Positions 1 through 64,000 of a DNA stretch of 64,000 nucleotides are shown here, one piece after another. The DNA is from an uncultured Acidobacteriia bacterium (lineage in GTDB: Bacteria; Acidobacteriota; Terriglobia; Bryobacterales; Bryobacteraceae): positions 186,001-250,000 of the forward strand of contig CAINNJ010000064.1 in the NCBI GenBank assembly GCA_903851195.1, in the 5' to 3' direction. Position 1 is the stretch's first letter. Each line of letters starts with the position of its first letter. The notes below the pieces were generated by a model. The model did no database searches and was not told the origin of the DNA. It was given only the letters and a program-made list of their open reading frames with translations. Position numbers and translations under genes: made by a program.

Positions 1-1073
1 TCAACTTTGCGCCGGCGGGCGGCACGGGAGGCAGTGACATCGCCGGTTTCCCCGGGATCGCCGGGCCGCGCAGCCTCACCTCGGGCCAGACGCTCGATCT
101 CATCTTCCTCGGCGGCGGGATGGACGGCACGGAAACCATCCAGGTCATGGGCGGCGGCATCACGCTGAAAGCCGGCACTCTCCGCATTATCAAGAACAGC
201 AACGACCCGACTTCCCCGCTGATTCGTGTCACGGTGGACGTGAAAGCTTCCCAGACGGCGGCGCTCGCCAGCCTGTTTATTTCGAAACCCTCGGGAACGC
301 TCGCGCTGGCCGGCCTGATCGTGGTAACACCGCCCAAGCCGGTATTTACCTCGAAGAGCGTGGTCAGCGCGGCGAGTTTCAAAGGCGTGAACGGCGATGG
401 CGCCGTCTCCGCCGGGGGAATTTACTCGATCTACGACACGATGACTACCAGCCTGGGTCCCGTCGCCTTCGCGCAGCCCCCGGGGTACGACGTTTACGGC
501 AATCTCGCCACGACTCTCGGCGGCGTCACGGTGACGTTCGACGGCGTGCCGGCTCCGCTTTACCTTTCCTACGCGGGGCAGCTCAATCTGCAGGTGCCGT
601 TTGAAGTGGCGGGCAAGTCTTCCACCAAAGTGGTGGTGAACTTCTTCGGCAGCCAGAGCGACGCCGTCAGCATTCCGGTGGTGCCCGCCCAGCCCGCGTT
701 CTTTACGTTTACCCCGGCCGGCACGGATGCGATTATCCAGAACTTTCCGGATTTCTCGCTGAACTCCGCTTCGAATCCGGTCGCAAAGGGAGGCATCACG
801 CTGCTTTACGGCACGGGGCTGGGGAAACTGAACTACGCGCTCGCCACCGGACAGCCCGGTGTCGTTCCGCCCTCCACCTACGCCAGCACGTACTCCTGCT
901 CGTTCGGCGGTAAGACGTCGAGCGCCTATGTTTACTGGAACTACGGTTTCGTCGGCGAGGCCATCTGGACCGCTACGATTCCGGCCGATGCCCCGACGGG
1001 GGCCGTTACGTTCACCTGTACCGATTCCGCCACCGGAGCGTCCACACAGCCTGGTACCATCTACGTCAAGTAG
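1..1073 (+). CDS. Secreted/surface protein with TIGR03437-type C-terminal domain (5' partial)
   Basis: The reading frame is open from base 3 of the window, so the start lies upstream. The visible part is about 356 residues. Its last roughly 220 residues are rich in Gly, Thr, Val and aromatic beta-strand patterns and include the run around VSAASF, the segment LGGVTVTFDGVPAPL and YAGQLNLQVPFEV. These are hallmarks, from memory, of the TIGR03437 domain that is greatly expanded in Solibacter-type Acidobacteriota at the C-terminus of large extracellular beta-propeller or Ig-like proteins. Molecular function is unknown; an exported adhesin-like or cell-surface role is inference. It is followed after 5 bases by another exported protein, so the two may be co-transcribed. 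Confidence 0.75.
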   Translation, partial: NFAPAGGTGGSDIAGFPGIAGPRSLTSGQTLDLIFLGGGMDGTETIQVMGGGITLKAGTLRIIKNSNDPTSPLIRVTVDVKASQTAALASLFISKPSGTLALAGLIVVTPPKPVFTSKSVVSAASFKGVNGDGAVSAGGIYSIYDTMTTSLGPVAFAQPPGYDVYGNLATTLGGVTVTFDGVPAPLYLSYAGQLNLQVPFEVAGKSSTKVVVNFFGSQSDAVSIPVVPAQPAFFTFTPAGTDAIIQNFPDFSLNSASNPVAKGGITLLYGTGLGKLNYALATGQPGVVPPSTYASTYSCSFGGKTSSAYVYWNYGFVGEAIWTATIPADAPTGAVTFTCTDSATGASTQPGTIYVK

Positions 1074-1078
1074 GTTTG

Positions 1079-1891
1079 GTGAAACGGATCCTTTTGAGTC
1101 TGCTGATCTCCTGCGCGGCGCACGGGCAGGAGATCGGCATTTATTCCGAGTTCCTGCGCTTTAACCCGTACGGTGAAGTGGTGCGGCCGGACCGGGAGTG
1201 GACCCCGCGGGAAATCCTTTCGCCGGCGGTACCCCGCAACGGACATCTCTCGGTCCATGTCGTTGTCACGGTTCCGACCGGAACCAACTACTTTCTTTAT
1301 GCCGGCCAGAGTCCGTCCGACACGGTGGACATCAAGGTCTATCGGGAGCATTTCGTCCCCTGCGGGGTGGATTACTGCCCGGAATGGCTGACGGAGCAAC
1401 GTTTACCGTCGTTCGGCGCCATGCCGGAATCCATTTACCGAATCCCGGGCCAGACCACCCGCTGTTACCTGTTCGACATTCATGTGCCGCGCGACGTGCC
1501 ACCGCGCCGCGTTCGCGTGGAAGCGCTGCTGAAGGTGGGCTACTGGCTGGTGGCGCCGATGGAACTGCGCGTCATTGCGCCCGAACTGCCGGACACGGGC
1601 ACACTTCCGCGGTCCGAAGATCTCGCGCCGCTGGAAGCGCGCTCCAGCGATACTGCGCTTCGCCAGCTCAACAGGTACCTGTTCGGCCTGCCTCCGGAGA
1701 TACCTCCGGCCATCCTGCGAGTGCGCGACATTCTGCAGCGCAACGCAGCCGAGGACATGCTGCTCGCGAAGAATTTGGGCTATCGCAATCCGCAACTGAA
1801 TCTGCTCGCCGCCACGCCTCTTGTCTACCCCCAAACCGGGGCGGAATGGTATCTCCGCGTTCGGGATCTGATTTATCGCTATACGCATTAA
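1079..1891 (+). CDS. Hypothetical exported protein
   Basis: 270 residues from a GTG at 1079; a TTG at 1076 gives one residue more. The N-terminus [16 protein letters not shown] is a short signal peptide with a likely cut after Ala-His-Gly. The mature part looks beta-rich up to about residue 165, then helical. It has a pair of cysteines around GVDYCPEW and one in TRCYLFD that could form a disulfide in the periplasm. I do not recognise the family. It follows the TIGR03437-type gene by a few bases on the same strand, so it is probably in the same operon. No catalytic motif is visible. Confidence 0.6.
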
Positions 1892-1931
1892 CGGTCGCGA
1901 TACGCACGAACGACCGATACAATCGGTTTTA

Positions 1932-3155
1932 GTGCCTCCAAGTCCTGAAGAACAATTGACCTACCTCCGCAAGGGCCTCGCAGAGGTGATTCGCGAGGAG
2001 GATCTGAGGGAGCGCCTGCTGCTCCGCGCGCGTGAGGGAAAGCCGCTCCGCGTGAAAGCGGGTTTCGACCCGACGGCTCCCGATCTGCATCTCGGCCACA
2101 CCGTACTGCTGCGGAAGATGAAACATTTTCAGGACATGGGCCACCAGGTCATCTTCCTGATCGGCGACTCCACCGCCATGATCGGAGACCCCACCGGCCG
2201 CAACGCCACGCGGCCCCCGCTCACGCGCGAGGATATCGAGGCCAATACCGAAACCTATAAGAATCAGGTTTTTAAGATCCTGAATCCCGAGAAAACGGAG
2301 GTTCGGTTCAACAGCGAATGGCTGGGGAAGATGGGCTATGAAGAGATCGTACGTCTTTGCGCGCGTTACACGGTCGCGCGGCTGCTGGAACGAGACGATT
2401 TCTCGAAGCGCTACGCCGCGGGCGTCCCGATTTCCATGCACGAACTGCTCTATCCGCTCGCCCAGGGGTACGACTCTGTGGCGCTGGAGTGCGACGTGGA
2501 AATGGGCGGCACCGACCAGAAATTCAACCTCCTGGTAGGCCGGGAACTGCAGCGCGATTTCGGCCAGTTGCCCCAGATTGTCGCCACCTCGCCGCTGCTC
2601 GAAGGCCTGGACGGCGAAAAGAAGATGTCGAAGTCTCTCGGCAACTACATCGGCATAACGGAGTCACCCGAGGTGATGTTCCGGAAGATCATGCAGATCA
2701 GCGACAGCCTGATGTTCCGTTACTACGAGCTTCTGACGGACACCAGCATGAGCGAAATCGCGGCCATGCAGGAAAAGATCGCCCGCGGCGAACTGCATCC
2801 GATGAATGCCAAAATCGAACTCGGCAAACTGGTGGTGGCGGATTTCCACTCCGTTTCGGACGCCGCCGCCGCCGCCGACCAGTTCAATCGCGTGGTGCGG
2901 CAGAAGGAAATCCCGCCGGATATTGCGGTGGTCCCCCTGCCGGACGGCGTGCGCACCGAGGCGGGCGTTCACGTGGACAAGCTGCTGGCCAAAATCGGGC
3001 TGGCCGAATCAGTGGCGGACGCCGGCAGGAAGCGCAAAGCCGGCGCCATTCAGATCAACGGCCAGAAGGTCAGCGAACTCGTCTTCTCTCTGGCCGGGCT
3101 CAGCGAACTACTCATTCAGGCGGGAAAAAACTGGCGCCGCGTGAACTTAAGCTGA
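1932..3155 (+). CDS. tyrS: Tyrosyl-tRNA synthetase
   Basis: 407 residues starting at GTG. It charges tRNA-Tyr with tyrosine in the cytoplasm. The class I signatures are present: the HIGH-type motif is HLGH in [10 protein letters not shown] (about residues 52-56) and the KMSKS loop is intact in [10 protein letters not shown] (about 235). The tyrosine pocket region around QGYDSVAL and the GGTDQKFN motif that follows are typical of TyrRS. A C-terminal S4-like RNA-binding segment runs from about residue 340 (VHVDKLLA ... [12 protein letters not shown]). Length and motif spacing fit the family of about 400 residues. No Shine-Dalgarno sequence is obvious before the GTG. It converges on the EAL gene, with the two stop codons immediately adjacent. 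Confidence 0.95.
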
Positions 3156-4295
3156 TCAGTGAATTGTTAAGGCCGGGGTAGCCATATCCTGCAGCGCCGG
3201 AACCCGCTGCGGCTCCGGCCCCGGATGGATGCAGCCGCGTTCCGGTTTCACCAGCCCCGGGGCCGGATGGCCGAACAGAAAGCCCTGCATGCACTGCACG
3301 CCCAGAAGCCAGAGATTTTCCATAACGTGTGGCCGTTCGACGCCTTCGGCGATTACGGTCGCGCCGGAAGCGTCGGCCAGTTCCACCAGCTTACGAATGG
3401 TGGCCGCGTAAAGGGGCCGTTCGATATTCTGCGCCAGACATTTGTCGAGCTTGACGTAGTGGGGCCGCAGTTCGCGAACCAGCTGCATATTGCGGGAACC
3501 GGTACCCACATTGTCCAGGGCGAACCCGAACCCGTGCGTCCGGTAATAGTCGCAGACACGGGGGAGATGCGCCGGATCCGCGGCTAGTTCCGATTCCATC
3601 ACCTCGAACACGACGTTGCGGGGCTGCAAACCGGAATCCTCGAGCGTGCGCAGCGTGGATCGCAGGCACAACTCCGGGTTGTGGATGGAGCTCGGCATGA
3701 AGTTTACAAAGTAGACCTGCGCGGTGGACTGACTGGCCGCCGAACGCAGTGAGAGGGTCCGTGCGTACGCGTCGAACCGGTGCTCGTCCCTGCGCACCCG
3801 TGCGGCATCCACAATTTCGGCCCCGCCGTACACCCTGCCGTGGCAGAGCCGCATCAGACATTCGTAGGCGAAAATCCGTCGGCCGCCGTTCTCTGAAACG
3901 GAGGTGTCGACGATCGGCTGAAACCAGGTCACGAACTCGTTCCCGGAAAGCGCGCGGTCGAACCACTCGGTTTCAAACACCCGCCACCACTCGTCGAGCG
4001 TGCGGGGCGCCGGAAAATCAAGGCCGTCGTCGAGGAAGGCACTGATCGCTTTCCGCTCGGATGGCGAACAGACCTGGCGGAGGAGAGCGACAATCCGGCG
4101 GTAGTCCTGCCGGTTCTTCCCGTCCGGCGCCAACAGTGTGAACAGCCGGTTCCGACGGTCGAAAATAACCCGGTGCTCCGCGAGGATACCGGCCAGCAGA
4201 TCACCCATTGCCGAAGTCGCGGCAAGCAGGTGGAAGTTCAGATCGTCACGCACGCGGCCGGACCGGTCGCGACCGCTGCAAAGAGCGCAAGACAT
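3156..4295 (-). CDS. EAL-domain protein with altered DDFGTG motif
   Basis: 379 residues. Residues about 120-345 are an EAL domain, the family that hydrolyses cyclic di-GMP to pGpG. Visible motifs are ECL (E145-L147, in the EAL position), FVNF (N198), EVMESE (about 231-236), YVKLD (K282) and IAEGVE (E317), followed by QGFLFG. The metal-binding DDFGTG motif reads DNVGTG (D261-N262), so one of two catalytic aspartates is replaced by asparagine; activity may be weak or lost. The N-terminal 115 residues carry a CxxC pair (C3, C6) and no recognised sensor domain. No GGDEF domain is present. It diverges from folP across an AT-rich gap of 83 bases. It is either a weak phosphodiesterase or a c-di-GMP-binding effector. 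Confidence 0.85.
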   Translation of the reverse strand: MSCALCSGRDRSGRVRDDLNFHLLAATSAMGDLLAGILAEHRVIFDRRNRLFTLLAPDGKNRQDYRRIVALLRQVCSPSERKAISAFLDDGLDFPAPRTLDEWWRVFETEWFDRALSGNEFVTWFQPIVDTSVSENGGRRIFAYECLMRLCHGRVYGGAEIVDAARVRRDEHRFDAYARTLSLRSAASQSTAQVYFVNFMPSSIHNPELCLRSTLRTLEDSGLQPRNVVFEVMESELAADPAHLPRVCDYYRTHGFGFALDNVGTGSRNMQLVRELRPHYVKLDKCLAQNIERPLYAATIRKLVELADASGATVIAEGVERPHVMENLWLLGVQCMQGFLFGHPAPGLVKPERGCIHPGPEPQRVPALQDMATPALTIH

Positions 4296-4378
4296 GCTGC
4301 TTAACTCATCGTTGTTTTCAGTGAAAAGCTTTATTTTTCAATCGTTCCAATTCGGCATGGGACACTGGTTACTTAAAG

Positions 4379-6403
4379 ATGAATCGCAAGATCTATTACT
4401 GGAAGCTGCGGACGACGGAGTTGCAGCTGGGTGAGAGGACGCTTGTCATGGGCGTTCTCAATATCACCCCGGACTCGTTTTCCGACGGCGGACGCTATCT
4501 CGACCCCGAACGCGCGTATGCGCGGGCGCTCGAAATGGAAGCGCAGGGCGCCGATATTATCGACATTGGCGCGGAATCGACGCGCCCCGAATCGAAACGC
4601 ATTACCGCCGATGAAGAGTGGCAGCGGCTGGTTCCGGTGCTCAAACGCCTGCGGGGACAGCTTGGCATTCCCCTCTCCATCGATACCTACAAATCGGAAA
4701 TTGCCGAGCGCGCTCTCGACTACGGCGTGGAGATTATCAACGATCCGAGCGGCCTGACCTTCGACTCGAATCTGGCGAAAGTGGCCGCGGGCGGCGACGC
4801 CGGTCTGATTCTGAACCACATGCGCGGCACGCCGGAAACCTGGGGTGGTCTGCCGCCCCTGCCGGACGTCACCGGAAGCGTGCTGAAAGATCTGGATGCC
4901 ACCACCAGCCGCGCCCGGCGCGCGGGGGTGGAGAAGAATCGGATCGTGGTGGATCCGGGGCTCGGCTTCGGCAAGCGCAAGGAGCAGAACTCGGAGATTA
5001 TCGCGCAGCTGGGCCGGCTGGCCGAACTCGATTATCCCGTTCTGGCGGCTCCGTCCCGGAAGCTGTTTCTGACGCACGCGGGCGATGGCGGCGAAGTGGT
5101 TTTCGCCACGGCCGCCGCGGTTACGGCTGCCGTTCTGCATGGCGCTCACCTTGTGCGGGTGCACGATGTGAAGGAAATGCGGGCGGTGGTGCTGATGTCC
5201 GACGAGATTGCCCGGCTGCGCTTTACCGCGGTGAAGGCCGAGGAAGAAGAAGAGGCGCGCCCGCGGGTGCGTGCTGCCAGGCCCCTTCCGGCGTATCTCG
5301 GAGAAGAGAAGCGCCCGGCCATGCGGCCGCCCATCCAGCCTCCTCCGGTGAGGCCGGCGCTGGTGGTGAGCGAGAGGGTGCCGGAAAAGGTTGTGGAAGC
5401 GCCGAAGCTGGAAACGACGGAGGAAGTGGCGGCCGAAGCTGCTGTGCTGCAGGCCCTGCCGGCCGACGCGTTGATCGCGGATACCGTGACTCCCGAAGCT
5501 GTAACTCCCGAGGCTGTAACTCCCGAGGCTGTAAGTCCCGAGGCTGTCGCTGCCGATGCTGTCCCTGCGGAAGCCGGCGCCGCTGTCCCCTCGCCGGAAC
5601 CGGTCAAACGCACGCTGCCGCCGCCTCCCTCGGCTACCCCGCTGGTTATCCGCCGTCCGCCGCAAACCGAACCTTCCAAGGGATGGGGGCCGCCCCGGCG
5701 CATGGAAGGCCCGGGCGGCGATCGTCCGCCCCGGCGCGACTACGGCGACCGCGACGCTCGTCCCGCTGCCGGGGGGGATCGCACTCCCCGCACGCCATTC
5801 GGCGATCGTCCCGCTTATGGTGGACCGCGCAAAGATTACGGCGATCGGCCGCCCCGCCAGGACTATGGAGATCGTCCGCCGCGTCAGGATTATGGTGACC
5901 GGGGCCCTCGCAAGGATTATGGGGATCGGCCTCCGCGCCCGGCTTTCGGTAGCGACAGGCCTGCGTACGGTGGACCGCGTAAAGACTTCGGTGACCGTCC
6001 GCCGCGCAAGGATTTCGGTGATCGTCCGCCACGGAAGGATTTTGGCGACCGTCCTCCGCGTCAGGATTTTGGTGATCGGGGCCCTCGCCCGCCGTTCGGC
6101 GACCGGGGTCCACGAAAAGACTTCGGCGGCGATCGTCCGCCTCGTCCGGAGTACGGGGATCGGCCCCCGCGTCAGGATTTCGGCGACCGCGGCCCTCGTC
6201 CCGCCGGCCCGCCGCGTGGAGAGTGGAATGACCGGCGTCCGTCAGGTGGCGGTTTCGGTGGGGACCGCCCGCCCCGTCCGCCTTTTGGCGACCGCGGCCC
6301 GCGTTCGGACGGCCCTTCGGGCGGCAGACCGGGTGGCCGGCCCGGGGGGAGGCCTCCGCAGGGTGGCCGTCCGCCACAACGCCCGTTCCGCAAACGCCCG
6401 TAG
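4379..6403 (+). CDS. folP: Dihydropteroate synthase with long disordered Arg/Gly/Asp/Pro-rich tail
   Basis: 674 residues, against about 280 for a normal FolP. Residues about 18-285 are a complete dihydropteroate synthase, which joins p-aminobenzoate to dihydropterin pyrophosphate in folate synthesis. Motifs: NITPDSFSDGG, DIGAESTRP, SIDTYK, HMRGTPETW, DPGLGFGK, SRKLF and RVHDV. Residues about 285-425 are Pro/Ala/Glu-rich and include several copies of a five-residue unit like AVTPE. From about 440 to the end the chain is a tandem array of units such as DRPPRKDFG and DRGPRPPFG, highly charged and certainly disordered. The tail resembles RG-rich extensions of bacterial RNA helicases, but no helicase is present. 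The frame is continuous, so this is a real fusion or an expanded tail. The upstream AT-rich gap shared with the EAL gene should hold the promoter; no strong ribosome site is visible. Confidence 0.9.
   Translation: MNRKIYYWKLRTTELQLGERTLVMGVLNITPDSFSDGGRYLDPERAYARALEMEAQGADIIDIGAESTRPESKRITADEEWQRLVPVLKRLRGQLGIPLSIDTYKSEIAERALDYGVEIINDPSGLTFDSNLAKVAAGGDAGLILNHMRGTPETWGGLPPLPDVTGSVLKDLDATTSRARRAGVEKNRIVVDPGLGFGKRKEQNSEIIAQLGRLAELDYPVLAAPSRKLFLTHAGDGGEVVFATAAAVTAAVLHGAHLVRVHDVKEMRAVVLMSDEIARLRFTAVKAEEEEEARPRVRAARPLPAYLGEEKRPAMRPPIQPPPVRPALVVSERVPEKVVEAPKLETTEEVAAEAAVLQALPADALIADTVTPEAVTPEAVTPEAVSPEAVAADAVPAEAGAAVPSPEPVKRTLPPPPSATPLVIRRPPQTEPSKGWGPPRRMEGPGGDRPPRRDYGDRDARPAAGGDRTPRTPFGDRPAYGGPRKDYGDRPPRQDYGDRPPRQDYGDRGPRKDYGDRPPRPAFGSDRPAYGGPRKDFGDRPPRKDFGDRPPRKDFGDRPPRQDFGDRGPRPPFGDRGPRKDFGGDRPPRPEYGDRPPRQDFGDRGPRPAGPPRGEWNDRRPSGGGFGGDRPPRPPFGDRGPRSDGPSGGRPGGRPGGRPPQGGRPPQRPFRKRP
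5707..6399 (+). repeat. In-frame tandem repeats encoding the FolP tail
   Basis: Imperfect repeats with a period of about 24-27 bases, each encoding eight or nine residues of the type G-D-R-P/G-P-R-K/Q/P-D-F/Y, fill the last third of folP. Around twenty units can be counted by eye. Copies differ mainly at third codon positions (for example cgtccgccg, cggccgccc), which shows selection on the protein and argues against a very recent slippage expansion. A smaller repeat of 15 bases encoding AVTPE-like units lies near 5490-5560. Confidence 0.8.
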
Positions 6404-6502
6404 GCGCGTGATACGGATCGACAGGTGAGGGTGCGGAACGATGTCAACAGCATCGCTCCGCGTTTCGGTTTCGCTTATCGGGCCCCTGTCTCTTATCAAT
6501 GA

Positions 6503-6727
6503 GCGTGGCTGCCGGGCTACGGGAGGGCGAACTCATCAGTCCCTTTCGCGTCGGACAGTGTTTCCGTTTTGGCGCCGAGATCGAGATTCGTGATCGTGAC
6601 GGACGCCCCGAATCCGCGGCGCGTCGGTCTCTGGCAGCGTTTTATCGGCAGCGCTTCGGCCGGCGTGATTTCATCGACCGTCGGCTCGCCGCGCGATATT
6701 CAGGGGAGTCTGCGGCTGACGTTTTGA
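6503..6727 (+). pseudogene. Remnant of the C-terminal end of a TonB-dependent receptor
   Basis: One frame between the TGA at 6500 and the TGA at 6725 has no good start but has G/C-rich third positions. It ends in GVISSTVGSPRDIQGSLRLTF. That ending closely matches the last beta-strand of Oar-like, carboxypeptidase-regulatory-domain TonB receptors that are abundant in Acidobacteriota (pattern ITSTVGxPRxIQxxLxxxF, from memory). About 70 codons remain and the rest of the receptor is gone, so I read it as a decayed gene end. It lies between folP and the convergent mgtA. The call rests on a short motif. Confidence 0.5.
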
Positions 6728-6734
6728 GGAACCG

Positions 6735-6810
6735 CTCGGGTTGCAGCCGTCGGGCGCGGCTGAACGGGTGGTTGCTCGGCCTTACGGCGCCGCGCCCGAC
6801 GGCTCCCGAG
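6735..6810. terminator. Long GC-rich hairpin between convergent genes
   Basis: A perfect 16-base inverted repeat has arms at 6745-6760 and 6789-6804. It is extended by a further 6-base pairing (6735-6740 with 6805-6810) after a small bulge. The loop is 28 bases. It begins 3 bases after the mgtA stop codon, so it probably ends mgtA transcription on the minus strand and may also act against read-through from the plus strand. There is no clear run of T, so it may be a Rho-assisted or processing hairpin. Confidence 0.6.
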
Positions 6811-6813
6811 CTT

Positions 6814-9423
6814 CTAAATCCACCGCTTCCGCAACAGCCAGACTTTGGTCAGTTGCGTCAGCGCCATGTAAGTCAGCACTGTCGCCGCGAGCAGAGGCCA
6901 GTAGAGCCGAGGCAGGGCCGTGAATCCCAGAGATGCGGCCATTGGCGAGTACGGCAGCCAGACTCCGAACGCCAGAATCGAGAGCGTGGTGAGCGTGAGC
7001 GGCGCGCTGGCACGGCTCTGGAAGAACGGAATGCGGTTCGTGCGAATCACGTGGATGATCAGGGTCTGCGTCATCAAGGATTCCACGAACCAGCCGGTCT
7101 GAAAGAGCGAGGCACGCGACGGATCCCAGCACCGGAACACCACCAGCATGATGAAAAATGTCGTGTAATCGAAAATCGAACTGATTGGCCCCACGAACAG
7201 CATGAAGCGCTTGATTTCGTCGATATTCCAGGGCCGGGGCCGCGCCACCTGCTCGTCGTCGACGTTGTCCGCGGGAATCGGCACCTGCGAGAAATCGTAG
7301 AGCAGGTTGTTGGTTAAGACCTGAATGGCGGCCATCGGCAGAAAGGGGAGGAAAGCGCTGGCGCCCAGGACGCTGAACACATTTCCGAAATTCGAGCTGG
7401 CGCCCATCCGGATATATTTCAGAATATTCGCGAAAACCTTGCGGCCTTCCACGACCCCGCCCTGCAGGACCATCAGATCTTTTTCGAGCAGAATCAGATC
7501 GGCGGATTCCTTCGCGATATCGGTTGCGGTGTCCACCGAGATGCCCACGTCCGCCGCCCGCAGCGCCGGGGCGTCATTAATGCCGTCGCCCATGAAGCCG
7601 ACCACGTGACCTTTCGCGCGCAGCGCATGGATCACGCGCTCCTTGTGCGCGGGCGAGAGGCGCGCGAAGAGAGTGGTCTTTTCCGCGGCCTCGCCCAGTT
7701 CGGCGTCGGACATCTTTTCCACGTCACCGCCGGACAGCATCGGGTCCGGCGTCAGGCCCACGTCCTTACAGACCTTGCGGCTGATCAGCGGATTGTCGCC
7801 GGTCAGGATTTTCACCGCCACACCGTGTTTGTGAAGGGCTTCGAGCGCCGCGGCGGCCGTGCTCTTCGGAGGATCGAGAAAAGCCACATAGCCTCGCAGC
7901 ACGAGCCCGCTCTCGTCTTCCTTCGAGCAAAGCTTCTTGCCTTGCAGTTCCCGGCTCGCCACCGCCAGCACGCGGAAGCCGTCGCTGCTCAGGTCTTCGT
8001 ACTGGGCTTTCAGGCCGACGATTCGGGCGGGATCCATGGGGGACAACTTCCCGTCGAGTTCGAACTGCGCGCACTGGTGGAACACCTCTTCGGGCGCGCC
8101 TTTGGTCAGCAGGATGACCTTGCCGGCCGGGTCTTCCACGAGGACCGACATCATGCGCCGGGTGAAATCGAACGGCAACTCATCCAGCTTTTTATACTTC
8201 GCGATGGCGGCTTTTTCGTGGAAATCCGTGCTTTCGAGAATGGCGCGGTCGAGCAGGTTGCGCAGGCCGGTCTGAAAGTAGCTGATCAGGTAGCCGCTGA
8301 GGAGGACATCGTCGGTCTCGCGGCCGGCCACGTCGCAGTGGCGCATCAAAACCACGCGATCCTCGGTGAGCGTGCCTGTTTTGTCGGTGCAAAGGACATC
8401 CATGCCGCCGAAGTTCTGGATGGCGTTCAGGCGCTTGACGATCACCTTCCTGCGGCTCATCGCCAGCGCGCCCTTGGAAAGGCAGACCGAGACCACCATG
8501 GGCAGCATCTCCGGCGTGAGGCCCACGGCCACCGCCATGGCGAAGAAGAACGCGCCCTTCCAGTCGTGCTTCGTGAAGCCGTTGATCAGGAACACCGTGG
8601 GCGCCATCACGGCCATGACGCGGATCATCAGCCAGGTGAACCGGGTCAGTCCCTGATCGAAGCTGGTTTCCTCGCGCTCGCCCGTGATGGCGTCCGCCAT
8701 GCTGCCGAAGTAGGTCCGGACGCCGGTGGTGATCACGACTGCCGTGGCCGTGCCGCTCTGGACGCTGGTCCCCATGAAGCAGATGTTCTTCAGTTCGGTT
8801 GGCGATTCGGCGGCGGCGGTTTCGGGATCGTGGAACTTTTCGACCGGCAGGGATTCACCGGTGAGGCTTCCCTGGCTGACGAACAGATCTTTGGACGTCA
8901 GCACGCGAACGTCGCCCGGAATCATGTCACCGGCCGAGAGTTGGATCAGGTCGCCCGGGACCAGGTTTCGCAGCGGGATTTCGGCCGGCTTGCCGTCGCG
9001 GATCACCGTGGCCGTGACGTGGATCATGGCCTTCAGCTTCGCGGCCGCCGAATCCGCGCGGGCTTCCTGCAGGAAACGGAGACTGACGCTCAGGACCACC
9101 ATCATCGCCATGACGCCGCCGGCTCGCGCGTCTCCGGTGGCGAATGAAACGGCGGAGAGGGTTGCGAGGAGAATAACCAGGGGGTTGCGGGCGATTCGGA
9201 ACAGCCGCACCGGCCAGCCCGGGGGCTTTTCCTGCGCGACTTCGTTGGGGCCGGTTTGTTGCAGGCGGTTGTCGGCCTCTGCCTGAGAGAGTCCGCCTTC
9301 GGATGTGCCCAGGCTGGCGAGCAGATCGGCGTTGTTCCTGTGGGCGGCATCGAGCACTGCCGGTGCGACCTGAATGTGCTTGCCCTTGGCGATCGCGGTC
9401 GGCGCCGGTCCGGAAGTTGTCAT
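6814..9423 (-). CDS. mgtA: Magnesium-transporting P-type ATPase (MgtA/MgtB type)
   Basis: 869 residues. An inner-membrane P3B-type ATPase expected to import Mg2+ using ATP. The N-terminal cation-ATPase segment (LSQAEADNRLQQTGPNEV), the actuator loop with SLTGES, the phosphorylation motif DKTGTLTED, the ATP-binding KGAPEEV and the hinge GDGINDAPALRAADVGISV are all intact. The combination of VAQEKPPGW after the N-terminal motif and the last membrane block (TGWFVESLMTQTLIIHVIRT) is characteristic of the Mg2+ branch and not of Ca2+ or K+ pumps. Length fits MgtA (about 900). A strong hairpin follows the stop codon. No MgtC or leader peptide is visible upstream, so its regulation cannot be read from the sequence. 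Confidence 0.9.
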   Translation of the reverse strand: MTTSGPAPTAIAKGKHIQVAPAVLDAAHRNNADLLASLGTSEGGLSQAEADNRLQQTGPNEVAQEKPPGWPVRLFRIARNPLVILLATLSAVSFATGDARAGGVMAMMVVLSVSLRFLQEARADSAAAKLKAMIHVTATVIRDGKPAEIPLRNLVPGDLIQLSAGDMIPGDVRVLTSKDLFVSQGSLTGESLPVEKFHDPETAAAESPTELKNICFMGTSVQSGTATAVVITTGVRTYFGSMADAITGEREETSFDQGLTRFTWLMIRVMAVMAPTVFLINGFTKHDWKGAFFFAMAVAVGLTPEMLPMVVSVCLSKGALAMSRRKVIVKRLNAIQNFGGMDVLCTDKTGTLTEDRVVLMRHCDVAGRETDDVLLSGYLISYFQTGLRNLLDRAILESTDFHEKAAIAKYKKLDELPFDFTRRMMSVLVEDPAGKVILLTKGAPEEVFHQCAQFELDGKLSPMDPARIVGLKAQYEDLSSDGFRVLAVASRELQGKKLCSKEDESGLVLRGYVAFLDPPKSTAAAALEALHKHGVAVKILTGDNPLISRKVCKDVGLTPDPMLSGGDVEKMSDAELGEAAEKTTLFARLSPAHKERVIHALRAKGHVVGFMGDGINDAPALRAADVGISVDTATDIAKESADLILLEKDLMVLQGGVVEGRKVFANILKYIRMGASSNFGNVFSVLGASAFLPFLPMAAIQVLTNNLLYDFSQVPIPADNVDDEQVARPRPWNIDEIKRFMLFVGPISSIFDYTTFFIMLVVFRCWDPSRASLFQTGWFVESLMTQTLIIHVIRTNRIPFFQSRASAPLTLTTLSILAFGVWLPYSPMAASLGFTALPRLYWPLLAATVLTYMALTQLTKVWLLRKRWI

Positions 9424-9501
9424 GCTGCTTCTGTTGTATCCCGCGCCGGGCGTTGTCTGGGCTCAGACGCACCCAGGCAGGGAATCGAGAAGGATCCGCA
9501 T

Positions 9502-9744
9502 CTACGGTGCGAATGCGAGTGTTCGGTCGAGACTTCGCGCGGCGAACGCAATCACTGCATGTACCTGCTTTCGGTCAAGTCCCTCGAACCACTCCATAAT
9601 GTCATTGATACTTGCCCCGGCCTCGATATTTTCAAAAATGGCCGACACGGGCATGCGTGTTCCCAGCAGCACCAACGCGCCGCTCACTTTGCCAGGCACA
9701 CTTTCCACTGCAGGACACTGCAACCAGTCGAGACCTGCCGTCAT
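9502..9744 (-). CDS. DUF433 domain protein (antitoxin-like)
   Basis: 80 residues from the ATG at 9744, chosen because AAGGAG lies 6 bases upstream; the frame can be extended to 9858 but without support. The sequence LDWLQ ... ESVPGKVSGALVLLGTRMPV, then SAIFENIEAGASINDIMEWF, matches DUF433, a small helix-turn-helix-like family often acting as the antitoxin next to a DUF5615/PIN-like toxin. No partner toxin is present: mgtA lies downstream on the same strand and a cytochrome gene diverges upstream. It may be an orphan transcriptional regulator or a relic of a toxin-antitoxin pair. Confidence 0.75.
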   Translation of the reverse strand: MTAGLDWLQCPAVESVPGKVSGALVLLGTRMPVSAIFENIEAGASINDIMEWFEGLDRKQVHAVIAFAARSLDRTLAFAP

Positions 9745-9841
9745 CCACGCTCCTTCTGTTCGGGTTAGCGTGAAAGCGGCGTATTTTGACCCGGGAGTAC
9801 AATGATCGTCAGAGGCCGCCGTGCAGCCTCGGACAACAAAA

Positions 9842-10117
9842 ATGCTCCGCAAAATCACACTTCTCGCCGCCCTGCTGACCGCCTTCGCATGGGCTCAGAA
9901 AGACCTTCCGGAAGGCGACGGCAAACAGACCACGGTGCGCGTCTGCACCAGTTGCCATGGCGCGGAAATGTTCTCCGCCACGCGCCTCGGCAAGACCGAG
10001 TGGGACGCCAAAATCGCCAATATGACGACAGAGCGTGGCGCCGCCATCACGGATGCCGACTACGCGACCGTGCTCAAGTACCTTTCGACGTACATGAGCC
10101 CGGCGCCGCCGAAGTAA
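9842..10117 (+). CDS. Small exported c-type cytochrome
   Basis: 91 residues from the ATG at 9842; a GTG at 9821 would add seven residues. The signal peptide MLRKITLLAALLTAFAWAQ is followed by one heme c site, CTSCHG (about residues 38-43). The likely distal ligand is a Met: NMTTERG at about 60 or TYMSPAP near the end. It is expected to carry electrons in the periplasm. Similar small monoheme proteins in Acidobacteriota often accompany PQQ or GMC dehydrogenases, and here a GMC oxidoreductase gene converges just downstream. The partner is inferred from location only. Confidence 0.8.
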   Translation: MLRKITLLAALLTAFAWAQKDLPEGDGKQTTVRVCTSCHGAEMFSATRLGKTEWDAKIANMTTERGAAITDADYATVLKYLSTYMSPAPPK

Positions 10118-10147
10118 GCGAGGCCTCTCAGTATACCGGCGCTGTTG

Positions 10148-10182
10148 GCGGGTTTCCAACCCGCTGCCGGATGCCATCCGGC
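10148..10182. terminator. Two adjacent hairpins between convergent genes
   Basis: Two short palindromes lie back to back. The first has 7-base arms at 10148-10154 and 10158-10164 with a 3-base loop; the second has 8-base arms at 10166-10173 and 10175-10182 with a 1-base loop. They sit between the ends of the cytochrome gene and the GMC oxidoreductase gene. The position suits a two-way terminator. The paired compact form also looks like a dispersed REP-type intergenic element, which only a genome-wide comparison could tell. Confidence 0.5.
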
Positions 10183-10211
10183 CCCACAGTGAGACGACAG
10201 CTGGTCAAGTA

Positions 10212-11786
10212 CTAGATAGCTCGGGCCTTCATCTGGTCCGCCAGATACTCCGACGCGCGCATGGCCAGCGCCAGCATGGTCAGCGTGGTGTTCTGCCAGC
10301 CGCACGTCACAAAACAGCCGCCATCCACCACGAACATGTTCTTGACGTCGTGGCACTGGTTCCACTTGTTCAGCACGCTCGTCTTCGGGTTGTCTCCCAT
10401 GCGGCAACTGCCCACTTCGTGAATGCTGTAGCCCGGCGGGTGGAACTTATCCGTCTTCGACAGGATGTCCCAGCCCGCGGCCTTCATCATCTCTTCGGCC
10501 GTATCCGCTGCGTCTTTCGCCATGTTGTACTCGTTCGCGCTGTCTTTCACGTCGATGTGCAACACGGGAATGCCCCAGGCGTCTGTCACGTTTTTGTTGA
10601 TCCGCGCATGGTTTTCGAACCGCGGCACCCGCTCGCCGTAAATCGACGCCGTCATGCACGCCCCCGCATGCAGATCGAGCTTCTTCTGCAGCTCTTCGCC
10701 GTACTCCCGGAAGAAGCCCGGACTCGCGCCGCCGCCGCTCGCGATCATCATCCCGTAGCCCTTGATGAAGTTCCTTCCTTCACCCTTTTTCAGGTTGCGG
10801 AAACGCGGCAGCAGCGCGGTGCCTCCCATCATCCCCTCCGGCACATTGCCGCCGCGCGCTTCGGGCACGGACGCCACCACCTGAACGCCATACAACTGGT
10901 CGATCAGATAATGCCCCAGCACCCCGCTCGAGTTCGCGAGGCCGGAATTCAGCAGCAACCGCGTGCTTTCGAGCGTCCCCGCCGCCAGCACCACCACACG
11001 CGCTTTCACATGGAGTTCCTCGCGCGAGTGCCGGTCCACGAAATACGCGCCGTTGGCGAGCCCCGTGTTCTTGTCGACGGTGATCTGGCGGACGATCGCA
11101 TTCGGAACAATCTGCAGTTTGCCTGTCGCCAGCGCATCGGGCAGCAGCAGATTCACCGAACTCGCCTGGCCATTGCGGCCGTTCGACGCGCGGATTTTGG
11201 AAACCAGAAAACCCCGCGCCGTGGCGATATCGGTAATTTTCTTGACCGTAGTCGAATCCGGCCCGTAATCCGCATCCAGAAAGTTTCCGTCCGGGAAATG
11301 CGCTTTGCCTTCCTTGCGGCCCGAGACGCGGAAAATTGCCTCGGTCTTCGAGTAGAAGGGATCCAGATCCGCATGGCGGATGGGCCAACTGTCGCCGGTT
11401 CCGTCGATCTCCGCGGCATTAAACTCCCAGTCACTCAGACGGAACGACTGGCGGCCCCAGAACAGTGACCGGCCGCCGACAAAACGCACGCGCACCCAGT
11501 TGTAGGGATTCGCGGGATCGTGCGTGTACGGGATCTCCTTCTCGTCCACCCACTGGTTGGCGTTGAATTCATTCGCCTGGACCACGTGAGGCAGGCGGCC
11601 GGGCTTGTTGAAGCCGCGGTATGGCAGATCCCACGGGGCTTTTGAAACCCGGTTCTTCGTCAGGTCGACTTCGGGACCCGCGTCGAGCATCAGGCAGGAG
11701 ATGCCCTTCTGCGTCAGAACGCTCGCCGCCATGCCGCCGGAATGGCCGGAACCGATAATCAGTACGTCGAATTCTTGTTTTGGCAA
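10212..11786 (-). CDS. GMC-family oxidoreductase
   Basis: 524 residues from a TTG at 11786, just after the stop of the gene upstream; a GTG at 11840 would overlap that gene by 50 bases. An FAD-dependent GMC-type dehydrogenase: the N-terminal dinucleotide fold reads IIGSGHSGG, a flavin-attachment-like region contains VRFVGGRSLFWG, and the C-terminal part has HEVGSCRMG followed by NTTLTMLALAMR, the usual end of this family. There is no signal peptide. Such proteins pair with a Tat-exported subunit 3, which is exactly the upstream gene, and are thought to be carried to the periplasm with it to oxidise sugars or alcohols and pass electrons to cytochrome c. The substrate cannot be told. Confidence 0.85.
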   Translation of the reverse strand: MPKQEFDVLIIGSGHSGGMAASVLTQKGISCLMLDAGPEVDLTKNRVSKAPWDLPYRGFNKPGRLPHVVQANEFNANQWVDEKEIPYTHDPANPYNWVRVRFVGGRSLFWGRQSFRLSDWEFNAAEIDGTGDSWPIRHADLDPFYSKTEAIFRVSGRKEGKAHFPDGNFLDADYGPDSTTVKKITDIATARGFLVSKIRASNGRNGQASSVNLLLPDALATGKLQIVPNAIVRQITVDKNTGLANGAYFVDRHSREELHVKARVVVLAAGTLESTRLLLNSGLANSSGVLGHYLIDQLYGVQVVASVPEARGGNVPEGMMGGTALLPRFRNLKKGEGRNFIKGYGMMIASGGGASPGFFREYGEELQKKLDLHAGACMTASIYGERVPRFENHARINKNVTDAWGIPVLHIDVKDSANEYNMAKDAADTAEEMMKAAGWDILSKTDKFHPPGYSIHEVGSCRMGDNPKTSVLNKWNQCHDVKNMFVVDGGCFVTCGWQNTTLTMLALAMRASEYLADQMKARAI

Positions 11787-11790
11787 GGCC

Positions 11791-12399
11791 TTATCCCTTG
11801 TAAATCGGATCCACCGGCAGGAAGTACAGCTGGGCACCAAGCGGTCGTCGGCCCGCCGCCACCGCCGCGGCGCTCACCTCACGCGAGTTGCGGGTAGCGG
11901 TGCGGATATCGTCATGCGCCGCCGCGAGGAAACGCGCGCCCGGTTCTTTGGGGAGTTCGAAGGACCACGGCACCAGCACCAGCAGCGGCCGCACGATCGC
12001 ATCGGCCTGCTTCGCATCGAGTTCCGCGAACGGCTTGCCGAACTGCTTCGCGGCGTGCGCATTCAGCATGTCCAGGCCGGAGCGGTAAAGCTGCTTGCGG
12101 TCCGCCGGCGACTGGCCAATCAGAAAGTCGAGAAACTCCGGCACGCCGGCGTCCAGCGCGCCCGGTTCGCCCTTCATCGGCGGCATCAGAAGATCGCTCA
12201 GACGGCGCAGCGCGGCGAGTTGTGGCGCGGTGAAGAAATGCGCCACCGGTTCGCCCACCGCATCGCGTTTTCCGTTCGCAATCGGCTGGCCCGCTGGACG
12301 GGCGGCCGGCGTCTGGGCCTGCGTGGCTTGTTCCAGAACCAAAGCGGCGGGGACGGCCGGGGCGGCGGCCATCGTCCGCATAAAATTACGGCGTTTCAC
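11791..12399 (-). CDS. Gluconate 2-dehydrogenase subunit 3-like protein (Tat substrate)
   Basis: 202 residues from a GTG at 12399; a TTG at 12435 is possible but would put 12 residues before the signal. The N-terminus VKRRNFMRTMAAAPAV is a Tat-type signal with the twin arginine. The mature domain has FTAPQLAALRRLSDLLMPP and GVPEFLDFLIG, typical of the gluconate 2-dehydrogenase gamma-chain family. It should escort and anchor the GMC oxidoreductase encoded 4 bases downstream. The third, diheme or triheme cytochrome subunit of the classical complex is not adjacent; the small cytochrome at 9842-10117 may substitute. Confidence 0.85.
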   Translation of the reverse strand: MKRRNFMRTMAAAPAVPAALVLEQATQAQTPAARPAGQPIANGKRDAVGEPVAHFFTAPQLAALRRLSDLLMPPMKGEPGALDAGVPEFLDFLIGQSPADRKQLYRSGLDMLNAHAAKQFGKPFAELDAKQADAIVRPLLVLVPWSFELPKEPGARFLAAAHDDIRTATRNSREVSAAAVAAGRRPLGAQLYFLPVDPIYKG

Positions 12400-12507
12400 G
12401 TCGAGTAGGTTACCAACTGGTGCCCATCGCGTCAACGCGCCGCCGTTGTCCGCGCCATGCCCTATATTGGTTAATGAGATCGGAATCCGATCCTGAGGTG
12501 GAAACCC

Positions 12508-12906
12508 GTGAAACGCGCACTCCTCTTACTTACTCTCTTCGCCCTCGCTTCCCTCTCCGCGCTTGCCGCAGACGTCTCCGGCGTCTGGAACTGCACCAAC
12601 GTCAACCAGACTCTGGACATCAAACAGGATGCCTCGAAACTTACCGGCACCCTCAAGAACAATCTGGGCACCCTGCGCATCGCCGAAGGCAAGATCGACG
12701 GCGATAACATCACGCTCAAATTCATGGTGGTTCTGAGTAACGGCGTGGACCCCCTGCATATCGCCGGTTACGACTCCCTGGCCGAAGAAGGGCAGGTAAC
12801 CGAAATCACTTATAAAGGCACGATTTCCGGCGGCGAGGTGAAGTTCAAAGTCACGCAGGAACGCCTCGACGCCGAACGTGAGTTCACCTTCCGCAAGACC
12901 AGCTGA
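12508..12906 (+). CDS. Small exported hypothetical protein
   Basis: 132 residues, GTG start preceded by GAGGTGG. The signal peptide VKRALLLLTLFALASLSALAA is clear, giving a mature protein of about 110 residues. The mature part is all-beta by pattern (VSGVWNCT, QTLDIKQDASKLTGTL, DGDNITLKF, YKGTISGGEVKFKV), like the small lipocalin-like or beta-barrel domains common in Acidobacteriota that often read as DVSGTWT...TLKQDGDKLTGT. Function is unknown. The membrane protein gene starts 4 bases after its stop codon. Confidence 0.75.
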   Translation: MKRALLLLTLFALASLSALAADVSGVWNCTNVNQTLDIKQDASKLTGTLKNNLGTLRIAEGKIDGDNITLKFMVVLSNGVDPLHIAGYDSLAEEGQVTEITYKGTISGGEVKFKVTQERLDAEREFTFRKTS

Positions 12907-12910
12907 CCAC

Positions 12911-14362
12911 GTGCGCGCACTCCGGCGCTTCGCCCCCGCGCTCGTCTTTCTGACCGCGCTGCCGCTGCTGTGGCTGCGTTTCGGGCACTGGTTCTTCCTT
13001 TCGCTCGATGAGGGTATTTATCTCGACGGCAGCCGGCGCGTGGCTGCCGGGCAAGTCCTCTATCGCGATCTGTTCAATATCACCGGGCCTGGCACGCTCT
13101 GGCTTTATGGCCTGGTTTTTCGCTTGTTCGGCGCCTCGCTTCCCGCCGCCCGCGCCGTGCTGTGTCTCGAACTCGCGCTGGTTTGCGCGCTTGTCTGCTG
13201 GCTGGTGAGACGCTCCGCCGGGACTGCGGTAGGGGCGGCATCGGCGCTGCTGTTTCTGGCGACGCTGCTGACGACTCTCTACCCCGTCTACATCACCCAT
13301 CGCTGGGACAGCAACGTGATCGCTTTCGGCGCTCTTTGCGCGGCCACGCGGCGCTGGCTGTTTCTGGCAGGCGCGCTTGCGGCACTGGCGGCGTGGATCA
13401 CGCCTCCGCTGGTTTGGATGGTTGCGGCGCTGGGCTTATTGGCCACACGGAACGGCCTCCGTGGGTATCTTGCCGGCGTCGCCGTGCCGACGTTCGCGGC
13501 CGTCGCGGTGCTGGGGTATCAGGGCGCGTTGGGGGACATGGCGCACTCACTGCTCTGGGATACGGCAAACTATTCCGCGGCCAATCGCCTGCCCTATGGA
13601 GCCCTGACAGGCACCTTCGAGAGTTTCCGTCGACAGGGTACGCTGGCCGCGGCCGTGGTTCACTACACCGACTCGCTGCTGCCCGCGTTGCTTCCGCCTC
13701 TGGCGGCTGTCGCTTTCGCCGTGACACGACGCCCGCTGGTGCTGCTATCGGGAACCGCGTTCGCAGCCCTTGTGGCCTGCTTCCCCCGGCCCGGGGCCGC
13801 GCAACTGTTGTTCGCGGTTCCGTTCTTCTGGGCCGTCTGCTGGTGCGCCGCGGGGCTTCTGCTGCCCCGCCGCGCGCGGCATTGGCTGGCGGCATGCGCA
13901 TTGCTGCTGGCGGTGGGAGCGGTGGCTGTCGCATGGCCCCGCAACGTTTTGAAGACCATCGAAACGCCGGCCGGCGTGCTGGCTGTTTCCCGGCTGCACT
14001 TCGTCACTCTGAACGACCTGATCTCCACAGTCCACCCTGGCGAAAGGGTGTTCGTGTACCCCTATCTTCCCGCGCTTTACTTCATACTGGGCGTCGATAA
14101 TCCCACCCGATATTCCTGGCTGCAGCCCGGCATGATGGGACCTCGCGACGAGATGGCCGCGATCGCCGACCTTACCTTGCGCCCGCCGCAACACGTCATC
14201 TGGCACGATTTCACCGATGCCTATATTCTGAAAAACTGGCCGGCCAGCGACCGCGGCCGTCTTCATTTCCCGGCGATCGAAATGTATCTGAATTCGAACT
14301 ATCATGTGGTGAATCCGGATGGCGTCGTCCCGACGGGCTACCGGCTGCTGGAACGAAACTGA
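12911..14362 (+). CDS. Polytopic membrane protein, GT-C glycosyltransferase-like
   Basis: 483 residues from a GTG at 12911, directly after the previous stop codon. About ten hydrophobic membrane segments cover residues 5-340. The first outer loop carries LDEGIYLDGSRRVAAGQVLYRDLF, the acidic DEG/D pattern seen in GT39/GT83/GT87 GT-C glycosyltransferases that use polyprenyl-phosphate sugars. The C-terminal 130 residues are soluble, periplasmic, with VHPGERVFVYPYLPALYF. It probably adds a sugar to a lipid or envelope polymer from the periplasmic side. Family membership is by pattern; the donor and acceptor are unknown. It is followed directly by a cytochrome gene. Confidence 0.65.
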   Translation: MRALRRFAPALVFLTALPLLWLRFGHWFFLSLDEGIYLDGSRRVAAGQVLYRDLFNITGPGTLWLYGLVFRLFGASLPAARAVLCLELALVCALVCWLVRRSAGTAVGAASALLFLATLLTTLYPVYITHRWDSNVIAFGALCAATRRWLFLAGALAALAAWITPPLVWMVAALGLLATRNGLRGYLAGVAVPTFAAVAVLGYQGALGDMAHSLLWDTANYSAANRLPYGALTGTFESFRRQGTLAAAVVHYTDSLLPALLPPLAAVAFAVTRRPLVLLSGTAFAALVACFPRPGAAQLLFAVPFFWAVCWCAAGLLLPRRARHWLAACALLLAVGAVAVAWPRNVLKTIETPAGVLAVSRLHFVTLNDLISTVHPGERVFVYPYLPALYFILGVDNPTRYSWLQPGMMGPRDEMAAIADLTLRPPQHVIWHDFTDAYILKNWPASDRGRLHFPAIEMYLNSNYHVVNPDGVVPTGYRLLERN

Positions 14363-15130
14363 ATGGTCAAGTCGGCTCTCCTGTTTGCGATCCTGGCCGT
14401 CAGCGCCCGCGGTCAACAACCGAGCCCCGCGGCCATTGCGGGCAGCGGTGAGGACGAAGCAGCCGTGGTGCGCGGCGGTGAGGCCTTCGCGGCCCAATGC
14501 GCGTCCTGCCATGGATCCGCGGCGCGCGGCCTCACGCCGCAGACGGACCTGATGCGCTCCGCGCTCGTGCGCGCCGATACCAGAGGCGACCGTATCGGGC
14601 CGTTCCTTCGCGCCGGCCATCCCCCAACTAAACCAGCCACGCTGAACGAAACGCGGGCGGCGGACGTGATCGCGTGGCTGCATGCGCACCTGTACGGCGT
14701 CGCTCACGCGGGTGCGTCCGAATTCCTCAATCTGCTCACCGGCGATCCGCAAAAGGGCCGTGAGTTCTTTGAAGGGAAAGGGGGCTGCGCGGCCTGTCAC
14801 TCCGCGACCGGCGATCTTGCCGGGGTTGGCGAAAAGTACGACCCGCCGGTTCTGCAGTCGCTCTGGCTGAACCCGCGCCGCCGCCGTGCGGTTCGCACCG
14901 TGACGGTAACACCGCAGTCTGGTCCGTCACGCTCCGGCACTCTGGAACGAATCGACGAGTACAACCTCGTACTGCGCGACGGCGACGGCGCGTACCGTTC
15001 GATAGCGCTCGAGGACGACGAGCCCCGCGTCGAGATTCACGATCCGCTGCAGCCCCATTTCGACCTTTACCGCCGGCTTACGGATGCGCAGATCCACGAC
15101 ATGACTGCCTATCTCGCCACGCTCAAATGA
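14363..15130 (+). CDS. Exported diheme c-type cytochrome
   Basis: 255 residues. The signal peptide VKSALLFAILAVSARG is followed by two heme c sites, CASCHG (about residue 46) and CAACHS (about 144). The C-terminal part (about 180-255) is a beta-rich segment, VRTVTVTPQSG ... GTLERIDEYNLVLRDGDG, without heme; this arrangement is common in cytochromes that sit beside PQQ dehydrogenases in Acidobacteriota. Its stop codon overlaps the start of the PQQ dehydrogenase gene (ATGA overlap), so the two are translated together and the cytochrome is the likely electron acceptor. Confidence 0.85.
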   Translation: MVKSALLFAILAVSARGQQPSPAAIAGSGEDEAAVVRGGEAFAAQCASCHGSAARGLTPQTDLMRSALVRADTRGDRIGPFLRAGHPPTKPATLNETRAADVIAWLHAHLYGVAHAGASEFLNLLTGDPQKGREFFEGKGGCAACHSATGDLAGVGEKYDPPVLQSLWLNPRRRRAVRTVTVTPQSGPSRSGTLERIDEYNLVLRDGDGAYRSIALEDDEPRVEIHDPLQPHFDLYRRLTDAQIHDMTAYLATLK

Positions 15131-16659
15131 ATCGTCTTCTCATTGCCGCGCTGTTGTTCTCCTGCCATGCGGCAGCCCAGCCCGCCGACTCCTGGCCAAC
15201 CTATAACGGCGACTACTCCGGGCGCCGCTACAGCCCGCTCACCCTTCTCAATGCCACCAACGTAAGGCACCTCTCGCCGGCCTGGGCCACTCGCTTTGTC
15301 GGCGGAGCGCCCGCAGGCGGCGTCCGCATCTCGGGCACCCCGCTGATGGTCGATGGCGTCCTGTACTTCACTTCCCTCGATAATGTCTGGGCCGTGGATG
15401 CCCGCTCCGGCCGCGAAATCTGGCATTTTTACCGGGAATCGAAGGGTGACATGCCCCGTACCGGCAATCGTGGCGTGGGCATGTATCGCAACTGGCTCTA
15501 CTTCGTCACGCTCGACAACTGCCTGATCTCCCTCGATGCGGCCACCGGAAAACAACGCTGGATTGTCCCGTTCGCGGACCCGAAGCAGCTCTACTTTTCC
15601 ACGGTTGCGCCTGTTGTCATCCGAAACCATGTGCTGATCGCAACCGGCGGCGATTCCTTCGACATCCCCGGCTACGTGGAATCGCACGACCCCGAAACCG
15701 GCGCCCTGCAGTGGAAATGGCGCACCACGCCCGCCTCGGACGAACCTGGCATCGAAACCTGGCCGGGCGAGTACGCGGCCAACGCCGGCGGCGGCAATCC
15801 GTGGATCTCCGGCACTTACGACCCCGACCTGAACCTCTATTTCGTGGGCACCGGCAATCCCGACCCCGTCGGCGCGGGCCAAAGCCGCCAGGGCGCGAAT
15901 CTCTGGACCTGCTCAATTGTGGCCCTGAATCCGGATACCGGTAAGCTCGTCTGGCACTTCCAGGCCTCGCCCCACGACACGCACGATTGGGACGCCGTGG
16001 AAACCCCGGTCCTGATCGACGGGCAAGGCCGCAAACTTCTGGCCCAGGCCAGCCGCAACGGTTACTATTTCCTGCTCGACCGGACCAACGGGAAAAGCGT
16101 TGTCAGCGTGCCCTATCTGAGTACCCTGAACTGGTCGCTCGGTACGGACGGCAAAGGCCAGCCCATTCCGAATCCCGCCAAAGAGCCGGCCCCGGACGGG
16201 ACGCTGGTTTCGCCTCCCACCAGCGGCGCCACCAACTGGCCTCCGCCCGCTTTCAGCCCGCGCACGGGCCTGTTCTATGTCGCCACGAACGAAGCCTGGA
16301 GCCTCTTTTACCGCACCGATCCCGACCCGCACCCGCAAGGTTTTGCAATCCGGGAAGCAGCCCTCGGGGGGGCCAGAGCCGCGCTTCTGGCACTGGATTA
16401 CCGGACCGGCAAACCCGCGTGGCGCCACGAGTGGCGAACGCCCGCAGGAGTCGCCGGAATCCTGGCCACCGCGGGAAATCTTGTCTTTACCGGAAAGGGC
16501 AGTTACTTCGTCGCCCTTGACGCCGCGACCGGCAGGACTCTTTGGCATACCGGACTTACTAACCCGCTGACGAACGGCCCCGTCAGTTATCTGCTGGACG
16601 GGAAACAGTACGTAGTTGCCGGAGCGGGAGACACACTCTTTACTTTCGCGCTGAACTAA
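15127..16659 (+). CDS. PQQ-dependent alcohol dehydrogenase-like quinoprotein
   Basis: 510 residues with a signal peptide (MNRLLIAALLFSCHAAAQ). An eight-bladed propeller quinoprotein: WPTYNGDYSGRRYSPL, repeated A/T-G-K/R-x-x-W blade ends (DARSGREIWHF, DPETGALQWKW, DYRTGKPAWRH, DAATGRTLWH) and HDTHDWDAVETPVL with the expected catalytic Asp. The calcium/PQQ Asn is plausible in GTGNPDP. The adjacent cysteine pair that forms the active-site disulfide in methanol dehydrogenase is absent: only one Cys is seen, in LDNCLISL. Length is about 80-100 residues below methanol dehydrogenase. It should oxidise an alcohol or sugar in the periplasm and reduce the diheme cytochrome encoded just upstream. Substrate unknown. 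Confidence 0.85.
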   Translation: MNRLLIAALLFSCHAAAQPADSWPTYNGDYSGRRYSPLTLLNATNVRHLSPAWATRFVGGAPAGGVRISGTPLMVDGVLYFTSLDNVWAVDARSGREIWHFYRESKGDMPRTGNRGVGMYRNWLYFVTLDNCLISLDAATGKQRWIVPFADPKQLYFSTVAPVVIRNHVLIATGGDSFDIPGYVESHDPETGALQWKWRTTPASDEPGIETWPGEYAANAGGGNPWISGTYDPDLNLYFVGTGNPDPVGAGQSRQGANLWTCSIVALNPDTGKLVWHFQASPHDTHDWDAVETPVLIDGQGRKLLAQASRNGYYFLLDRTNGKSVVSVPYLSTLNWSLGTDGKGQPIPNPAKEPAPDGTLVSPPTSGATNWPPPAFSPRTGLFYVATNEAWSLFYRTDPDPHPQGFAIREAALGGARAALLALDYRTGKPAWRHEWRTPAGVAGILATAGNLVFTGKGSYFVALDAATGRTLWHTGLTNPLTNGPVSYLLDGKQYVVAGAGDTLFTFALN

Positions 16660-16681
16660 CGTTCTGAATAAATTCTTTACA

Positions 16682-16714
16682 TTGCCGGCAACCCGGGTTT
16701 CGGCAAGCCGGCAA
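16682..16714 (+). terminator. Hairpin after the PQQ dehydrogenase gene
   Basis: An 8-base inverted repeat (16682-16689 with 16707-16714) with a 17-base loop begins 23 bases after the stop codon. The loop itself contains a small palindrome. There is no clean T-run. It probably marks the end of the cytochrome/PQQ dehydrogenase operon. Confidence 0.4.
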
Positions 16715-17119
16715 CTGCGAGGGTGTTTCCGTCGGGAATGAGAAATTTGAGCGAACTTTTCTGTACCAACAGTACTACGCTGATCGGATTTTTGACTTCC
16801 GTTTGCCTGCCTGCTGGCTTACTTTTCTCCGGTCACGTCCGCTCTTCAGTTACCGCCCTTGCGGAGAATCGTCCGATCGGGAGTTAATTGCGGAATTTTT
16901 AAAAAAATAACAGGAAGGTTGCGGTTTTGTAACCGGCGGGAAAGAAACGCCCTGAGTACGAGCAGGTTACCGCTAAAACTGTGCCCAAATGAACGCGGTA
17001 CGGCAAAAAACGGCGCTCCGCGCGGATTAACCGGCTGGCGTTCCGTCGAGCCGGGCTCCGCAAACCCCTCAGTTAACCGGGTAAAGCGGCCCTTTTCGCC
17101 GAATGCGGACCCGATTTGC

Positions 17120-17149
17120 TTGACTGGCAAAGCGCCGGTCCTGTAATAT
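17120..17149 (+). promoter_or_regulatory. Sigma-70-like promoter
   Basis: TTGACT at 17120-17125 and TAATAT at 17144-17149, spaced by 18 bases, each with five of six consensus positions. The start site would fall near 17156, three bases before the ATG of the transposase remnant. It is either the old promoter of that element or an outward promoter now driving the biosynthetic cluster that starts 400 bases downstream. Confidence 0.5.
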
Positions 17150-17158
17150 TAAACAGCT

Positions 17159-17300
17159 ATGGGCAAATTTCCGGACAGCCTGCCGGAATTCAGCACGCGT
17201 TTTCGCGGCGGAGCAGGCCTGGCGGAAGAGCGTGCGCGCGGTCGGCGCGCGCTGGCGTTGTAAATTTCGAGCGGTTCGGGCGGTCGGTGACGGACGTTAA
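17159..17300 (+). pseudogene. Decayed N-terminus of an IS1595-type transposase
   Basis: The ATG frame reads MGKFPDSLPEFSTRF, then stops at 17261. Moving to the next frame after one surplus T in a run of T continues as FAAEQAWRKSVRA and runs to a stop at 17298. Together they match, from memory, the start of IS1595-family transposases, which have FPxTLPEFxxRF followed by xxEExCRxYL before the zinc ribbon. The zinc-ribbon cysteines and the catalytic domain are missing. No terminal repeats were found, so this is a relic and not a movable element. Confidence 0.4.
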
Positions 17301-17552
17301 GACGCGCGTTGCCGGACTGCGGAGGATATGACTGTCAATCCTGAAACCCGCGGAGCAAATGTAGTCCGGCTGCTCCGGCGTTGACCTCAGGAAAAGCGGT
17401 TCGAACCCGGGTTGCAGTACCGGTACCTGAAAGCGTCGTCCCGAACGGGCGGGTTTCCGCCGTGGTCCGGGTCGTGGCGCGGGGCTGTCGTATTCTCTCA
17501 GTCCCCTTACGGTTCAGCAGGTCGGCCGTGAATTTAATCGGGAGCGGGAGAA

Positions 17553-17918
17553 GTGTATACCATCAGCAAACAGTTTTATTTCAGCGCCAGTCACCAGTTA
17601 ATGGGCCTGCCGCCGGAGCATCAGTGCGGACGGCTTCACGGGCATAACTACCTGGTGGAAGTGGTACTGCGCTCCGCGCAGCTGTCCAGGCATTCTTTCG
17701 TGGTCGATTACGGCGACTTATACCCGCTCAAGGAGTATCTTGACAGCCGGTTCGACCACAGGCATCTCAACGACGTCTGCAGTTTCGACACGACTGCCGA
17801 AAACCTTGCCAAACACCTCTTTGATTTCTGTAAAGGGCGCTGGGCCGAGACTGTCGCGGTAAGAGTCAGTGAAACGCCCAGAACCTGGGCAACTTACGAA
17901 GAGGATTCGCAATGGTAG
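17553..17918 (+). CDS. queD: 6-carboxy-5,6,7,8-tetrahydropterin synthase (QueD/PTPS family)
   Basis: 121 residues from a GTG with GGGAG upstream. It converts dihydroneopterin triphosphate to 6-carboxytetrahydropterin (QueD) or a related pterin. The CxxxHGH signature of QueD is present (C25, H29, H31), with the third zinc His in FSASHQL (H14), the DHRHLND segment (about 68-74) and the substrate-binding Glu in VSETP (about 107). Length is typical. The start of the next gene, folE, overlaps its end, so the two steps from GTP are coupled. QueE and QueC, needed to go on to 7-deazaguanine, are absent nearby. This points to a pterin product for the NRPS cluster that follows rather than queuosine (inference). 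Confidence 0.88.
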   Translation: MYTISKQFYFSASHQLMGLPPEHQCGRLHGHNYLVEVVLRSAQLSRHSFVVDYGDLYPLKEYLDSRFDHRHLNDVCSFDTTAENLAKHLFDFCKGRWAETVAVRVSETPRTWATYEEDSQW

Positions 17919-18469
17919 ATTATCAAAAGCTGCTGGAGATCGGAAGGGATCTTCTCATTGCCATCGGAGAGGACCCGGAGCGCGAGGGAATCAAAGAGAC
18001 CCCGCGGCGTTTCGCATCCTACTGGCGGGAGTTCATCGAGCACGAATCCGGCAATATCGAAGTCGACTTCGCGTTAAGCGACACCGGCCAGATGGTCGTC
18101 GTCTCCGGGATCAAGGTATGGTCTCTGTGCGAGCATCACCTGCTGCCCTTCTGGTGCGATATCTCGATCGGCTACATTCCCGGCAAAAGGCTGCTGGGCC
18201 TTTCGAAATTCGCCCGGATAGCCAATCAGTTCGCGCACAGACCGCAGATACAGGAACGCCTGGTGTTCGAAATCGCCGGTGAAATTTCCCGCGCGACGAA
18301 CACCGAAGATGTGATCGTGATGGGCACCGGCGAGCATCTCTGCATGAAGATGCGCGGCGTGAAATCCTCCGGAGCGATGACCACCGTATCGGCACGGGGC
18401 CAGCTGGGAACGAACGCGAACCTTCGGTCTGAATTCATGCAGATCGTCGGCCAGAATATCCGGGCGTAG
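17912..18469 (+). CDS. folE: GTP cyclohydrolase I
   Basis: 185 residues. It opens GTP to dihydroneopterin triphosphate, the first step of folate, pterin and deazapurine pathways. The zinc ligands C73 and H76 in SLCEHHLLPF and C144 in EHLCMKMRG are intact, with the family motif RPQIQERL after GLSKFARI. The N-terminal helix is shorter than in E. coli FolE but normal for other bacteria. It overlaps queD by 7 bases and stands 5 bases before the acyl-CoA dehydrogenase gene, so it belongs to the cluster. Folate synthesis probably has its own copy elsewhere in the genome (inference). Confidence 0.93.
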   Translation: MVDYQKLLEIGRDLLIAIGEDPEREGIKETPRRFASYWREFIEHESGNIEVDFALSDTGQMVVVSGIKVWSLCEHHLLPFWCDISIGYIPGKRLLGLSKFARIANQFAHRPQIQERLVFEIAGEISRATNTEDVIVMGTGEHLCMKMRGVKSSGAMTTVSARGQLGTNANLRSEFMQIVGQNIRA

Positions 18470-18474
18470 GCTTC

Positions 18475-19620
18475 ATGGTCAGCTTCCAGCTCAGCGAAGA
18501 ACAGGAGCAGATGCGCAAGACCGCCCGGGAATTTTCCCGGGCGGAAATCCGTCCTGTAGCCGCTCATTATGACGAAACCGAACAGGTTCCGTGGCCGGTG
18601 CTGGAACGCGCTTCGAAGCTGGGTCTGACCACTTACCGGTATCCGGAAAAGTACGGGGGCGGCGGCATCGAAAGCCTGTTGACCGCCTGTGTAATCACCG
18701 AAGAGCTGAGTCACGGCTGCGCGGGTATCGCCAATACGCTGCTGGGATGCGACACAGTGGCGATCCCCATATTGCTGACGGGAACGGAATCCCAGAAAGA
18801 ACGCTGGCTGCCCCTGTTTTGCGATCCGAACAAGGTGCGCCTGGGAGCTTTCGCGCTTACGGAAGCAGAAGCCGGCTCCGACGTAGCGGCGCTCCGGGCC
18901 ACGGCGAAACGCGACGGGAACTTCTATATTCTGAACGGCCGCAAACAGTATATTTCGTTTGCCGGAATCGCCGATCTCTATCTTGTTTTCGCCAAAGTGG
19001 ACGGGTCGGAGATTACCGCGTTTCTGGTGGAAGCCGGCACTCCCGGTTTGTCCGTGGGAAACAAAGAAAAGAAGATGGGGATGCGGGCCTCACAGCTTTG
19101 CGAGGTGATGCTCGACGATGTCCGGGTGCCCGTTCAAAACCGGCTGGGCCAGGAAGGTCAGGGTTTTTATGTTGCCATGAAAACCTTCGAGTACAACCGG
19201 CCGCTGATTTCCAGCCTTGCTATCGGCGTGGCCAGAGCCGCCTATGAGTACGCCTTAACCTACGCGAAGCAACGGGTCCAGTTCAACAGGCCTATCATTG
19301 CCAACCAGGCGATCAGTTTCCTGCTCGCGGACATGGCGACGAACATCGAGGCCGCGCGCCTTCTGGTGTGGAAAGCCGCGTGGATGATCGACCAGGGTCT
19401 GCCGGCCAACGCCGCCGCCAGCATGGCGAAGGGCTATGCCGCGGATTTGGCCATGCAAGTCACAACCGACGCCGTGCAGATTCTGGGCGGAAATGGTCTG
19501 ATGCGGGACTATCCGGTCGAGAAGTGGATGCGCGACGCCAAAATTCTGCAGATCGTGGAAGGAACCAGTCAGATCCAGCGGATGATTATCTCTCAGCTGC
19601 TGGCCGTGCCGCAAACCTGA
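18475..19620 (+). CDS. Acyl-CoA dehydrogenase family flavoprotein
   Basis: 381 residues, full length. All parts of the FAD fold are present: LSEEQEQMRKTAREF at the start, the FAD region FALTEAEAGSD, the central ITAFLVE beta domain, QVTTDAVQILGGNGL and the catalytic base Glu in VEGTSQIQR. It should abstract a proton alpha to a thioester and make a double bond, with ETF as acceptor. Within assembly-line clusters such enzymes often act on carrier-bound acyl groups or on other C-N or C-C bonds. Lying between the pterin genes and the first NRPS, it could oxidise a reduced pterin or its carrier-bound form (inference). Confidence 0.88.
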   Translation: MVSFQLSEEQEQMRKTAREFSRAEIRPVAAHYDETEQVPWPVLERASKLGLTTYRYPEKYGGGGIESLLTACVITEELSHGCAGIANTLLGCDTVAIPILLTGTESQKERWLPLFCDPNKVRLGAFALTEAEAGSDVAALRATAKRDGNFYILNGRKQYISFAGIADLYLVFAKVDGSEITAFLVEAGTPGLSVGNKEKKMGMRASQLCEVMLDDVRVPVQNRLGQEGQGFYVAMKTFEYNRPLISSLAIGVARAAYEYALTYAKQRVQFNRPIIANQAISFLLADMATNIEAARLLVWKAAWMIDQGLPANAAASMAKGYAADLAMQVTTDAVQILGGNGLMRDYPVEKWMRDAKILQIVEGTSQIQRMIISQLLAVPQT

Positions 19621-19692
19621 TATCACCGGGGCGGCGCACAGCGGAATTGAGTGGTGGAAGCGCAGTGAGATTTTTTTGGGGGAGACGCGGGC

Positions 19693-22600
19693 ATGTATGA
19701 ACGAGAGAGCGTAACCGGCAGGTTGCCTCAACACGGAGGAGCGGGACTGGCCGATCCGGCGGAGCCGCTGTCCCTGCCTTACCATTGCGTTCATCAGGCC
19801 TTCGAAGCGCAGGCGAAAGAATGTCCCGAAGCGCCCGCGCTCACCTTTGGCGACTCCACTCTGACGTACGGTGAACTGAATCTCCGGGCGAATCAGCTGG
19901 CACATTACCTGCGAACGCTGGGAGTCGGCCCGGAAATTCTGGTGGGACTTTGCGTCGAGCGTTCCGTCGACACAATTGTCGGGATGCTGGCGATTCTGAA
20001 AGCGGGCGGAGCGTACGTTCCGCTGGATGTCGCTTATCCTCAGGATCGCTTAGCCTACATGATCCGGGACGCGCGCATCCCGGTTATTATTACGCGCAGC
20101 GAACTTAGACCGGGACTGGCGACGCATCAGCTGAAAGTCGTCTCGCTGGACGCGGACCGGGACAGGATCGGCAGTGAGTCAGGAGAAAACCCCGATTCGG
20201 GCGTGTCCGCGGACAACCTGATGTATGTGATCTACACGTCGGGTTCAACGGGCAAGCCGAAGGGTGTGATGGTCACCCACGGCAACGTGGCCCGTCTTTT
20301 CGAGGCAACCCGGCCGTTTCTTCAGTTCGACGCCGGCGATTCCTGGACGCTCTTTCATTCCTGCTCCTTCGGTTTTTCGGTATGGGAAATCTGGGGCGCT
20401 TTGTATCATGGCGCCAGACTGGTTATTGTTTCCCAGGCGGTCAGCCAGTCCACGGATGATTTTTACGAACTGGTCTGCCGCGAACGGATCACCGTTCTCA
20501 GCCAGACTCCCTCGGCGTTCAGCCTTTTTCTGCTGGCCGATGCGGCTTCAAAGCACGAGTTCGGCCTGAATCTGCGATATATCGTCTTCAGCGGCGAGCG
20601 CCTCGAAAACCAGCGCGTGGAGTCCTGGATCAAGCGGCACGGCGATGAACAGCCACGCCTGGTCAACATGTACGCGATTACCGAAACCGCGGGTGAAATT
20701 ACCTACCAGCGAATCACGCGTAAGGACTTATCGGAGAGCACTCGCAACGTTATCGGCGTGCCGCTTCCGGATGTTCAGATCTATATTCTGGACGAAGATG
20801 GAAAGCAGGTCCCGGCCGGTTCGCCAGGTGAGATGTATGTCGGCAGTTCCTGCGTTGCACGGGGTTATCTGAACCTGCCGGAGCTGACGGCGCAGAAGTT
20901 CCTGCCTAATCCGTTCGCCGACGGAAGGCAGGAAGGGCTTTACAGAACCGGCGACCGCGCGCGCGTGCTGCCCAACGGCGAGATCGAGTTTCTGGGCCGG
21001 GCGGACGATCAGGTGAAAATCCGCGGTTATCGGGTGGAACTGTCTGAGATTCAGGATGTCTTAACCGCCCATCCCGCCATTCAGGAAGCCGTTGTTTCCA
21101 CCGAGCAATCGGAAACAGCCAGCCAGGCCCGGTTGATCGCGTTCATAGTCCCGCACGGCGCGTCGCCCGCAACAGCGGATCTGCAAAGTTATCTGAAAGC
21201 GAATCTGCCCGAGTATATGATCCCGGGCTCGTTCGTGACACTGGACAGGATTCCGCGGTCCCCGAACGGCAAGATCGACAGGCAAAAACTACTGTCGATG
21301 AAAACGCCCGCGGAGACAGCTCCACGCTATAAGGCGCAGACAAGGGAAGAGCAGGCTTTGGCCAGTCTTTGGGCTCTGGGCGCCGCGACGGAAGCGCCGG
21401 TAATTCCCTTTGGCGGCAACCCTTCTCCCGCAAAGGAAATCCGGAACGACGATGCGCAGCCGGGTACGTCCGTGGAACAAACATTGGCTCAGATCTGGAA
21501 AGAAGTCCTGGGCCTGAACAGAATCGGCTTGCAGGATGATTTTCTTGAGCTGGGTGGAAACTCACTCCTGGCCGCGCAGGTCCTGCATCGGACGAACGAT
21601 GTTTTCAGGGTAGATCTTTCCACGCGCCACTTCTTCGATGCGGGCACGATCGGGGGCCTGGCACGTCTGATTACGCAGAAGCAGACGGATCAGCTTGCGC
21701 CGGATGAACTGGCCGGCATGCTTGCGGAGCTGGAGGAATTCTCCGACGAAGAAGCCCGGCAACTTCTTGCGAACCGGGCCGGCGAGGCAAATAGCGCAGG
21801 CACCGGCAGTCTCGCAGCCCTGGAAATTCCGGCAAGCGGGACGCAACACGATCGTTATATGCGCCTTGCGATCGGGAAGGCGAAGGAAGCTGTTCGGGAG
21901 CACCAGACGCCGATCGCGGCTTGTGTTGTGAAAGACGGCGAGGTGGTCGCGTGCGTCCACAATTCCGTCCGGCGCGATACGGATCCGACAGCGCACGCCG
22001 AAGTGCTGGCAATTCGGGAAGCGTGCCGCAAGCTCGAGACGACCGATCTGTCCGGATGCGTGCTCTATTCGACGCTGGAACCGTGTCCGATGTGTTTCAG
22101 CGCCTGCACCTGGGCCAATTTATCGACGGTCGGATACGGCGCGAGAAGAGAAGACGCGGTTCAGATCGGTCTTCCCAAAGCCGGGACCTCCGTTCAGTCA
22201 CTCAAGACTTACCTGCGCAGTTCCGTGGAACTGGTGGCGGATATTTTGCGGGATGAAAATCTGGAAGTCTTCGAACTCTGGAATCAGGCCAGAGGAGCCC
22301 GGACTTCGCAGTACGACCGGATCGCGGAACAGTTCAAACAGGTGAGGAACTCACCGGTTAACAAGCATATTGTCGATCACACGCTTTTCTCGATGATCGG
22401 CGACCTCGATCGGGGGCAATCCGTTCTGGATCTTGCCTGTGGTGAAGGCCACTACTCCCGGAAGCTGAAGCGCCGGGGGGCTGCACTCGTCACCGGCGTC
22501 GATATCTCGTCGCAGATGATCCGGCTTGCGGAAGAACAGGAAAACAGCGATCCGCTCGGCATCACCTATCTCTGCAGCGATGTGCTCGAACTCGGCGTTA

Positions 22601-23040
22601 TCGGCCAGTTCGACGTGGTGGTTGCGCCGTTTCTTTTGAACTACGCCAGGACGAAAGAGCATCTGATCGACATGTGCAAAATCGTCTGTTCCAATCTGAA
22701 GCCAGGCGGCCACTTCATCGTTCTTACCGAGAATTTCAACCAGTCACCGGAAGATTTTGGCGGCTATGAACGGTATGGCTATTCCAAATCCGTCGCTCAC
22801 CCCTCCGGTGAAGGCGCCGTGATTACCTACAGGATGTCCACGGGATCGGAGGAACTCCGGTTCGACGGGCACTACTGGTCGGGCGCGAGTTACAGTGACG
22901 CGTTCGAAACCGCCGGATTCAAGGATATCCGGACACACAATCTGTCGTGCTCACCGGAAGGGATCGAGGAGTACGGGCATCGCTTCTGGAAGACCTTCCT
23001 TGATAATCCGCCCTTCATCGGGGTGGTCTGCCGGAAATAG
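19693..23040 (+). CDS. NRPS protein: adenylation - carrier - zinc deaminase - methyltransferase
   Basis: 1115 residues, ATG after a purine-rich GGGGGAGA. Adenylation domain about 30-535: YTSGSTGKPKG (181-191), NMYAITET (325-332), YRTGD (417-421), PNGKIDR (524-530). There is no condensation domain, so this is a loading module. The substrate-pocket positions read G227, F228, W231, S, V, S, M, G, E, K; G227 replaces the Asp that holds the amino group of an amino acid. Carrier domain about 590-660 with S624 in LGGNSL. A cytidine/guanine-deaminase fold spans about 718-830, with H768-A-E770 and PCPMC (797-801), the complete zinc and proton-shuttle set. A class I SAM methyltransferase spans about 870-1115 (VLDLACGEGHY). 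The line-up suggests an aryl-acid-like starter that is deaminated and methylated on the carrier. Confidence 0.9.
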   Translation: MYERESVTGRLPQHGGAGLADPAEPLSLPYHCVHQAFEAQAKECPEAPALTFGDSTLTYGELNLRANQLAHYLRTLGVGPEILVGLCVERSVDTIVGMLAILKAGGAYVPLDVAYPQDRLAYMIRDARIPVIITRSELRPGLATHQLKVVSLDADRDRIGSESGENPDSGVSADNLMYVIYTSGSTGKPKGVMVTHGNVARLFEATRPFLQFDAGDSWTLFHSCSFGFSVWEIWGALYHGARLVIVSQAVSQSTDDFYELVCRERITVLSQTPSAFSLFLLADAASKHEFGLNLRYIVFSGERLENQRVESWIKRHGDEQPRLVNMYAITETAGEITYQRITRKDLSESTRNVIGVPLPDVQIYILDEDGKQVPAGSPGEMYVGSSCVARGYLNLPELTAQKFLPNPFADGRQEGLYRTGDRARVLPNGEIEFLGRADDQVKIRGYRVELSEIQDVLTAHPAIQEAVVSTEQSETASQARLIAFIVPHGASPATADLQSYLKANLPEYMIPGSFVTLDRIPRSPNGKIDRQKLLSMKTPAETAPRYKAQTREEQALASLWALGAATEAPVIPFGGNPSPAKEIRNDDAQPGTSVEQTLAQIWKEVLGLNRIGLQDDFLELGGNSLLAAQVLHRTNDVFRVDLSTRHFFDAGTIGGLARLITQKQTDQLAPDELAGMLAELEEFSDEEARQLLANRAGEANSAGTGSLAALEIPASGTQHDRYMRLAIGKAKEAVREHQTPIAACVVKDGEVVACVHNSVRRDTDPTAHAEVLAIREACRKLETTDLSGCVLYSTLEPCPMCFSACTWANLSTVGYGARREDAVQIGLPKAGTSVQSLKTYLRSSVELVADILRDENLEVFELWNQARGARTSQYDRIAEQFKQVRNSPVNKHIVDHTLFSMIGDLDRGQSVLDLACGEGHYSRKLKRRGAALVTGVDISSQMIRLAEEQENSDPLGITYLCSDVLELGVIGQFDVVVAPFLLNYARTKEHLIDMCKIVCSNLKPGGHFIVLTENFNQSPEDFGGYERYGYSKSVAHPSGEGAVITYRMSTGSEELRFDGHYWSGASYSDAFETAGFKDIRTHNLSCSPEGIEEYGHRFWKTFLDNPPFIGVVCRK

Positions 23041-23049
23041 GGAAAAGCC

Positions 23050-24660
23050 ATGAATAACGCGAACAGTATCGTCGATGTCGCTATCCTTGGCGGTGGTGTA
23101 GCGGGCTCGACCCTCGCCCTTCATCTCGCGCTGCATCTGCCGGAGGTTACGGTCGCGGTTGTGGAACCGAGTCCGGAGCCACCAAGATTCACTCATAAAG
23201 TGGGAGAATCGAGCCTTGGTCCGCAGGGCGCTTATTTCGCCAAGTGGCTGCAGCTTGAGGATTATCTCAATCGGGATCACATAGAAAAGTTCGGAGCGCG
23301 CTACTTCTTCGGAAATCCGGATGGCCCCTTTTCCGAAAGGCCTGAGATCGGGCCCCGGCATGCGGTTACGGAATTTCCGATCTTCGAATACCAGGTGGAT
23401 CGCGGCAAGCTGGAGAGCGATCTCCGGAAAATGGTCACCGACCGCGGTGTTACCTGGTTGACCGCTCAGGCGACAGGCGTTGAAGCCGGTCAGTCGGAGA
23501 ATTCGCATACCGTTTCCCTGCAGGACCGGGCGAGTGGTGAAACATCGCAATTACAGGCCCGCTGGCTGATCGATGCCACGGGGCGCCGCCGTTTCCTGCA
23601 CCGTCTCCGTCACGGCCGTGTCGCTCCGAACGGCCCCTGCAGCGCCGCCTGGTTCCGCGTTCCTGTGTGGATCGATGTGGACGCTTTTGTCCCGGCGTCC
23701 GACACCGAATGGCACGATCGCGTGCGTCCGCAACACCCGCGGGGAATTTCCTTCGGACGGTTTAACTCCACCAATCACCTTTGTGGAACCGGGTATTGGG
23801 TGTGGCTGATTGCGTTGCCGGAGGGTGTGATGAGCGTGGGGATTGTGGCCAAGGAGGAGCACATCCCGTTTGAAACCTTCAACACGCGCGATCTCGCGCG
23901 GCGCTGGCTGGCGGAGCATGAGCCGCAGGTCGCCGCCGCGATGGAAAACTGCGAAATGATGGATTTCCGCACGATGCGGCGTTACTCGTATCCCGTGCAG
24001 GATTTTATTTCCGCGGATCGGTCAGCTCTGGTGGGCGAGGCTCTTGGGTTTGCCGACCCGTTCTACTCCCCCGGCGGCGACATGATCTCGCTCGCCAATC
24101 TTATGGTGGTCGAGTCAATTCGGCGCGAACGCGCTGGTCAACTCGATGAGCAGGCTTGTCGGGCGCTGACGGAAAGCATGCGGCGCATTCAGGCCCTCTC
24201 CGTGGAATCCATTCAGTCAATTTATCCCTGTCTGGGCTCTTCGCGCGCTGCCGGCGCTCACGTCATTCTGGACTTTTTTGGTCTGGTCACGCCAATGTCG
24301 CTGCTTGTTAACAATTTCAGCGCCGGGATTTACGACTTCCTGGCGAGTGAAGAAGCGCATCTCGTGCTCGGGGAACTGGCGGAGATAAGGCAGGAACTCA
24401 ACCAGCTCATCAAGACCTGGGCCCGGGGCGAGAACTCTCAGCTGCCTCCAGGTTCGCACCTCGATCACACGGAAAAGCTCTACGAACTGATCGAGAGTAT
24501 CTGGAAGGACTCAGAGGGAAGAGATCTGCACTCGCTGGTTAACTTCTTACTTGAGAATTTCAGAAGGGTCGCCCGCTCTTATCGAACGCAGGGACTGGAC
24601 TGGGAATTCTTCGATCCTTCATTGATGCCGGCCGTGAGCCATCTTCAGGAGCACACGTGA
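23050..24660 (+). CDS. Flavin-dependent halogenase-like oxidoreductase
   Basis: 536 residues. An FAD-dependent enzyme of the tryptophan/phenol halogenase superfamily. The N-terminal nucleotide fold is LGGGVAGSTLA; the halogenase-type signature appears as WVWLIALPEG (WxWxI kept, the usual following Pro replaced by Ala); and the second signature FADPFYSPGG fits the F-x-D-P-x-x-S-x-G pattern. VGESSLGPQG matches the conserved GES/GEA loop. It could chlorinate an electron-rich ring, or be one of the many halogenase-like monooxygenases or dehydrogenases, and the altered WxWxIP leaves this open. It starts 9 bases after the first NRPS gene and overlaps the next NRPS gene by 4 bases. Confidence 0.75.
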   Translation: MNNANSIVDVAILGGGVAGSTLALHLALHLPEVTVAVVEPSPEPPRFTHKVGESSLGPQGAYFAKWLQLEDYLNRDHIEKFGARYFFGNPDGPFSERPEIGPRHAVTEFPIFEYQVDRGKLESDLRKMVTDRGVTWLTAQATGVEAGQSENSHTVSLQDRASGETSQLQARWLIDATGRRRFLHRLRHGRVAPNGPCSAAWFRVPVWIDVDAFVPASDTEWHDRVRPQHPRGISFGRFNSTNHLCGTGYWVWLIALPEGVMSVGIVAKEEHIPFETFNTRDLARRWLAEHEPQVAAAMENCEMMDFRTMRRYSYPVQDFISADRSALVGEALGFADPFYSPGGDMISLANLMVVESIRRERAGQLDEQACRALTESMRRIQALSVESIQSIYPCLGSSRAAGAHVILDFFGLVTPMSLLVNNFSAGIYDFLASEEAHLVLGELAEIRQELNQLIKTWARGENSQLPPGSHLDHTEKLYELIESIWKDSEGRDLHSLVNFLLENFRRVARSYRTQGLDWEFFDPSLMPAVSHLQEHT

Positions 24661-27600
24661 CACCGGAAGCAAACTCCCGGATGTTGGAGCAGCTTGCGCA
24701 GCTCTCTCCGGAAAAGCGGGCCCTTTTCGAGGCACGACTCAAAGAAAAGCTGCAGGGCTCGGGCAACAAGACCGGCATCGTCCGCGGGGAAGAATCGTCG
24801 ACCGCGGCTCCCTCGTTCACGCAGCAGCGCTTCTGGTTCCTCGACCAACTGGAACCGAATTTACCGGTCTATCATGAGTGGACCGCGGTTCGCCTCCGCG
24901 GTCCGCTGGACGCCGCGGCGCTGGAAGACAGCGTCAACGCCGTCGTGCGCCGGCACGAAGCCCTGCGCACAACTTTTTCCGTTCGCGACGGGCAACCGAT
25001 TCAGGTGATTGCTCCGGCACTCAAAATTCCGGTTCACGTGATCGAACTGCAGAATTTTCCGGCGTCCGGGCGTTGGGACGAAGCGCGGCGTCTGGCGACG
25101 GCCGAGACACAGCGGCCCTTTGACCTTGCGTCCGGACCGCTTCTGCGGGTAACGCTGTTTCGGATGGAAGGTGAGGAGCACATTCTGCTTCTCACCTTCC
25201 ATCACATCGTGATTGACGCCTGGTCGGCGACCATCTTCTATCGGGAACTCGGCGCTATTTATGCCGCGCTACTGCGGAAGCAGCCCGCCGGTCTGCCCGA
25301 ACTCCCTGTTCGATATTCGGATTTCGCGGTTTGGCAGCGCGCGTGGCTGAACAGTCCTGCGTTTGCGTCTCAATTGTCTTACTGGCGAAAACAACTGGCC
25401 GGTCTTACTCCCCTTCAGATACCGACGGATCGGCCACGCCCTCACAGGCAAAGCTACCGGGGCGAGCAGCAGTCCGTTGTACTCGCGGCGCCACTGGCGG
25501 CATCGCTCCAGGCCATAAGTCAGAGTGCGGGCGCCAGTCTGTTCATGACCCTGCTGGCGGCATTTCAGGTCCTGTTGCACCGTTATACGGGGCAGGACGA
25601 TATTGTTGTCGGCTCACCGATCGCCAACCGGAACCGGCGCGAAGTCGAAGGTTTGATTGGCTGCTTCACCAACACGCTGGCACTGCGGAGTGACTTATCG
25701 GGAAATCCCGAATTCCGCACGCTGCTTAGCAGGGTGCGCGCGACCGTGCTGGACGCGCTGACTCATCAGGATCTGCCTTTCGAGAAACTGATGGAGGAGT
25801 TACCGCAGGAACGGGACCTGAGCCGGACGCCGATCTTTCAGGTCATGTTCGTGTTCAACAACACGGCACTGAAGTTCAACCAGTTTGGCTCCGTGCAGGC
25901 GGAGCCGGTCGATTTCCAGAGCACCATCGCAAGATTCGACCTAACGCTCTCCGTCATGGAGCTGGAATCGGGACTGAAGGCGGAACTGATTTACAACACC
26001 GACCTGTTTGACGAAGTCACGGCCAGGAATATGGCCGGTCATCTGCAAACGTTGCTGGGCGGCATTGCCGCCGATCCGGAGCGACGAATCGCGAACCTGC
26101 CATTGCTGACCACGGCGGAGCGCAATCAGTTGTTGACTGCCTGGAACGACACCCACACCGACTATCCCAGGAATGCCTGCCTGCACGAGTTGTTCGAACA
26201 GCAGGTCAACCGTACACCGGACGCGGAAGCGCTGGTTTTTGAAAATGAGCGCTTGACCTACCGCGAACTGAACGCGCGAGCCAACCAACTGGCACACTAT
26301 CTGCGGACCATGGGCGTGGGTCCGGAACTTTCCGTCGGAATTTGCCTGGAGCGATCCGTCGATCTGCTGGTTGGGGTGTTGGGCGTTCTGAAAGCCGGCG
26401 GAACCTATTTAGCCCTCGATCCGGCCTATCCGGCGGAACGAATTGCCTACATATTGCAGGACAGTCAGCCACAGGTACTGCTGACACAGGCCTCGGTTTT
26501 GCCGTCTTTGCCTGCAGTCGCCGCGCGAGTGCTTTGTCCGGACAGTGAGCGGCAGGCCATCGCGCAGCAGCCCGAGTCCAACCCCGACGGTACCGCGAAC
26601 GCCGGCAATCTGGCTTATATTTTGTACACGTCCGGATCGACTGGTCGGCCCAAAGGGGTGGAGATAGAACATCGCAGTGCCGTGGCGCTTGTCGACTGGA
26701 CGCGGCACGTCTATCCGCAGGAAGAGATTGCCGGGGTGCTGGCGTCCACCTCGATCTGTTTCGATCTCTCCGTCTTCGAAATTTTTGTTCCCCTGAGCCG
26801 GGGCGGGAAGATCATTCTTGCTCTGAATGCGCTGCACCTGCCGACGATGCCGGCTGCGTCGGAGGTGACGCTGATTAATACCGTGCCTTCGGTGATGGCC
26901 GAACTGATCCGTAACAACGCGCTTCCCGCCAGTGTCACGGTCGCCAATCTGGCCGGTGAGCCTTTAAAGAAGGCGCTGACGGAGCCGCTCTATAAGCACA
27001 AGAGTGTGCGTCGTGTGTTCAACCTGTACGGTCCGTCGGAGACTACAACCTATTCCACATTTTCTCTGGTTGACCGGACCTCGGGAGCGGAACCGACCAT
27101 CGGCCGACCCATCGCGAATACTCAGGTCTATATTCTGGACAGCCAGATGCAACCAGTGCCGGCCGGTGTAATCGGTGAACTCTACATTGGCGGTGAGGGC
27201 GTGGCGCGGGGCTACCGGAACCAGCCCGAACTTACAGCTGAGAAATTCCTGCGGAATCCTTTCCTGCCCGAGGACAGGAACGGCCGAATGTACAAGACCG
27301 GGGATCTGGTGCGGTATTTGCCGCTTAGCTCGGGCGGAGACGCACTGTCCGGAGCGAACCTCGAATTCCTCGGGCGGCGTGATAATCAGGTCAAACTGCG
27401 CGGCTTTCGGATTGAACTGGGCGAGATTGAAACGGTTCTGAGTCAGCATCCGGCGGTACGAGAGGCCGTCGTGGTGGCACGGGAAGATGTACCCGGGGAT
27501 ACACGTCTGGTCGCTTACATCAGAACGACCGACGCGCAGGATCCGAGTCCTGACAGTCTGAAAAATACGTTAAGCGATCATGTGCGGCGAAGCTTGCCAC

Positions 27601-28019
27601 ACTTCATGGTGCCAGCCGCATTCGTATTCCTGGACGCCATGCCGCTAACCCCGAATGGGAAAGTGGATCGCCGTTCGCTGCCTGCCCCGATTGCAACTCA
27701 CCGGTCCGCGCCCGATACTTTTACGCCGCCAGGCACCCCGACCGAAAAGCGCATCGCCGATATCTGGACCTCGCTGTTAGGGGTGGATCAGGCTGGTATT
27801 CATGACGATTTCTTCGCGCTGGGCGGCCACTCGCTCCTGGCGACGCAGGTAATCAGTCGCTGCCGTGAGGCCTTCGAGACCGAAATATCGCTGATCAGCC
27901 TGTTTGAAGAGAGAACGATTGCCGGCCTGGCCGGACGCATCGACCAGATCAGGCTGAGCCGGGAACTGCAGCAGACCGTTTACACCGAGAACGAAGTCCG
28001 CGAAGAAATTGCTCTATGA
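24657..28019 (+). CDS. NRPS module C-A-PCP, alanine-type specificity
   Basis: 1120 residues. A short leader helix is followed by a condensation domain (about 50-480; active motif HHIVIDAW at 182-189, with the His and Asp kept and Ala in the usual Gly place). The adenylation domain is about 490-1010 (YTSGSTGRPKG, NLYGPSET, TPNGKVDRRSL) and the carrier domain about 1035-1105 (DDFFALGGHSLLATQ). The ten specificity positions read by alignment to gramicidin synthetase give DLFNNALTYK, which from memory is a known alanine code. No epimerase or methyltransferase is present. The acidic C-terminal tail (ENEVREEIAL) is a likely docking tail for the next protein. Its start overlaps the halogenase-like gene by 4 bases and its end overlaps the next NRPS gene. 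Confidence 0.9.
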   Translation: MTPEANSRMLEQLAQLSPEKRALFEARLKEKLQGSGNKTGIVRGEESSTAAPSFTQQRFWFLDQLEPNLPVYHEWTAVRLRGPLDAAALEDSVNAVVRRHEALRTTFSVRDGQPIQVIAPALKIPVHVIELQNFPASGRWDEARRLATAETQRPFDLASGPLLRVTLFRMEGEEHILLLTFHHIVIDAWSATIFYRELGAIYAALLRKQPAGLPELPVRYSDFAVWQRAWLNSPAFASQLSYWRKQLAGLTPLQIPTDRPRPHRQSYRGEQQSVVLAAPLAASLQAISQSAGASLFMTLLAAFQVLLHRYTGQDDIVVGSPIANRNRREVEGLIGCFTNTLALRSDLSGNPEFRTLLSRVRATVLDALTHQDLPFEKLMEELPQERDLSRTPIFQVMFVFNNTALKFNQFGSVQAEPVDFQSTIARFDLTLSVMELESGLKAELIYNTDLFDEVTARNMAGHLQTLLGGIAADPERRIANLPLLTTAERNQLLTAWNDTHTDYPRNACLHELFEQQVNRTPDAEALVFENERLTYRELNARANQLAHYLRTMGVGPELSVGICLERSVDLLVGVLGVLKAGGTYLALDPAYPAERIAYILQDSQPQVLLTQASVLPSLPAVAARVLCPDSERQAIAQQPESNPDGTANAGNLAYILYTSGSTGRPKGVEIEHRSAVALVDWTRHVYPQEEIAGVLASTSICFDLSVFEIFVPLSRGGKIILALNALHLPTMPAASEVTLINTVPSVMAELIRNNALPASVTVANLAGEPLKKALTEPLYKHKSVRRVFNLYGPSETTTYSTFSLVDRTSGAEPTIGRPIANTQVYILDSQMQPVPAGVIGELYIGGEGVARGYRNQPELTAEKFLRNPFLPEDRNGRMYKTGDLVRYLPLSSGGDALSGANLEFLGRRDNQVKLRGFRIELGEIETVLSQHPAVREAVVVAREDVPGDTRLVAYIRTTDAQDPSPDSLKNTLSDHVRRSLPHFMVPAAFVFLDAMPLTPNGKVDRRSLPAPIATHRSAPDTFTPPGTPTEKRIADIWTSLLGVDQAGIHDDFFALGGHSLLATQVISRCREAFETEISLISLFEERTIAGLAGRIDQIRLSRELQQTVYTENEVREEIAL

Positions 28020-31000
28020 ACAGTGTCTTCGCATTCCTGTCGGAACTGAGCCGGCTCGACATCAAACTGCGGATCAGCGATGGTCAACTGCGGATCAGTG
28101 CTCCGCAGGGCGCGCTGACTCCCGAGCTAACTGATCAGCTCAGGTCGCGGAAAGCGGAGATTTTAGAGTTCTTAGATCGGAATCAGTCTGAGTCCGGGGT
28201 TCCGCCGATCCAGCTGGTGTCCCACACGGAGCCGCTGCCGCTTTCGTTTGCGCAGCAGCGCCTCTGGTTTATGGAGCAACTGGGCAGCGGCGCGATCTAC
28301 ACCATGATCGCTGCCTACCAACTGCAGGGGCCGCTTGATGTACCTGCGCTGGAACGGACTTTTACCGAAATCGTCAGACGTCACGAAAGCGTGCGAACGA
28401 CGTTCGAAGAATCCGCAGGGCAGGCCCGGCAGGTCATCCAGCCGGCTACCCCGATGCATGTGCCTGTTGTGGATCTCCAGCATCTGCATTCCATCGAACA
28501 AGCGGCGGAAGTGCGGCGCCTCACCCACGAGGAAACGTTACGGCCTTTCGATCTGACAAAGGACCGCCTGATCCGCGCCGTGCTGCTGCGGCTTAGCGCG
28601 GAAGAGCATGTCCTGTTGTTATCGATGCACCACATCTCGTCCGATGGCTGGTCGATGGGCGTGCTCATCCAGGAATGCAGCGCGCTGTATGGAGCGTTTG
28701 CTAACGGCCGGCCGTCGCCGTTAAAAGACTTGCCCGTTCAGTACGCGGATTTCGCCGTATGGCAGCGAAACTGGCTGCAGGGCGGTGTGCTCGAAAAGCA
28801 ACTCGCCTGGTGGAAAGAGAGGATGGCCGGCGCGCCCGCACTGCTGGAGTTGCCCACGGATTTTCCACGCCCGCCGGTTCAGACGTTTCTCGCGAGCAAG
28901 ATCGATTTTCTGATCGATGCGGACCTGACGCAAAAATTGCGGCAACTCAGCCGCGAATCCGGCGCCACGCTGTTCATGACGCTGCTGGCGGCGTTCCAGG
29001 TGCTTCTGTCGCGCTACAGCGGTCAGGACGACATTGTTGTTCATTCGCCCATTGCCAACCGTAATCAGAAGGCGATTGAACCGCTGATCGGGTTCTTCGT
29101 CAACGACATTGCGCTGCGCGCGGATTTATCGAAGGATCCCGCATTTACCGAGTTGCTGGCGCAGGTCCGCCGGGTTACACAGGACGCTTACGAGCACCAG
29201 GATCTTCCTTTCGATCATTTAGTCGCCGCCCTGCAGCCGCAGCGGCATCTCGGCTATAACCCGGTCACGCAGGTTTCGTTCGCACTGCAAACAGGTTCGA
29301 ACGGCGACATGACTTTGCCGGGCCTGTCTGTTCGTGCGCTGGATCCGGAAATCCAGCGGACACGAATGGATCTGGAAATCCATTTGTGGGAGCAAGCATC
29401 CGGTCTTACGGGCAGTCTGATCTACAGTACGGATCTCTTTGCGAGCGTCACCATCGAGCGCCTGATCGGACACTTCCGGACGCTCCTGGCCGGCATTGTG
29501 GCCGGTCCGGAGCAACAGATTTCCGACCTGCCGCTGCTGACCGAGGGGGAGCGCCGGCAAGTACTGACCGACTGGAACGCCACCGACACGAAAGAAGCCC
29601 ACGACAAGTGCCTGCATCAGCTGTTCGAAGCGCAGGCAGAGCGCACGCCGGACGCGCCGGCCGTGTTTTTCAGCGAGCAACAGCTGACTTATCGGGAACT
29701 CAACGCGCGCGCCAATCAACTGGCGCACTATCTGCAGGCGCTGGGCGTTGGCCCGGAGAGCCTGGTCTGCATTTGTGTCGAGCGTTCGCTCGAGATGCTG
29801 GTGGGCATGCTGGGAATCATGAAAGCCGGCGGTGCGTATGTGCCGCTCGATCCGGCTTATCCCGCGGAACGATGTGCCCTGATCCTGCAGGAAGTTCGCA
29901 CGCCCGTGCTTCTTACTCAGGAACGGCTAATATCCGGCCTGCCCGATCATCAGGGACTGGTGATCGCGCTCGACACCCGGTGGGCCGAAATTGCCGCTTA
30001 TCCGGACGTTAATCCCGCCAGTGGCGCTGGGCCCCGCAATCTGGCGTATGTGATCCACACTTCGGGCTCGACAGGAAAGCCCAAAGGGGTGATGATCGAA
30101 CATGAAACCGTGGCCGCTCACTGCAGGCAGTATGGGCGCTTTTACGGACTGACTCCCGCGGATCGCTCACTTCAGCTGGCCTCTTTTCATTTCGATGCCT
30201 CGGTAGAACAAATATTCCCTGCTTTATTGGCCGGCGCCAGCGTCATCCTGCCGGAGTGGGATCTCGATCCGATCACCTTCTCACACAATCTTGTTCGTTC
30301 CGGCGTCACGATTCTCGATTTGGCTGGGCCCTACCTGTGTGTGTTGCTGCAGGAGTGGGTTGGGAGTCCCGCGTTGCTGGCCGGAAGTTCGCTCCGCATC
30401 GTGATTGTAGGGGCGGATGTGATGCCCGTTAATGTGGTCGCGCTGTGGCGGCAGACGAAACTACGCGCCCAGGCGCGCCTGTTCAATGTCTACGGCCCCA
30501 CGGAAATCACCGTTGCCGCCACGGTCTTCGAAATCACCGAGGAGTTCGACAGTAATCAGGCACGTATTCCGATTGGCCCTCCGCTGGCGAACAAGAGAGT
30601 GTACGTGCTGGACCGGCGTCGGCAACCAGTACCCATCGGAGTTCCCGGAGAACTCTATATCGGTGGCATTGGTCCGGCTCGGGGATATCTCAATCGGCCG
30701 GAGCTGACTGAGGATAAATTCATTACTCTGCCCCTGGATGGCAGTCGCGTCTATCGCACGGGTGACCTGGTGCGCTGGCTGCCCGACGGCAACCTCGACT
30801 TCCTCGGTCGAATCGACCAGCAGGTAAAGATCCGTGGTTTCCGGGTTGAACTGGGCGAGATTGAGACGATTCTCGGCCAACATCCCCTGGTCGATCAGGC
30901 GGCAGTGCTGGCGCGCGAGGACGGCAATGGTCAAAAGCGCCTAGTCGCTTATTTAACGCCGCAGTTGCCCGAGGCGGGCCTTACCGAACTAAAAGCTCAC

Positions 31001-31462
31001 TTACAAAAGAAGCTACCCGCTTACATGGTTCCGGACATCCTGGTCCCGCTGGATCAGTTTCCGAAAACCCCGGTCGGTATTCTGGACCGCAACGCATTGC
31101 CCGCGCCTGGAGCGGCCCAGTCCGCTGTCCCCTATGAACCCCCGGGGAATGCCGCGGAGCAAGCCATTGCCGCTGTCTGGGAACAGCTTCTGAATCGCAA
31201 AGGACTGAGCATCCACGACAGCTTTTTCGAAGCGGGCGGCCATTCCTTACTCGCCATACAGGCACACAGTCTCCTGCGCGCGGACTACCCGGCACTGAAG
31301 CTCGTGGATATGTTCAGCTATCCCACGATTCATTCGCTCGCGAATCACCTCGCTAAATCCGCAGCGGACGATTCGGGGAAACTGGCCGGAGCGGACCGGG
31401 GCGCAAAACGCCGGGCACAGCAGGCAGCGCGGCTTGAACGAAGGACGGCGTCCGTCTCATGA
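28016..31462 (+). CDS. NRPS module with TubC-type docking domain, C-A-PCP
   Basis: 1148 residues. Residues 1-57 (FLSELSRLDIKLRISDGQLR, GALTPELTDQLRSRKAEIL) are a TubC-like N-terminal docking domain that accepts the tail of the previous protein. Condensation domain about 65-500 with MHHISSDGWS, complete. Adenylation domain about 515-1030 (HTSGSTGKPKG, NVYGPTEI), carrier domain about 1045-1110 (DSFFEAGGHSLLAIQ). The specificity positions read D-A-E-D-I-G-V-V-A-K. The acidic Glu and Asp in the pocket suggest a basic side chain such as Lys or Arg, but I cannot assign it firmly. The stop overlaps the PKS start by 4 bases. It elongates the chain before the polyketide step. Confidence 0.88.
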   Translation: MNSVFAFLSELSRLDIKLRISDGQLRISAPQGALTPELTDQLRSRKAEILEFLDRNQSESGVPPIQLVSHTEPLPLSFAQQRLWFMEQLGSGAIYTMIAAYQLQGPLDVPALERTFTEIVRRHESVRTTFEESAGQARQVIQPATPMHVPVVDLQHLHSIEQAAEVRRLTHEETLRPFDLTKDRLIRAVLLRLSAEEHVLLLSMHHISSDGWSMGVLIQECSALYGAFANGRPSPLKDLPVQYADFAVWQRNWLQGGVLEKQLAWWKERMAGAPALLELPTDFPRPPVQTFLASKIDFLIDADLTQKLRQLSRESGATLFMTLLAAFQVLLSRYSGQDDIVVHSPIANRNQKAIEPLIGFFVNDIALRADLSKDPAFTELLAQVRRVTQDAYEHQDLPFDHLVAALQPQRHLGYNPVTQVSFALQTGSNGDMTLPGLSVRALDPEIQRTRMDLEIHLWEQASGLTGSLIYSTDLFASVTIERLIGHFRTLLAGIVAGPEQQISDLPLLTEGERRQVLTDWNATDTKEAHDKCLHQLFEAQAERTPDAPAVFFSEQQLTYRELNARANQLAHYLQALGVGPESLVCICVERSLEMLVGMLGIMKAGGAYVPLDPAYPAERCALILQEVRTPVLLTQERLISGLPDHQGLVIALDTRWAEIAAYPDVNPASGAGPRNLAYVIHTSGSTGKPKGVMIEHETVAAHCRQYGRFYGLTPADRSLQLASFHFDASVEQIFPALLAGASVILPEWDLDPITFSHNLVRSGVTILDLAGPYLCVLLQEWVGSPALLAGSSLRIVIVGADVMPVNVVALWRQTKLRAQARLFNVYGPTEITVAATVFEITEEFDSNQARIPIGPPLANKRVYVLDRRRQPVPIGVPGELYIGGIGPARGYLNRPELTEDKFITLPLDGSRVYRTGDLVRWLPDGNLDFLGRIDQQVKIRGFRVELGEIETILGQHPLVDQAAVLAREDGNGQKRLVAYLTPQLPEAGLTELKAHLQKKLPAYMVPDILVPLDQFPKTPVGILDRNALPAPGAAQSAVPYEPPGNAAEQAIAAVWEQLLNRKGLSIHDSFFEAGGHSLLAIQAHSLLRADYPALKLVDMFSYPTIHSLANHLAKSAADDSGKLAGADRGAKRRAQQAARLERRTASVS

Positions 31463-34400
31463 GCGAAACCGGATCGCTGGGAATCGCGGTTGTGGGATTG
31501 GCTGGGCGTTTCCCGCAGGCCCCCGATATCGATGCGTTTTGGACGCTCCTGAAGGACGGGCGTGAGGCCGTTGTTGAGTTCCAGGACGAGGAACTGCTCG
31601 CGGCCGGCGTGGATCCCGCGTTGCTAAGCAATCCCGAATTTGTAAAGTCCGGGACGGTCGTCGACGATATTGAATACTTCGACGCCGGCTTCTTCAGGAT
31701 GAGCGCGCGGGACGCTGAGATTGCCGACCCGCAGCACCGGTTATTCATGGAATGCGCATGGCAGGCGCTGGAGCACGCCGGTTATCCGCCCGAGAGGACG
31801 GAAGCCCGCGTCGGACTCTATGCCGGAGTGGGGGAAAATACCTACCGGCGGCTGCATCTTGAACCTAATCAGGCGTTAATGTCCTCGGTTGGCGCCTACC
31901 GTATCGCAACACTCAACGTCGCCGATTTTCTGGCGACTTACACCGCGTTTAAACTGAACCTGACTGGTCCGGCAGTTACCGTGCAAACCGCCTGTTCCAC
32001 TTCGCTGGTAGCGGTACACATGGCCTGCCAAAGCCTGCTGAATTTCGAGTGCGACATGGCGTTGGCTGGCGGTGTCTCCGTTTTCCTTCCCCAGCGACAA
32101 GGCTATCTTTACCAGGAAGGCATGATCGCGTCTCCGGACGGCCATTGCCGCGCTTTCGACGCGCAGGCGCAGGGGACCATTCATGGTGGTGGTGCCGGAG
32201 TTGTGCTGCTGAAGCGGCTTGACGAAGCAATTGCGGACGGCGATACGATTCACGCCGTCATTCTTGGGTCCGCGGTTAACAACGACGGCGCGAGTAAGAT
32301 CGGCTTCACGGCTCCCGGCGTCGGCGGGCAAACCGATGTGATTCTGGAAGCCCAGTCCGCTGCCGGTGTTCATCCCGATGAGATCAGCTACATTGAGGCG
32401 CACGGCACGGCGACACCACTTGGCGACCTTATCGAGATGCAGGCGCTCACCGCCGCGTTTCGGGCGCACACGCAGCGCAAGAGCTACTGCGCGATCGGTT
32501 CCGTCAAGACGAATATCGGCCACTCTGACACAGCGGCGGGCATCGCGGGATTAATTAAGACCATCCTCGCGCTTCAGCATCGCCAACTGCCCGCAAGTCT
32601 GCATTTCAGCGCGCCCAATCCTCAGATCGATTTTCCTGACAGCCCGTTTTTCGTGAATCATCGTTTGCGGAATTGGGATGCGCCGGGTGCTCAGCGGCGC
32701 TGCGCGGGTGTGAGCGCATTCGGCATCGGCGGCACGAACGCGCATCTCATAGTGGCGGAAGCGCCGGCCGCCAGGGCTGTTCCACAGCTTGCTCCCGCTA
32801 AGCCGTCATGGCAGCTATTATGCCTGTCGGCGCGAACGGCAACGGCTCTCGAAAAAGCGCGCCGGAATCTGAGCGATTATCTCGCGGATCGCCCCGACAC
32901 CGACCTGAACGATGTCGCGTATACGCTTCACTTCGGAAGACAGGATTTTCGTAACCGGCACGTTCTGGTGTGCCGCGACAGCCGGGAAGCGGCATCGCTG
33001 CTTTCCACTCCGGCTCCGCAGGGGAACATTTCGCGGGCGGCGCCCGAGTCGGCTCCGGGAGTTGTTTTCCTGTTTCCCGGCGGCGGCGCGCAGTATCCCA
33101 ACATGGGCCGGGATCTTTACGAGGCAAACGGTATCGATGGCTTCAGCGTGTACCGGGAACAGGTGGACCGCTGTCTCGCCGTTTTTCAATCGACATTCGG
33201 TATCGACCTGAAGCCGCATCTCTTCCCCGCCCGCGACGGAAACGCGGAACAGACTGCGCAGGCACTGCAAGACGCCGTGATCGTGCTGGAAAAGCCTTCT
33301 CTTGCCTATCCGGCGCTGTTCATAACGGAGTACAGTCTGGCTCAACTCTGGCTGTCCTGGGGAATTGATCCGGTGGCCATGATCGGGCACAGCATGGGCG
33401 AGTACGTGGCGGCCTGTCTTGCCGGAGTCTTTTCGCCGGAAGATGCTCTGTCGATTGTTACCTGGCGCGGCCAGCTCTATGAAACGCTGCCGCCGGGAGC
33501 CATGCTAAGCGTCGCGCTCTCACCCGCCGACTTACAGTCCCGCCTGAGTGGTGACTTAGCAATAGCCGCGATTAATAAGCAGAATCTTTGCACGGTCTCC
33601 GGGCCGGCTGACGCCATCGCGAGGCTGGCCGAAGGCCTGACCGCGGAGGGAGTTCCTTCCAACCGGGTCCGAATCGCCTTCGCCGGCCATTCACCGATGC
33701 AGGAACCCATTCTGGATGAGTTTCGCAGTCGGCTGCAACGGGTGCGTTTTTCCCCTCCCAAAATACCTTTTATTTCCAATGTCAGCGGCGGCTGGATTCG
33801 CCCCGATGAGGCGGTAAGCCCGGAATACTGGGTAAGGCATTTGCGCCACACGGTGCGCTTTGCCGATGGTGTAAGTGAGTTGCTGCGCGAGTCCTCCCGA
33901 GTGTTTCTTGAGGTTGGGCCGGGTCAGACCTTACGGCCTCTTATCGAAGCGCACCCGGCAAAACAGAAAAGCCATACCGTGCTTTGCTCCATGCGTCATC
34001 CCGCGGACCCGACATCGGACTCGCCCCACCTTCTGCGGACGGCGGGTGAGTTGTGGCGCAGCGGCGTAGCCGTGGACTGGAGGAGCTTGCGTGCACACCG
34101 GTCGGGCCGCCGTATTCCGCTGCCGACTTATCCGTTCGAGCGCGAGAAACACTGGATCGACGCGCCGCGCCAGGACACCCGGCAGACCACGCAATGGCTG
34201 GAGACGACCGTAACGCGCCAGGACGCCCCGGTGCCTCAGGCCCGCATCGAAAGGCGCGATCTCTCGCCTCTGGAACGGGAAATCGCGGCCGTCTGGTCGC
34301 AATGTCTGGGGACCAACGAAATCGATCCTGAAGCGGATTTCTTTGCGCTCGGCGGCGACTCTCTGCTGGCGACACAACTGGCTGCCCGTCTGCGCGACCA

Positions 34401-35310
34401 ACTGAACGTCCCTCTGGATACGCACAGTCTGCTCAATGCGCCCACCGTAGCGCAGTTAGCCGCTTTCATTGCGGCCGAGGGCACACACTCCGGGACGCAG
34501 CCGGCCTTGCCTGAACTGGTGGTGGAACTCCAGGCCGGGAAAGCTGATCGTAAGCCTTTGTTCCTGATGCACCCGGTAGGCGGGCATGTTTATTCTTACC
34601 GTGACCTGGTGCGGCATCTGGATCCCGATCTGCCGGTGTACGGCATTCGGGCGCGCGGAGTAGAAGGCGAGGCGGAACCGCTCGCCAGCGTTGCGGAGAT
34701 GGCGCGCGTCTATACCGCGGCGGTAAGAGCCACGCAGCCAGATGGGCCTTACCTGTTGGGCGGTTCCTCGTTCGGCGGAGTCCTGGCATTCGCCATGGCG
34801 CAGGAACTTCTGGCGGAGCGTAAACAGGTGGCTTTCCTGGCTCTGATCGATACGCCTGGGCCCGGAAACATGCCGGAGCCCTTTGAAGAGATTGCCGACA
34901 TTCTTTTCTACATGCTGAAAGTCGGTCAGGACATGGACGTCGATATCGCGGCGCTGCGGTCGATGGACGAAGCGCGGCAACTGGAGTTCTTTCTGGAGCA
35001 CAGCCGGTGGCGCTTTTCATCGCCGCGGGACCTGAAAACCATGCTGACAATCTTCAAAACCAACGAGCGCGCCATGTGGGACTACGTTCCCGAAACGTAT
35101 CCGGGTAAAGTGCATTTTTATCTGGCCCGTGAACGCGATGCGTTTACCCCGCAGACTCCCGCTCACGGGTGGATCGGACTGGCCGGCCAGGGCATAGAAA
35201 TTCATACGGTTCCGGGAAATCACATCAGCATGACCGAAATGCCTCACGTCAGGCATCTGGCGGCATCCCTGGGACAAAACCTGAAGGAATCTGTAAACCG
35301 TTTTAACTAA
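31459..35310 (+). CDS. Type I polyketide synthase KS-AT-ACP-TE
   Basis: 1283 residues. Ketosynthase 7-430 with TACSTS (C179), EAHGT (H315) and KTNIGH (H355). Acyltransferase about 530-860 with GHSMGE (S645); the specificity motif reads FAGHS where malonyl enzymes usually have HAFHS, so the unit is probably malonate but uncertain. No ketoreductase, dehydratase or enoylreductase is present, so the keto group added to the peptide stays. Carrier domain about 945-1020 (LGGDSLLATQ). Type I thioesterase about 1040-1283 with GSSFGG, LIDTPGPG and GNHISM as Ser, Asp and His. It adds one two-carbon unit to the peptide and then releases the product. A beta-keto acid or a cyclised tetramate-like end is possible. 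Confidence 0.92.
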   Translation: MSETGSLGIAVVGLAGRFPQAPDIDAFWTLLKDGREAVVEFQDEELLAAGVDPALLSNPEFVKSGTVVDDIEYFDAGFFRMSARDAEIADPQHRLFMECAWQALEHAGYPPERTEARVGLYAGVGENTYRRLHLEPNQALMSSVGAYRIATLNVADFLATYTAFKLNLTGPAVTVQTACSTSLVAVHMACQSLLNFECDMALAGGVSVFLPQRQGYLYQEGMIASPDGHCRAFDAQAQGTIHGGGAGVVLLKRLDEAIADGDTIHAVILGSAVNNDGASKIGFTAPGVGGQTDVILEAQSAAGVHPDEISYIEAHGTATPLGDLIEMQALTAAFRAHTQRKSYCAIGSVKTNIGHSDTAAGIAGLIKTILALQHRQLPASLHFSAPNPQIDFPDSPFFVNHRLRNWDAPGAQRRCAGVSAFGIGGTNAHLIVAEAPAARAVPQLAPAKPSWQLLCLSARTATALEKARRNLSDYLADRPDTDLNDVAYTLHFGRQDFRNRHVLVCRDSREAASLLSTPAPQGNISRAAPESAPGVVFLFPGGGAQYPNMGRDLYEANGIDGFSVYREQVDRCLAVFQSTFGIDLKPHLFPARDGNAEQTAQALQDAVIVLEKPSLAYPALFITEYSLAQLWLSWGIDPVAMIGHSMGEYVAACLAGVFSPEDALSIVTWRGQLYETLPPGAMLSVALSPADLQSRLSGDLAIAAINKQNLCTVSGPADAIARLAEGLTAEGVPSNRVRIAFAGHSPMQEPILDEFRSRLQRVRFSPPKIPFISNVSGGWIRPDEAVSPEYWVRHLRHTVRFADGVSELLRESSRVFLEVGPGQTLRPLIEAHPAKQKSHTVLCSMRHPADPTSDSPHLLRTAGELWRSGVAVDWRSLRAHRSGRRIPLPTYPFEREKHWIDAPRQDTRQTTQWLETTVTRQDAPVPQARIERRDLSPLEREIAAVWSQCLGTNEIDPEADFFALGGDSLLATQLAARLRDQLNVPLDTHSLLNAPTVAQLAAFIAAEGTHSGTQPALPELVVELQAGKADRKPLFLMHPVGGHVYSYRDLVRHLDPDLPVYGIRARGVEGEAEPLASVAEMARVYTAAVRATQPDGPYLLGGSSFGGVLAFAMAQELLAERKQVAFLALIDTPGPGNMPEPFEEIADILFYMLKVGQDMDVDIAALRSMDEARQLEFFLEHSRWRFSSPRDLKTMLTIFKTNERAMWDYVPETYPGKVHFYLARERDAFTPQTPAHGWIGLAGQGIEIHTVPGNHISMTEMPHVRHLAASLGQNLKESVNRFN

Positions 35311-35332
35311 CATCTGAAGGACGAAGCAAACT

Positions 35333-37129
35333 ATGAGAATACTGGGTCTTAATTCGGCGTTTCACGAAAATTCAGCCGCGCTGATCGTCGATGGCCAGGT
35401 TATCTGCGCTGTAGAAGAGGAACGCTTTAATCGGATTAAACATGGCAGTTCGGCGCGTGTCGATAATCCGCATGAACTGCCCGCTCAGTCGATCCGTTAC
35501 TGCCTGGAGCAGGGCAAACTGCAGGCTTCCGATCTGGATGCCGTCTGCTTTGGTTTCGACCCGGAGTTGCGGCTGCGGGAATGGCGCCCCGATCCCTATG
35601 CGCTGGCCGACGACTGGGGACACCCCGAAGGCGAACAGACTTTCTACAACAACCTGCTGAAGATTCCGGGTACATTGTCGGAACTGCTGGGAACGGATCT
35701 GTCGTCGCGTTTCCGCTGGGTTCCGCACCACATGGCTCACGCGGCCTCCGCCTTCTATCCTTCGAACTTCGACAAAGCCGCCATTCTGGTTGTCGACGGA
35801 ATCGGCGAGGACGCCACGGCGCTGCTGGCCTTCGGCGATGGCGCGCGCATTGAATCGCTGCAGCATATCCCGATGCCGAACTCGCTCGGCTTCCTTTGGG
35901 AAAAATTCAGTAAGTTTCTGGGCTTCTCCGAATATGATGCAAGCCAGGTGATGGGGCTGGCCGGCTACGGCAATCCCGACATTTACCGGGAACACTTCTC
36001 CCGGTTCCTGCAGTACAACGCGGATGGGACGTTTCACGTGAATAACGACGTGCTGCAGTTCCGCCAGCCGAACTGCGACAGCCTGGTAAAACTGTTTGGC
36101 GCGCTCGACGGGCATACGGCTCCCTGCCGCGGTCAGAAAGGGCGCGATATCGCCGCCACCCTGCAGGCTGTCACAAATGAAATTATCCTGGCGTTGGCCG
36201 CGCATCTCTACGCGCAGCGGCCATGCGATTCCCTTTGCCTGGCGGGCGGCGTCGCCCTCAACTGCCAGACGAACTGGATTGTCAAGGAACAGGGGCCTTT
36301 TCAGAACGTCTATATTCCTTCCGCTCCGCACGACGCCGGCACGGCAATCGGCGCGGCTCTCTGCTTCCATTACAACCAGACAGAGCGCGCCGCAGCGGGC
36401 CTCGCGCCGGCATCGCGCGCTACGAGTGTTATGCCGCATCCTTACACCGGTCCTTCTTTTATGGACGAGGAAATTGAGGAGATTCTCGGGGCGCAACCGC
36501 TGCCCGTCAGGAAGTCTTCCGACGTCGCGAAAGAGGTGGCGGAACTGATTTCAGCCGGGAATATCGTGGCGTGGTTCCAGGGCGGCATGGAGTTGGGGCC
36601 GCGCGCTTTAGGGAATCGTTCTCTGCTGGGCGATCCCCGGGACAGGAATGTGCGCGAGGTGATGAACCGCAAGGTGAAACATCGTGAGTTATTCCGTCCG
36701 TTTGCGCCGAGTGTTCTCGAAGAGGTTGCCGATGAGTGGTTCGAGATCGGCAAGCCCTCTGAATCGGCGCGCTACATGCTTTTTGCCTGCCCGGTACCCG
36801 AAGACAAGCGGGAACGAATTCCCGCGGTGATTCACGTCGACGATACGGCCCGGGTGCAGACGGTGTCGAAAGACCTGAACCCGAAGTTCCATGAACTGAT
36901 TTCGCGCTTTTACGAAATCACCGGCGTGCCCATGCTGCTGAATACATCGTTCAACGACAGTGAACCGATTGTGTGCACGCCACAGGACGCGCTCAATACA
37001 TTCAATAAGACCCGCATCGATGTCCTGGTTCTGGGGAACTACATGGTTCGCCGGAATCCCGCCGAGCATCAGAGCGCCGATGTCGCGGAGTCCTCCGAGC
37101 AACCCGAAGAAATGCTGACGGCTATCTAG
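35333..37129 (+). CDS. O-carbamoyltransferase (NodU/CmcH/TobZ family)
   Basis: 598 residues. Both halves of the family are present: an N-terminal Kae1-like domain (LGLNSAFHENSAALIVDG, VPHHMAHAASAFYPSNF, LVVDGIGED, LCLAGGVALNCQTN) that makes carbamoyl-adenylate from carbamoyl phosphate and ATP, and a C-terminal YrdC-like domain (WFQGGMELGPRALGNRSLLGDPR) that moves the carbamoyl group to a hydroxyl. The metal-binding histidines HHMAH are intact. It starts 22 bases after the PKS gene and is followed after 13 bases by a methyltransferase gene. It should add a carbamate to a hydroxyl of the cluster product. No hydroxylase is obvious unless the flavoprotein at 23050-24660 serves. Confidence 0.92.
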   Translation: MRILGLNSAFHENSAALIVDGQVICAVEEERFNRIKHGSSARVDNPHELPAQSIRYCLEQGKLQASDLDAVCFGFDPELRLREWRPDPYALADDWGHPEGEQTFYNNLLKIPGTLSELLGTDLSSRFRWVPHHMAHAASAFYPSNFDKAAILVVDGIGEDATALLAFGDGARIESLQHIPMPNSLGFLWEKFSKFLGFSEYDASQVMGLAGYGNPDIYREHFSRFLQYNADGTFHVNNDVLQFRQPNCDSLVKLFGALDGHTAPCRGQKGRDIAATLQAVTNEIILALAAHLYAQRPCDSLCLAGGVALNCQTNWIVKEQGPFQNVYIPSAPHDAGTAIGAALCFHYNQTERAAAGLAPASRATSVMPHPYTGPSFMDEEIEEILGAQPLPVRKSSDVAKEVAELISAGNIVAWFQGGMELGPRALGNRSLLGDPRDRNVREVMNRKVKHRELFRPFAPSVLEEVADEWFEIGKPSESARYMLFACPVPEDKRERIPAVIHVDDTARVQTVSKDLNPKFHELISRFYEITGVPMLLNTSFNDSEPIVCTPQDALNTFNKTRIDVLVLGNYMVRRNPAEHQSADVAESSEQPEEMLTAI

Positions 37130-37130
37130 T

Positions 37131-37136
37131 CAGGAG
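37131..37136 (+). promoter_or_regulatory. Ribosome binding site that decides the methyltransferase start
   Basis: CAGGAG directly abuts an in-frame ATG at 37137 but stands 6 bases before a second ATG at 37143. The second spacing is normal and the first is impossible for efficient initiation, so I place the start at 37143. Confidence 0.65.
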
Positions 37137-37142
37137 ATGAAG

Positions 37143-37997
37143 ATGAACGCTATCCAAACCACGCTGCAGGCGGCCATTCAGAATAAACGCCTGAGCGTTA
37201 TCAATCAGCGCCCCATCCTCACGGATGCCCTGGACTACCGGGCCATCGACCAGGTGTTTCCGCTGTTCGCCGAACAACAGTTCTTTCTGGACGAACTGCA
37301 GCGCGATAAGATGCAGGGCGCCGAAGTGCTGGAGATCGGCCTCGGGTCCGGAGTTTTGTCTGTCGGGGCCGCGCTGGCGGGAGCAAAGCGCGTCACGGCT
37401 CTCGAGATCAACCCTCGCGCGAAAAACTACGCCGGTTTCAATATCGTGATGAACGGCGTGGAAGACCGGGTCAGTATTATCGACGGTCAGGCGCAGGTCT
37501 GGCAACCCGTTCAGGGACGCCGGTTCGATTACATCATGTCCAATCCTCCTTTCGAGCCCACGCCGGAGAAGACGGACTACTTTTACCACTCCGCCGCGGG
37601 CCCCTACGGGCTGGACTTCCTGGAGAGGATTTTTGCCGGCCTCGACAATCATCTTGCCGAGGGTGGCCACGCCCAGATCGTCACGGCGGCGCCCGGGAAC
37701 AAGCAGGAACCGGACCTGCTGTTAGACATGATCCGTCGGCAGTTGAGCGGCACGGCGACAGTTCTGCTCAATCCCGACCTGATGACCTTCGATGAGATCA
37801 TGGATCGTCTGGCCGATAAGGAAATGGGTCCCGCCGAAGAAGTGGACGCCCTTCGTCGCAGGGCTAAGGCCGATGGCGTGACTCATTTTCATCTGTGCGT
37901 GATTCACTATGAGAAGGGCCCGAAGCGTTTGCAGGTGGAGTCTTCAAAGAAGGTTTATCCGAACTATTGGGATATTCCGGTTCCGGAGTACGTTTAG
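37143..37997 (+). CDS. SAM-dependent methyltransferase with NPPF motif
   Basis: 284 residues. SAM-binding motif EVLEIGLGSGVLSVGAALAG, acidic loop ALEINPRA, then the catalytic SNPPFEPTP. The N-P-P-Y/F/W motif marks methyltransferases acting on planar nitrogens, such as amide or nucleobase nitrogen (HemK/PrmC, N6-adenine and RsmC-like families). The last 40 residues (HFHLCVIHYEKGPKRLQVESSKK) do not match a housekeeping enzyme I recognise. As the last tailoring gene of the cluster it may N-methylate the ring or an amide of the product (inference). Confidence 0.82.
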   Translation: MNAIQTTLQAAIQNKRLSVINQRPILTDALDYRAIDQVFPLFAEQQFFLDELQRDKMQGAEVLEIGLGSGVLSVGAALAGAKRVTALEINPRAKNYAGFNIVMNGVEDRVSIIDGQAQVWQPVQGRRFDYIMSNPPFEPTPEKTDYFYHSAAGPYGLDFLERIFAGLDNHLAEGGHAQIVTAAPGNKQEPDLLLDMIRRQLSGTATVLLNPDLMTFDEIMDRLADKEMGPAEEVDALRRRAKADGVTHFHLCVIHYEKGPKRLQVESSKKVYPNYWDIPVPEYV

Positions 37998-38000
37998 AAG

Positions 38001-38106
38001 CGCACAGGCCGCTTTCGGCGGCACCAGGGGAATGAGGAACTCCGCGGTTTTGGGCGCCGGAAGCGAGTCCGTTGTGCGCGAGTTCCTCAAAAGACGCACA
38101 GGCCGC
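38001..38106 (+). repeat. Small element with 12-base direct repeats and internal hairpin
   Basis: CGCACAGGCCGC occurs at 38001-38012 and again at 38095-38106. Between them lies a 9-base inverted repeat (38034-38042 with 38080-38088) with a loop of 37 bases. It fills the gap between the methyltransferase and the ATPase gene. It may be a terminator or attenuator that separates the ATPase, or a trace of a small inserted element. Confidence 0.4.
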
Positions 38107-38151
38107 CACGGAGCGGCGATTCCCGTAAACGGCGGATGAAAGAGGAAACCA

Positions 38152-40449
38152 TTGTCAATCCTGAGTGCTTTGTCCAAACTTGCCGGCAGCGCGGCGTCGC
38201 TGAGTACCGCGCTTTACGGAGAGATCAGCCGCTCCGATACAACGAAGCAACTGAAAGAGAAGACGATCGCGCTGCGGGGCCGGATCGAACACGATGTCTC
38301 GCCTCTTCTGAAGGACGCGAAAGTCCTGCTGATCAAGGACGCGCACTACTGTCTGGATCAGCTGGAGCACACGTTAACCACCCTTCCGGATCAGGCGCCG
38401 CAGTTGCCCCGAAAACTGACCGATTCCGTGGCGGTCTGGGAACAACAGTGCCAGGTGCTGATCAAAACCAGGGTCGATCCGCTGTTTGGCGGCAAGAGAG
38501 AGTCCCTCATGCAGGAACTCCAGTCCGGGGAGCATGAGGAACTGACCTTTACGCCGGAGGAGCGCCAGTTAAACCGCAATCTCACGCTGGCGGGAATCGT
38601 CACGGGCGCCTCCGTCGTGACTGCTCCGATCAGCGCCGTCTTGTCTTTTGCGGTGTGCGTACCCATAGCGATGTACCTGATCCACTACACGGCTCAGGCT
38701 GCGTACCGGTCTTTAAAAGAAGAACGCAAACTCTCGATTCCGGTGTTGATGACCGCGAACCAGCTGATGCTTTGGTTTGGCGGATATTTCACGCTGGGCG
38801 GCATCATCCTGATTTTCTCTTTCGCGGGACAAAAGCTCGGCTACATTACGTACAACCACTCGCGCAAGCAGCTTAGCGACGTCTTCGGCAAGCTTCCGCC
38901 GCAGGCTCTGGTTTTGCGCGACGGAGTCGAACAGCTGATTCCGTTCGGTGACCTGATGATTGGCGACGTGCTGGTAGCGAACGCCGGCCAGACAATTCCC
39001 GTCGACGGCGTGATTGTCGATGGCTACGCCTCCATTGACCAGCATCGGCTGACCGGCGAAGCGCAACCGGCTGAGAAGGGAATCGGCGATTCGGTGTTGG
39101 CTTCCACGATGGTGCTCTCCGGGCGGGCACACGTGCGCGTCGAGAAGTCGGGCAACGGAACGCTGGCGGCCAGGATCGGAGAGATGCTCCAGGAGACGGC
39201 CAGCTATGAAATGGCGCTCACCACGCGGGCCCGCCAGATGGCCGACCAGTCCGTGGCGCCGACCCTGGCAATGGCGGCGCTGGCCGGAGTCGTTGTTGGC
39301 CTACCCGGTGCGATTGCGATTACCAGCACGATTTTCGGTCTGAATCTGATGTTCTGTGGCCCGCTGGCGCTGAGAAATTACCTTTCGGTGGCGGTGAAAA
39401 AAGGCATTCTGATCAAAGACGGCCGGTCGCTCGATCTGCTGAAGGAAATCGACACCGTCGTTTTCGACAAAACAGGCACACTGACGCTGGAGCAGCCACA
39501 CGTGGCGGCAGTTTACAGCTTCAGCGAAGTAAGTTCACCGGAGATTTTGCGCTACGCTTCCGCCGTCGAACAGCATCAGAGTCATCCGATAGCGCGGGCG
39601 ATCCTCACCCATGCCCGGGAACAGAACGTCGCGGTGCCGGAGATCGATGAGGCCCATCTTGAAATGGGCTATGGCCTGCGGGCAGAGATCGAATCCCGTC
39701 TGATTCACGTCGGCAGCGAGCGTTACATGACTCTGGAGAAAATTGCGCTGCCGCCCTACGCGGAGTATTTACAGAGCGCCTGCCACGAACAGGGAGATTC
39801 GCTCGTGCTCGTGGCCGTGGACGGTCAACTGGCCGGCGCCATTGCACTGAAGCCGACAATTCGGCCTGAAGCGAAAGCGGTGATCGACGAACTGCGGCGC
39901 CGCAAACTGGAGGTGTGTATCATCTCCGGCGATCACGAAGGTCCGACGAGCGTGCTGGCGAAGACGCTTGGGATTGATCGTTATTTCGCCAACACGCTGC
40001 CGGAAGATAAAGCAAGGCTGGTGGAGAAACTGCAGCAGGATGGCCGCTCGGTCTGTTTCGTGGGCGATGGCATTAACGATTCCATCGCTCTGAAAAAGGC
40101 CAACGTATCGGTCTCACTGCACGGCGCCACCACGGTGGCCATCGACACCGCCCAGATTGTTCTGCTGGATACGACACTGGAACAACTGCCGACGATTTTC
40201 CGGCTGGCCGATGAAATCGCCGGCAATCTGCGGGCGGCGCAGGCACTCGCGGTTGTGCCCGCCCTCGGTATCTGGACCGGCGTTTTTGTTTTCCACCTCG
40301 GCATCCTGGGAGCCGCTCTGATATTCGAGAGCAGCCTGTGGCTGGGTATTGCCAACGCCTTCCGGCCGCTGGTGAGATACAAAGAAGAGTCCGGGGAAAC
40401 CGCGCAGCCGCAACTCAGTCTGGATCAGCAGGCTCAATTGCCGGTCTGA
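38152..40449 (+). CDS. P1B-like P-type ATPase lacking the CPC metal motif
   Basis: 765 residues from TTG, chosen because AGAGGA stands 5 bases upstream. The ATPase core is intact: DQHRLTGEAQP (actuator), DKTGTLT, the HP motif in HQSHPIAR that is typical of heavy-metal pumps, and GDGINDSIALKKANVSVSL. The membrane helix before the phosphorylation site, where P1B pumps have CPC followed seven residues later by TP, reads FGLNLMFCGP; aligned on the shared Pro, CPC becomes FGL. No metal-binding HMA domain is present; instead residues 1-150 are helical and unlike known domains. The cargo is therefore unlikely to be a usual soft metal. Its place at the end of the cluster suggests self-protection or export, which is inference. 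Confidence 0.82.
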   Translation: MSILSALSKLAGSAASLSTALYGEISRSDTTKQLKEKTIALRGRIEHDVSPLLKDAKVLLIKDAHYCLDQLEHTLTTLPDQAPQLPRKLTDSVAVWEQQCQVLIKTRVDPLFGGKRESLMQELQSGEHEELTFTPEERQLNRNLTLAGIVTGASVVTAPISAVLSFAVCVPIAMYLIHYTAQAAYRSLKEERKLSIPVLMTANQLMLWFGGYFTLGGIILIFSFAGQKLGYITYNHSRKQLSDVFGKLPPQALVLRDGVEQLIPFGDLMIGDVLVANAGQTIPVDGVIVDGYASIDQHRLTGEAQPAEKGIGDSVLASTMVLSGRAHVRVEKSGNGTLAARIGEMLQETASYEMALTTRARQMADQSVAPTLAMAALAGVVVGLPGAIAITSTIFGLNLMFCGPLALRNYLSVAVKKGILIKDGRSLDLLKEIDTVVFDKTGTLTLEQPHVAAVYSFSEVSSPEILRYASAVEQHQSHPIARAILTHAREQNVAVPEIDEAHLEMGYGLRAEIESRLIHVGSERYMTLEKIALPPYAEYLQSACHEQGDSLVLVAVDGQLAGAIALKPTIRPEAKAVIDELRRRKLEVCIISGDHEGPTSVLAKTLGIDRYFANTLPEDKARLVEKLQQDGRSVCFVGDGINDSIALKKANVSVSLHGATTVAIDTAQIVLLDTTLEQLPTIFRLADEIAGNLRAAQALAVVPALGIWTGVFVFHLGILGAALIFESSLWLGIANAFRPLVRYKEESGETAQPQLSLDQQAQLPV

Positions 40450-40451
40450 GC

Positions 40452-40763
40452 TCATTTGCCCGTGGTGGCGGTGGCCTTCGCTTTGGGCTGGATTCCGTAA
40501 TCGGCCGGCGTCTCGTTCTTTTTCATGATCAGGGGCGCCGCCCAGCCATCGTTCAGATAGTAAATGTGAAAGCCCTGTCCGCTGACATTCACTTCGGCGT
40601 ACACGGGCATCCCGTCGGGATAGCCGAATTTCAGCGCCCAGGGTTCGAAAAGACCGGTGTGCCAGCCTTTGCTTCCAGGCGCGGCGCCGGCGAACTTTGA
40701 GAGATTCAGGGCCAGGTCGACCTGGTCCTGCGTGATAGGGTCTCCGTCTTTTGGAAGGTTCAT
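40452..40763 (-). CDS. Small hypothetical protein
   Basis: 103 residues, no signal peptide or membrane segment. Sequence blocks such as GWHTGLFEPWALKFGYPDGMPVYAEVN and QGFHIYYLNDGW look like a folded beta-rich domain. It ends with a basic, low-complexity tail (KAKATATTGK). I do not recognise a family. The gene converges on the P-type ATPase gene with 2 bases between them and has no clear ribosome site. Third positions are G/C-rich, which supports real coding. Confidence 0.6.
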   Translation of the reverse strand: MNLPKDGDPITQDQVDLALNLSKFAGAAPGSKGWHTGLFEPWALKFGYPDGMPVYAEVNVSGQGFHIYYLNDGWAAPLIMKKNETPADYGIQPKAKATATTGK

Positions 40764-40861
40764 GTGGAAACATTAAGCCGAATTCCGCACGAGAACAAGC
40801 CTTAATGCGCAATGACATGAGCTTTTCAGAACAATTGGGTAATTTCGCTTATTGAACCCGC

Positions 40862-42115
40862 TTACTGACTGACTGCGGCTACCACCATCTCCAGCAACCG
40901 TCGCACGCCGTCGTCGCCGCCGACAGGACCGTCGTGAAACTGGTCGTGGGACAGAGGTTTCCAGTTATCGCGGGAATGGTCGGGCTCATAGCCGAGCGGC
41001 AGTCCGGTAAGTTCGGGGTTAAACTGCGCGTCCGAACCGGCCATCTTGTAGAGCACCAGATCGAGCGAAGGAACGATGTAGATTCCGGACCCGCCCGCGC
41101 CGGACTTGAAATAAGCATCACGCGGTGCGCCGAAAACGTGACCATCCGCATTGACCTCGAACATCAAACCCATCGGCGAGTGGGGATTGTAAGGCGAGGG
41201 CTTGGAACACAGGGCGACGTATTCCGCCGGAACCAGTTGCCGAGTGCCCCACCTGCCTTTGTGAAGCAACAGGTAAGGAAACCGCACGGCGTCCGTAGCG
41301 CGAAGCGCGATGCTGCCGCCCCCAGGCGTGTGCGGAAGCGTTACGCCATTCCGGTGAAGCGCATAACTCCACGGACCGAAGCCCATGGGTTCCGCGAGCT
41401 TTTCCTGAATATACTGCTGCATTTCCATGCCGGTCAGATTGCGGAGCACGATGGACGCGATGTGGGGAGAACCTGACGCATAGGAATATCCGCCGCCTGG
41501 TTTCGTCCAGAGCGGCGCGTGAAGCGCGGATTGGTCCTGATCGGGAGGCGAGGCGGGCGTAGGCAGCGGGTCGAGTTTCTGAGTGACGCCGTTGACGAAG
41601 CCCGGGTTGCCACCGTCTCCGTGCAGCCCTGCCGTCATCGACAGAAGCTGTCCGAGCCGGATATCGGCTTTGGCCGGATCATCCAGCGGGAACGCCTGCG
41701 GCAGGTACTTCTCTGTAAAAACTTTGGTCTCGAGACCATCCGGGATCTGGGCGTGTTTCTCGCTCAGCATGATTCCCGAAGAAATGCTGGTGAAAGCTTT
41801 CCCGATTGAAGCCATGTCCGGGTGTGCTTCGCGATTCCCCTTACCGAAATACTTCTCATAAACCAGATATCCGTGGCGAACGACCACCAGCCCCCCGTGC
41901 TGGCTGGTCTCCTTCTCGAATTCGAACGCCTGATCCAGCCGAGCGAGGTCCATGCCGGCCACCTTGCGGATTTTCGCGGCGTCCGTGAGTGTCCGCCAGC
42001 CGCCGTCTTTATCGGAAGGCGGAAAATAGTCGCCCGATTCCGCGAAGCCAAAGGCCGCGCCCAGAATCGTCGCGAGAAACAACGGCATTCGCCACGGAAG
42101 ATAACTCGTGTTCAT
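40862..42115 (-). CDS. Exported serine hydrolase, beta-lactamase class C/DD-peptidase fold
   Basis: 417 residues, ATG with GAGGGAG upstream. An N-terminal signal segment (MPLFLATILGAAFGFA) sends it to the periplasm. The active-site tetrad SxxK appears as SIGK in DMASIGKAF (about residue 104) and the second element as YSYASG (Y-A-S). The third motif is not clear; HTPGGGS or KSGAGGSG near the C-terminus is a candidate. The family contains esterases, peptidases and beta-lactamase-like proteins, and such genes are numerous in Acidobacteriota, so a specific substrate or antibiotic resistance cannot be claimed. It diverges from the next gene across 84 bases. Confidence 0.82.
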   Translation of the reverse strand: MNTSYLPWRMPLFLATILGAAFGFAESGDYFPPSDKDGGWRTLTDAAKIRKVAGMDLARLDQAFEFEKETSQHGGLVVVRHGYLVYEKYFGKGNREAHPDMASIGKAFTSISSGIMLSEKHAQIPDGLETKVFTEKYLPQAFPLDDPAKADIRLGQLLSMTAGLHGDGGNPGFVNGVTQKLDPLPTPASPPDQDQSALHAPLWTKPGGGYSYASGSPHIASIVLRNLTGMEMQQYIQEKLAEPMGFGPWSYALHRNGVTLPHTPGGGSIALRATDAVRFPYLLLHKGRWGTRQLVPAEYVALCSKPSPYNPHSPMGLMFEVNADGHVFGAPRDAYFKSGAGGSGIYIVPSLDLVLYKMAGSDAQFNPELTGLPLGYEPDHSRDNWKPLSHDQFHDGPVGGDDGVRRLLEMVVAAVSQ

Positions 42116-42199
42116 AGTGCTCCCTCAAGATCGTATACCGCGATGGAGCCCGTGCGCGCTGAACGCGATATGCTGGGCCTGCGAAATGAGGAGATCCAC

Positions 42200-44452
42200 A
42201 TGCACTTAAGGGCAGCCTTTCTTACCGCTAACATCGTCGCGGCAAGTGCGTTCGGGCAGGAACTGAACTGTGACATGACCGGTTACAAGCCGCAGGACGG
42301 CCTGCGAGCTCAGATGCGCGCAGGTATTCTCGAACTGACGTGGACCGGCGAGCGGCAGGAACAGTTGCGGGCGGCGTTCACCATTCGGAACGGGCAGCCG
42401 ATGGTGGAAGAACTGGCGGCGCGAAAGAGCGGCGGCAAGTGGATTGAGCTCGGCAGAAACCTGACGCCGGAGTTCGAAATCACCAGCGGCGTGCGGCGGC
42501 TTTCCGAGCAACAAATGGCGCCCCTGCGGGAACTGAAAATAGAGCTGACGCCCGAAGTGGTGGAGCGCGAGAAATGGAACGCGTTCTGGGATTCGCCGCT
42601 GATGGTGCCGGGACGGCCGGGCACAAACCTTGGTCTGCCGCGCAAGCCGGAGGAGATCCGGAAGACCTGGGCGAAATTCAACTCCTCAGGTTGTCAGGTG
42701 AAGACAGACGGCGCGCGCATCGAAGTGGTGTTTCCCGGTTTCGACGGCGGGATTTTTTCGGGTTCACTGCAATACACGGTGTATCGCGGCACGAATCTGT
42801 TGCGGCAGGAAGCGATCGCAAAAACGAACGAGCCATCCGTCGCGTATAAGTACAACGCGGGCCTGAAAGGCTTCGCTTTAACGGACGATTCGCGCGTGGT
42901 TTGGCGGGACACCGCGCGCGGCTGGCAGCATTACAGCTTCGGCGGGGCCGTAAACCAGGAAGTGGTGGGCCTGAAGGCCCGCAACCGGCTGGCGATTCTG
43001 GAAGCCAACGGCGGCTCGCTCGCCTATATGCCGCCATCCCACAAATTCTTCTGGTCGCGCGAGATCGAAACGAATCTCGGCTACGTGTATTACCGCAAGG
43101 ACAGCGATCGTTCTTTCGCACTGGGAGCGCGCCAGGCCGACCGGGAGATCGGGGCGAAGGCGTGGGGCGTGTCCGACGAAGTCTGGAACCGTCGCGTCGG
43201 AGAAGCCCGCGGGGATCTGAATAATTTCGCGCTCTACAATGCGCCCCCCGGCACCCTGCAGCGCATGCCCGTCTACTTCTACCTGAGTCCGCAGGACAGC
43301 AGAACGACGCAGCAGGCGATTATGGAGTTCACGCACGACGATGTGTACAAACCGCTGCCCGGCTATAAGGTTCTGGTCAGCCATTTCCACTTTCACTTCA
43401 ATGAGCAACTGACGGACGCCGGGACGATGGATCAGGAGCCTTCGTGGCTGCCGGTGTTCCGCTCGCTTGGCATCAATCTGGCCATCCTGGCGGATTTCCA
43501 CAGCGATTCCCACGCCACCGACACAGGCAAGGTGCGGTTCAATGAGCAGAAGGTCTATTTCGATGGCTGCGAACGCTTCTCGGATCGCGACATGCTGCTG
43601 ATTCCGGGTGAGGAACCCGACGCCAATTTCGGCGGCCACTACATGTTCGTGTTTCCGAAGCCGCTGTTCTTCAGTCATGTGAAGGAGCCGGCTAAAGGCC
43701 CGGCCGGACAGCCGTTCTCGGAAACCTTGGCCCCGTTCGGGCAGGTGTATCACACGACCACGGCCGGGAATGAACTCGCCCTGCTCAATCAGGAGAACGG
43801 ACTAGTCTGGCAGACGCATCCGAGGACGAAGGGCTCGGCAGGTTATCCCGACGCGGTGCGGGAGAAGGACTTCTTTCGAAGCGACCGGTTCCTGGGCGGT
43901 TCCTATCAGTCACTGCCGGTCGATCTGTCGCAGAAACGGCTGTGCGAGGTACGTTGTCTGGGTCTGCTCGACGACATGAATAACTGGGGCCGGCCGAAAT
44001 ACATGATCGCGGAAGGCGACACGTACATGAAATATCCGGACGATGAAACTTATCCGCAGCTGGTGGTCAACTACGTGAAGATGGATCGGGTGCCAAAGTT
44101 CGGCGATGGCTGGAATTCGGTGCTGGAAACGATGCGCAAGGGCGATTACTTCATCACCAGCGGCGAGGTGCTGTTACACGGTTCCGGCGTGGAAGGCAGC
44201 GGCGCAAAGCGCACGTTCACGGCCGAGGCGGAATGGACGTTTCCGCCGGAATTCGCGGAACTGGTGTGGAGCGACGGCAACACGGTGGACCGGCAGATCA
44301 TCGGTCTTTCGGACAAGGCGCCGTTCAGTTCGCAGAAATTCCGGCTTCCCTTCGACGCGACCGGCAAGAAGTGGGTGCGGTTCGCGGTTTGGGATTCGGC
44401 GGGAAACGGCGCCTTTACACAACCGGTGCACCTGCAGCAGGATCGGCAGTAA
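42200..44452 (+). CDS. Large exported protein with possible PHP/metallohydrolase-like C-terminal half
   Basis: 750 residues from the ATG at 42200, chosen for GAGGAG 6 bases upstream; the frame extends further up but overlaps the divergent hydrolase. The signal peptide is MHLRAAFLTANIVAASAFG. The N-terminal half is beta-rich. The C-terminal half holds VLVSHFHFHFNEQ, then ILADFHSDSHATD, LIPGEEPDANFGGHY and VWQTHPRTKGSAGY. These His/Asp clusters resemble the metal site of PHP/CehA-like hydrolases, but the order is not canonical and I would not assign an activity. A C-terminal beta sandwich (about 670-745) follows. Homologues with this look occur in Acidobacteriota and Planctomycetes (from memory). 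Confidence 0.65.
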   Translation: MHLRAAFLTANIVAASAFGQELNCDMTGYKPQDGLRAQMRAGILELTWTGERQEQLRAAFTIRNGQPMVEELAARKSGGKWIELGRNLTPEFEITSGVRRLSEQQMAPLRELKIELTPEVVEREKWNAFWDSPLMVPGRPGTNLGLPRKPEEIRKTWAKFNSSGCQVKTDGARIEVVFPGFDGGIFSGSLQYTVYRGTNLLRQEAIAKTNEPSVAYKYNAGLKGFALTDDSRVVWRDTARGWQHYSFGGAVNQEVVGLKARNRLAILEANGGSLAYMPPSHKFFWSREIETNLGYVYYRKDSDRSFALGARQADREIGAKAWGVSDEVWNRRVGEARGDLNNFALYNAPPGTLQRMPVYFYLSPQDSRTTQQAIMEFTHDDVYKPLPGYKVLVSHFHFHFNEQLTDAGTMDQEPSWLPVFRSLGINLAILADFHSDSHATDTGKVRFNEQKVYFDGCERFSDRDMLLIPGEEPDANFGGHYMFVFPKPLFFSHVKEPAKGPAGQPFSETLAPFGQVYHTTTAGNELALLNQENGLVWQTHPRTKGSAGYPDAVREKDFFRSDRFLGGSYQSLPVDLSQKRLCEVRCLGLLDDMNNWGRPKYMIAEGDTYMKYPDDETYPQLVVNYVKMDRVPKFGDGWNSVLETMRKGDYFITSGEVLLHGSGVEGSGAKRTFTAEAEWTFPPEFAELVWSDGNTVDRQIIGLSDKAPFSSQKFRLPFDATGKKWVRFAVWDSAGNGAFTQPVHLQQDRQ

Positions 44453-44490
44453 GCGTCCGGTTTGAAGCAACGAGGGCAGGCCCCGTCTTT

Positions 44491-44976
44491 TTAGCCCGCG
44501 TATGGCATGGGAGGTACCTTGCCGAGAGAACGGGAGTAGACGGTGAGGGCTCCGCGGTGATGCGCGGTGTGTTCCACCATAGCCCAGACGACATCGCTGA
44601 CGGGCTGGCCGCCCATCACCATGCCGGGCGGCAAGGGCGCGTCGAGCTGTTCCGGCGTCAGGTTGCCGACGAAGCTCAGAGCATTCCGGAAAGCCTCCTC
44701 CAGCCATTTGCGGGCGGCGGTAAGCGAAGTTACGCTCGCGATCTCCGCGGCATGCTTTTCAAAATCGAGGTCGAAGCCTTCGGGACGGGACGCACCCTGG
44801 ACAAACCAGTCGAGAGTCTGAGCGGCGTGCGCCACCTGCTGCGCCGCGGTCATCATGCTTTCGACGGGCCGCGCTTGCGAGTCGGCTTCATCGAGCACGC
44901 GGGTGGAACGGTTGAAGAACTCCTGGCTGGCGAGCAGTTCCCGGGAGAGTTGCGTGAGTTGTGGTTGGGGACTCAT
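44491..44976 (-). CDS. DinB-family protein
   Basis: 161 residues. A four-helix DinB fold: QQVAHAAQTLDWF (first metal His) and MVEHTAHHRGALTVYSRSLG (the H-x3-H pair), the three-His pattern of DinB/YfiT-like metalloenzymes. Members include thiol-dependent transferases and hydrolases using bacillithiol or mycothiol, and many of unknown role. The C-terminal KVPPMPYAG is the usual ending of the family. It is a single gene, divergent from the HD-GYP gene, so context does not narrow its function. Confidence 0.85.
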   Translation of the reverse strand: MSPQPQLTQLSRELLASQEFFNRSTRVLDEADSQARPVESMMTAAQQVAHAAQTLDWFVQGASRPEGFDLDFEKHAAEIASVTSLTAARKWLEEAFRNALSFVGNLTPEQLDAPLPPGMVMGGQPVSDVVWAMVEHTAHHRGALTVYSRSLGKVPPMPYAG

Positions 44977-45134
44977 GGAGCAGACTATATCAGAAAGGCG
45001 AACAAACAGGGAAGACGGGAAATGCGGGCCGGAGCCGGCGGCTGGGTCTTGACTCCGGCGACAGCCCTCCGAAAACGAAAGCGGTGATATTCCGCGTATA
45101 GTGTAGTTACCGGCGAAAATATTTCATTTCTTTT

Positions 45135-45163
45135 TTGGCAAATCGACCTTATCGTTATAAATT
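45135..45163 (+). promoter_or_regulatory. Possible promoter of the HD-GYP gene
   Basis: TTGGCA at 45135-45140 and TAAATT at 45158-45163 are spaced by 17 bases in the most AT-rich stretch of this 219-base divergent gap. The start site would leave a leader of about 27 bases before the GTG at 45196. The match is moderate. Confidence 0.35.
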
Positions 45164-45195
45164 AACATTCTTTAATTATTTCAGGGCAGGCGGGA

Positions 45196-47283
45196 GTGAA
45201 GTTTTTGGCTTCCGCGACCGATAGAGTAGACAGAGGAATGATCGCCACCGTGGCCGGGATTCGCGACAAAACAACCGAGACACACCCATCCCCCGGTGGA
45301 TTCGTGTCGCGGTTGGCCGGAATCTACATTGCCCTGGTGGTGGCGGCCGGAGCGGCGGCACTGGGTCATGGGGTCGGGGCGTGGGGCCTCTGGAGTTTCG
45401 ACCGGGCTGACCAGGGCAGGTTCTTCTCATGGTGCCTGATCACTCTGGCGGCGTCGGGGATGAAAGTTCAGCTTCCCTCGGTATCGGCGACCATGTCGCT
45501 GAATTTTCTGTTCGTCCTGATCGGCATTGCCGAGTTTAATCCGGGAGAAGCCATGGTCATGGGGTGCCTGGGCGTGCTCGCCCAGTGCATCATTCAGGCG
45601 AAGTCGCGGCTCCGGTGGGTTCAGGTTGCCTTCAGCGTGTGCAGCGTCGCCTGCTCGATCCAGATCGCCTGCTGGGTCCATCACGCTCGGCACTTCCAGA
45701 GCTATACGCTCACCGCGGCGACGTATTTCCTGGCGAATACCATCTTTGTGGCCACCGTAATCGCGCTGACCGAACAACGGAATCTCTGGAAGGTGTGGCG
45801 GGACTCGTATCTGTGGTCCTTTCCGAATTATCTGGTCGGGGCAGCGGGTGCCTGGGTGATCGGGATCGCCAGTCACCTGATGGGTTGGCAGTCGTCCCTG
45901 CTGCTGCTGCCGATTCTCTATGTCGTGTACCGGTCGCACAATATGTACGTTGGACGTCTCGAAGAGGCCCGAAAAGGGGCCGAGAGGCAGAGAATACATG
46001 CCGAAGAAGTGGCGGCGCTTCACCGGCGCACAATCGAGACCCTGGCGCTCGCCATCGAGGCTAAAGACCAGACAACCCACGATCATCTGGAACGGGTGGA
46101 AACCTACGCAATCGAAGTGGGCCGCGAACTCGGGATGACCGAGACCGAACTGGAAGCGTTGCGGGCGGCCGCGCTGCTCCACGATATCGGAAAAATCGCC
46201 GTGCCTGAATACATCATTTCGAAGCCGGGCAAACTGACGCCCGAAGAGTTCGACAGGATGAAGACGCACACGGTGGTGGGCGCCGAAATTGTGGAGCGAA
46301 TGCGGTTTCCGTACACGGTGGCACCGCTGGTTCGCGGACACCATGAAAAATGGAACGGCAAAGGCTACCCGGACGGCTTGTCGGGAGAAGAGATCCCGTT
46401 GGGAGCGCGGATCCTTGCGGCCGTGGATTGTCTGGATGCGCTCTCCTCCGACCGGCAGTACCGCCGCGCGTTGCCTCTTCCGGAAGCCATCGCCGTGGTG
46501 AAGGCGGAGGCCGGAAAGAGCTTTGATCCCCGCGTGGTGGACATTCTGGCCCGCCGGTACGAAGAAATCGCGGCGCTGGTGAGCGGAGAAAAAATCGAGA
46601 GACTTCCCGTATGCGAGAGGGTGGAGCGCGGCGACTCGCCCGCGACTGGTTTCGAGCGAACCAGCCGGAGTGCCGGCTTCGGCCCCGGTGGCGGCAGCGA
46701 TTCGGTCTCCGTCCGCGATTCGAGGGACGATCTGGCCAGCCTGAATCAGGCGCTCGGTGGATTGCAAAGAACGCGCGAACTGCCGGCGCTGATCCGCAGT
46801 CTGACCCAGTGCAAAGACTGTGCTGCCGCTTTTGGAGCCTTGCAAACCACTCTTCCTCAGGTAATCTCACACGAGACGATGACGATCTATCTGCGGCGCG
46901 ACCAACACCTGATTCCGGAGTTTTTTGTGGGCGGCGAGTACCGGTCATTCGGTTCCCACGACATTCCCATCGGTACCGGACTTTCCGGTTGGGTGGCGGA
47001 AAACTGCAAGGCAATCGTGAACGGAAATCCGATGGTGGAACCTGGATACCTTGCCGATCCGGCGAAATTCCGGAACCTGCGGTCCGCGCTCGCGGTCCCG
47101 CTGACCGGCGCGCAGGGCGTGCTCGGGGTGATGGCGCTCTATCACTGTGAAGGCAACGCTTTCGACAGCGGAGATCTGGCGGCACTGACGTCAATCGGGG
47201 CGGCGTTGTCGGCGGTGCTGGGAAGTTCGCCTGTAATTGCAAGCGCACAGGCGCGGGATCCACAACCGTTGGGCGCGGCATAG
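45196..47283 (+). CDS. Membrane HD-GYP phosphodiesterase with C-terminal GAF domain
   Basis: 695 residues, GTG with GGCGGGA upstream; an internal ATG at 45238 is the alternative. Six or seven hydrophobic segments (about 35-250) form a membrane sensor of MASE type. A coiled linker (YVGRLEEARKGAERQRIHAEEV) leads into the HD-GYP domain (about 275-465), with HDIGK and HHEKWNGKGYPDGL intact, expected to break down cyclic di-GMP. The C-terminal 170 residues (about 515-680) are a GAF-like domain (HETMTIYLRRDQHLIPEFFVGG, GTGLSGWVAE, RSALAVPL, GVLGVMALYH). The order membrane - HD-GYP - GAF, with the GAF last, is less usual. It lies near the chemotaxis block and could link c-di-GMP to motility. Confidence 0.88.
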   Translation: MKFLASATDRVDRGMIATVAGIRDKTTETHPSPGGFVSRLAGIYIALVVAAGAAALGHGVGAWGLWSFDRADQGRFFSWCLITLAASGMKVQLPSVSATMSLNFLFVLIGIAEFNPGEAMVMGCLGVLAQCIIQAKSRLRWVQVAFSVCSVACSIQIACWVHHARHFQSYTLTAATYFLANTIFVATVIALTEQRNLWKVWRDSYLWSFPNYLVGAAGAWVIGIASHLMGWQSSLLLLPILYVVYRSHNMYVGRLEEARKGAERQRIHAEEVAALHRRTIETLALAIEAKDQTTHDHLERVETYAIEVGRELGMTETELEALRAAALLHDIGKIAVPEYIISKPGKLTPEEFDRMKTHTVVGAEIVERMRFPYTVAPLVRGHHEKWNGKGYPDGLSGEEIPLGARILAAVDCLDALSSDRQYRRALPLPEAIAVVKAEAGKSFDPRVVDILARRYEEIAALVSGEKIERLPVCERVERGDSPATGFERTSRSAGFGPGGGSDSVSVRDSRDDLASLNQALGGLQRTRELPALIRSLTQCKDCAAAFGALQTTLPQVISHETMTIYLRRDQHLIPEFFVGGEYRSFGSHDIPIGTGLSGWVAENCKAIVNGNPMVEPGYLADPAKFRNLRSALAVPLTGAQGVLGVMALYHCEGNAFDSGDLAALTSIGAALSAVLGSSPVIASAQARDPQPLGAA

Positions 47284-47305
47284 CCCCGTCGAAAGTTTAA
47301 GGATT

Positions 47306-49252
47306 ATGCCCGGACCCATCGCCTCTCTGGTTTACGATGTGTTCGTGGAGGATCGCCGCCATCTCTTAAAACCAGCTGCGGTCTTCTTTCTCGTGTTGCA
47401 AGCCATGGCCGCTCAGCCCGTAACTTACTCACGGGATATCGCGCCGCTTCTGCTCGATCGTTGCGCCCCCTGTCACCGGCCGGGCGAGGCCGCTCCCTTT
47501 TCGCTCCTGACCCTGGAAGACGCGCGCCGTCATGGCACGCAGATAGTCCGCGTAACGGGCCTGCGATATATGCCCCCGTGGCCTCCGGAGCCGGATCACG
47601 GGGATTTCGCCGGCGCAGGGAGACTGTCCGCAGAGCAAATCGAGCTCCTGCGCCGCTGGGTGGACGGAGGAATGCTTCCCGGTAACCCGGCCGAAACACC
47701 CGCTGCGCCGCGATTTGCCCCCGGCTGGCAGCTGGGCGAGCCGGACCTGATTCTCAGGATGCGCTCCCCTTATCGGTTGGCCGCGGAGGGCGGCGACGTG
47801 TTCCGTAACTTCGTCCTGCCCGTGGAACTGAAGGAGACGCGGTACATCCGCGCCATGGAACTTCGGCCCGGCAACAAGCGCGTGGTCCATCACGCCAATC
47901 TCATCGTTGACCGGGCGCGCCGCCTGCGGCGCCGGGATGGCGAGGATGGCCAGCCCGGCTTCGGCGGAATGGAAGTGGAGACCGAAAGCACCGGCGACTT
48001 CGACCCGGATTCGCACTTCCTCTTCTGGAAGCCTGGGTCGGCGCCACAGGAAACGCCGGAGGATATGGCATGGAAGCTGGATCCCGGGTCTGACCTGATC
48101 GTGAACCTTCACCTGCAGGCTTCCGGGAAGCCGGAGACGATCGATGCCACAGTGGGGCTGTATTTCGCGAAAAAGCCGCCCTCGAAATTTCCCATGCTGC
48201 TGCAGCTTGAGCACGACGGAGCGATCGACATCCCGCCAGGAGCACGGCAGTTCCGGGTGACCGATCATCTGCGCCTCCCTGTGCCCGTTCAACTGCTCGC
48301 CGTCTATCCCCATGCGCATTACCTGGGTAAGCGCGTCGAAGCCTGGGCGGAACTGCCGGGGGGCGCGCGGGTGCCATTGTTGCTGATTGAGAACTGGGAT
48401 ATCAACTGGCAGGCTATCTATACCTACCGGAAGCCGATAGACCTGCCGGCGGGCAGCACATTGGCCATGGAGATCGTTTACGACAACTCGGCGGGGAATC
48501 CGCGGAATCCGGGGCACCCCCCGATACGTGTAACGGCGGGGAACCGGAGCGCGGATGAGATGGGGCATGTGTGGTTTCAGGCCCTCCCGGTGGTCGCGGA
48601 ACAGGGGAGCGGGGACGAGCAGGATCCGCGTCTGGAGTTGCAGCAGGCACTGATGCGGCGGCGGATCGCCAAATACCCCCACGACTTCGAGGCCCACTTC
48701 AACCTGGGCGCGGCGCTGCAATCCTCCGGCAAACCGGAGGAAGCGCTTCCCGTGCTTGCGGAGGCGGTTCGTTTGAAGCCCGGCGATGCGACCGCGCACA
48801 ATAACCTGGCGGTATCGCTGTTGGCTGCGGAGCGCTATGCGGAGTCCGCTCGCGAGTTGCGCGAAGCTTTGCGCCTGGATCCGGCTTACCGGAATGCCCG
48901 TTACAATCTGGCGCGTGTTTTGCAGCAGCAGAACGATAACGATGGCGCTTTCCGGGAATTGCGAACCTACCTGCAGGCGGCGCCGGACGATCCGCAGGCG
49001 TACGAGTTCGCCGGGCGGTTGCTGGCCGCGCAAAAGCGCTACGGCGAAAGCGTTTCGTTTTTCCGGAAGGCCGCGGACTTGCAACCGGGCGACGCTGCGT
49101 TCGAGACCAATCTGGGGGCGGCGCTGGCGCAGTCCGGCAACCTGCCGGAGGCGATTGCGGCCTTTGAACGCGCCCTTCTGGCGGACCCGGTGAACCAGAC
49201 CGCAAGGGACAATTTGTCGCGGGCACGTTCGGGTCTGACGAAGCGTCCCTGA
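47306..49252 (+). CDS. Exported cytochrome c - copper monooxygenase-like - TPR fusion
   Basis: 648 residues from the ATG at 47306 (AAGGA upstream). A hydrophobic signal (LLKPAAVFFLVLQAMAA) precedes a heme-type site CAPCHR in ITxxYSRDIAPLLLDRC-like context (about residues 45-60). Residues about 110-440 resemble the type II ascorbate-dependent copper monooxygenase fold (peptidylglycine and dopamine hydroxylase family): VVHHANLIVD would be the CuH site, and YPHAHYLGK with EMGHVWFQ the H-x-H and Met ligands of the CuM site. From about 475 to the end there are about five TPR units (HFNLGAALQSSGKPEEALPVL and similar). It may oxidise a periplasmic substrate with electrons from the heme. Activity is inferred. 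Confidence 0.75.
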   Translation: MPGPIASLVYDVFVEDRRHLLKPAAVFFLVLQAMAAQPVTYSRDIAPLLLDRCAPCHRPGEAAPFSLLTLEDARRHGTQIVRVTGLRYMPPWPPEPDHGDFAGAGRLSAEQIELLRRWVDGGMLPGNPAETPAAPRFAPGWQLGEPDLILRMRSPYRLAAEGGDVFRNFVLPVELKETRYIRAMELRPGNKRVVHHANLIVDRARRLRRRDGEDGQPGFGGMEVETESTGDFDPDSHFLFWKPGSAPQETPEDMAWKLDPGSDLIVNLHLQASGKPETIDATVGLYFAKKPPSKFPMLLQLEHDGAIDIPPGARQFRVTDHLRLPVPVQLLAVYPHAHYLGKRVEAWAELPGGARVPLLLIENWDINWQAIYTYRKPIDLPAGSTLAMEIVYDNSAGNPRNPGHPPIRVTAGNRSADEMGHVWFQALPVVAEQGSGDEQDPRLELQQALMRRRIAKYPHDFEAHFNLGAALQSSGKPEEALPVLAEAVRLKPGDATAHNNLAVSLLAAERYAESARELREALRLDPAYRNARYNLARVLQQQNDNDGAFRELRTYLQAAPDDPQAYEFAGRLLAAQKRYGESVSFFRKAADLQPGDAAFETNLGAALAQSGNLPEAIAAFERALLADPVNQTARDNLSRARSGLTKRP

Positions 49253-49468
49253 CTCCGGACTGCCGCCCCGAGTCGTCAGTCGAAATTTTTCCTGGTTATA
49301 CCGCAAAAGCGCGCGGTGATATACAGAATTTCCTGGAACCTCCGATTATCTCTGCAGAATGTGTGGTCACGGTCCTTCTGCGTGCAAGACGGCAAGCAAG
49401 TCCCGGAAAGCTCCCGCCGGTCTCTTGCTCCTCGGTCTCCGGCGCGTCAGCCTCCGGGGGAGAAGCGC

Positions 49469-52099
49469 ATGCTAGAGCACCACCAGGACATCATCGGCGA
49501 GTTCCTGGTCGAGAGTCACGAGAACCTTTCGCGTCTGGACCTCGAACTCGTGGAACTGGAAAAGCACCCGAAAGACGGAGCTCTGCTGGCCAGCATCTTT
49601 CGCACGATCCATACGATCAAGGGAACCTGCGGTTTTCTGGCATTCACGACGCTCGAGAGAATCACGCACCATGCCGAGACCCTGCTCAGCCAGCTGCGGG
49701 ACGGGCGCCGCGACCTTACGCCGGCGCTGGTATCCATTATTCTCGAGACGGTAGATGCAACGCGGCGGGTTCTGGCGTCCATCGAGGCCAGCGGGCAGGA
49801 AGGTCCGGATCCGTTCGACGACCTGACGAATCGCCTGAGCGCGGCCGCCCAATTGCCCTCGCCAGGCGAGGAACCATCAACGCCGGTGGCGGCTGCGATG
49901 CCTGTCACGCCGCTCCCTGTCACGCCGCCGTCAGGAGCGCCGCTGCTGTGCCCTGGAGCCACGGAAGAAAACCACGGCGGCGAAGGCGCGGGAACCGGAA
50001 AAACAACAGGGGAGACGGTGCGCGGTTCGTCGGTCGCCGACGCGAATATCCGAGTGGGCGTAGTTCTTCTGGACAGGCTCATGGATCTGGTGGGCGAACT
50101 GGTGCTGACCCGAAACCAGATTCTGCAGTTCAACGCCGAGCGGGACGACGCCGCACTGAACGCCACATCCCAGCGGCTGAATCTGATTACCTCGGAACTG
50201 CAGGAGGGGGTCATGAAGACCCGCATGCAGCCGATCGGGATGGTCTGGAACTCGTTGCCACGCGTGGTGCGCGACATGGCGGTTGCCCTCGGGAAACAGA
50301 TCCGATTGGAAATGGAAGGCGAGGAGACCGAACTCGACCGTACCATCATCGAGGCGATTAAGGACCCACTGGTTCACCTCGTCCGAAACTCCTGTGATCA
50401 CGGCGTGGAGGCGCCCCACGCGCGGGTTCTGGCGGGCAAGCCCGCCGAGGGAAAGCTGACACTTCGCGCGTATCACGAAGGAGGACAGGTGAATATCGAG
50501 ATCGGGGACGACGGCGCTGGTATCGACGTGGTCAGGGTGAAGCAGAAAGCCATCGAAAAAGGCCTGCTTCGGCCGGAAGAAGCCGATAAGCTCAGCGAGC
50601 GCGAGGCTGTCAACCTGATCTTCCACCCCGGCTTTTCCACGGCGCCGGCCGTCACCAAAGTGTCCGGCCGCGGTGTCGGAATGGACGTGGTGAAGTCGCA
50701 CATCGAAAAAATCGGCGGCGCGGTGGACGTGGCGAACCGGCGCGGCAAAGGAGCTACGGTAAAGCTCAAGATTCCGCTGACGCTGGCGATCATCCCGGGA
50801 CTGGTGATATCGAGCGGCGGAGAGCGATTCGTGATTCCCCAGGTGAGCCTCCTCGAACTAATCCGGATCGAACGGGACTCCCCGGAAAAACAGATTGAAC
50901 AGGTCAACGGAACGCCGGTTTACCGCCGCCGGGGAAGTCTGCTTCCCATCACGTATCTGAACCGGGTGCTCGGGCTGAAGACGCCGGACTCGGCCGACGC
51001 GGTGAGCCTGGTGGTGCTGCAGGCGGAGGACCGGCAGTTCGGTCTGGTGGTGGACGGCATCAACGACACGCAGGAAATTGTCGTGAAACCTGTAGGTAAG
51101 CAGCTAAAGGGACTTACTATCTATGCTGGTGCCACCATCATGGGGGACGGCCGGGTCGCTCTGATTCTGGATGTGTTGGGAATCGGCCTGCGTTCCGGCG
51201 TTTTGGCGGAATCCCGGGAGCAGGCACGCGCCGCCTCCGAACAAAAAATCCAGACTGCGGCCGAGCACCAGCGGTTGTTGCTGTTCCGGGCCGGCACTTT
51301 CGAACGCCTCGCCGTGCCTTTATCCCTCGTCGCAAGGCTGGAAGAGTTTCCCCGCTCCTCCATCGAACGGGCGGGCGGGCGTGAGGTCGTGCAATACCGC
51401 AACCGCATTCTGCCGCTGGTGAGCTTACAGACCGTGCTCGAATCGGCCGGGCCGGCAGAGGCCGAGCCGCCCGATCCGCTGCAGGTGGTCGTTTTCAATG
51501 ATGGCGACCGAAGTCTGGGCGTCATCGTCGATCAGATTCTGGACGTCGTCGAAGACGCGGTGACCATGCGACAGAAAACCGCGCGTAAGGGGCTGCTCGG
51601 TTCGGCAGTGGTCGGCAAGCAGGTGGCGGATTTCCTCGATTTGCATCATGTCATTGAAAGGGCGGGTGACGAGTGGTTCCAGACGGTCAACGCCGCAGCC
51701 GGAGAAACCAGAGTCCTGGTCGCCGAATCCTCTCCTTTTTCGCGGGGTCTGATCCGGAGCGGACTCGACATGGCGGGCTATCACGTGATCGAGGCAGCCG
51801 ACCTCGACGACGCGCTTCGACGGCTGGAGCAGCAGCCGGTCCATGTCGTTTTGACCTCACTGGGCTTGCCGCCGCGCGGCGGATCGGCGCTGCTTTCGGC
51901 CATGCAGCGGCGGCCCGACTGGCAGGACATTCCGATCGTCGGTCTGGCGGATTCCGCGGAGCAGATTCAATCGCGGCCCGCCGGTCTGCGGGATTGCCAA
52001 CTGAACTCGGATCGGGAAGCCATGCTCCAGTCCGTGGCAAGGCTGGCGGCGGCCGTTGAAGGGGAACCGGTTGGAGCAGGATTCGAAAGGCAGCGATGA
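49469..52099 (+). CDS. cheA: Chemotaxis histidine kinase CheA with extra CheW-like and receiver domains
   Basis: 876 residues from the ATG at 49469 (GGGAG upstream). Hpt domain 1-105 with phospho-His H48 in RTIHTIKGTCGFL; Pro/Gly-rich linker; dimerisation helices from about 190 (LLDRLMDLVGELVLTRNQ); ATPase domain (HLVRNSCDHG, GDDGAGID, GRGVGMDVV); CheW-like domain (about 440-580); a second CheW-like segment (about 590-735: LLLFRAGTFERLAVPLS ... LGVIVDQILDVVEDAV); and a C-terminal receiver-like domain (about 743-865). In the receiver the acceptor Asp is Ser (VVLTSLGLPP) and the acidic pair is reduced (VLVAESS), so it probably cannot be phosphorylated. First gene of the chemotaxis operon; cheW overlaps its end. 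Confidence 0.93.
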   Translation: MLEHHQDIIGEFLVESHENLSRLDLELVELEKHPKDGALLASIFRTIHTIKGTCGFLAFTTLERITHHAETLLSQLRDGRRDLTPALVSIILETVDATRRVLASIEASGQEGPDPFDDLTNRLSAAAQLPSPGEEPSTPVAAAMPVTPLPVTPPSGAPLLCPGATEENHGGEGAGTGKTTGETVRGSSVADANIRVGVVLLDRLMDLVGELVLTRNQILQFNAERDDAALNATSQRLNLITSELQEGVMKTRMQPIGMVWNSLPRVVRDMAVALGKQIRLEMEGEETELDRTIIEAIKDPLVHLVRNSCDHGVEAPHARVLAGKPAEGKLTLRAYHEGGQVNIEIGDDGAGIDVVRVKQKAIEKGLLRPEEADKLSEREAVNLIFHPGFSTAPAVTKVSGRGVGMDVVKSHIEKIGGAVDVANRRGKGATVKLKIPLTLAIIPGLVISSGGERFVIPQVSLLELIRIERDSPEKQIEQVNGTPVYRRRGSLLPITYLNRVLGLKTPDSADAVSLVVLQAEDRQFGLVVDGINDTQEIVVKPVGKQLKGLTIYAGATIMGDGRVALILDVLGIGLRSGVLAESREQARAASEQKIQTAAEHQRLLLFRAGTFERLAVPLSLVARLEEFPRSSIERAGGREVVQYRNRILPLVSLQTVLESAGPAEAEPPDPLQVVVFNDGDRSLGVIVDQILDVVEDAVTMRQKTARKGLLGSAVVGKQVADFLDLHHVIERAGDEWFQTVNAAAGETRVLVAESSPFSRGLIRSGLDMAGYHVIEAADLDDALRRLEQQPVHVVLTSLGLPPRGGSALLSAMQRRPDWQDIPIVGLADSAEQIQSRPAGLRDCQLNSDREAMLQSVARLAAAVEGEPVGAGFERQR

Positions 52100-52575
52100 C
52101 ACAGAACGCCGCAATCACAAGCTATCCCGGAACACCGGGCGGGGGGCAACTCTCCACGTTCTTTGTGGCGGATCTGTTCTTCGGCGTCGACGTATTGCGT
52201 GTGCAGGAGGTGCTTCGTTTCCAGCCCATGACCCGGGTGCCCCTGGCGCCGGAAGTCATCGAGGGTCTGATCAATTTGCGCGGGCAGATTGTCACGGCGG
52301 TGGATATGCGCAGAAGGCTCCGGCTGCCTCCGCGCCACGAGGAACAGATGCCCATGAACATGGTGGTGCGCACCGAAGATGGCGCGGTCAGTCTGCTGGT
52401 CGATGAGATCGGCGACGTACTCGACATGGAAGCCGGAGCCTGGGAGCGGTCCCCGGAAAATCTCGACCCTCTGACACGCGAACTGATCCAGGGCGTGTAC
52501 AAGCTGAAGGACCGGCTGTTGCTGGTTCTCGACGCCGAACGGGCGGCGGATCTCGCCGTTGGCAAAGCAGCCTGA
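52096..52575 (+). CDS. cheW: Chemotaxis coupling protein CheW
   Basis: 159 residues, overlapping cheA by 4 bases. A single CheW beta-barrel domain: FFVADLFFGVDVLRVQEVLRF, PLAPEVIEGLINLRGQIVTAVDMRRRL and VSLLVDEIGDVLDM are the conserved elements, including the Arg of LRGQI used to bind receptor and kinase. It links the receptor encoded next to CheA. The N-terminal extension of about 20 residues is short and variable. Confidence 0.93.
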   Translation: MTQNAAITSYPGTPGGGQLSTFFVADLFFGVDVLRVQEVLRFQPMTRVPLAPEVIEGLINLRGQIVTAVDMRRRLRLPPRHEEQMPMNMVVRTEDGAVSLLVDEIGDVLDMEAGAWERSPENLDPLTRELIQGVYKLKDRLLLVLDAERAADLAVGKAA

Positions 52576-52638
52576 GACGAGGCACGCAACCGGCAATACA
52601 GGAACCAGGCGAGTTGATCAATTTCAGGAGAATCGATC

Positions 52639-54648
52639 ATGGCAACAAAAAGTAATGACACCCGAAGAGTTCCCTCCGGCCGCGGTTCGGCGGCCGGGAC
52701 AGCCGTGCTGGACGCGCCATCTTCCCTGCGTGGCCTTTCCGAGCGAACCCGCGCCTCGCAATACTCCTTTCCGGAGGTGAGCTGGGCACAGGGGAGCGAC
52801 AGCCTGGCCGATCGGTTCGGGATGGATGAAAGCGGTATCGCGCAGCGGCGGGAATTCATCCGTCTGGGTGCGGAGGACCGTCGGTTGCTTGCCGAGATGG
52901 CCCCCTGGGCTCAATCGGTGGCGGCAGAAATTGCCCGTGAGTTCTACGACTGGCAGTTCGAATTTCCCCCGACCCGCGAGTTCTTCGAAAATTTCGCGAG
53001 AGAGCGAAAGCAGCCGATTTCGGCGGTTCGCGCGCATCTGGAAGCGGCCCAGTCGGCTTACATCACGGAGGTATTCGCCGGCGCCTCCGTCAACTGGGAT
53101 CTCCGGTACTTCGGGAAGCGGTTGCAGGTAGCCGCGGTGCACTACCGAATTGACCTGCCCATCAAGTGGTACGTGGGATCGTACCCGGAATTTCAGCGGC
53201 TCATTGGCGAATACCTGCGTCGCGACAGCGATGACGAAGAAAAGATTCGCCGGGTCGAAGCGGCTGTTTCGAGGGTCTTCAATCTTGACTTGCAGGCAAT
53301 CGCGGACGCCTCCATTCTGAACTGCCTGCGCGGCATGCTCCGGGCGACAGGTATCGATCTGGCCGATGTCACCACTCCGGGGGACCAGGGTGAGCAGGTC
53401 GGCGCCATTTTGCAAGCCTTTGAAAGAAGCCTCCGGAGCTTCATCGCCTCGATCAAACACATGTCGGAGGAGCACAACAGGGGTGACATCGACGTGGCGA
53501 TCCCGGCGGACGACTTCCAGGGCGTGTACAAAGCGATGGCTACTGCCGTCAACGAAATGGTGGCCGGTCATATTGCCGTAAAGAAGAACGCAATAGCATG
53601 TGTCGCGGAATTCGGAAGGGGAAATTTCGAAGCTTCGCTCGAAAAGTTCCCGGGCAAAAGAGCCTTCATCAACGACACCATCGAACAGGTCCGTTCCAAC
53701 CTGAAGCAACTCATTGGCGACACGGATCTGCTCGCGCATGCAGCCAGGGAAGGCAAACTGGCAACACGCGCCAACGCGACAAAGCACCCGGGAGATTTCC
53801 GCAAAATCATCGAAGGCATCAACCAGACGCTTGAAACCATTGTCGAGCCGCTCCGGGTGACCGCCGATAACGCCTCGGCGCTGGCGTCGTCATCCGAAGA
53901 GCTGTCAGCGGTCAGTCAGCAGATGGCGGGCAACGCGGAAGAAACGGCGATGCAGGCCAATGTCGTGTCCGCCGCCTCGGAAGAAGTGTCGAAGAACGTC
54001 TCTTCGGTCGCGTCCGCATCCGAACAGATGCAGGCCTCCATCCGGGAGATTTCGAAAAACGCCAACGAATCCGCTCGCGTCGCCAAGAACGCCGTCAGCG
54101 TGGCGCAGACCACCAACGAGACGGTGAAGAAGCTGGGCGAATCCAGTCAGGAGATCGGCAAGGTGATTAAAGTGATCACCTCCATTGCGCAACAAACCAA
54201 CCTGCTCGCGCTCAACGCCACCATCGAAGCCGCCCGCGCCGGTGAGGCCGGAAAGGGATTCGCGGTAGTTGCCAACGAAGTCAAAGAACTGGCCAAACAG
54301 ACCGCCAGGGCCACCGAGGAGATCGGTCAGAAGATCGAGGCCATCCAGACCGATGCGAAAGGCGCGGTAAACGCAATCGAGGAGATTGGCGCCATCATCA
54401 ACCAGATCAACGATATCTCCAACAGTATCGCCTCGGCCGTGGAAGAGCAGACGGTGACGACCAGCGAGATTGGCCGCAGCGTTTCGGAAGCGTCGAAAGG
54501 CGTGAACGACATCGCGAAGAACATCGGCGGCGTGGCTCTGGCCGCCAGGAACACCACGCAGGGGGCCAACGACACGCAGGCGGCGGCACGCGAACTCAGC
54601 CAGATGTCAGGGCGTTTGCAAACGGTGATTTCGCGGTTCACCTTCTAG
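52639..54648 (+). CDS. Globin-coupled methyl-accepting chemotaxis protein (HemAT-like)
   Basis: 669 residues, ATG with AGGAG upstream. It has no membrane segment. Residues about 55-200 are a protoglobin sensor domain: IRLGAEDRRLLAEMAPWA, AYITEVF and the proximal heme His H168 in AVHYRIDLPIKWYVGSY, closely like HemAT. A HAMP-like middle region (about 250-400, with DIDVAIPADDFQGVYKAMATAVNEM and its repeat-like partner) leads to the signalling domain (about 410-669) with the hairpin tip IAQQTNLLALNATIEAARAGEAGKGFAVVANEV. It should bind oxygen or another gas in the cytoplasm and set CheA activity; the cheA and cheW genes lie just upstream. Confidence 0.93.
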   Translation: MATKSNDTRRVPSGRGSAAGTAVLDAPSSLRGLSERTRASQYSFPEVSWAQGSDSLADRFGMDESGIAQRREFIRLGAEDRRLLAEMAPWAQSVAAEIAREFYDWQFEFPPTREFFENFARERKQPISAVRAHLEAAQSAYITEVFAGASVNWDLRYFGKRLQVAAVHYRIDLPIKWYVGSYPEFQRLIGEYLRRDSDDEEKIRRVEAAVSRVFNLDLQAIADASILNCLRGMLRATGIDLADVTTPGDQGEQVGAILQAFERSLRSFIASIKHMSEEHNRGDIDVAIPADDFQGVYKAMATAVNEMVAGHIAVKKNAIACVAEFGRGNFEASLEKFPGKRAFINDTIEQVRSNLKQLIGDTDLLAHAAREGKLATRANATKHPGDFRKIIEGINQTLETIVEPLRVTADNASALASSSEELSAVSQQMAGNAEETAMQANVVSAASEEVSKNVSSVASASEQMQASIREISKNANESARVAKNAVSVAQTTNETVKKLGESSQEIGKVIKVITSIAQQTNLLALNATIEAARAGEAGKGFAVVANEVKELAKQTARATEEIGQKIEAIQTDAKGAVNAIEEIGAIINQINDISNSIASAVEEQTVTTSEIGRSVSEASKGVNDIAKNIGGVALAARNTTQGANDTQAAARELSQMSGRLQTVISRFTF

Positions 54649-54740
54649 AAGACACCACCGGCGGAAGGGAATGGATCCGACGGGCCAACAACGCCCCCGG
54701 ACTCCTTTCCTGTGTGGAGCGCAACACCAACAGGGGAACA

Positions 54741-55115
54741 ATGCCAAAAGCACTGGTTGTCGACGATTCAAGAGCGGTCCGGATGATCCTGGGGAGAACG
54801 CTGAAGGAGCTGGGATTCACGGTTCACGAGGCCGGCAACGGAAAGGAAGCACTCGCGCTGATGAAGACGGAGCGCGAGGGAATGTCGCTGGTTCTGGCGG
54901 ACTGGAATATGCCGGAGATGAACGGGCTGGAACTCCTCCGGCTGCTGCGCGCGGATCCCACGCTTGCGTCGCTGGTCGTCGTCATGGTGACCACGGAGAC
55001 GGAGATCGGCCAGATGACAGCAGCGCTCGAGGCAGGCGCGAACGAGTATGTCATGAAGCCATTCACCAGAGAGATCCTGGTCGGGAAGCTGCAAATGGCC
55101 GGCGTTCATCCCTGA
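54741..55115 (+). CDS. cheY: Chemotaxis response regulator CheY
   Basis: 124 residues from the ATG at 54741; the frame extends 9 codons further up without support. A single receiver domain with every key residue: the acidic pair in VVDDS (D8, D9), phospho-acceptor D54 in LADWNMPEMNG, Thr in MVTTETE and Lys in VMKPF. It has no output domain, so it should act by binding the flagellar switch or another target. It lies between the receptor and cheB genes. It is the working receiver in this operon, unlike the degenerate one on CheA. Confidence 0.93.
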   Translation: MPKALVVDDSRAVRMILGRTLKELGFTVHEAGNGKEALALMKTEREGMSLVLADWNMPEMNGLELLRLLRADPTLASLVVVMVTTETEIGQMTAALEAGANEYVMKPFTREILVGKLQMAGVHP

Positions 55116-55125
55116 GGACGACGCC

Positions 55126-56232
55126 ATGGTTTCCATAAAAAAGAGATCGCTCCGGCAGGGCGAGCGAATTCGGGTCCTGGTAGTCGACGACTCCGTGGTG
55201 ATCCGCCGTCTGGTCACGCACGCGCTGGACCAGGACCCCGAACTGGAAGTAGTCGGCGTCGCGTCGAACGGCGAAATCGCCCTCCAACGCATTCCGCAAC
55301 TGAATCCCGACGTCCTCACTCTCGACATCGAGATGCCGGAGATGAACGGACTGGAACTGCTGCGCCGAGTCCGGAAAGAGTATCCCCGGCTTCGGGTCAT
55401 CATGTTCAGCACGCTGACCGGGCGTGGGGCGCCGGCAACGCTGGACGCATTGGCGCTCGGGGCCGACGACTACGTCACGAAAGCATCGAACGAGGGCTCT
55501 CTCGACCGCTCGCTGGCTCGTCTTCGTGATGAACTCGTGCCGAAGATCAGGCAGTTCTTCCAATCTCCCGTGCTGCCCCCGTTCGTGAAAACCGATCGTT
55601 GCCAACCGACCGGCGGAACTCGCTCGGGAGCGCCGCCCAGGCCAGGGATAACCCCGCATCCGCGAGTCGTGCTTATCGGTGTTTCGACGGGCGGTCCGAA
55701 CGCTCTCGGAGAGATACTGCCGCAATTACCGAAGAGTTTCCCGCTGCCGATCCTGGTGGTACAACACATGCCGCCGCTCTTCACGCGGCTTCTCGCGGAA
55801 CGCCTGAATTCCACCTGCGAACTGCGGGTGGACGAGGCATGTCAGAATGACGCCGTGATCACCGGCCGGATCCTGATCGCGCCGGGGGATTTTCACATGA
55901 CAGTGGTCGCCGCGGAGAGCACGATTCGGGTCTCGCTGGACCAGACCCCGCCGGTGAATTCCTGCCGGCCCGCCGTGGATGCGCTTTTCACGTCCGCCGT
56001 GGAAGTTTATGGGGGCGCCGTCATTGCCGTGATTCTGACCGGCATGGGACACGACGGACTGCGAGGCGCGGAGATCCTGCGCTCACACGGCGCCCGAATT
56101 CTGGCCCAGGACGAAGCGAGCAGTGTGGTGTGGGGAATGCCCGGTGCGGTGGTCGGCGCGGGACTTGCGGATTGCGTGCTGCCGCTCCATGGCGTGGTGC
56201 CGGAGATTCTGCGCCTCGCGGGAAGACACTGA
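55126..56232 (+). CDS. cheB: Chemotaxis methylesterase CheB
   Basis: 368 residues. Receiver domain 15-130 with phospho-acceptor D67 (LTLDIEMPEMNG) and Lys in VTKAS; a linker; then the methylesterase domain (about 178-365) with the triad Ser S187 in GVSTGGP, His in VVQHMPP and Asp in GMGHDGLRG. It removes methyl groups from, and deamidates, the receptors, opposing the CheR encoded 10 bases downstream. Full length and intact. Confidence 0.95.
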   Translation: MVSIKKRSLRQGERIRVLVVDDSVVIRRLVTHALDQDPELEVVGVASNGEIALQRIPQLNPDVLTLDIEMPEMNGLELLRRVRKEYPRLRVIMFSTLTGRGAPATLDALALGADDYVTKASNEGSLDRSLARLRDELVPKIRQFFQSPVLPPFVKTDRCQPTGGTRSGAPPRPGITPHPRVVLIGVSTGGPNALGEILPQLPKSFPLPILVVQHMPPLFTRLLAERLNSTCELRVDEACQNDAVITGRILIAPGDFHMTVVAAESTIRVSLDQTPPVNSCRPAVDALFTSAVEVYGGAVIAVILTGMGHDGLRGAEILRSHGARILAQDEASSVVWGMPGAVVGAGLADCVLPLHGVVPEILRLAGRH

Positions 56233-56242
56233 GGAAGCCCGG

Positions 56243-57076
56243 ATGCAGAACCAGACTACGGCCGCGGATATTCACATAGATAATTACAAATACCTGCAGA
56301 AGCAGGTCTATTCGCTCTCCGGTATCGTGCTCGACGCGGACAAGCATTACCTGTTCGAAAATCGCCTGACGCCGATCGTCCGGCAGATGGGTCTCGGTTC
56401 CATCAACGATCTCTGCGCCCTCCTCAGAGCGACGGGAACTCCCGAAATCGGCCGAAAAGTCGTCGAAGCAATGACCACGAACGAAACTTACTTCTTTCGG
56501 GAACCCGCTCAGTACGACCTCATCAGGTCCGTTTTGCTTCCCCGGTTACGGACGGAAAAAGGAGATCTGAAACGCCTGCGCTTCTGGTCGGGAGCGTCAT
56601 CGACCGGGCAGGAGGCCTATACGCTCGCGATGATCCTGCTCGACGAAGGTTTGGGCGACTGGGATATCCGGATTCTCGGGACGGATTTTTCCTCGAACGT
56701 TCTGGAACGGGCACGGACCGGCAAATACCAGCAGCTTGAGGTGAACAGGGGCTTGCCCGCGTCCGTCCTGGTCCGGCACTTCCGCCGGTCCGGCATGGAC
56801 TGGCAGATCAGCGAAGCGGCGCGGCGCATGGTCCGCTTTGAACCGATCGATCTCCGTCGGAGCCTGCGCGCGCTCGGGCCATTCGACCTCGTGTTTCTCC
56901 GCAACGTTCTGATCTACTTCGACGCGGAAACTAAAAAGAACATTCTCAAAGAAGTGCACAGCACCCTCTTCCGCGGCGGCTGGCTCTTTCTGGGAGGAGC
57001 GGAGATGAATTTCGACGCCGAGACCTGGTTCGAAAAGCAGACTTTCGGGAGCGCGGCCGTGTACGTCGCGCGTTAA
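56243..57076 (+). CDS. cheR: Chemotaxis methyltransferase CheR
   Basis: 277 residues from the ATG at 56243 (GAGGA upstream); a longer frame starts inside cheB and is rejected. An N-terminal helical domain (YLQKQVYSLSGIVLDADKHYLFENRL) precedes TNETYFFREPAQYD, the signature of CheR, and the SAM-binding part FWSGASSTGQEAYTLAMIL, ILGTDFSSNVLERA and DLVFLRNVLIYFD. It methylates receptor glutamates for adaptation. SASSTGQ replaces the more usual CxxSTGEE/GQE stretch but keeps its shape. No C-terminal TPR is present. Confidence 0.95.
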   Translation: MQNQTTAADIHIDNYKYLQKQVYSLSGIVLDADKHYLFENRLTPIVRQMGLGSINDLCALLRATGTPEIGRKVVEAMTTNETYFFREPAQYDLIRSVLLPRLRTEKGDLKRLRFWSGASSTGQEAYTLAMILLDEGLGDWDIRILGTDFSSNVLERARTGKYQQLEVNRGLPASVLVRHFRRSGMDWQISEAARRMVRFEPIDLRRSLRALGPFDLVFLRNVLIYFDAETKKNILKEVHSTLFRGGWLFLGGAEMNFDAETWFEKQTFGSAAVYVAR

Positions 57077-57097
57077 GAAAAACGCAAGAGGAAATCT

Positions 57098-57568
57098 ATG
57101 ACTGCCGATTTAAACACAGACCTGCTGCCGGGTGAACTCGCGCAAATCGTCGTATCTGTCCTCGAGACGATGACCGGTCTTTCCGTGCGGGAAGGCGGCG
57201 CCCCCTGGTTCGCGAATCCGGACCGGTTGACGTCCGCCGTCCATTTGACCGGAGACTGGACCGGCACCATCGTGCTTGAATGTGAGCGCAGTCTGGCGTG
57301 CCGGCTGGCCAGCCGTTTTCTCAGCGCCCCGTTCACGGAGGTCGACGACGTGGTTCGCGACGTCATGGGCGAACTCGCCAATATGGTCGGCGGCAACGTC
57401 AAATGCGTGCTGGCCGGGGGAATTCGACTGTCCATGCCCTGCGTGGTGGACGGCAGCAACTACCGGATTCGGATACCCGGAACGGAAGTCCGGCTCCGGC
57501 TCGCGTTCGACTCGGAGGAAGGCACGTTCTGGGTGACGGTTCTCGGTGTGGACCCGATCCGTTCGTGA
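57098..57568 (+). CDS. cheX: CheX-type CheY-P phosphatase
   Basis: 156 residues, ATG preceded by AAGAGGAAA. The conserved helix with the E-x2-N pair reads MGELANMVGGNVK (about 89-101), the catalytic element of CheC/CheX/FliY phosphatases that speed CheY-P decay. Only one such helix is seen, which fits CheX and not CheC. The rest is alternating beta strands (SAVHLTGDWTGTIVLEC; YRIRIPGTEVRLRLAFDS). It is the last gene of the operon, ending 10 bases from the convergent selB. It would provide signal termination, since no CheZ is present. Confidence 0.82.
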   Translation: MTADLNTDLLPGELAQIVVSVLETMTGLSVREGGAPWFANPDRLTSAVHLTGDWTGTIVLECERSLACRLASRFLSAPFTEVDDVVRDVMGELANMVGGNVKCVLAGGIRLSMPCVVDGSNYRIRIPGTEVRLRLAFDSEEGTFWVTVLGVDPIRS

Positions 57569-57578
57569 AAACACTGGA

Positions 57579-59417
57579 TTACAACACTCTGCGCTGGTCG
57601 CCGTCCCGGCTGGTGACATGTTCGCGGTCCAGATACTCAAGCAAGGGAATCGCGTATTTCCGGGAGATGCCCGTCCACTCCTTGAATTCGGGCACGCCGA
57701 AGCGCTGGCCGGCGCGCGACGCGACCTCCTGCCGCAATTGCCGGCAGGCCGCCGCATGCAGCACAAGGTCCTCGGAAACCCGCACCAGCTTCCCTTCGCG
57801 CAGCAGAATCTGCAGCACCGATCGCGCCCGAACCATTTCGATGCCGGAAGCCTTCAGCACCTCGCCAACCGCCGGCGTCGCAAGGCCGGCCCGTTCGAAC
57901 GCCAGTTCAATCGTCGTCCGGGCCTGTTCTTCATCCACCTTCAGCACCACGCGATGCGTTTTCAGCCGAACGACATCGGCATCCTGCACCACTTCGGGCG
58001 CCGCGGCGTCCAGAACCCGCTGGAAAGCCTCGGCGGGGGCGTCGGGCAACAAACGGCTTTTCAGATCCTGTTTGGGAATTCCGGGCAGGAGGGTATTCGC
58101 TTTGTGAAACTGGCGGACCGTGACAATCACCTGCTCCTTCAGCGCGGCTACCCTCTGGCTGTCGATCAGCCAGGCGCCGGCCGGACCCGTGTCGTACAGG
58201 CCGCTGATCGAGATCAGTCCGGCACGCGAGACTCCGTTCAGCCGTTCCGCCAGCAGCAGCGCCGCGCGCGTTGTGGCATCGCCGGCGAGCAGCGCGGCCA
58301 GACGCCCCGCCACATCGTCAGTGCGTTTGTATTTGCGCGCGCTGATATCCGCCACCAGACCGCCGCCAATCGTGGTCACGGGCGAGAACATGCGAATAAT
58401 GAACCGGTCGCCTGGAAGGGCCAGCACCGGGGCTCGCAAAGCCATCCGGGCCCACGCCGAACCGCCGGGTTTCAGGGCCGCGCGCCGGTCGAGGAAACGC
58501 ACCTCCGCCTCGGTTTCCGCCGACCCGATATGCAGGTGAACCGGCGCGTTATTCTTCAGAGCCTTCGCCGAGGGCAGGAGATCGACGCGTGCGTCGAACA
58601 CGCGGACCGGCGAGAAGCGTCCGGCCTCGCTCAATACCATGCCTCGCTCGATCTCGCCCGCCTCGATATCGGCGAGATTCACCGCGGTCCGCTCGCCGGC
58701 GATGGCCCGGTCCGCGGGCTCGCCATAAACCTGCAGACCGCGCACGCGCAGGCGGCGGCCCGCCGGGTACAGTTCCACCTCCTGCTCGCGCCGCAGCGAC
58801 CCCGAAATCAGCGTGCCCGTTGCCACCGTGCCGAAGCCCTTCATCGTGAACGCCCGGTCTACGGGAAGCCGAAACCAGCCCTCCGCGCTCTTCTGCCGCA
58901 CCGCGCGCGCGGCGGCCTCCAGTTCCCGCCGCAGCTCCGGAATTCCCTGCCCCGTCGTCGAACTGACCGCCACCCGCGGCGCGGCTTCGAGAAACGAACC
59001 GGCGACAAACTCGTCGACTTCCATGCGGACCAGTTCAAGCAGATCGGGATCCACCAGGTCCGCTTTGGTAAGCGCGATGACGCCCGCCTGCACGCCCAGC
59101 ATCCGGCAGATTTCAAAATGTTCGCGAGTCTGCGGCTTAATCGATTCCTCGGCCGAAATTACGAACAGCACCAGATCGATCCCGGCGGCGCCGGCCAGCA
59201 TGTTGCGGATGAAGCGCTCATGGCCGGGAACGTCAATGAATCCGATACGGACATCCTCAGCCAGGCGCAGATGAGCGAAGCCGAGATCGATGGTAATTCC
59301 CCGGCGCTTTTCTTCCGAGAGACGGTCGGCATCAGTGCCGGTAAGCGCTTTCACCAGCGACGTCTTCCCGTGATCGATGTGTCCCGCCGTGCCCACGATC
59401 ACGTTGCGTGCGGCCAT
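57579..59417 (-). CDS. selB: Selenocysteine-specific elongation factor SelB
   Basis: 612 residues from the ATG at 59417; a further ATG at 59447 would add a duplicated AARNV-like stretch. GTPase motifs: [32 protein letters not shown]. The EF-Tu-like beta domains II and III follow ([20 protein letters not shown]), then winged-helix modules to the C-terminus (about 380-612: [46 protein letters not shown]) that bind the SECIS hairpin. It delivers selenocysteyl-tRNA to in-frame UGA codons. No selA, selD, selenocysteine tRNA or selenoprotein is seen in the window. Confidence 0.93.
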
Positions 59418-59436
59418 AACGTTGCGTGCGGCGATA
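59401..59436. repeat. 18-base tandem duplication between divergent starts
   Basis: Two copies of 18 bases (59401-59418 and 59419-59436) differ at one position. They span the selB start and the first bases before the glycosyltransferase ATG at 59437. The duplication creates a second possible start for selB and, in the other direction, sets the spacing upstream of the glycosyltransferase. Confidence 0.8.
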
Positions 59437-60612
59437 ATGTCTCTCATGGCGCCGTTCTCATCGTATTATCTTGCGCCACTCGGTCCTGCCGCGCCGGTCG
59501 CCCTCCTGTTGCTGGCCCTGCTGACGGGATCCCTGGTCTATTGCGTGCTCGCCATGATCGCGGCGCGGCGGTACCGGCACAGCGGGACTCCCCTGCTGCG
59601 GGAATTCCCGCCCGTCTCCGTCCTGCGTCCGCTCGCGGGAGCCGAAGACAACACCGAGCAGAACCTGCGCAGCGTGTTCGGTCAGAATTATCCCGAATTC
59701 GAGGTGCTGCTTTCGGTGCATGAGGAAACCGACCCCGCGTGCGAAATCGCCCGGCGCGTCATGGCGGATTTCCCTCACATTCCGGCGCAACTAATCAGAG
59801 CCGGCATATCGCCGGAACCGAACGCGAAAGTCTGGAGCCTGCGCGCGCTGCTCCCGGAGGCGCGCCACGCTCAAATCGTAATGGCGGACAGCGATATCCG
59901 GCTGGAGACCGACTGCCTGCGCGTGGTGATTTCCGAACTCAGCCAGCCGGATGTCGCGCTGGTGACCTGCCCCTACCGCGCCGCCGGAGGACCCGGTATC
60001 TGGTCGCGTCTCGAATCCCTCGGGCTGAATACCGACTTCCTCGCGGGCATGCTGACCCAGCGAATGCTGAACGGCATGGATTTCGCCATCGGCTGCACCA
60101 TCGCCACTCGCAAAACCGAACTGGAAGCGATCGGAGGGCTGCGGGAACTGCAGCGGTATCTGGCCGAAGACTTCATGATGGGCAACCTGATGCACCGGCG
60201 CGGACGCAAAGTGATCCTTTCGCGCAGCGTCATCGAGCATCATATCGGCAACGACGCTTTCCGGAAAAACTGGGGGCACAGACTGCGATGGGCCCGCAGC
60301 ACGCGGCGGAGCCGGCGCATGGGCTACGCGGGCGAGATCTTCACCAAGCCCACCGCGCTTGCGCTTCTGCTGTGGCTGGTCGCGCCCGGAGCATGGTTCC
60401 TCGTGCCGGTTGCTTTGCTCTTCCGAGCGGGCGTGGCTTGGGCGACGGCCGTGGAAATCCTGCACGATCCGCTGCTCCAACGTTACTGGTGGCTGTTGCC
60501 CGCGGAAGACATTTCCGGCTTCCTCACCTGGGTGCTGGGTTTTTTCGGGAAGACGATCACCTGGCGGGGCCGAAAGCTGGTGGTTGCGCGCGACGGCAGC
60601 TTCGAAATCTGA
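59437..60612 (+). CDS. Membrane glycosyltransferase, ceramide glucosyltransferase/HpnI-like
   Basis: 391 residues from the ATG at 59437; a second ATG at 59446 is also possible. An N-terminal membrane helix (VALLLLALLTGSLVYCVLAMIAA) is followed by a GT-A domain with PPVSVLRPLAG, the acidic MADSDIRLE, the AEDFMMGNL motif and HRLRWARSTRRSR, the (Q/R)xxRW element of GT21/GT2 enzymes. Two C-terminal membrane segments follow. The pattern fits ceramide glucosyltransferase-like enzymes, including HpnI, which adds N-acetylglucosamine to bacteriohopanetetrol. No hopanoid genes are next to it, so the lipid acceptor is open. Confidence 0.82.
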   Translation: MSLMAPFSSYYLAPLGPAAPVALLLLALLTGSLVYCVLAMIAARRYRHSGTPLLREFPPVSVLRPLAGAEDNTEQNLRSVFGQNYPEFEVLLSVHEETDPACEIARRVMADFPHIPAQLIRAGISPEPNAKVWSLRALLPEARHAQIVMADSDIRLETDCLRVVISELSQPDVALVTCPYRAAGGPGIWSRLESLGLNTDFLAGMLTQRMLNGMDFAIGCTIATRKTELEAIGGLRELQRYLAEDFMMGNLMHRRGRKVILSRSVIEHHIGNDAFRKNWGHRLRWARSTRRSRRMGYAGEIFTKPTALALLLWLVAPGAWFLVPVALLFRAGVAWATAVEILHDPLLQRYWWLLPAEDISGFLTWVLGFFGKTITWRGRKLVVARDGSFEI

Positions 60613-60628
60613 ACTCAGGAAAAGACGG

Positions 60629-61528
60629 TCAGCGTTTCCGCAGCAGTTCGAGTTCGTCGAGCGTGCGCGGCCAATCCGCGCCGAGCAGGCGGGATAGCCC
60701 CCGGTCGGCCAGCACCTTACCTGCGGTCTGGCAAACCGCGCAGTAGTTCGTCTCGTTGTCGGCGTAACGGATGCGCAGGATTTTTGCGCCGCACACGGGA
60801 CAGGGCTGGCCGTAGCGCCCGTGCGCGGCCATGTCCTCCCGAAACGCCGTCACTTTCTCCGGGAAAGCGGCGCGCGCTTCGGCACAGAGCCGATCCACCC
60901 AGAGCCGCAGGGTGTCCTGCGCGGCACGAAAGAGGCGCTCCCATTCCGCGGGCTTCAGCTTTTGGGTCTGCGCCAGCGGCGAAAGTTTCGCGGCGTGGAG
61001 AATCTCATCGGAATACGCGTTGCCGATGCCGCTGAGCACTCGCGGATCCGTCAGCGCCCGCTTCAGCGTATGGTTCTCCGCGATCAGCGCGGAGCGAAAG
61101 TCGTCGAGCCCGCAGGTGATAACGTCGATCCCGCCGGGATCGATGGATTGCAGACCCTCTTCGCCCTGGAGAAGATGAAGCGAAGCCCGGCGTTTCGTGC
61201 CCGCCTCGGTCAGAGTCAGCGATCCCGCCGGAAAATCGAAAGCGGCAATGTTTTGCCGGCCCTTGAGCGGCGCGCCCGCGGGTCGCCAATGCAGACGCCC
61301 CGCGATCATCAGATGCAGCACGAGCCAAAGGTCGCCTTCCACCCCGAAGGCAATGCGTTTGCCGACTCGCCGGAGCTGCCGGACCACACGCCCTTCCACG
61401 TCCGCCAGAGGTGGCTGAATCGTTCGCAGCAGGAACGGGTTCGCCAGACGGACCCTCTCCAGAGGCTGGTTCAGAACACGCGGTTCCAGCGCTTCCAGAT
61501 AAGCGGCGATGTCCGGCAGTTCGGGCAT
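60629..61528 (-). CDS. mutM: Formamidopyrimidine-DNA glycosylase/endonuclease VIII family
   Basis: 299 residues. The catalytic N-terminus MPELPD (Pro2, Glu3 after Met removal count as P1, E2) is intact, with a Lys in the beta-hairpin (VGKRIAFG) as expected. The helix-two-turn-helix region is RVLSGIGNAYSDEIL. The C-terminal zinc finger is CPVCG ... YCAVCQT (four Cys), followed by a tail of about 35 residues. It removes oxidised bases from DNA and cuts the backbone. Fpg and Nei are hard to separate by eye; the length of 299 and the extended tail make a specific name uncertain. Confidence 0.88.
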   Translation of the reverse strand: MPELPDIAAYLEALEPRVLNQPLERVRLANPFLLRTIQPPLADVEGRVVRQLRRVGKRIAFGVEGDLWLVLHLMIAGRLHWRPAGAPLKGRQNIAAFDFPAGSLTLTEAGTKRRASLHLLQGEEGLQSIDPGGIDVITCGLDDFRSALIAENHTLKRALTDPRVLSGIGNAYSDEILHAAKLSPLAQTQKLKPAEWERLFRAAQDTLRLWVDRLCAEARAAFPEKVTAFREDMAAHGRYGQPCPVCGAKILRIRYADNETNYCAVCQTAGKVLADRGLSRLLGADWPRTLDELELLRKR

Positions 61529-61542
61529 TGGCGCCCCTCGGC

Positions 61543-62514
61543 TTACTTCTTCAGCTCGTCAATCAGCGCCGGCACAACCTGAAACAGATCGCCGACGATA
61601 CCGTAATCGGCCACTTCGAAGATGGGCGCTTCCGGGTCTTTGTTGATCGCAACGATGGTTTTCGAGCCCTTCATGCCGACCAGATGCTGAATAGCGCCGG
61701 AGATGCCGACCGCCAGGTACATCTTCGGAGCTACCGTCTGTCCCGAACTGCCGACCTGCCGCTCCATGGGCAGCCAGCCGTTATCGCAGATCGGACGCGA
61801 GGCAGCCAGTTCCGCGCCGAGCGCGTCGGCCAGGCCCTGCACAATCGCAATATTCTCGGCTTCGCGGATACCGCGGCCGACCGAGACGATGATGTCCGCC
61901 GCGCCCAGGTCCACCGCGCGGGCCGACTCCCGGAACATCTCAAGCGGCTTGGTGCGGATCTGTTCCGCTTTCAGCTCCGGCGTGAAGGCTTCCACCGGAG
62001 CGGACCCGGCCTCGAGCTTGTCCGCGCGCCACGCGCCCGCCTGCACGGAGAGCAGATGCGGAGCCGCCCCGCTGAACGTCACATCCGCGTTGATCTTCCC
62101 CTGGAACAACTGGCGCACGGCGGTGAGAGAGCCGTTGGCGGTGCGATGTCCCACCACGTCGCTGACCAGCACGCGGGAAAGCGAAGTCGCCAGTTTGGGA
62201 GCGAAGTCGCGAACCTGGTAGGTATGCGGAAACACCACGTAATCCGGCTGGTGCGCGGCGATCAGCTGCCCGAGAGCAAGGCTGTAACCATCGGGCGTGT
62301 AGTCCTTCAGCAGCGGGTGGTCCACGGTGTGGATCTTCGCGATCTTCCAGCCCGTCAGCGACTGCGCCGCCGCTTCCGCGCCACTGCCCGGCACGGCCGC
62401 AAATACCGGCAGATTCAGTTCGGCGCCGAACTGCTGACCGGCCGCCAGCGCTTCAAGCGCCATCTTGTGCAGTTTGCCGTCCCGCTGTTCCAGTACCACC
62501 AGAATGCCGCTCAT
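61543..62514 (-). CDS. etfA: Electron transfer flavoprotein alpha subunit
   Basis: 323 residues. Domain I includes GILVVLEQRDGKLHKMALEALAAG; the C-terminal FAD-binding domain carries GRGIREAENIAIVQGLADALGAELAASRPICDNGWLP, GSSGQTVAPKMYLAVGISGAIQHLVGM and NKDPEAPIFEVADYGIVGD, the ETF-alpha signature. With EtfB it takes electrons from acyl-CoA dehydrogenases and passes them to the quinone pool. Its start overlaps the etfB stop by 4 bases. It could also serve the acyl-CoA dehydrogenase of the biosynthetic cluster. Confidence 0.95.
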   Translation of the reverse strand: MSGILVVLEQRDGKLHKMALEALAAGQQFGAELNLPVFAAVPGSGAEAAAQSLTGWKIAKIHTVDHPLLKDYTPDGYSLALGQLIAAHQPDYVVFPHTYQVRDFAPKLATSLSRVLVSDVVGHRTANGSLTAVRQLFQGKINADVTFSGAAPHLLSVQAGAWRADKLEAGSAPVEAFTPELKAEQIRTKPLEMFRESARAVDLGAADIIVSVGRGIREAENIAIVQGLADALGAELAASRPICDNGWLPMERQVGSSGQTVAPKMYLAVGISGAIQHLVGMKGSKTIVAINKDPEAPIFEVADYGIVGDLFQVVPALIDELKK

Positions 62515-63281
62515 ATTACCCTCGCTTCGAACCGGAGTTTTTCGACCAGTTGCGCCGCCGCTTCCTTCGGCGGACCGTCGAACACCTGCGAGCGCTTCGA
62601 CTTCTCCGGCAGATAAATCCGCTCCAGCTGCACGGGCGAGGCGCCCGGCGCGGCCAGTTCGTCCGCGGCCAGAACTTTCACTTCCTTGCTGCGCGCTTTT
62701 TTGATGCCCATCAGAGTGGCGTAGCGCAGTTTCGTGGCGCCGGACTGGATGGTCAGCAGCGCGGGCAGCGGCAGGTCGACGTGCTGGAACCAGCCGTCTT
62801 CCAGTTCGCGCTTGACCCGGATCCCGTCGCCTTCCGGTTCAATGTTCATGATCAGCGTGGCGTGCGGCAGGCCCATGATTTCGGCCAGAATCACACCGGT
62901 TTGTCCGTATCCGAGATCGTCCGACTGCAGGCCGGTCAGAACCAGATCCGGCTGCTCGCCGGAAAGTGCCTGCGCCATCATCTGGCCGAGAGACAACGGA
63001 TCGCTCTGGCTGCCTTCTTCGGTTTCAATATGAATCGCCCGGTCCGCGCCTTTGGCGAGAGCCTCGCGAATGGTTTGTCCGGCGCGGTCCGGACCCGCGC
63101 AAAGCACGATGACTTCCCCGCCCTGCTTTTCCCTGAACTGCAGGCCGGCTTCGAGGGCGTAGGCGTCCGGTTCATTAATTTCGTAGGTGAGATCCGCGTC
63201 TTCGATCCAGACGCCGGACGCGTCCACCTTCAGCAGGCTGTCCCGTGCCGGGACCTGCTTGATGGCGACAACGATCTTCAT
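62511..63281 (-). CDS. etfB: Electron transfer flavoprotein beta subunit
   Basis: 256 residues, with MKIVVAIKQVPA at the start, INEPDAYALEAGLQ, the AMP-binding region ALAKGADRAIHI and LVLTGLQSDDLGYGQTGVILAEIMGLPHAT, and the C-terminal recognition loop near TLMGIKKARSK. It forms the ETF dimer with EtfA. It lies 6 bases downstream of fabF on the same strand, so fabF-etfB-etfA look like one transcript. Confidence 0.95.
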   Translation of the reverse strand: MKIVVAIKQVPARDSLLKVDASGVWIEDADLTYEINEPDAYALEAGLQFREKQGGEVIVLCAGPDRAGQTIREALAKGADRAIHIETEEGSQSDPLSLGQMMAQALSGEQPDLVLTGLQSDDLGYGQTGVILAEIMGLPHATLIMNIEPEGDGIRVKRELEDGWFQHVDLPLPALLTIQSGATKLRYATLMGIKKARSKEVKVLAADELAAPGASPVQLERIYLPEKSKRSQVFDGPPKEAAAQLVEKLRFEARVI

Positions 63282-63287
63282 GTTTGG

Positions 63288-64000
63288 TTACTCCGTGAAT
63301 CTTTTGAAAATGAGCGCGCCGTTGGTGCCGCCGAAACCGAAGGAATTGGACAGAACGTAATCCAGTTTCATCGGCCGCGGTTCATTAGGCACGTAGTCAA
63401 GGTCGCAGCCGGGATCGGGCGTCTGGTAGTTCGCAGTCGGCGGAACGACCTGATTCATCAGGGCGCAAACGGCAATGCCGGCTTCGAGTCCGCCCGCGCC
63501 ACCCAGCAGGTGACCCGTCATGGATTTGGTGGAACTGACCGCGAGTTTCCTGGCATGATCCCCGAACGCGCGTTTGATCGCGACGGTTTCCGCCTGATCG
63601 CCCAGGGAAGTGGACGTGCCGTGGGCGTTGATGTAATCGATCTGCTCGGGGTTGAGTTTCGCGTCCCGCAGCGCGACACGCATCACGCGGAAAGCGCCTT
63701 CGCCATCTTCGGGCGGCGACGTGAAATGGTATGCATCGCCGCTCATCCCGTAGCCGACGATCTCCGCCATAATGGGGGCGCCGCGGCGCCTGGCGGTCTC
63801 GAGCTCTTCGAGTATCAGAATGCCCGCGCCTTCGCCGACGACGAAGCCGTCCCGATCGCGATCGAACGGACGGGACGCATGGGCCGGATCGTCATTGCGC
63901 TGCGACATGGCGCGCATCGCCGCGAAACCACCGATGCCCATGGGCGTGATGCAGGCCTCGGTGCCGCCGCAGATCATCACGTCGGCATCGCCGCGCTGAA
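63288..64000 (-). CDS. fabF: 3-oxoacyl-ACP synthase II (5' partial)
   Basis: The frame runs to the window edge, so the N-terminal part with the catalytic Cys is outside. The visible 237 residues contain [32 protein letters not shown], the active-site His in [13 protein letters not shown], Lys in [16 protein letters not shown] (second His) and the terminal [14 protein letters not shown]. All fit KAS II, which elongates fatty acyl-ACP with malonyl-ACP in the cytoplasm. It heads the etfBA genes. Confidence 0.93.

Follow-up and report, generated by a model that had tools for sequence, protein, structure and literature searches.

A possible pterin-primed NRPS-PKS pathway in an uncultured Acidobacteriia bacterium with a related starter module in Oceanospirillum sediminis

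Introduction

6-Carboxytetrahydropterin (CPH4) is an intermediate of queuosine biosynthesis. In the RedW, PigA and PltE systems an adenylation (A) domain, a carrier and an enzyme of the acyl-CoA dehydrogenase (ACAD) family aromatise proline on the carrier. Pterin and NRPS-like machinery meet in the pepteridine pathway of Photorhabdus luminescens, where an NRPS-like cluster includes genes for GTP cyclohydrolase I and for a homologue of 6-pyruvoyltetrahydropterin synthase and where, in the passages drawn on here, gene deletions show that the product requires both parts (PMC5384830). These passages propose that a pyruvate-dehydrogenase-E2-T-C fusion transfers the acyl group to free pterin, and they describe no pterin-loading A domain, deaminase or ring methylase (PMC5384830). 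Candidates for all three are present in the cluster analysed here, and neither a pyruvate-dehydrogenase E1 nor an E2-T-C fusion was found in the scan of its 11 genes.

Lumazine-6-carboxamide peptides are known in fungi (PMC4377984). The penilumamides and terrelumamides, the latter made of methyllumazine-6-carboxylic acid and an amino acid, are the product type proposed below but are of fungal origin and bear an anthranilate ester in the excerpts cited (PMC4377984, PMC9861175), the second of which gives the penilumamide gene cluster as uncharacterised as of 2023 (PMC9861175). The steps from FolE and QueD to CPH4 are stated in the portion of PMC11888242 used here; the 7-deazapurine loci treated there share FolE and QueD with our cluster, although many such islands also lack these genes and draw on another supply, and they use QueE and QueC, both of which our cluster lacks.

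Results

The window, a stretch of 64,000 nucleotides from the genome of an uncultured Acidobacteriia bacterium, contains between positions 17553 and 40449 a single packed run of 11 genes, all on the plus strand. The first-pass annotation had placed overlapping queD and folE genes at the head of a one-strand cluster, and this is borne out: queD (17553-17918) and folE (17912-18469) have 7 bases in common, and downstream of them lie nine more genes at spacings of -4 to 154 bases. The G+C content of the cluster is 59.2%, against 63.2% in the left flank and 62.7% in the right flank. Rfam gave no match across 15000-47000, and promoter and terminator scans gave a signal at or below chance. As that annotation also held, QueE and QueC do not follow: domain and family profile scans found neither among the 11 genes, and the QueC of this genome lies on another contig (C49).

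The encoded QueD carries a PTPS domain (PF01242, E 2e-31) and has as its top PDB match the 6-carboxytetrahydropterin synthase 4ntm (E 1.7e-15), with which the QueD-type motifs CGRLHGH, DHxxLND and an ET pair align (Cys/His/Glu and zinc; we presume the catalytic and zinc roles given to these residues). It falls just below the cut-off of the NCBIfam QueD family TIGR03367 (82.8 vs 89.25 bits) and is 62.6-64.3% identical to the products of genes annotated next to queC in two Paracoccus records; the CGRLHGH motif points to CPH4 as its predicted product. FolE is a GTP cyclohydrolase I (PF01227, E 7.4e-53; PDB 1wm9, E 6.1e-38) with 35% identity to the copy on contig C30 of the same genome. Outside the cluster this genome encodes a second QueD, above the NCBIfam cut-off, and a separate PTPS-PTPS-FolE set; that a dedicated QueD and FolE sit in the run despite these was counted in favour of a pterin starter.

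The starter NRPS (19693-23040, +) is, as the first-pass annotation described it, free of a condensation domain in the Pfam scan and comprises an A domain (residues about 37-530, with AMP-binding_C), a PCP (596-660), a zinc deaminase (about 718-860) and a methyltransferase (MT; about 906-1115). Its pocket, GFWSVSMGE, has lost the Asp typical of amino-acid activation (Asp235 in the numbering we assume), in agreement with the earlier reading of a non-amino-acid pocket. The deaminase retains its HAE and PCPMC zinc motifs. Its four top PDB sequences are guanosine deaminase (E 7.1e-27 to 1.9e-26), followed by deoxycytidine deaminase (1.1e-25), TadA (1.7e-25) and then guanine deaminase (1.5e-24 and 1.8e-24), and in a fold search guanosine deaminase came first and TadA second with almost level scores. 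Guanosine deaminases work on the 2-amino-4-oxopyrimidine half-ring, the same half that is found in pterin.

The fused MT has as its top PDB match 5jdz (E 8.9e-36), labelled "Methyl transferase" and presumably a Burkholderia toxoflavin methyltransferase, and next 8rdl (E 5.1e-31), labelled ToxA. Stand-alone methyltransferases of unnamed role outscore ToxA on it (38-44% identical, up to 190 bits, among the best rows listed), and a Tyr common to the fused MT and ToxA is kept in most of 23 aligned rows. Judged by sequence, the ToxA link is one of family level. ToxA (8rdl, 5UFM), among the nearest solved relatives, N1-methylates a lumazine-like ring, that of B. thailandensis (5UFM) acting on N1 of 7-azalumazine, but in the part of the account cited it is a separate enzyme working on free 7-azapteridine (PMC8642396), whereas the MT of the window is fused to a carrier.

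Between folE and the starter gene lies the gene of an ACAD-like flavoenzyme (18475-19620, +; PF00441/02770/02771), which the first-pass annotation had left unmentioned. Two further enzymes absent from that annotation are the halogenase-like flavoenzyme and the carbamoyltransferase encoded next to the NPPF methyltransferase. The EGTSQIQ motif is retained in the alignment, and we take its Glu to be the catalytic one. The cluster shares with the prolyl-PCP dehydrogenase systems the logic of A domain, carrier and ACAD-family enzyme with kept Glu, encoded here beside an A-PCP starter. It differs from those systems, whose substrate is proline, in that its ACAD scores far under the NCBIfam equivalogs (RedW, 246.9 vs 650; PigA, 244.1 vs 500), scores better against generic ACAD families, and in the PDB is nearer to ordinary medium-chain acyl-CoA dehydrogenases (5.6e-100) than to prolyl-ACP dehydrogenases (1e-60 and 4.6e-44).

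A second cluster was found in Oceanospirillum sediminis, a marine gammaproteobacterium of unrelated lineage, and consists of an ACAD, an A-PCP-deaminase-MT protein and a C-A(Gly-like)-PCP-TE-like protein. Its starter protein is 54% identical to that of the window over residues 33-1115, with an A domain that is 57% identical and has all nine pocket residues the same; the two ACADs are 62% identical, the next best in both genomes reaching at most 44%. There was no match to queD or folE in the 39 kb of contig around this cluster, and a QueD protein search of the genome gave no match; the genome does encode a divergent tandem PTPS protein, and QueC is present. The expectation that folE and queD always travel with the starter gene does not hold, as they are present in one of the two clusters found. 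The conserved core, as read from the two clusters, is thus the ACAD plus the starter module. The first-pass annotation had named homologous clusters that lack the pterin genes and keep the rest as an argument against its own proposal, and the O. sediminis cluster is in part such a case, but CPH4 belongs to queuosine metabolism and O. sediminis has both QueC and the tandem PTPS protein. The sole other residue there looks like Gly, in which the ACAD would find no bond to desaturate; its expected substrate is therefore the starter. Because the ACAD is kept with the starter module where the other residue is Gly-like, the loaded unit would need a saturated position beside its carboxyl. CPH4 has one and the aromatic pterin-6-carboxylate proposed earlier does not, and we have changed this point of the model.

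Further relatives were sought in several ways. A contig scan with the deaminase-MT protein gave no relatives, none of 16 stretches that fitted the pattern being confirmed; a pattern scan for the fusion gave six stretches, namely the real one in O. sediminis, one with a deaminase only and four without a cluster-protein match at E 1e-5. A whole-genome search with the starter protein returned 101 relatives and, the window's own genome aside, the matches listed cover one part of it only. The deaminase-MT stretch had some match in 276 of 399 class genomes, and a search with alignment A2 was positive in 1/341 genomes of the O. sediminis order (itself), 7/396 phylum genomes and 4/321 genomes of its class. 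Among the matches listed in the whole-genome searches, no genome besides the two already known combines both domains. None of 285 matching plasmid records covers 80% of the deaminase-MT query, and 10 stretches around stand-alone matches contained no homologous cluster. Locus L040, a tblastn candidate for the fusion, was rejected, its deaminase frame running into a stop codon ahead of any methyltransferase; rows L035 and L036 were omitted from alignment A3 for in-frame stops.

Downstream of the starter gene the run encodes a flavin-dependent halogenase-like enzyme (halogenase or hydroxylase; 23050-24660, +; PF04820, E 1.6e-15), whose PDB matches are ChlB4 (8.1e-13), CmlS (1.8e-10) and PltA (8.2e-10); a Gloeothece match to it has no NRPS annotated nearby. 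Two extension modules follow, a C-A-PCP (24657-28019, +) with pocket DLFNNALTY, which we read as an Ala-like code, and a TubC-docking-C-A-PCP (28016-31462, +) with pocket DAEDIGVVA, and then a PKS with KS-AT-ACP-thioesterase (31459-35310, +), a NodU-type carbamoyltransferase (35333-37129, +; PF02543/PF16861), the adjoining NPPF methyltransferase (37137-37997, +) and, as final gene, a P-type ATPase (38152-40449, +). The carbamoyltransferase shares 52% identity with one encoded in an NRPS locus of Mycetohabitans, and the NPPF methyltransferase is 38% identical to a protein that is there also the neighbour of the carbamoyltransferase; at E 1e-20 the NPPF methyltransferase has a match in 1/396 phylum genomes, the window's own. 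Since Mycetohabitans rhizoxinica has the same pair in a stretch where, as far as shown, no pterin gene is annotated, the NPPF methyltransferase probably does not act as a second ring methylase; a role with the carbamoyltransferase is the more likely one, and we lowered it as a ring-methylase candidate.

Discussion

We consider it probable that the run encodes a pterin-primed NRPS-PKS pathway with a pterin or lumazine starter. This part of the first-pass proposal is supported by the pterin genes at the head, the non-amino-acid pocket, the guanosine-deaminase-like domain and the ToxA-type MT, and is amended in that the loaded unit is likely CPH4. This acid combines a carboxyl, saturated neighbouring carbons and a guanine-like half, and so fits the A domain, ACAD, deaminase and MT together. 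By established family chemistry FolE would convert GTP to dihydroneopterin triphosphate and QueD would take this on to CPH4, whose carboxyl may then be adenylated by the first A domain and loaded on the PCP. The ACAD would oxidise the carrier-bound ring bond beside the carboxyl to give pterin-6-carbonyl-PCP, much as prolyl-carrier dehydrogenases aromatise proline, after which the fused deaminase would remove the 2-amino group to yield a lumazine and the fused MT would methylate a ring nitrogen. The resulting N-methyllumazine-6-carbonyl starter would pass to the Ala-like module, a second residue, one PKS extension and thioesterase release, and the flavoenzyme, carbamoyltransferase and NPPF methyltransferase may decorate the peptide part. 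In O. sediminis the same starter machinery, fed by housekeeping CPH4, could make a minimal N-methyllumazine-6-carbonyl-glycine, for which the calculated formula is C10H9N5O5 and the calculated [M+H]+ 280.0676. On balance we lean towards a new class of assembly line, whose starter module would capture CPH4 and aromatise, deaminate and N-methylate it on the carrier on the way to bacterial lumazine peptides, in at least two lineages including O. sediminis.

A different heteroaromatic or amidine-bearing acid may be the starter, with FolE and QueD merely boosting general pterin supply or having arrived by chance. The lack of matches to queD and folE around the O. sediminis cluster, and to QueD in that genome, speaks for this, as does the fact that adenine and cytosine bases, too, are substrates of deaminases with this fold. 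We nevertheless judge it unlikely, given the mutual overlap of queD and folE at the head of a packed run, the failure to recognise further genes for making an unusual acid in either cluster, and the joint fit of CPH4 to four enzyme activities.

Quite improbable is 7-carboxy-7-deazaguanine, the next queuosine intermediate, as the acid that is loaded and then undergoes deamination and methylation on the carrier. This compound has a carboxyl group and shares its half-ring with pterin, and its route is probably present in the cell since QueC occurs in both genomes; QueE is, however, missing from cluster genes that include QueD and FolE, and an already aromatic acid would leave the ACAD without a task. 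We give equally little credence to direct loading of oxidised pterin-6-carboxylate with the ACAD at work elsewhere, as first suggested: such an acid has no basic amine, consistent with the lost Asp235, but the Gly-like module of O. sediminis would leave the ACAD with no other evident substrate. That FolE and QueD supply a reduced pterin cofactor to a tailoring hydroxylase, much as FolE and PTPS homologues feed tetrahydrobiopterin in other organisms, is very improbable, as domain scans matched no pterin-dependent hydroxylase family among the cluster genes, the CGRLHGH motif is of QueD type and indicates CPH4, and the deaminase and MT would be left unexplained.

Our literature search found no paper joining 6-carboxytetrahydropterin to an adenylation domain or carboxypterin to a peptide synthetase; for lumazine together with an adenylation domain it gave a fungal survey and a review of marine peptides. 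It also found no account of a guanosine-deaminase-type domain and a ToxA-type methyltransferase acting in cis on a carrier-bound ring. If the CPH4-primed pathway is correct, two such domains would act in exactly this manner, and a single loading module would tie primary pterin and queuosine metabolism to NRPS chemistry. It would also provide a gene-level logic for lumazine peptides, for which O. sediminis would be a three-gene test system.

Results

The cluster lies on the + strand at window positions 17553-40449, as placed by the first-pass annotation, and consists of 11 densely packed genes: queD, folE, a gene for an acyl-CoA-dehydrogenase-like enzyme (ACAD), the starter NRPS (NRPS1; 19693-23040), a halogenase-like flavoenzyme, NRPS2 (24657-28019), NRPS3, a PKS, a carbamoyltransferase, an NPPF methyltransferase and, as the last gene of the run, a P-type ATPase (38152-40449). 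The successive intergenic gaps from queD to the P-type ATPase are -7, 5, 72, 9, -4, -4, -4, 22, 7 and 154 bases. The domain order is A-PCP-deaminase-methyltransferase (MT) in NRPS1, C-A-PCP in NRPS2, TubC docking-C-A-PCP in NRPS3 and KS-AT-ACP-TE in the PKS. That annotation had described a one-strand cluster led by queD and folE, and a first NRPS without a condensation domain but with a deaminase and a methyltransferase; both descriptions are borne out. QueE and QueC, which carry 6-carboxytetrahydropterin (CPH4) on to preQ0, were as it had stated not found among the cluster genes. The G+C content of the cluster is 59.2%, below that of its flanks (63.2% and 62.7%), and it remains low past the cluster until about 46 kb (59.5% for window 38152-46000), so the atypical stretch extends beyond the cluster.

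The best PDB alignment of the cluster QueD is with the 6-carboxytetrahydropterin synthase 4ntm, presumably E. coli QueD, and the motifs are kept. In two Paracoccus records, genes annotated adjoining queC share 62.6-64.3% identity with the cluster QueD, which scores slightly below the NCBIfam QueD cut-off. FolE followed by QueD is described as yielding CPH4 (PMC11888242). The source genome holds four matches to PTPS, the domain family matched by QueD: the cluster protein itself, a side-by-side pair adjoining a second FolE on contig C30 (L046:9233-10678; PTPS, PTPS, then FolE) and one on contig C4 that scores above the NCBIfam QueD cut-off. Because of the C30 pair with its FolE and the C4 protein, the cluster queD and folE are additional to the cell's own set. 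Other scanned neighbours of the C30 genes are an FAD oxidase, an enolase-superfamily protein and an aldose epimerase.

A second cluster was found by searching 84,980 species' genomes with a DNA pattern across the deaminase-methyltransferase junction. One of the 6 matched stretches was real, that of Oceanospirillum sediminis D5, whose NRPS is 54% identical to NRPS1 over residues 33-1115. Immediately upstream, with a one-base overlap, lies an ACAD 62% identical to that of the cluster, whereas the next-ranked ACADs of both genomes reach no more than 44% identity. Common to both clusters are thus the ACAD and the A-PCP-deaminase-MT protein. Downstream in O. sediminis are one C-A-PCP protein with the pocket DILQLGFIW, which we take to be a Gly-like code, and a thioesterase-like segment, called by eye and from weak matches. 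The first-pass annotation had raised the question of whether folE and queD always accompany the A-PCP-deaminase-MT gene, and they do not: 39 kb of the O. sediminis contig gave no match to QueD or FolE, nor to the halogenase-like enzyme, carbamoyltransferase, NPPF methyltransferase or P-type ATPase. A QueD protein search of the whole O. sediminis genome was empty and the PTPS profile matched a single protein there, a divergent tandem PTPS that has a CxxxHGH-like motif; QueC is present. The eight flanking genes scanned code for signalling proteins, one chemotaxis protein, LysR regulators, an MFS transporter and a product of 861 residues that matches fn3 weakly at most. By eye, the C domains after the starter (window 24657-28019; L073:4885-10002) have HHxxxDA, not HHxxxDG, in both clusters. 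No further homologous cluster was found among the matches listed in the genome samples searched.

The two starter proteins share an unusual adenylation pocket. In an alignment of 20 A-domain segments, some from overlapping loci and hence fewer distinct, 18 have Asp at what we take to be the PheA-235 position (placed by motif). The two exceptions are NRPS1 and its O. sediminis homologue, both with the pocket GFWSVSMGE; the nearest pocket among the aligned segments is DFWNIGMVH, presumably a Thr-type code. Ahead of the carrier domain, NRPS1 residues 535-590 (window 21295-21462) contain a carrier-start-like stretch, TREEQALASLW, that looks by eye like a carrier duplicated and then lost, and a similar stretch occurs in the O. 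sediminis protein.

Guanosine deaminase entries take the first four places among the PDB sequences matching the NRPS1 deaminase (7.1e-27 to 1.9e-26), and deoxycytidine deaminase (1.1e-25) and TadA (1.7e-25) outrank guanine deaminase (1.5e-24 and 1.8e-24). Foldseek with its AlphaFold model (mean pLDDT 89) placed guanosine deaminase first and TadA second, almost level, so neither sequence nor fold alone settles the substrate. A stand-alone deaminase 49% identical to this domain occurs in another genome (L091:9842-10273), some 5 kb from an ACAD (34% identical), and no NRPS match was found at that locus. For the NRPS1 MT, the PDB search ranks 5jdz first (8.9e-36); its label reads only 'Methyl transferase', and it is presumably a toxoflavin methyltransferase from Burkholderia. 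Next comes 8rdl, which carries the label ToxA (5.1e-31). The Burkholderia thailandensis toxoflavin methyltransferase is reported to methylate N1 of 1,6-didemethyltoxoflavin, a 7-azalumazine (PMC8642396). Among the matches listed, stand-alone methyltransferases outscore the solved ToxA-type relatives, the best being 38-44% identical to the NRPS1 domain.

Discussion

Gly is without a carbon-carbon bond to desaturate. If the second residue in O. sediminis is Gly, the starter is the only evident substrate of its ACAD, and one would expect the starter acid to be saturated beside its carboxyl at loading. CPH4 has its carboxyl on a saturated, proline-like ring carbon adjoining a CH2, and the other half of the molecule corresponds to guanine's 2-amino-4-oxopyrimidine. 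It fits the required acid, and a CPH4-loaded starter is our best reading, in which we infer all steps after FolE and QueD: the starter module would load CPH4, the ACAD would aromatise it, deamination would give a lumazine, and N-methylation would precede transfer down the line. Against this reading, the ACAD is closer to ordinary acyl-CoA dehydrogenases than to prolyl-carrier dehydrogenases, and O. sediminis has no queD resembling that of the cluster. Because CPH4 is also an intermediate on the way to queuosine, a cluster without queD can draw on the cell's own supply. A comparable reliance is described for dpd islands, about 27% of which carry precursor genes (PMC11888242).

The units added after the starter are predicted to be an Ala-like residue, a second residue, for which the pocket DAEDIGVVA gives no clear assignment, and one PKS unit. 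On plasmid pBRH01 of Mycetohabitans rhizoxinica, a carbamoyltransferase (52% identical) and an NPPF methyltransferase (38%) adjoin each other ahead of a large NRPS with four C-A matches (L044:18101-34572), and no pterin gene is annotated near them in the stretch shown, for which the gene table is incomplete. This arrangement makes it likely that the corresponding pair in our cluster acts on the peptide part. Matches to the NPPF methyltransferase are rare: of 396 genomes of the phylum, 1 has a match at E 1e-20, the source genome itself. The flavoenzyme is weakly related to solved halogenases and could make a hydroxyl for carbamoylation or add a halogen.

The closest described bacterial case that we found is that of the pepteridines, which differ in that the pterin is proposed to accept the acyl part in free form, and this part is supplied by a pyruvate-dehydrogenase-like E2 fusion (PMC5384830). 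The closest products are the fungal lumazine peptides (PMC4377984); as of 2023, the gene cluster for penilumamide was described as uncharacterised (PMC9861175). In the excerpts of the open-licence literature consulted we found no comparable assembly line described. We rate the cluster as an NRPS-PKS hybrid whose starter is new, and there is a fair chance that this starter represents a new class.
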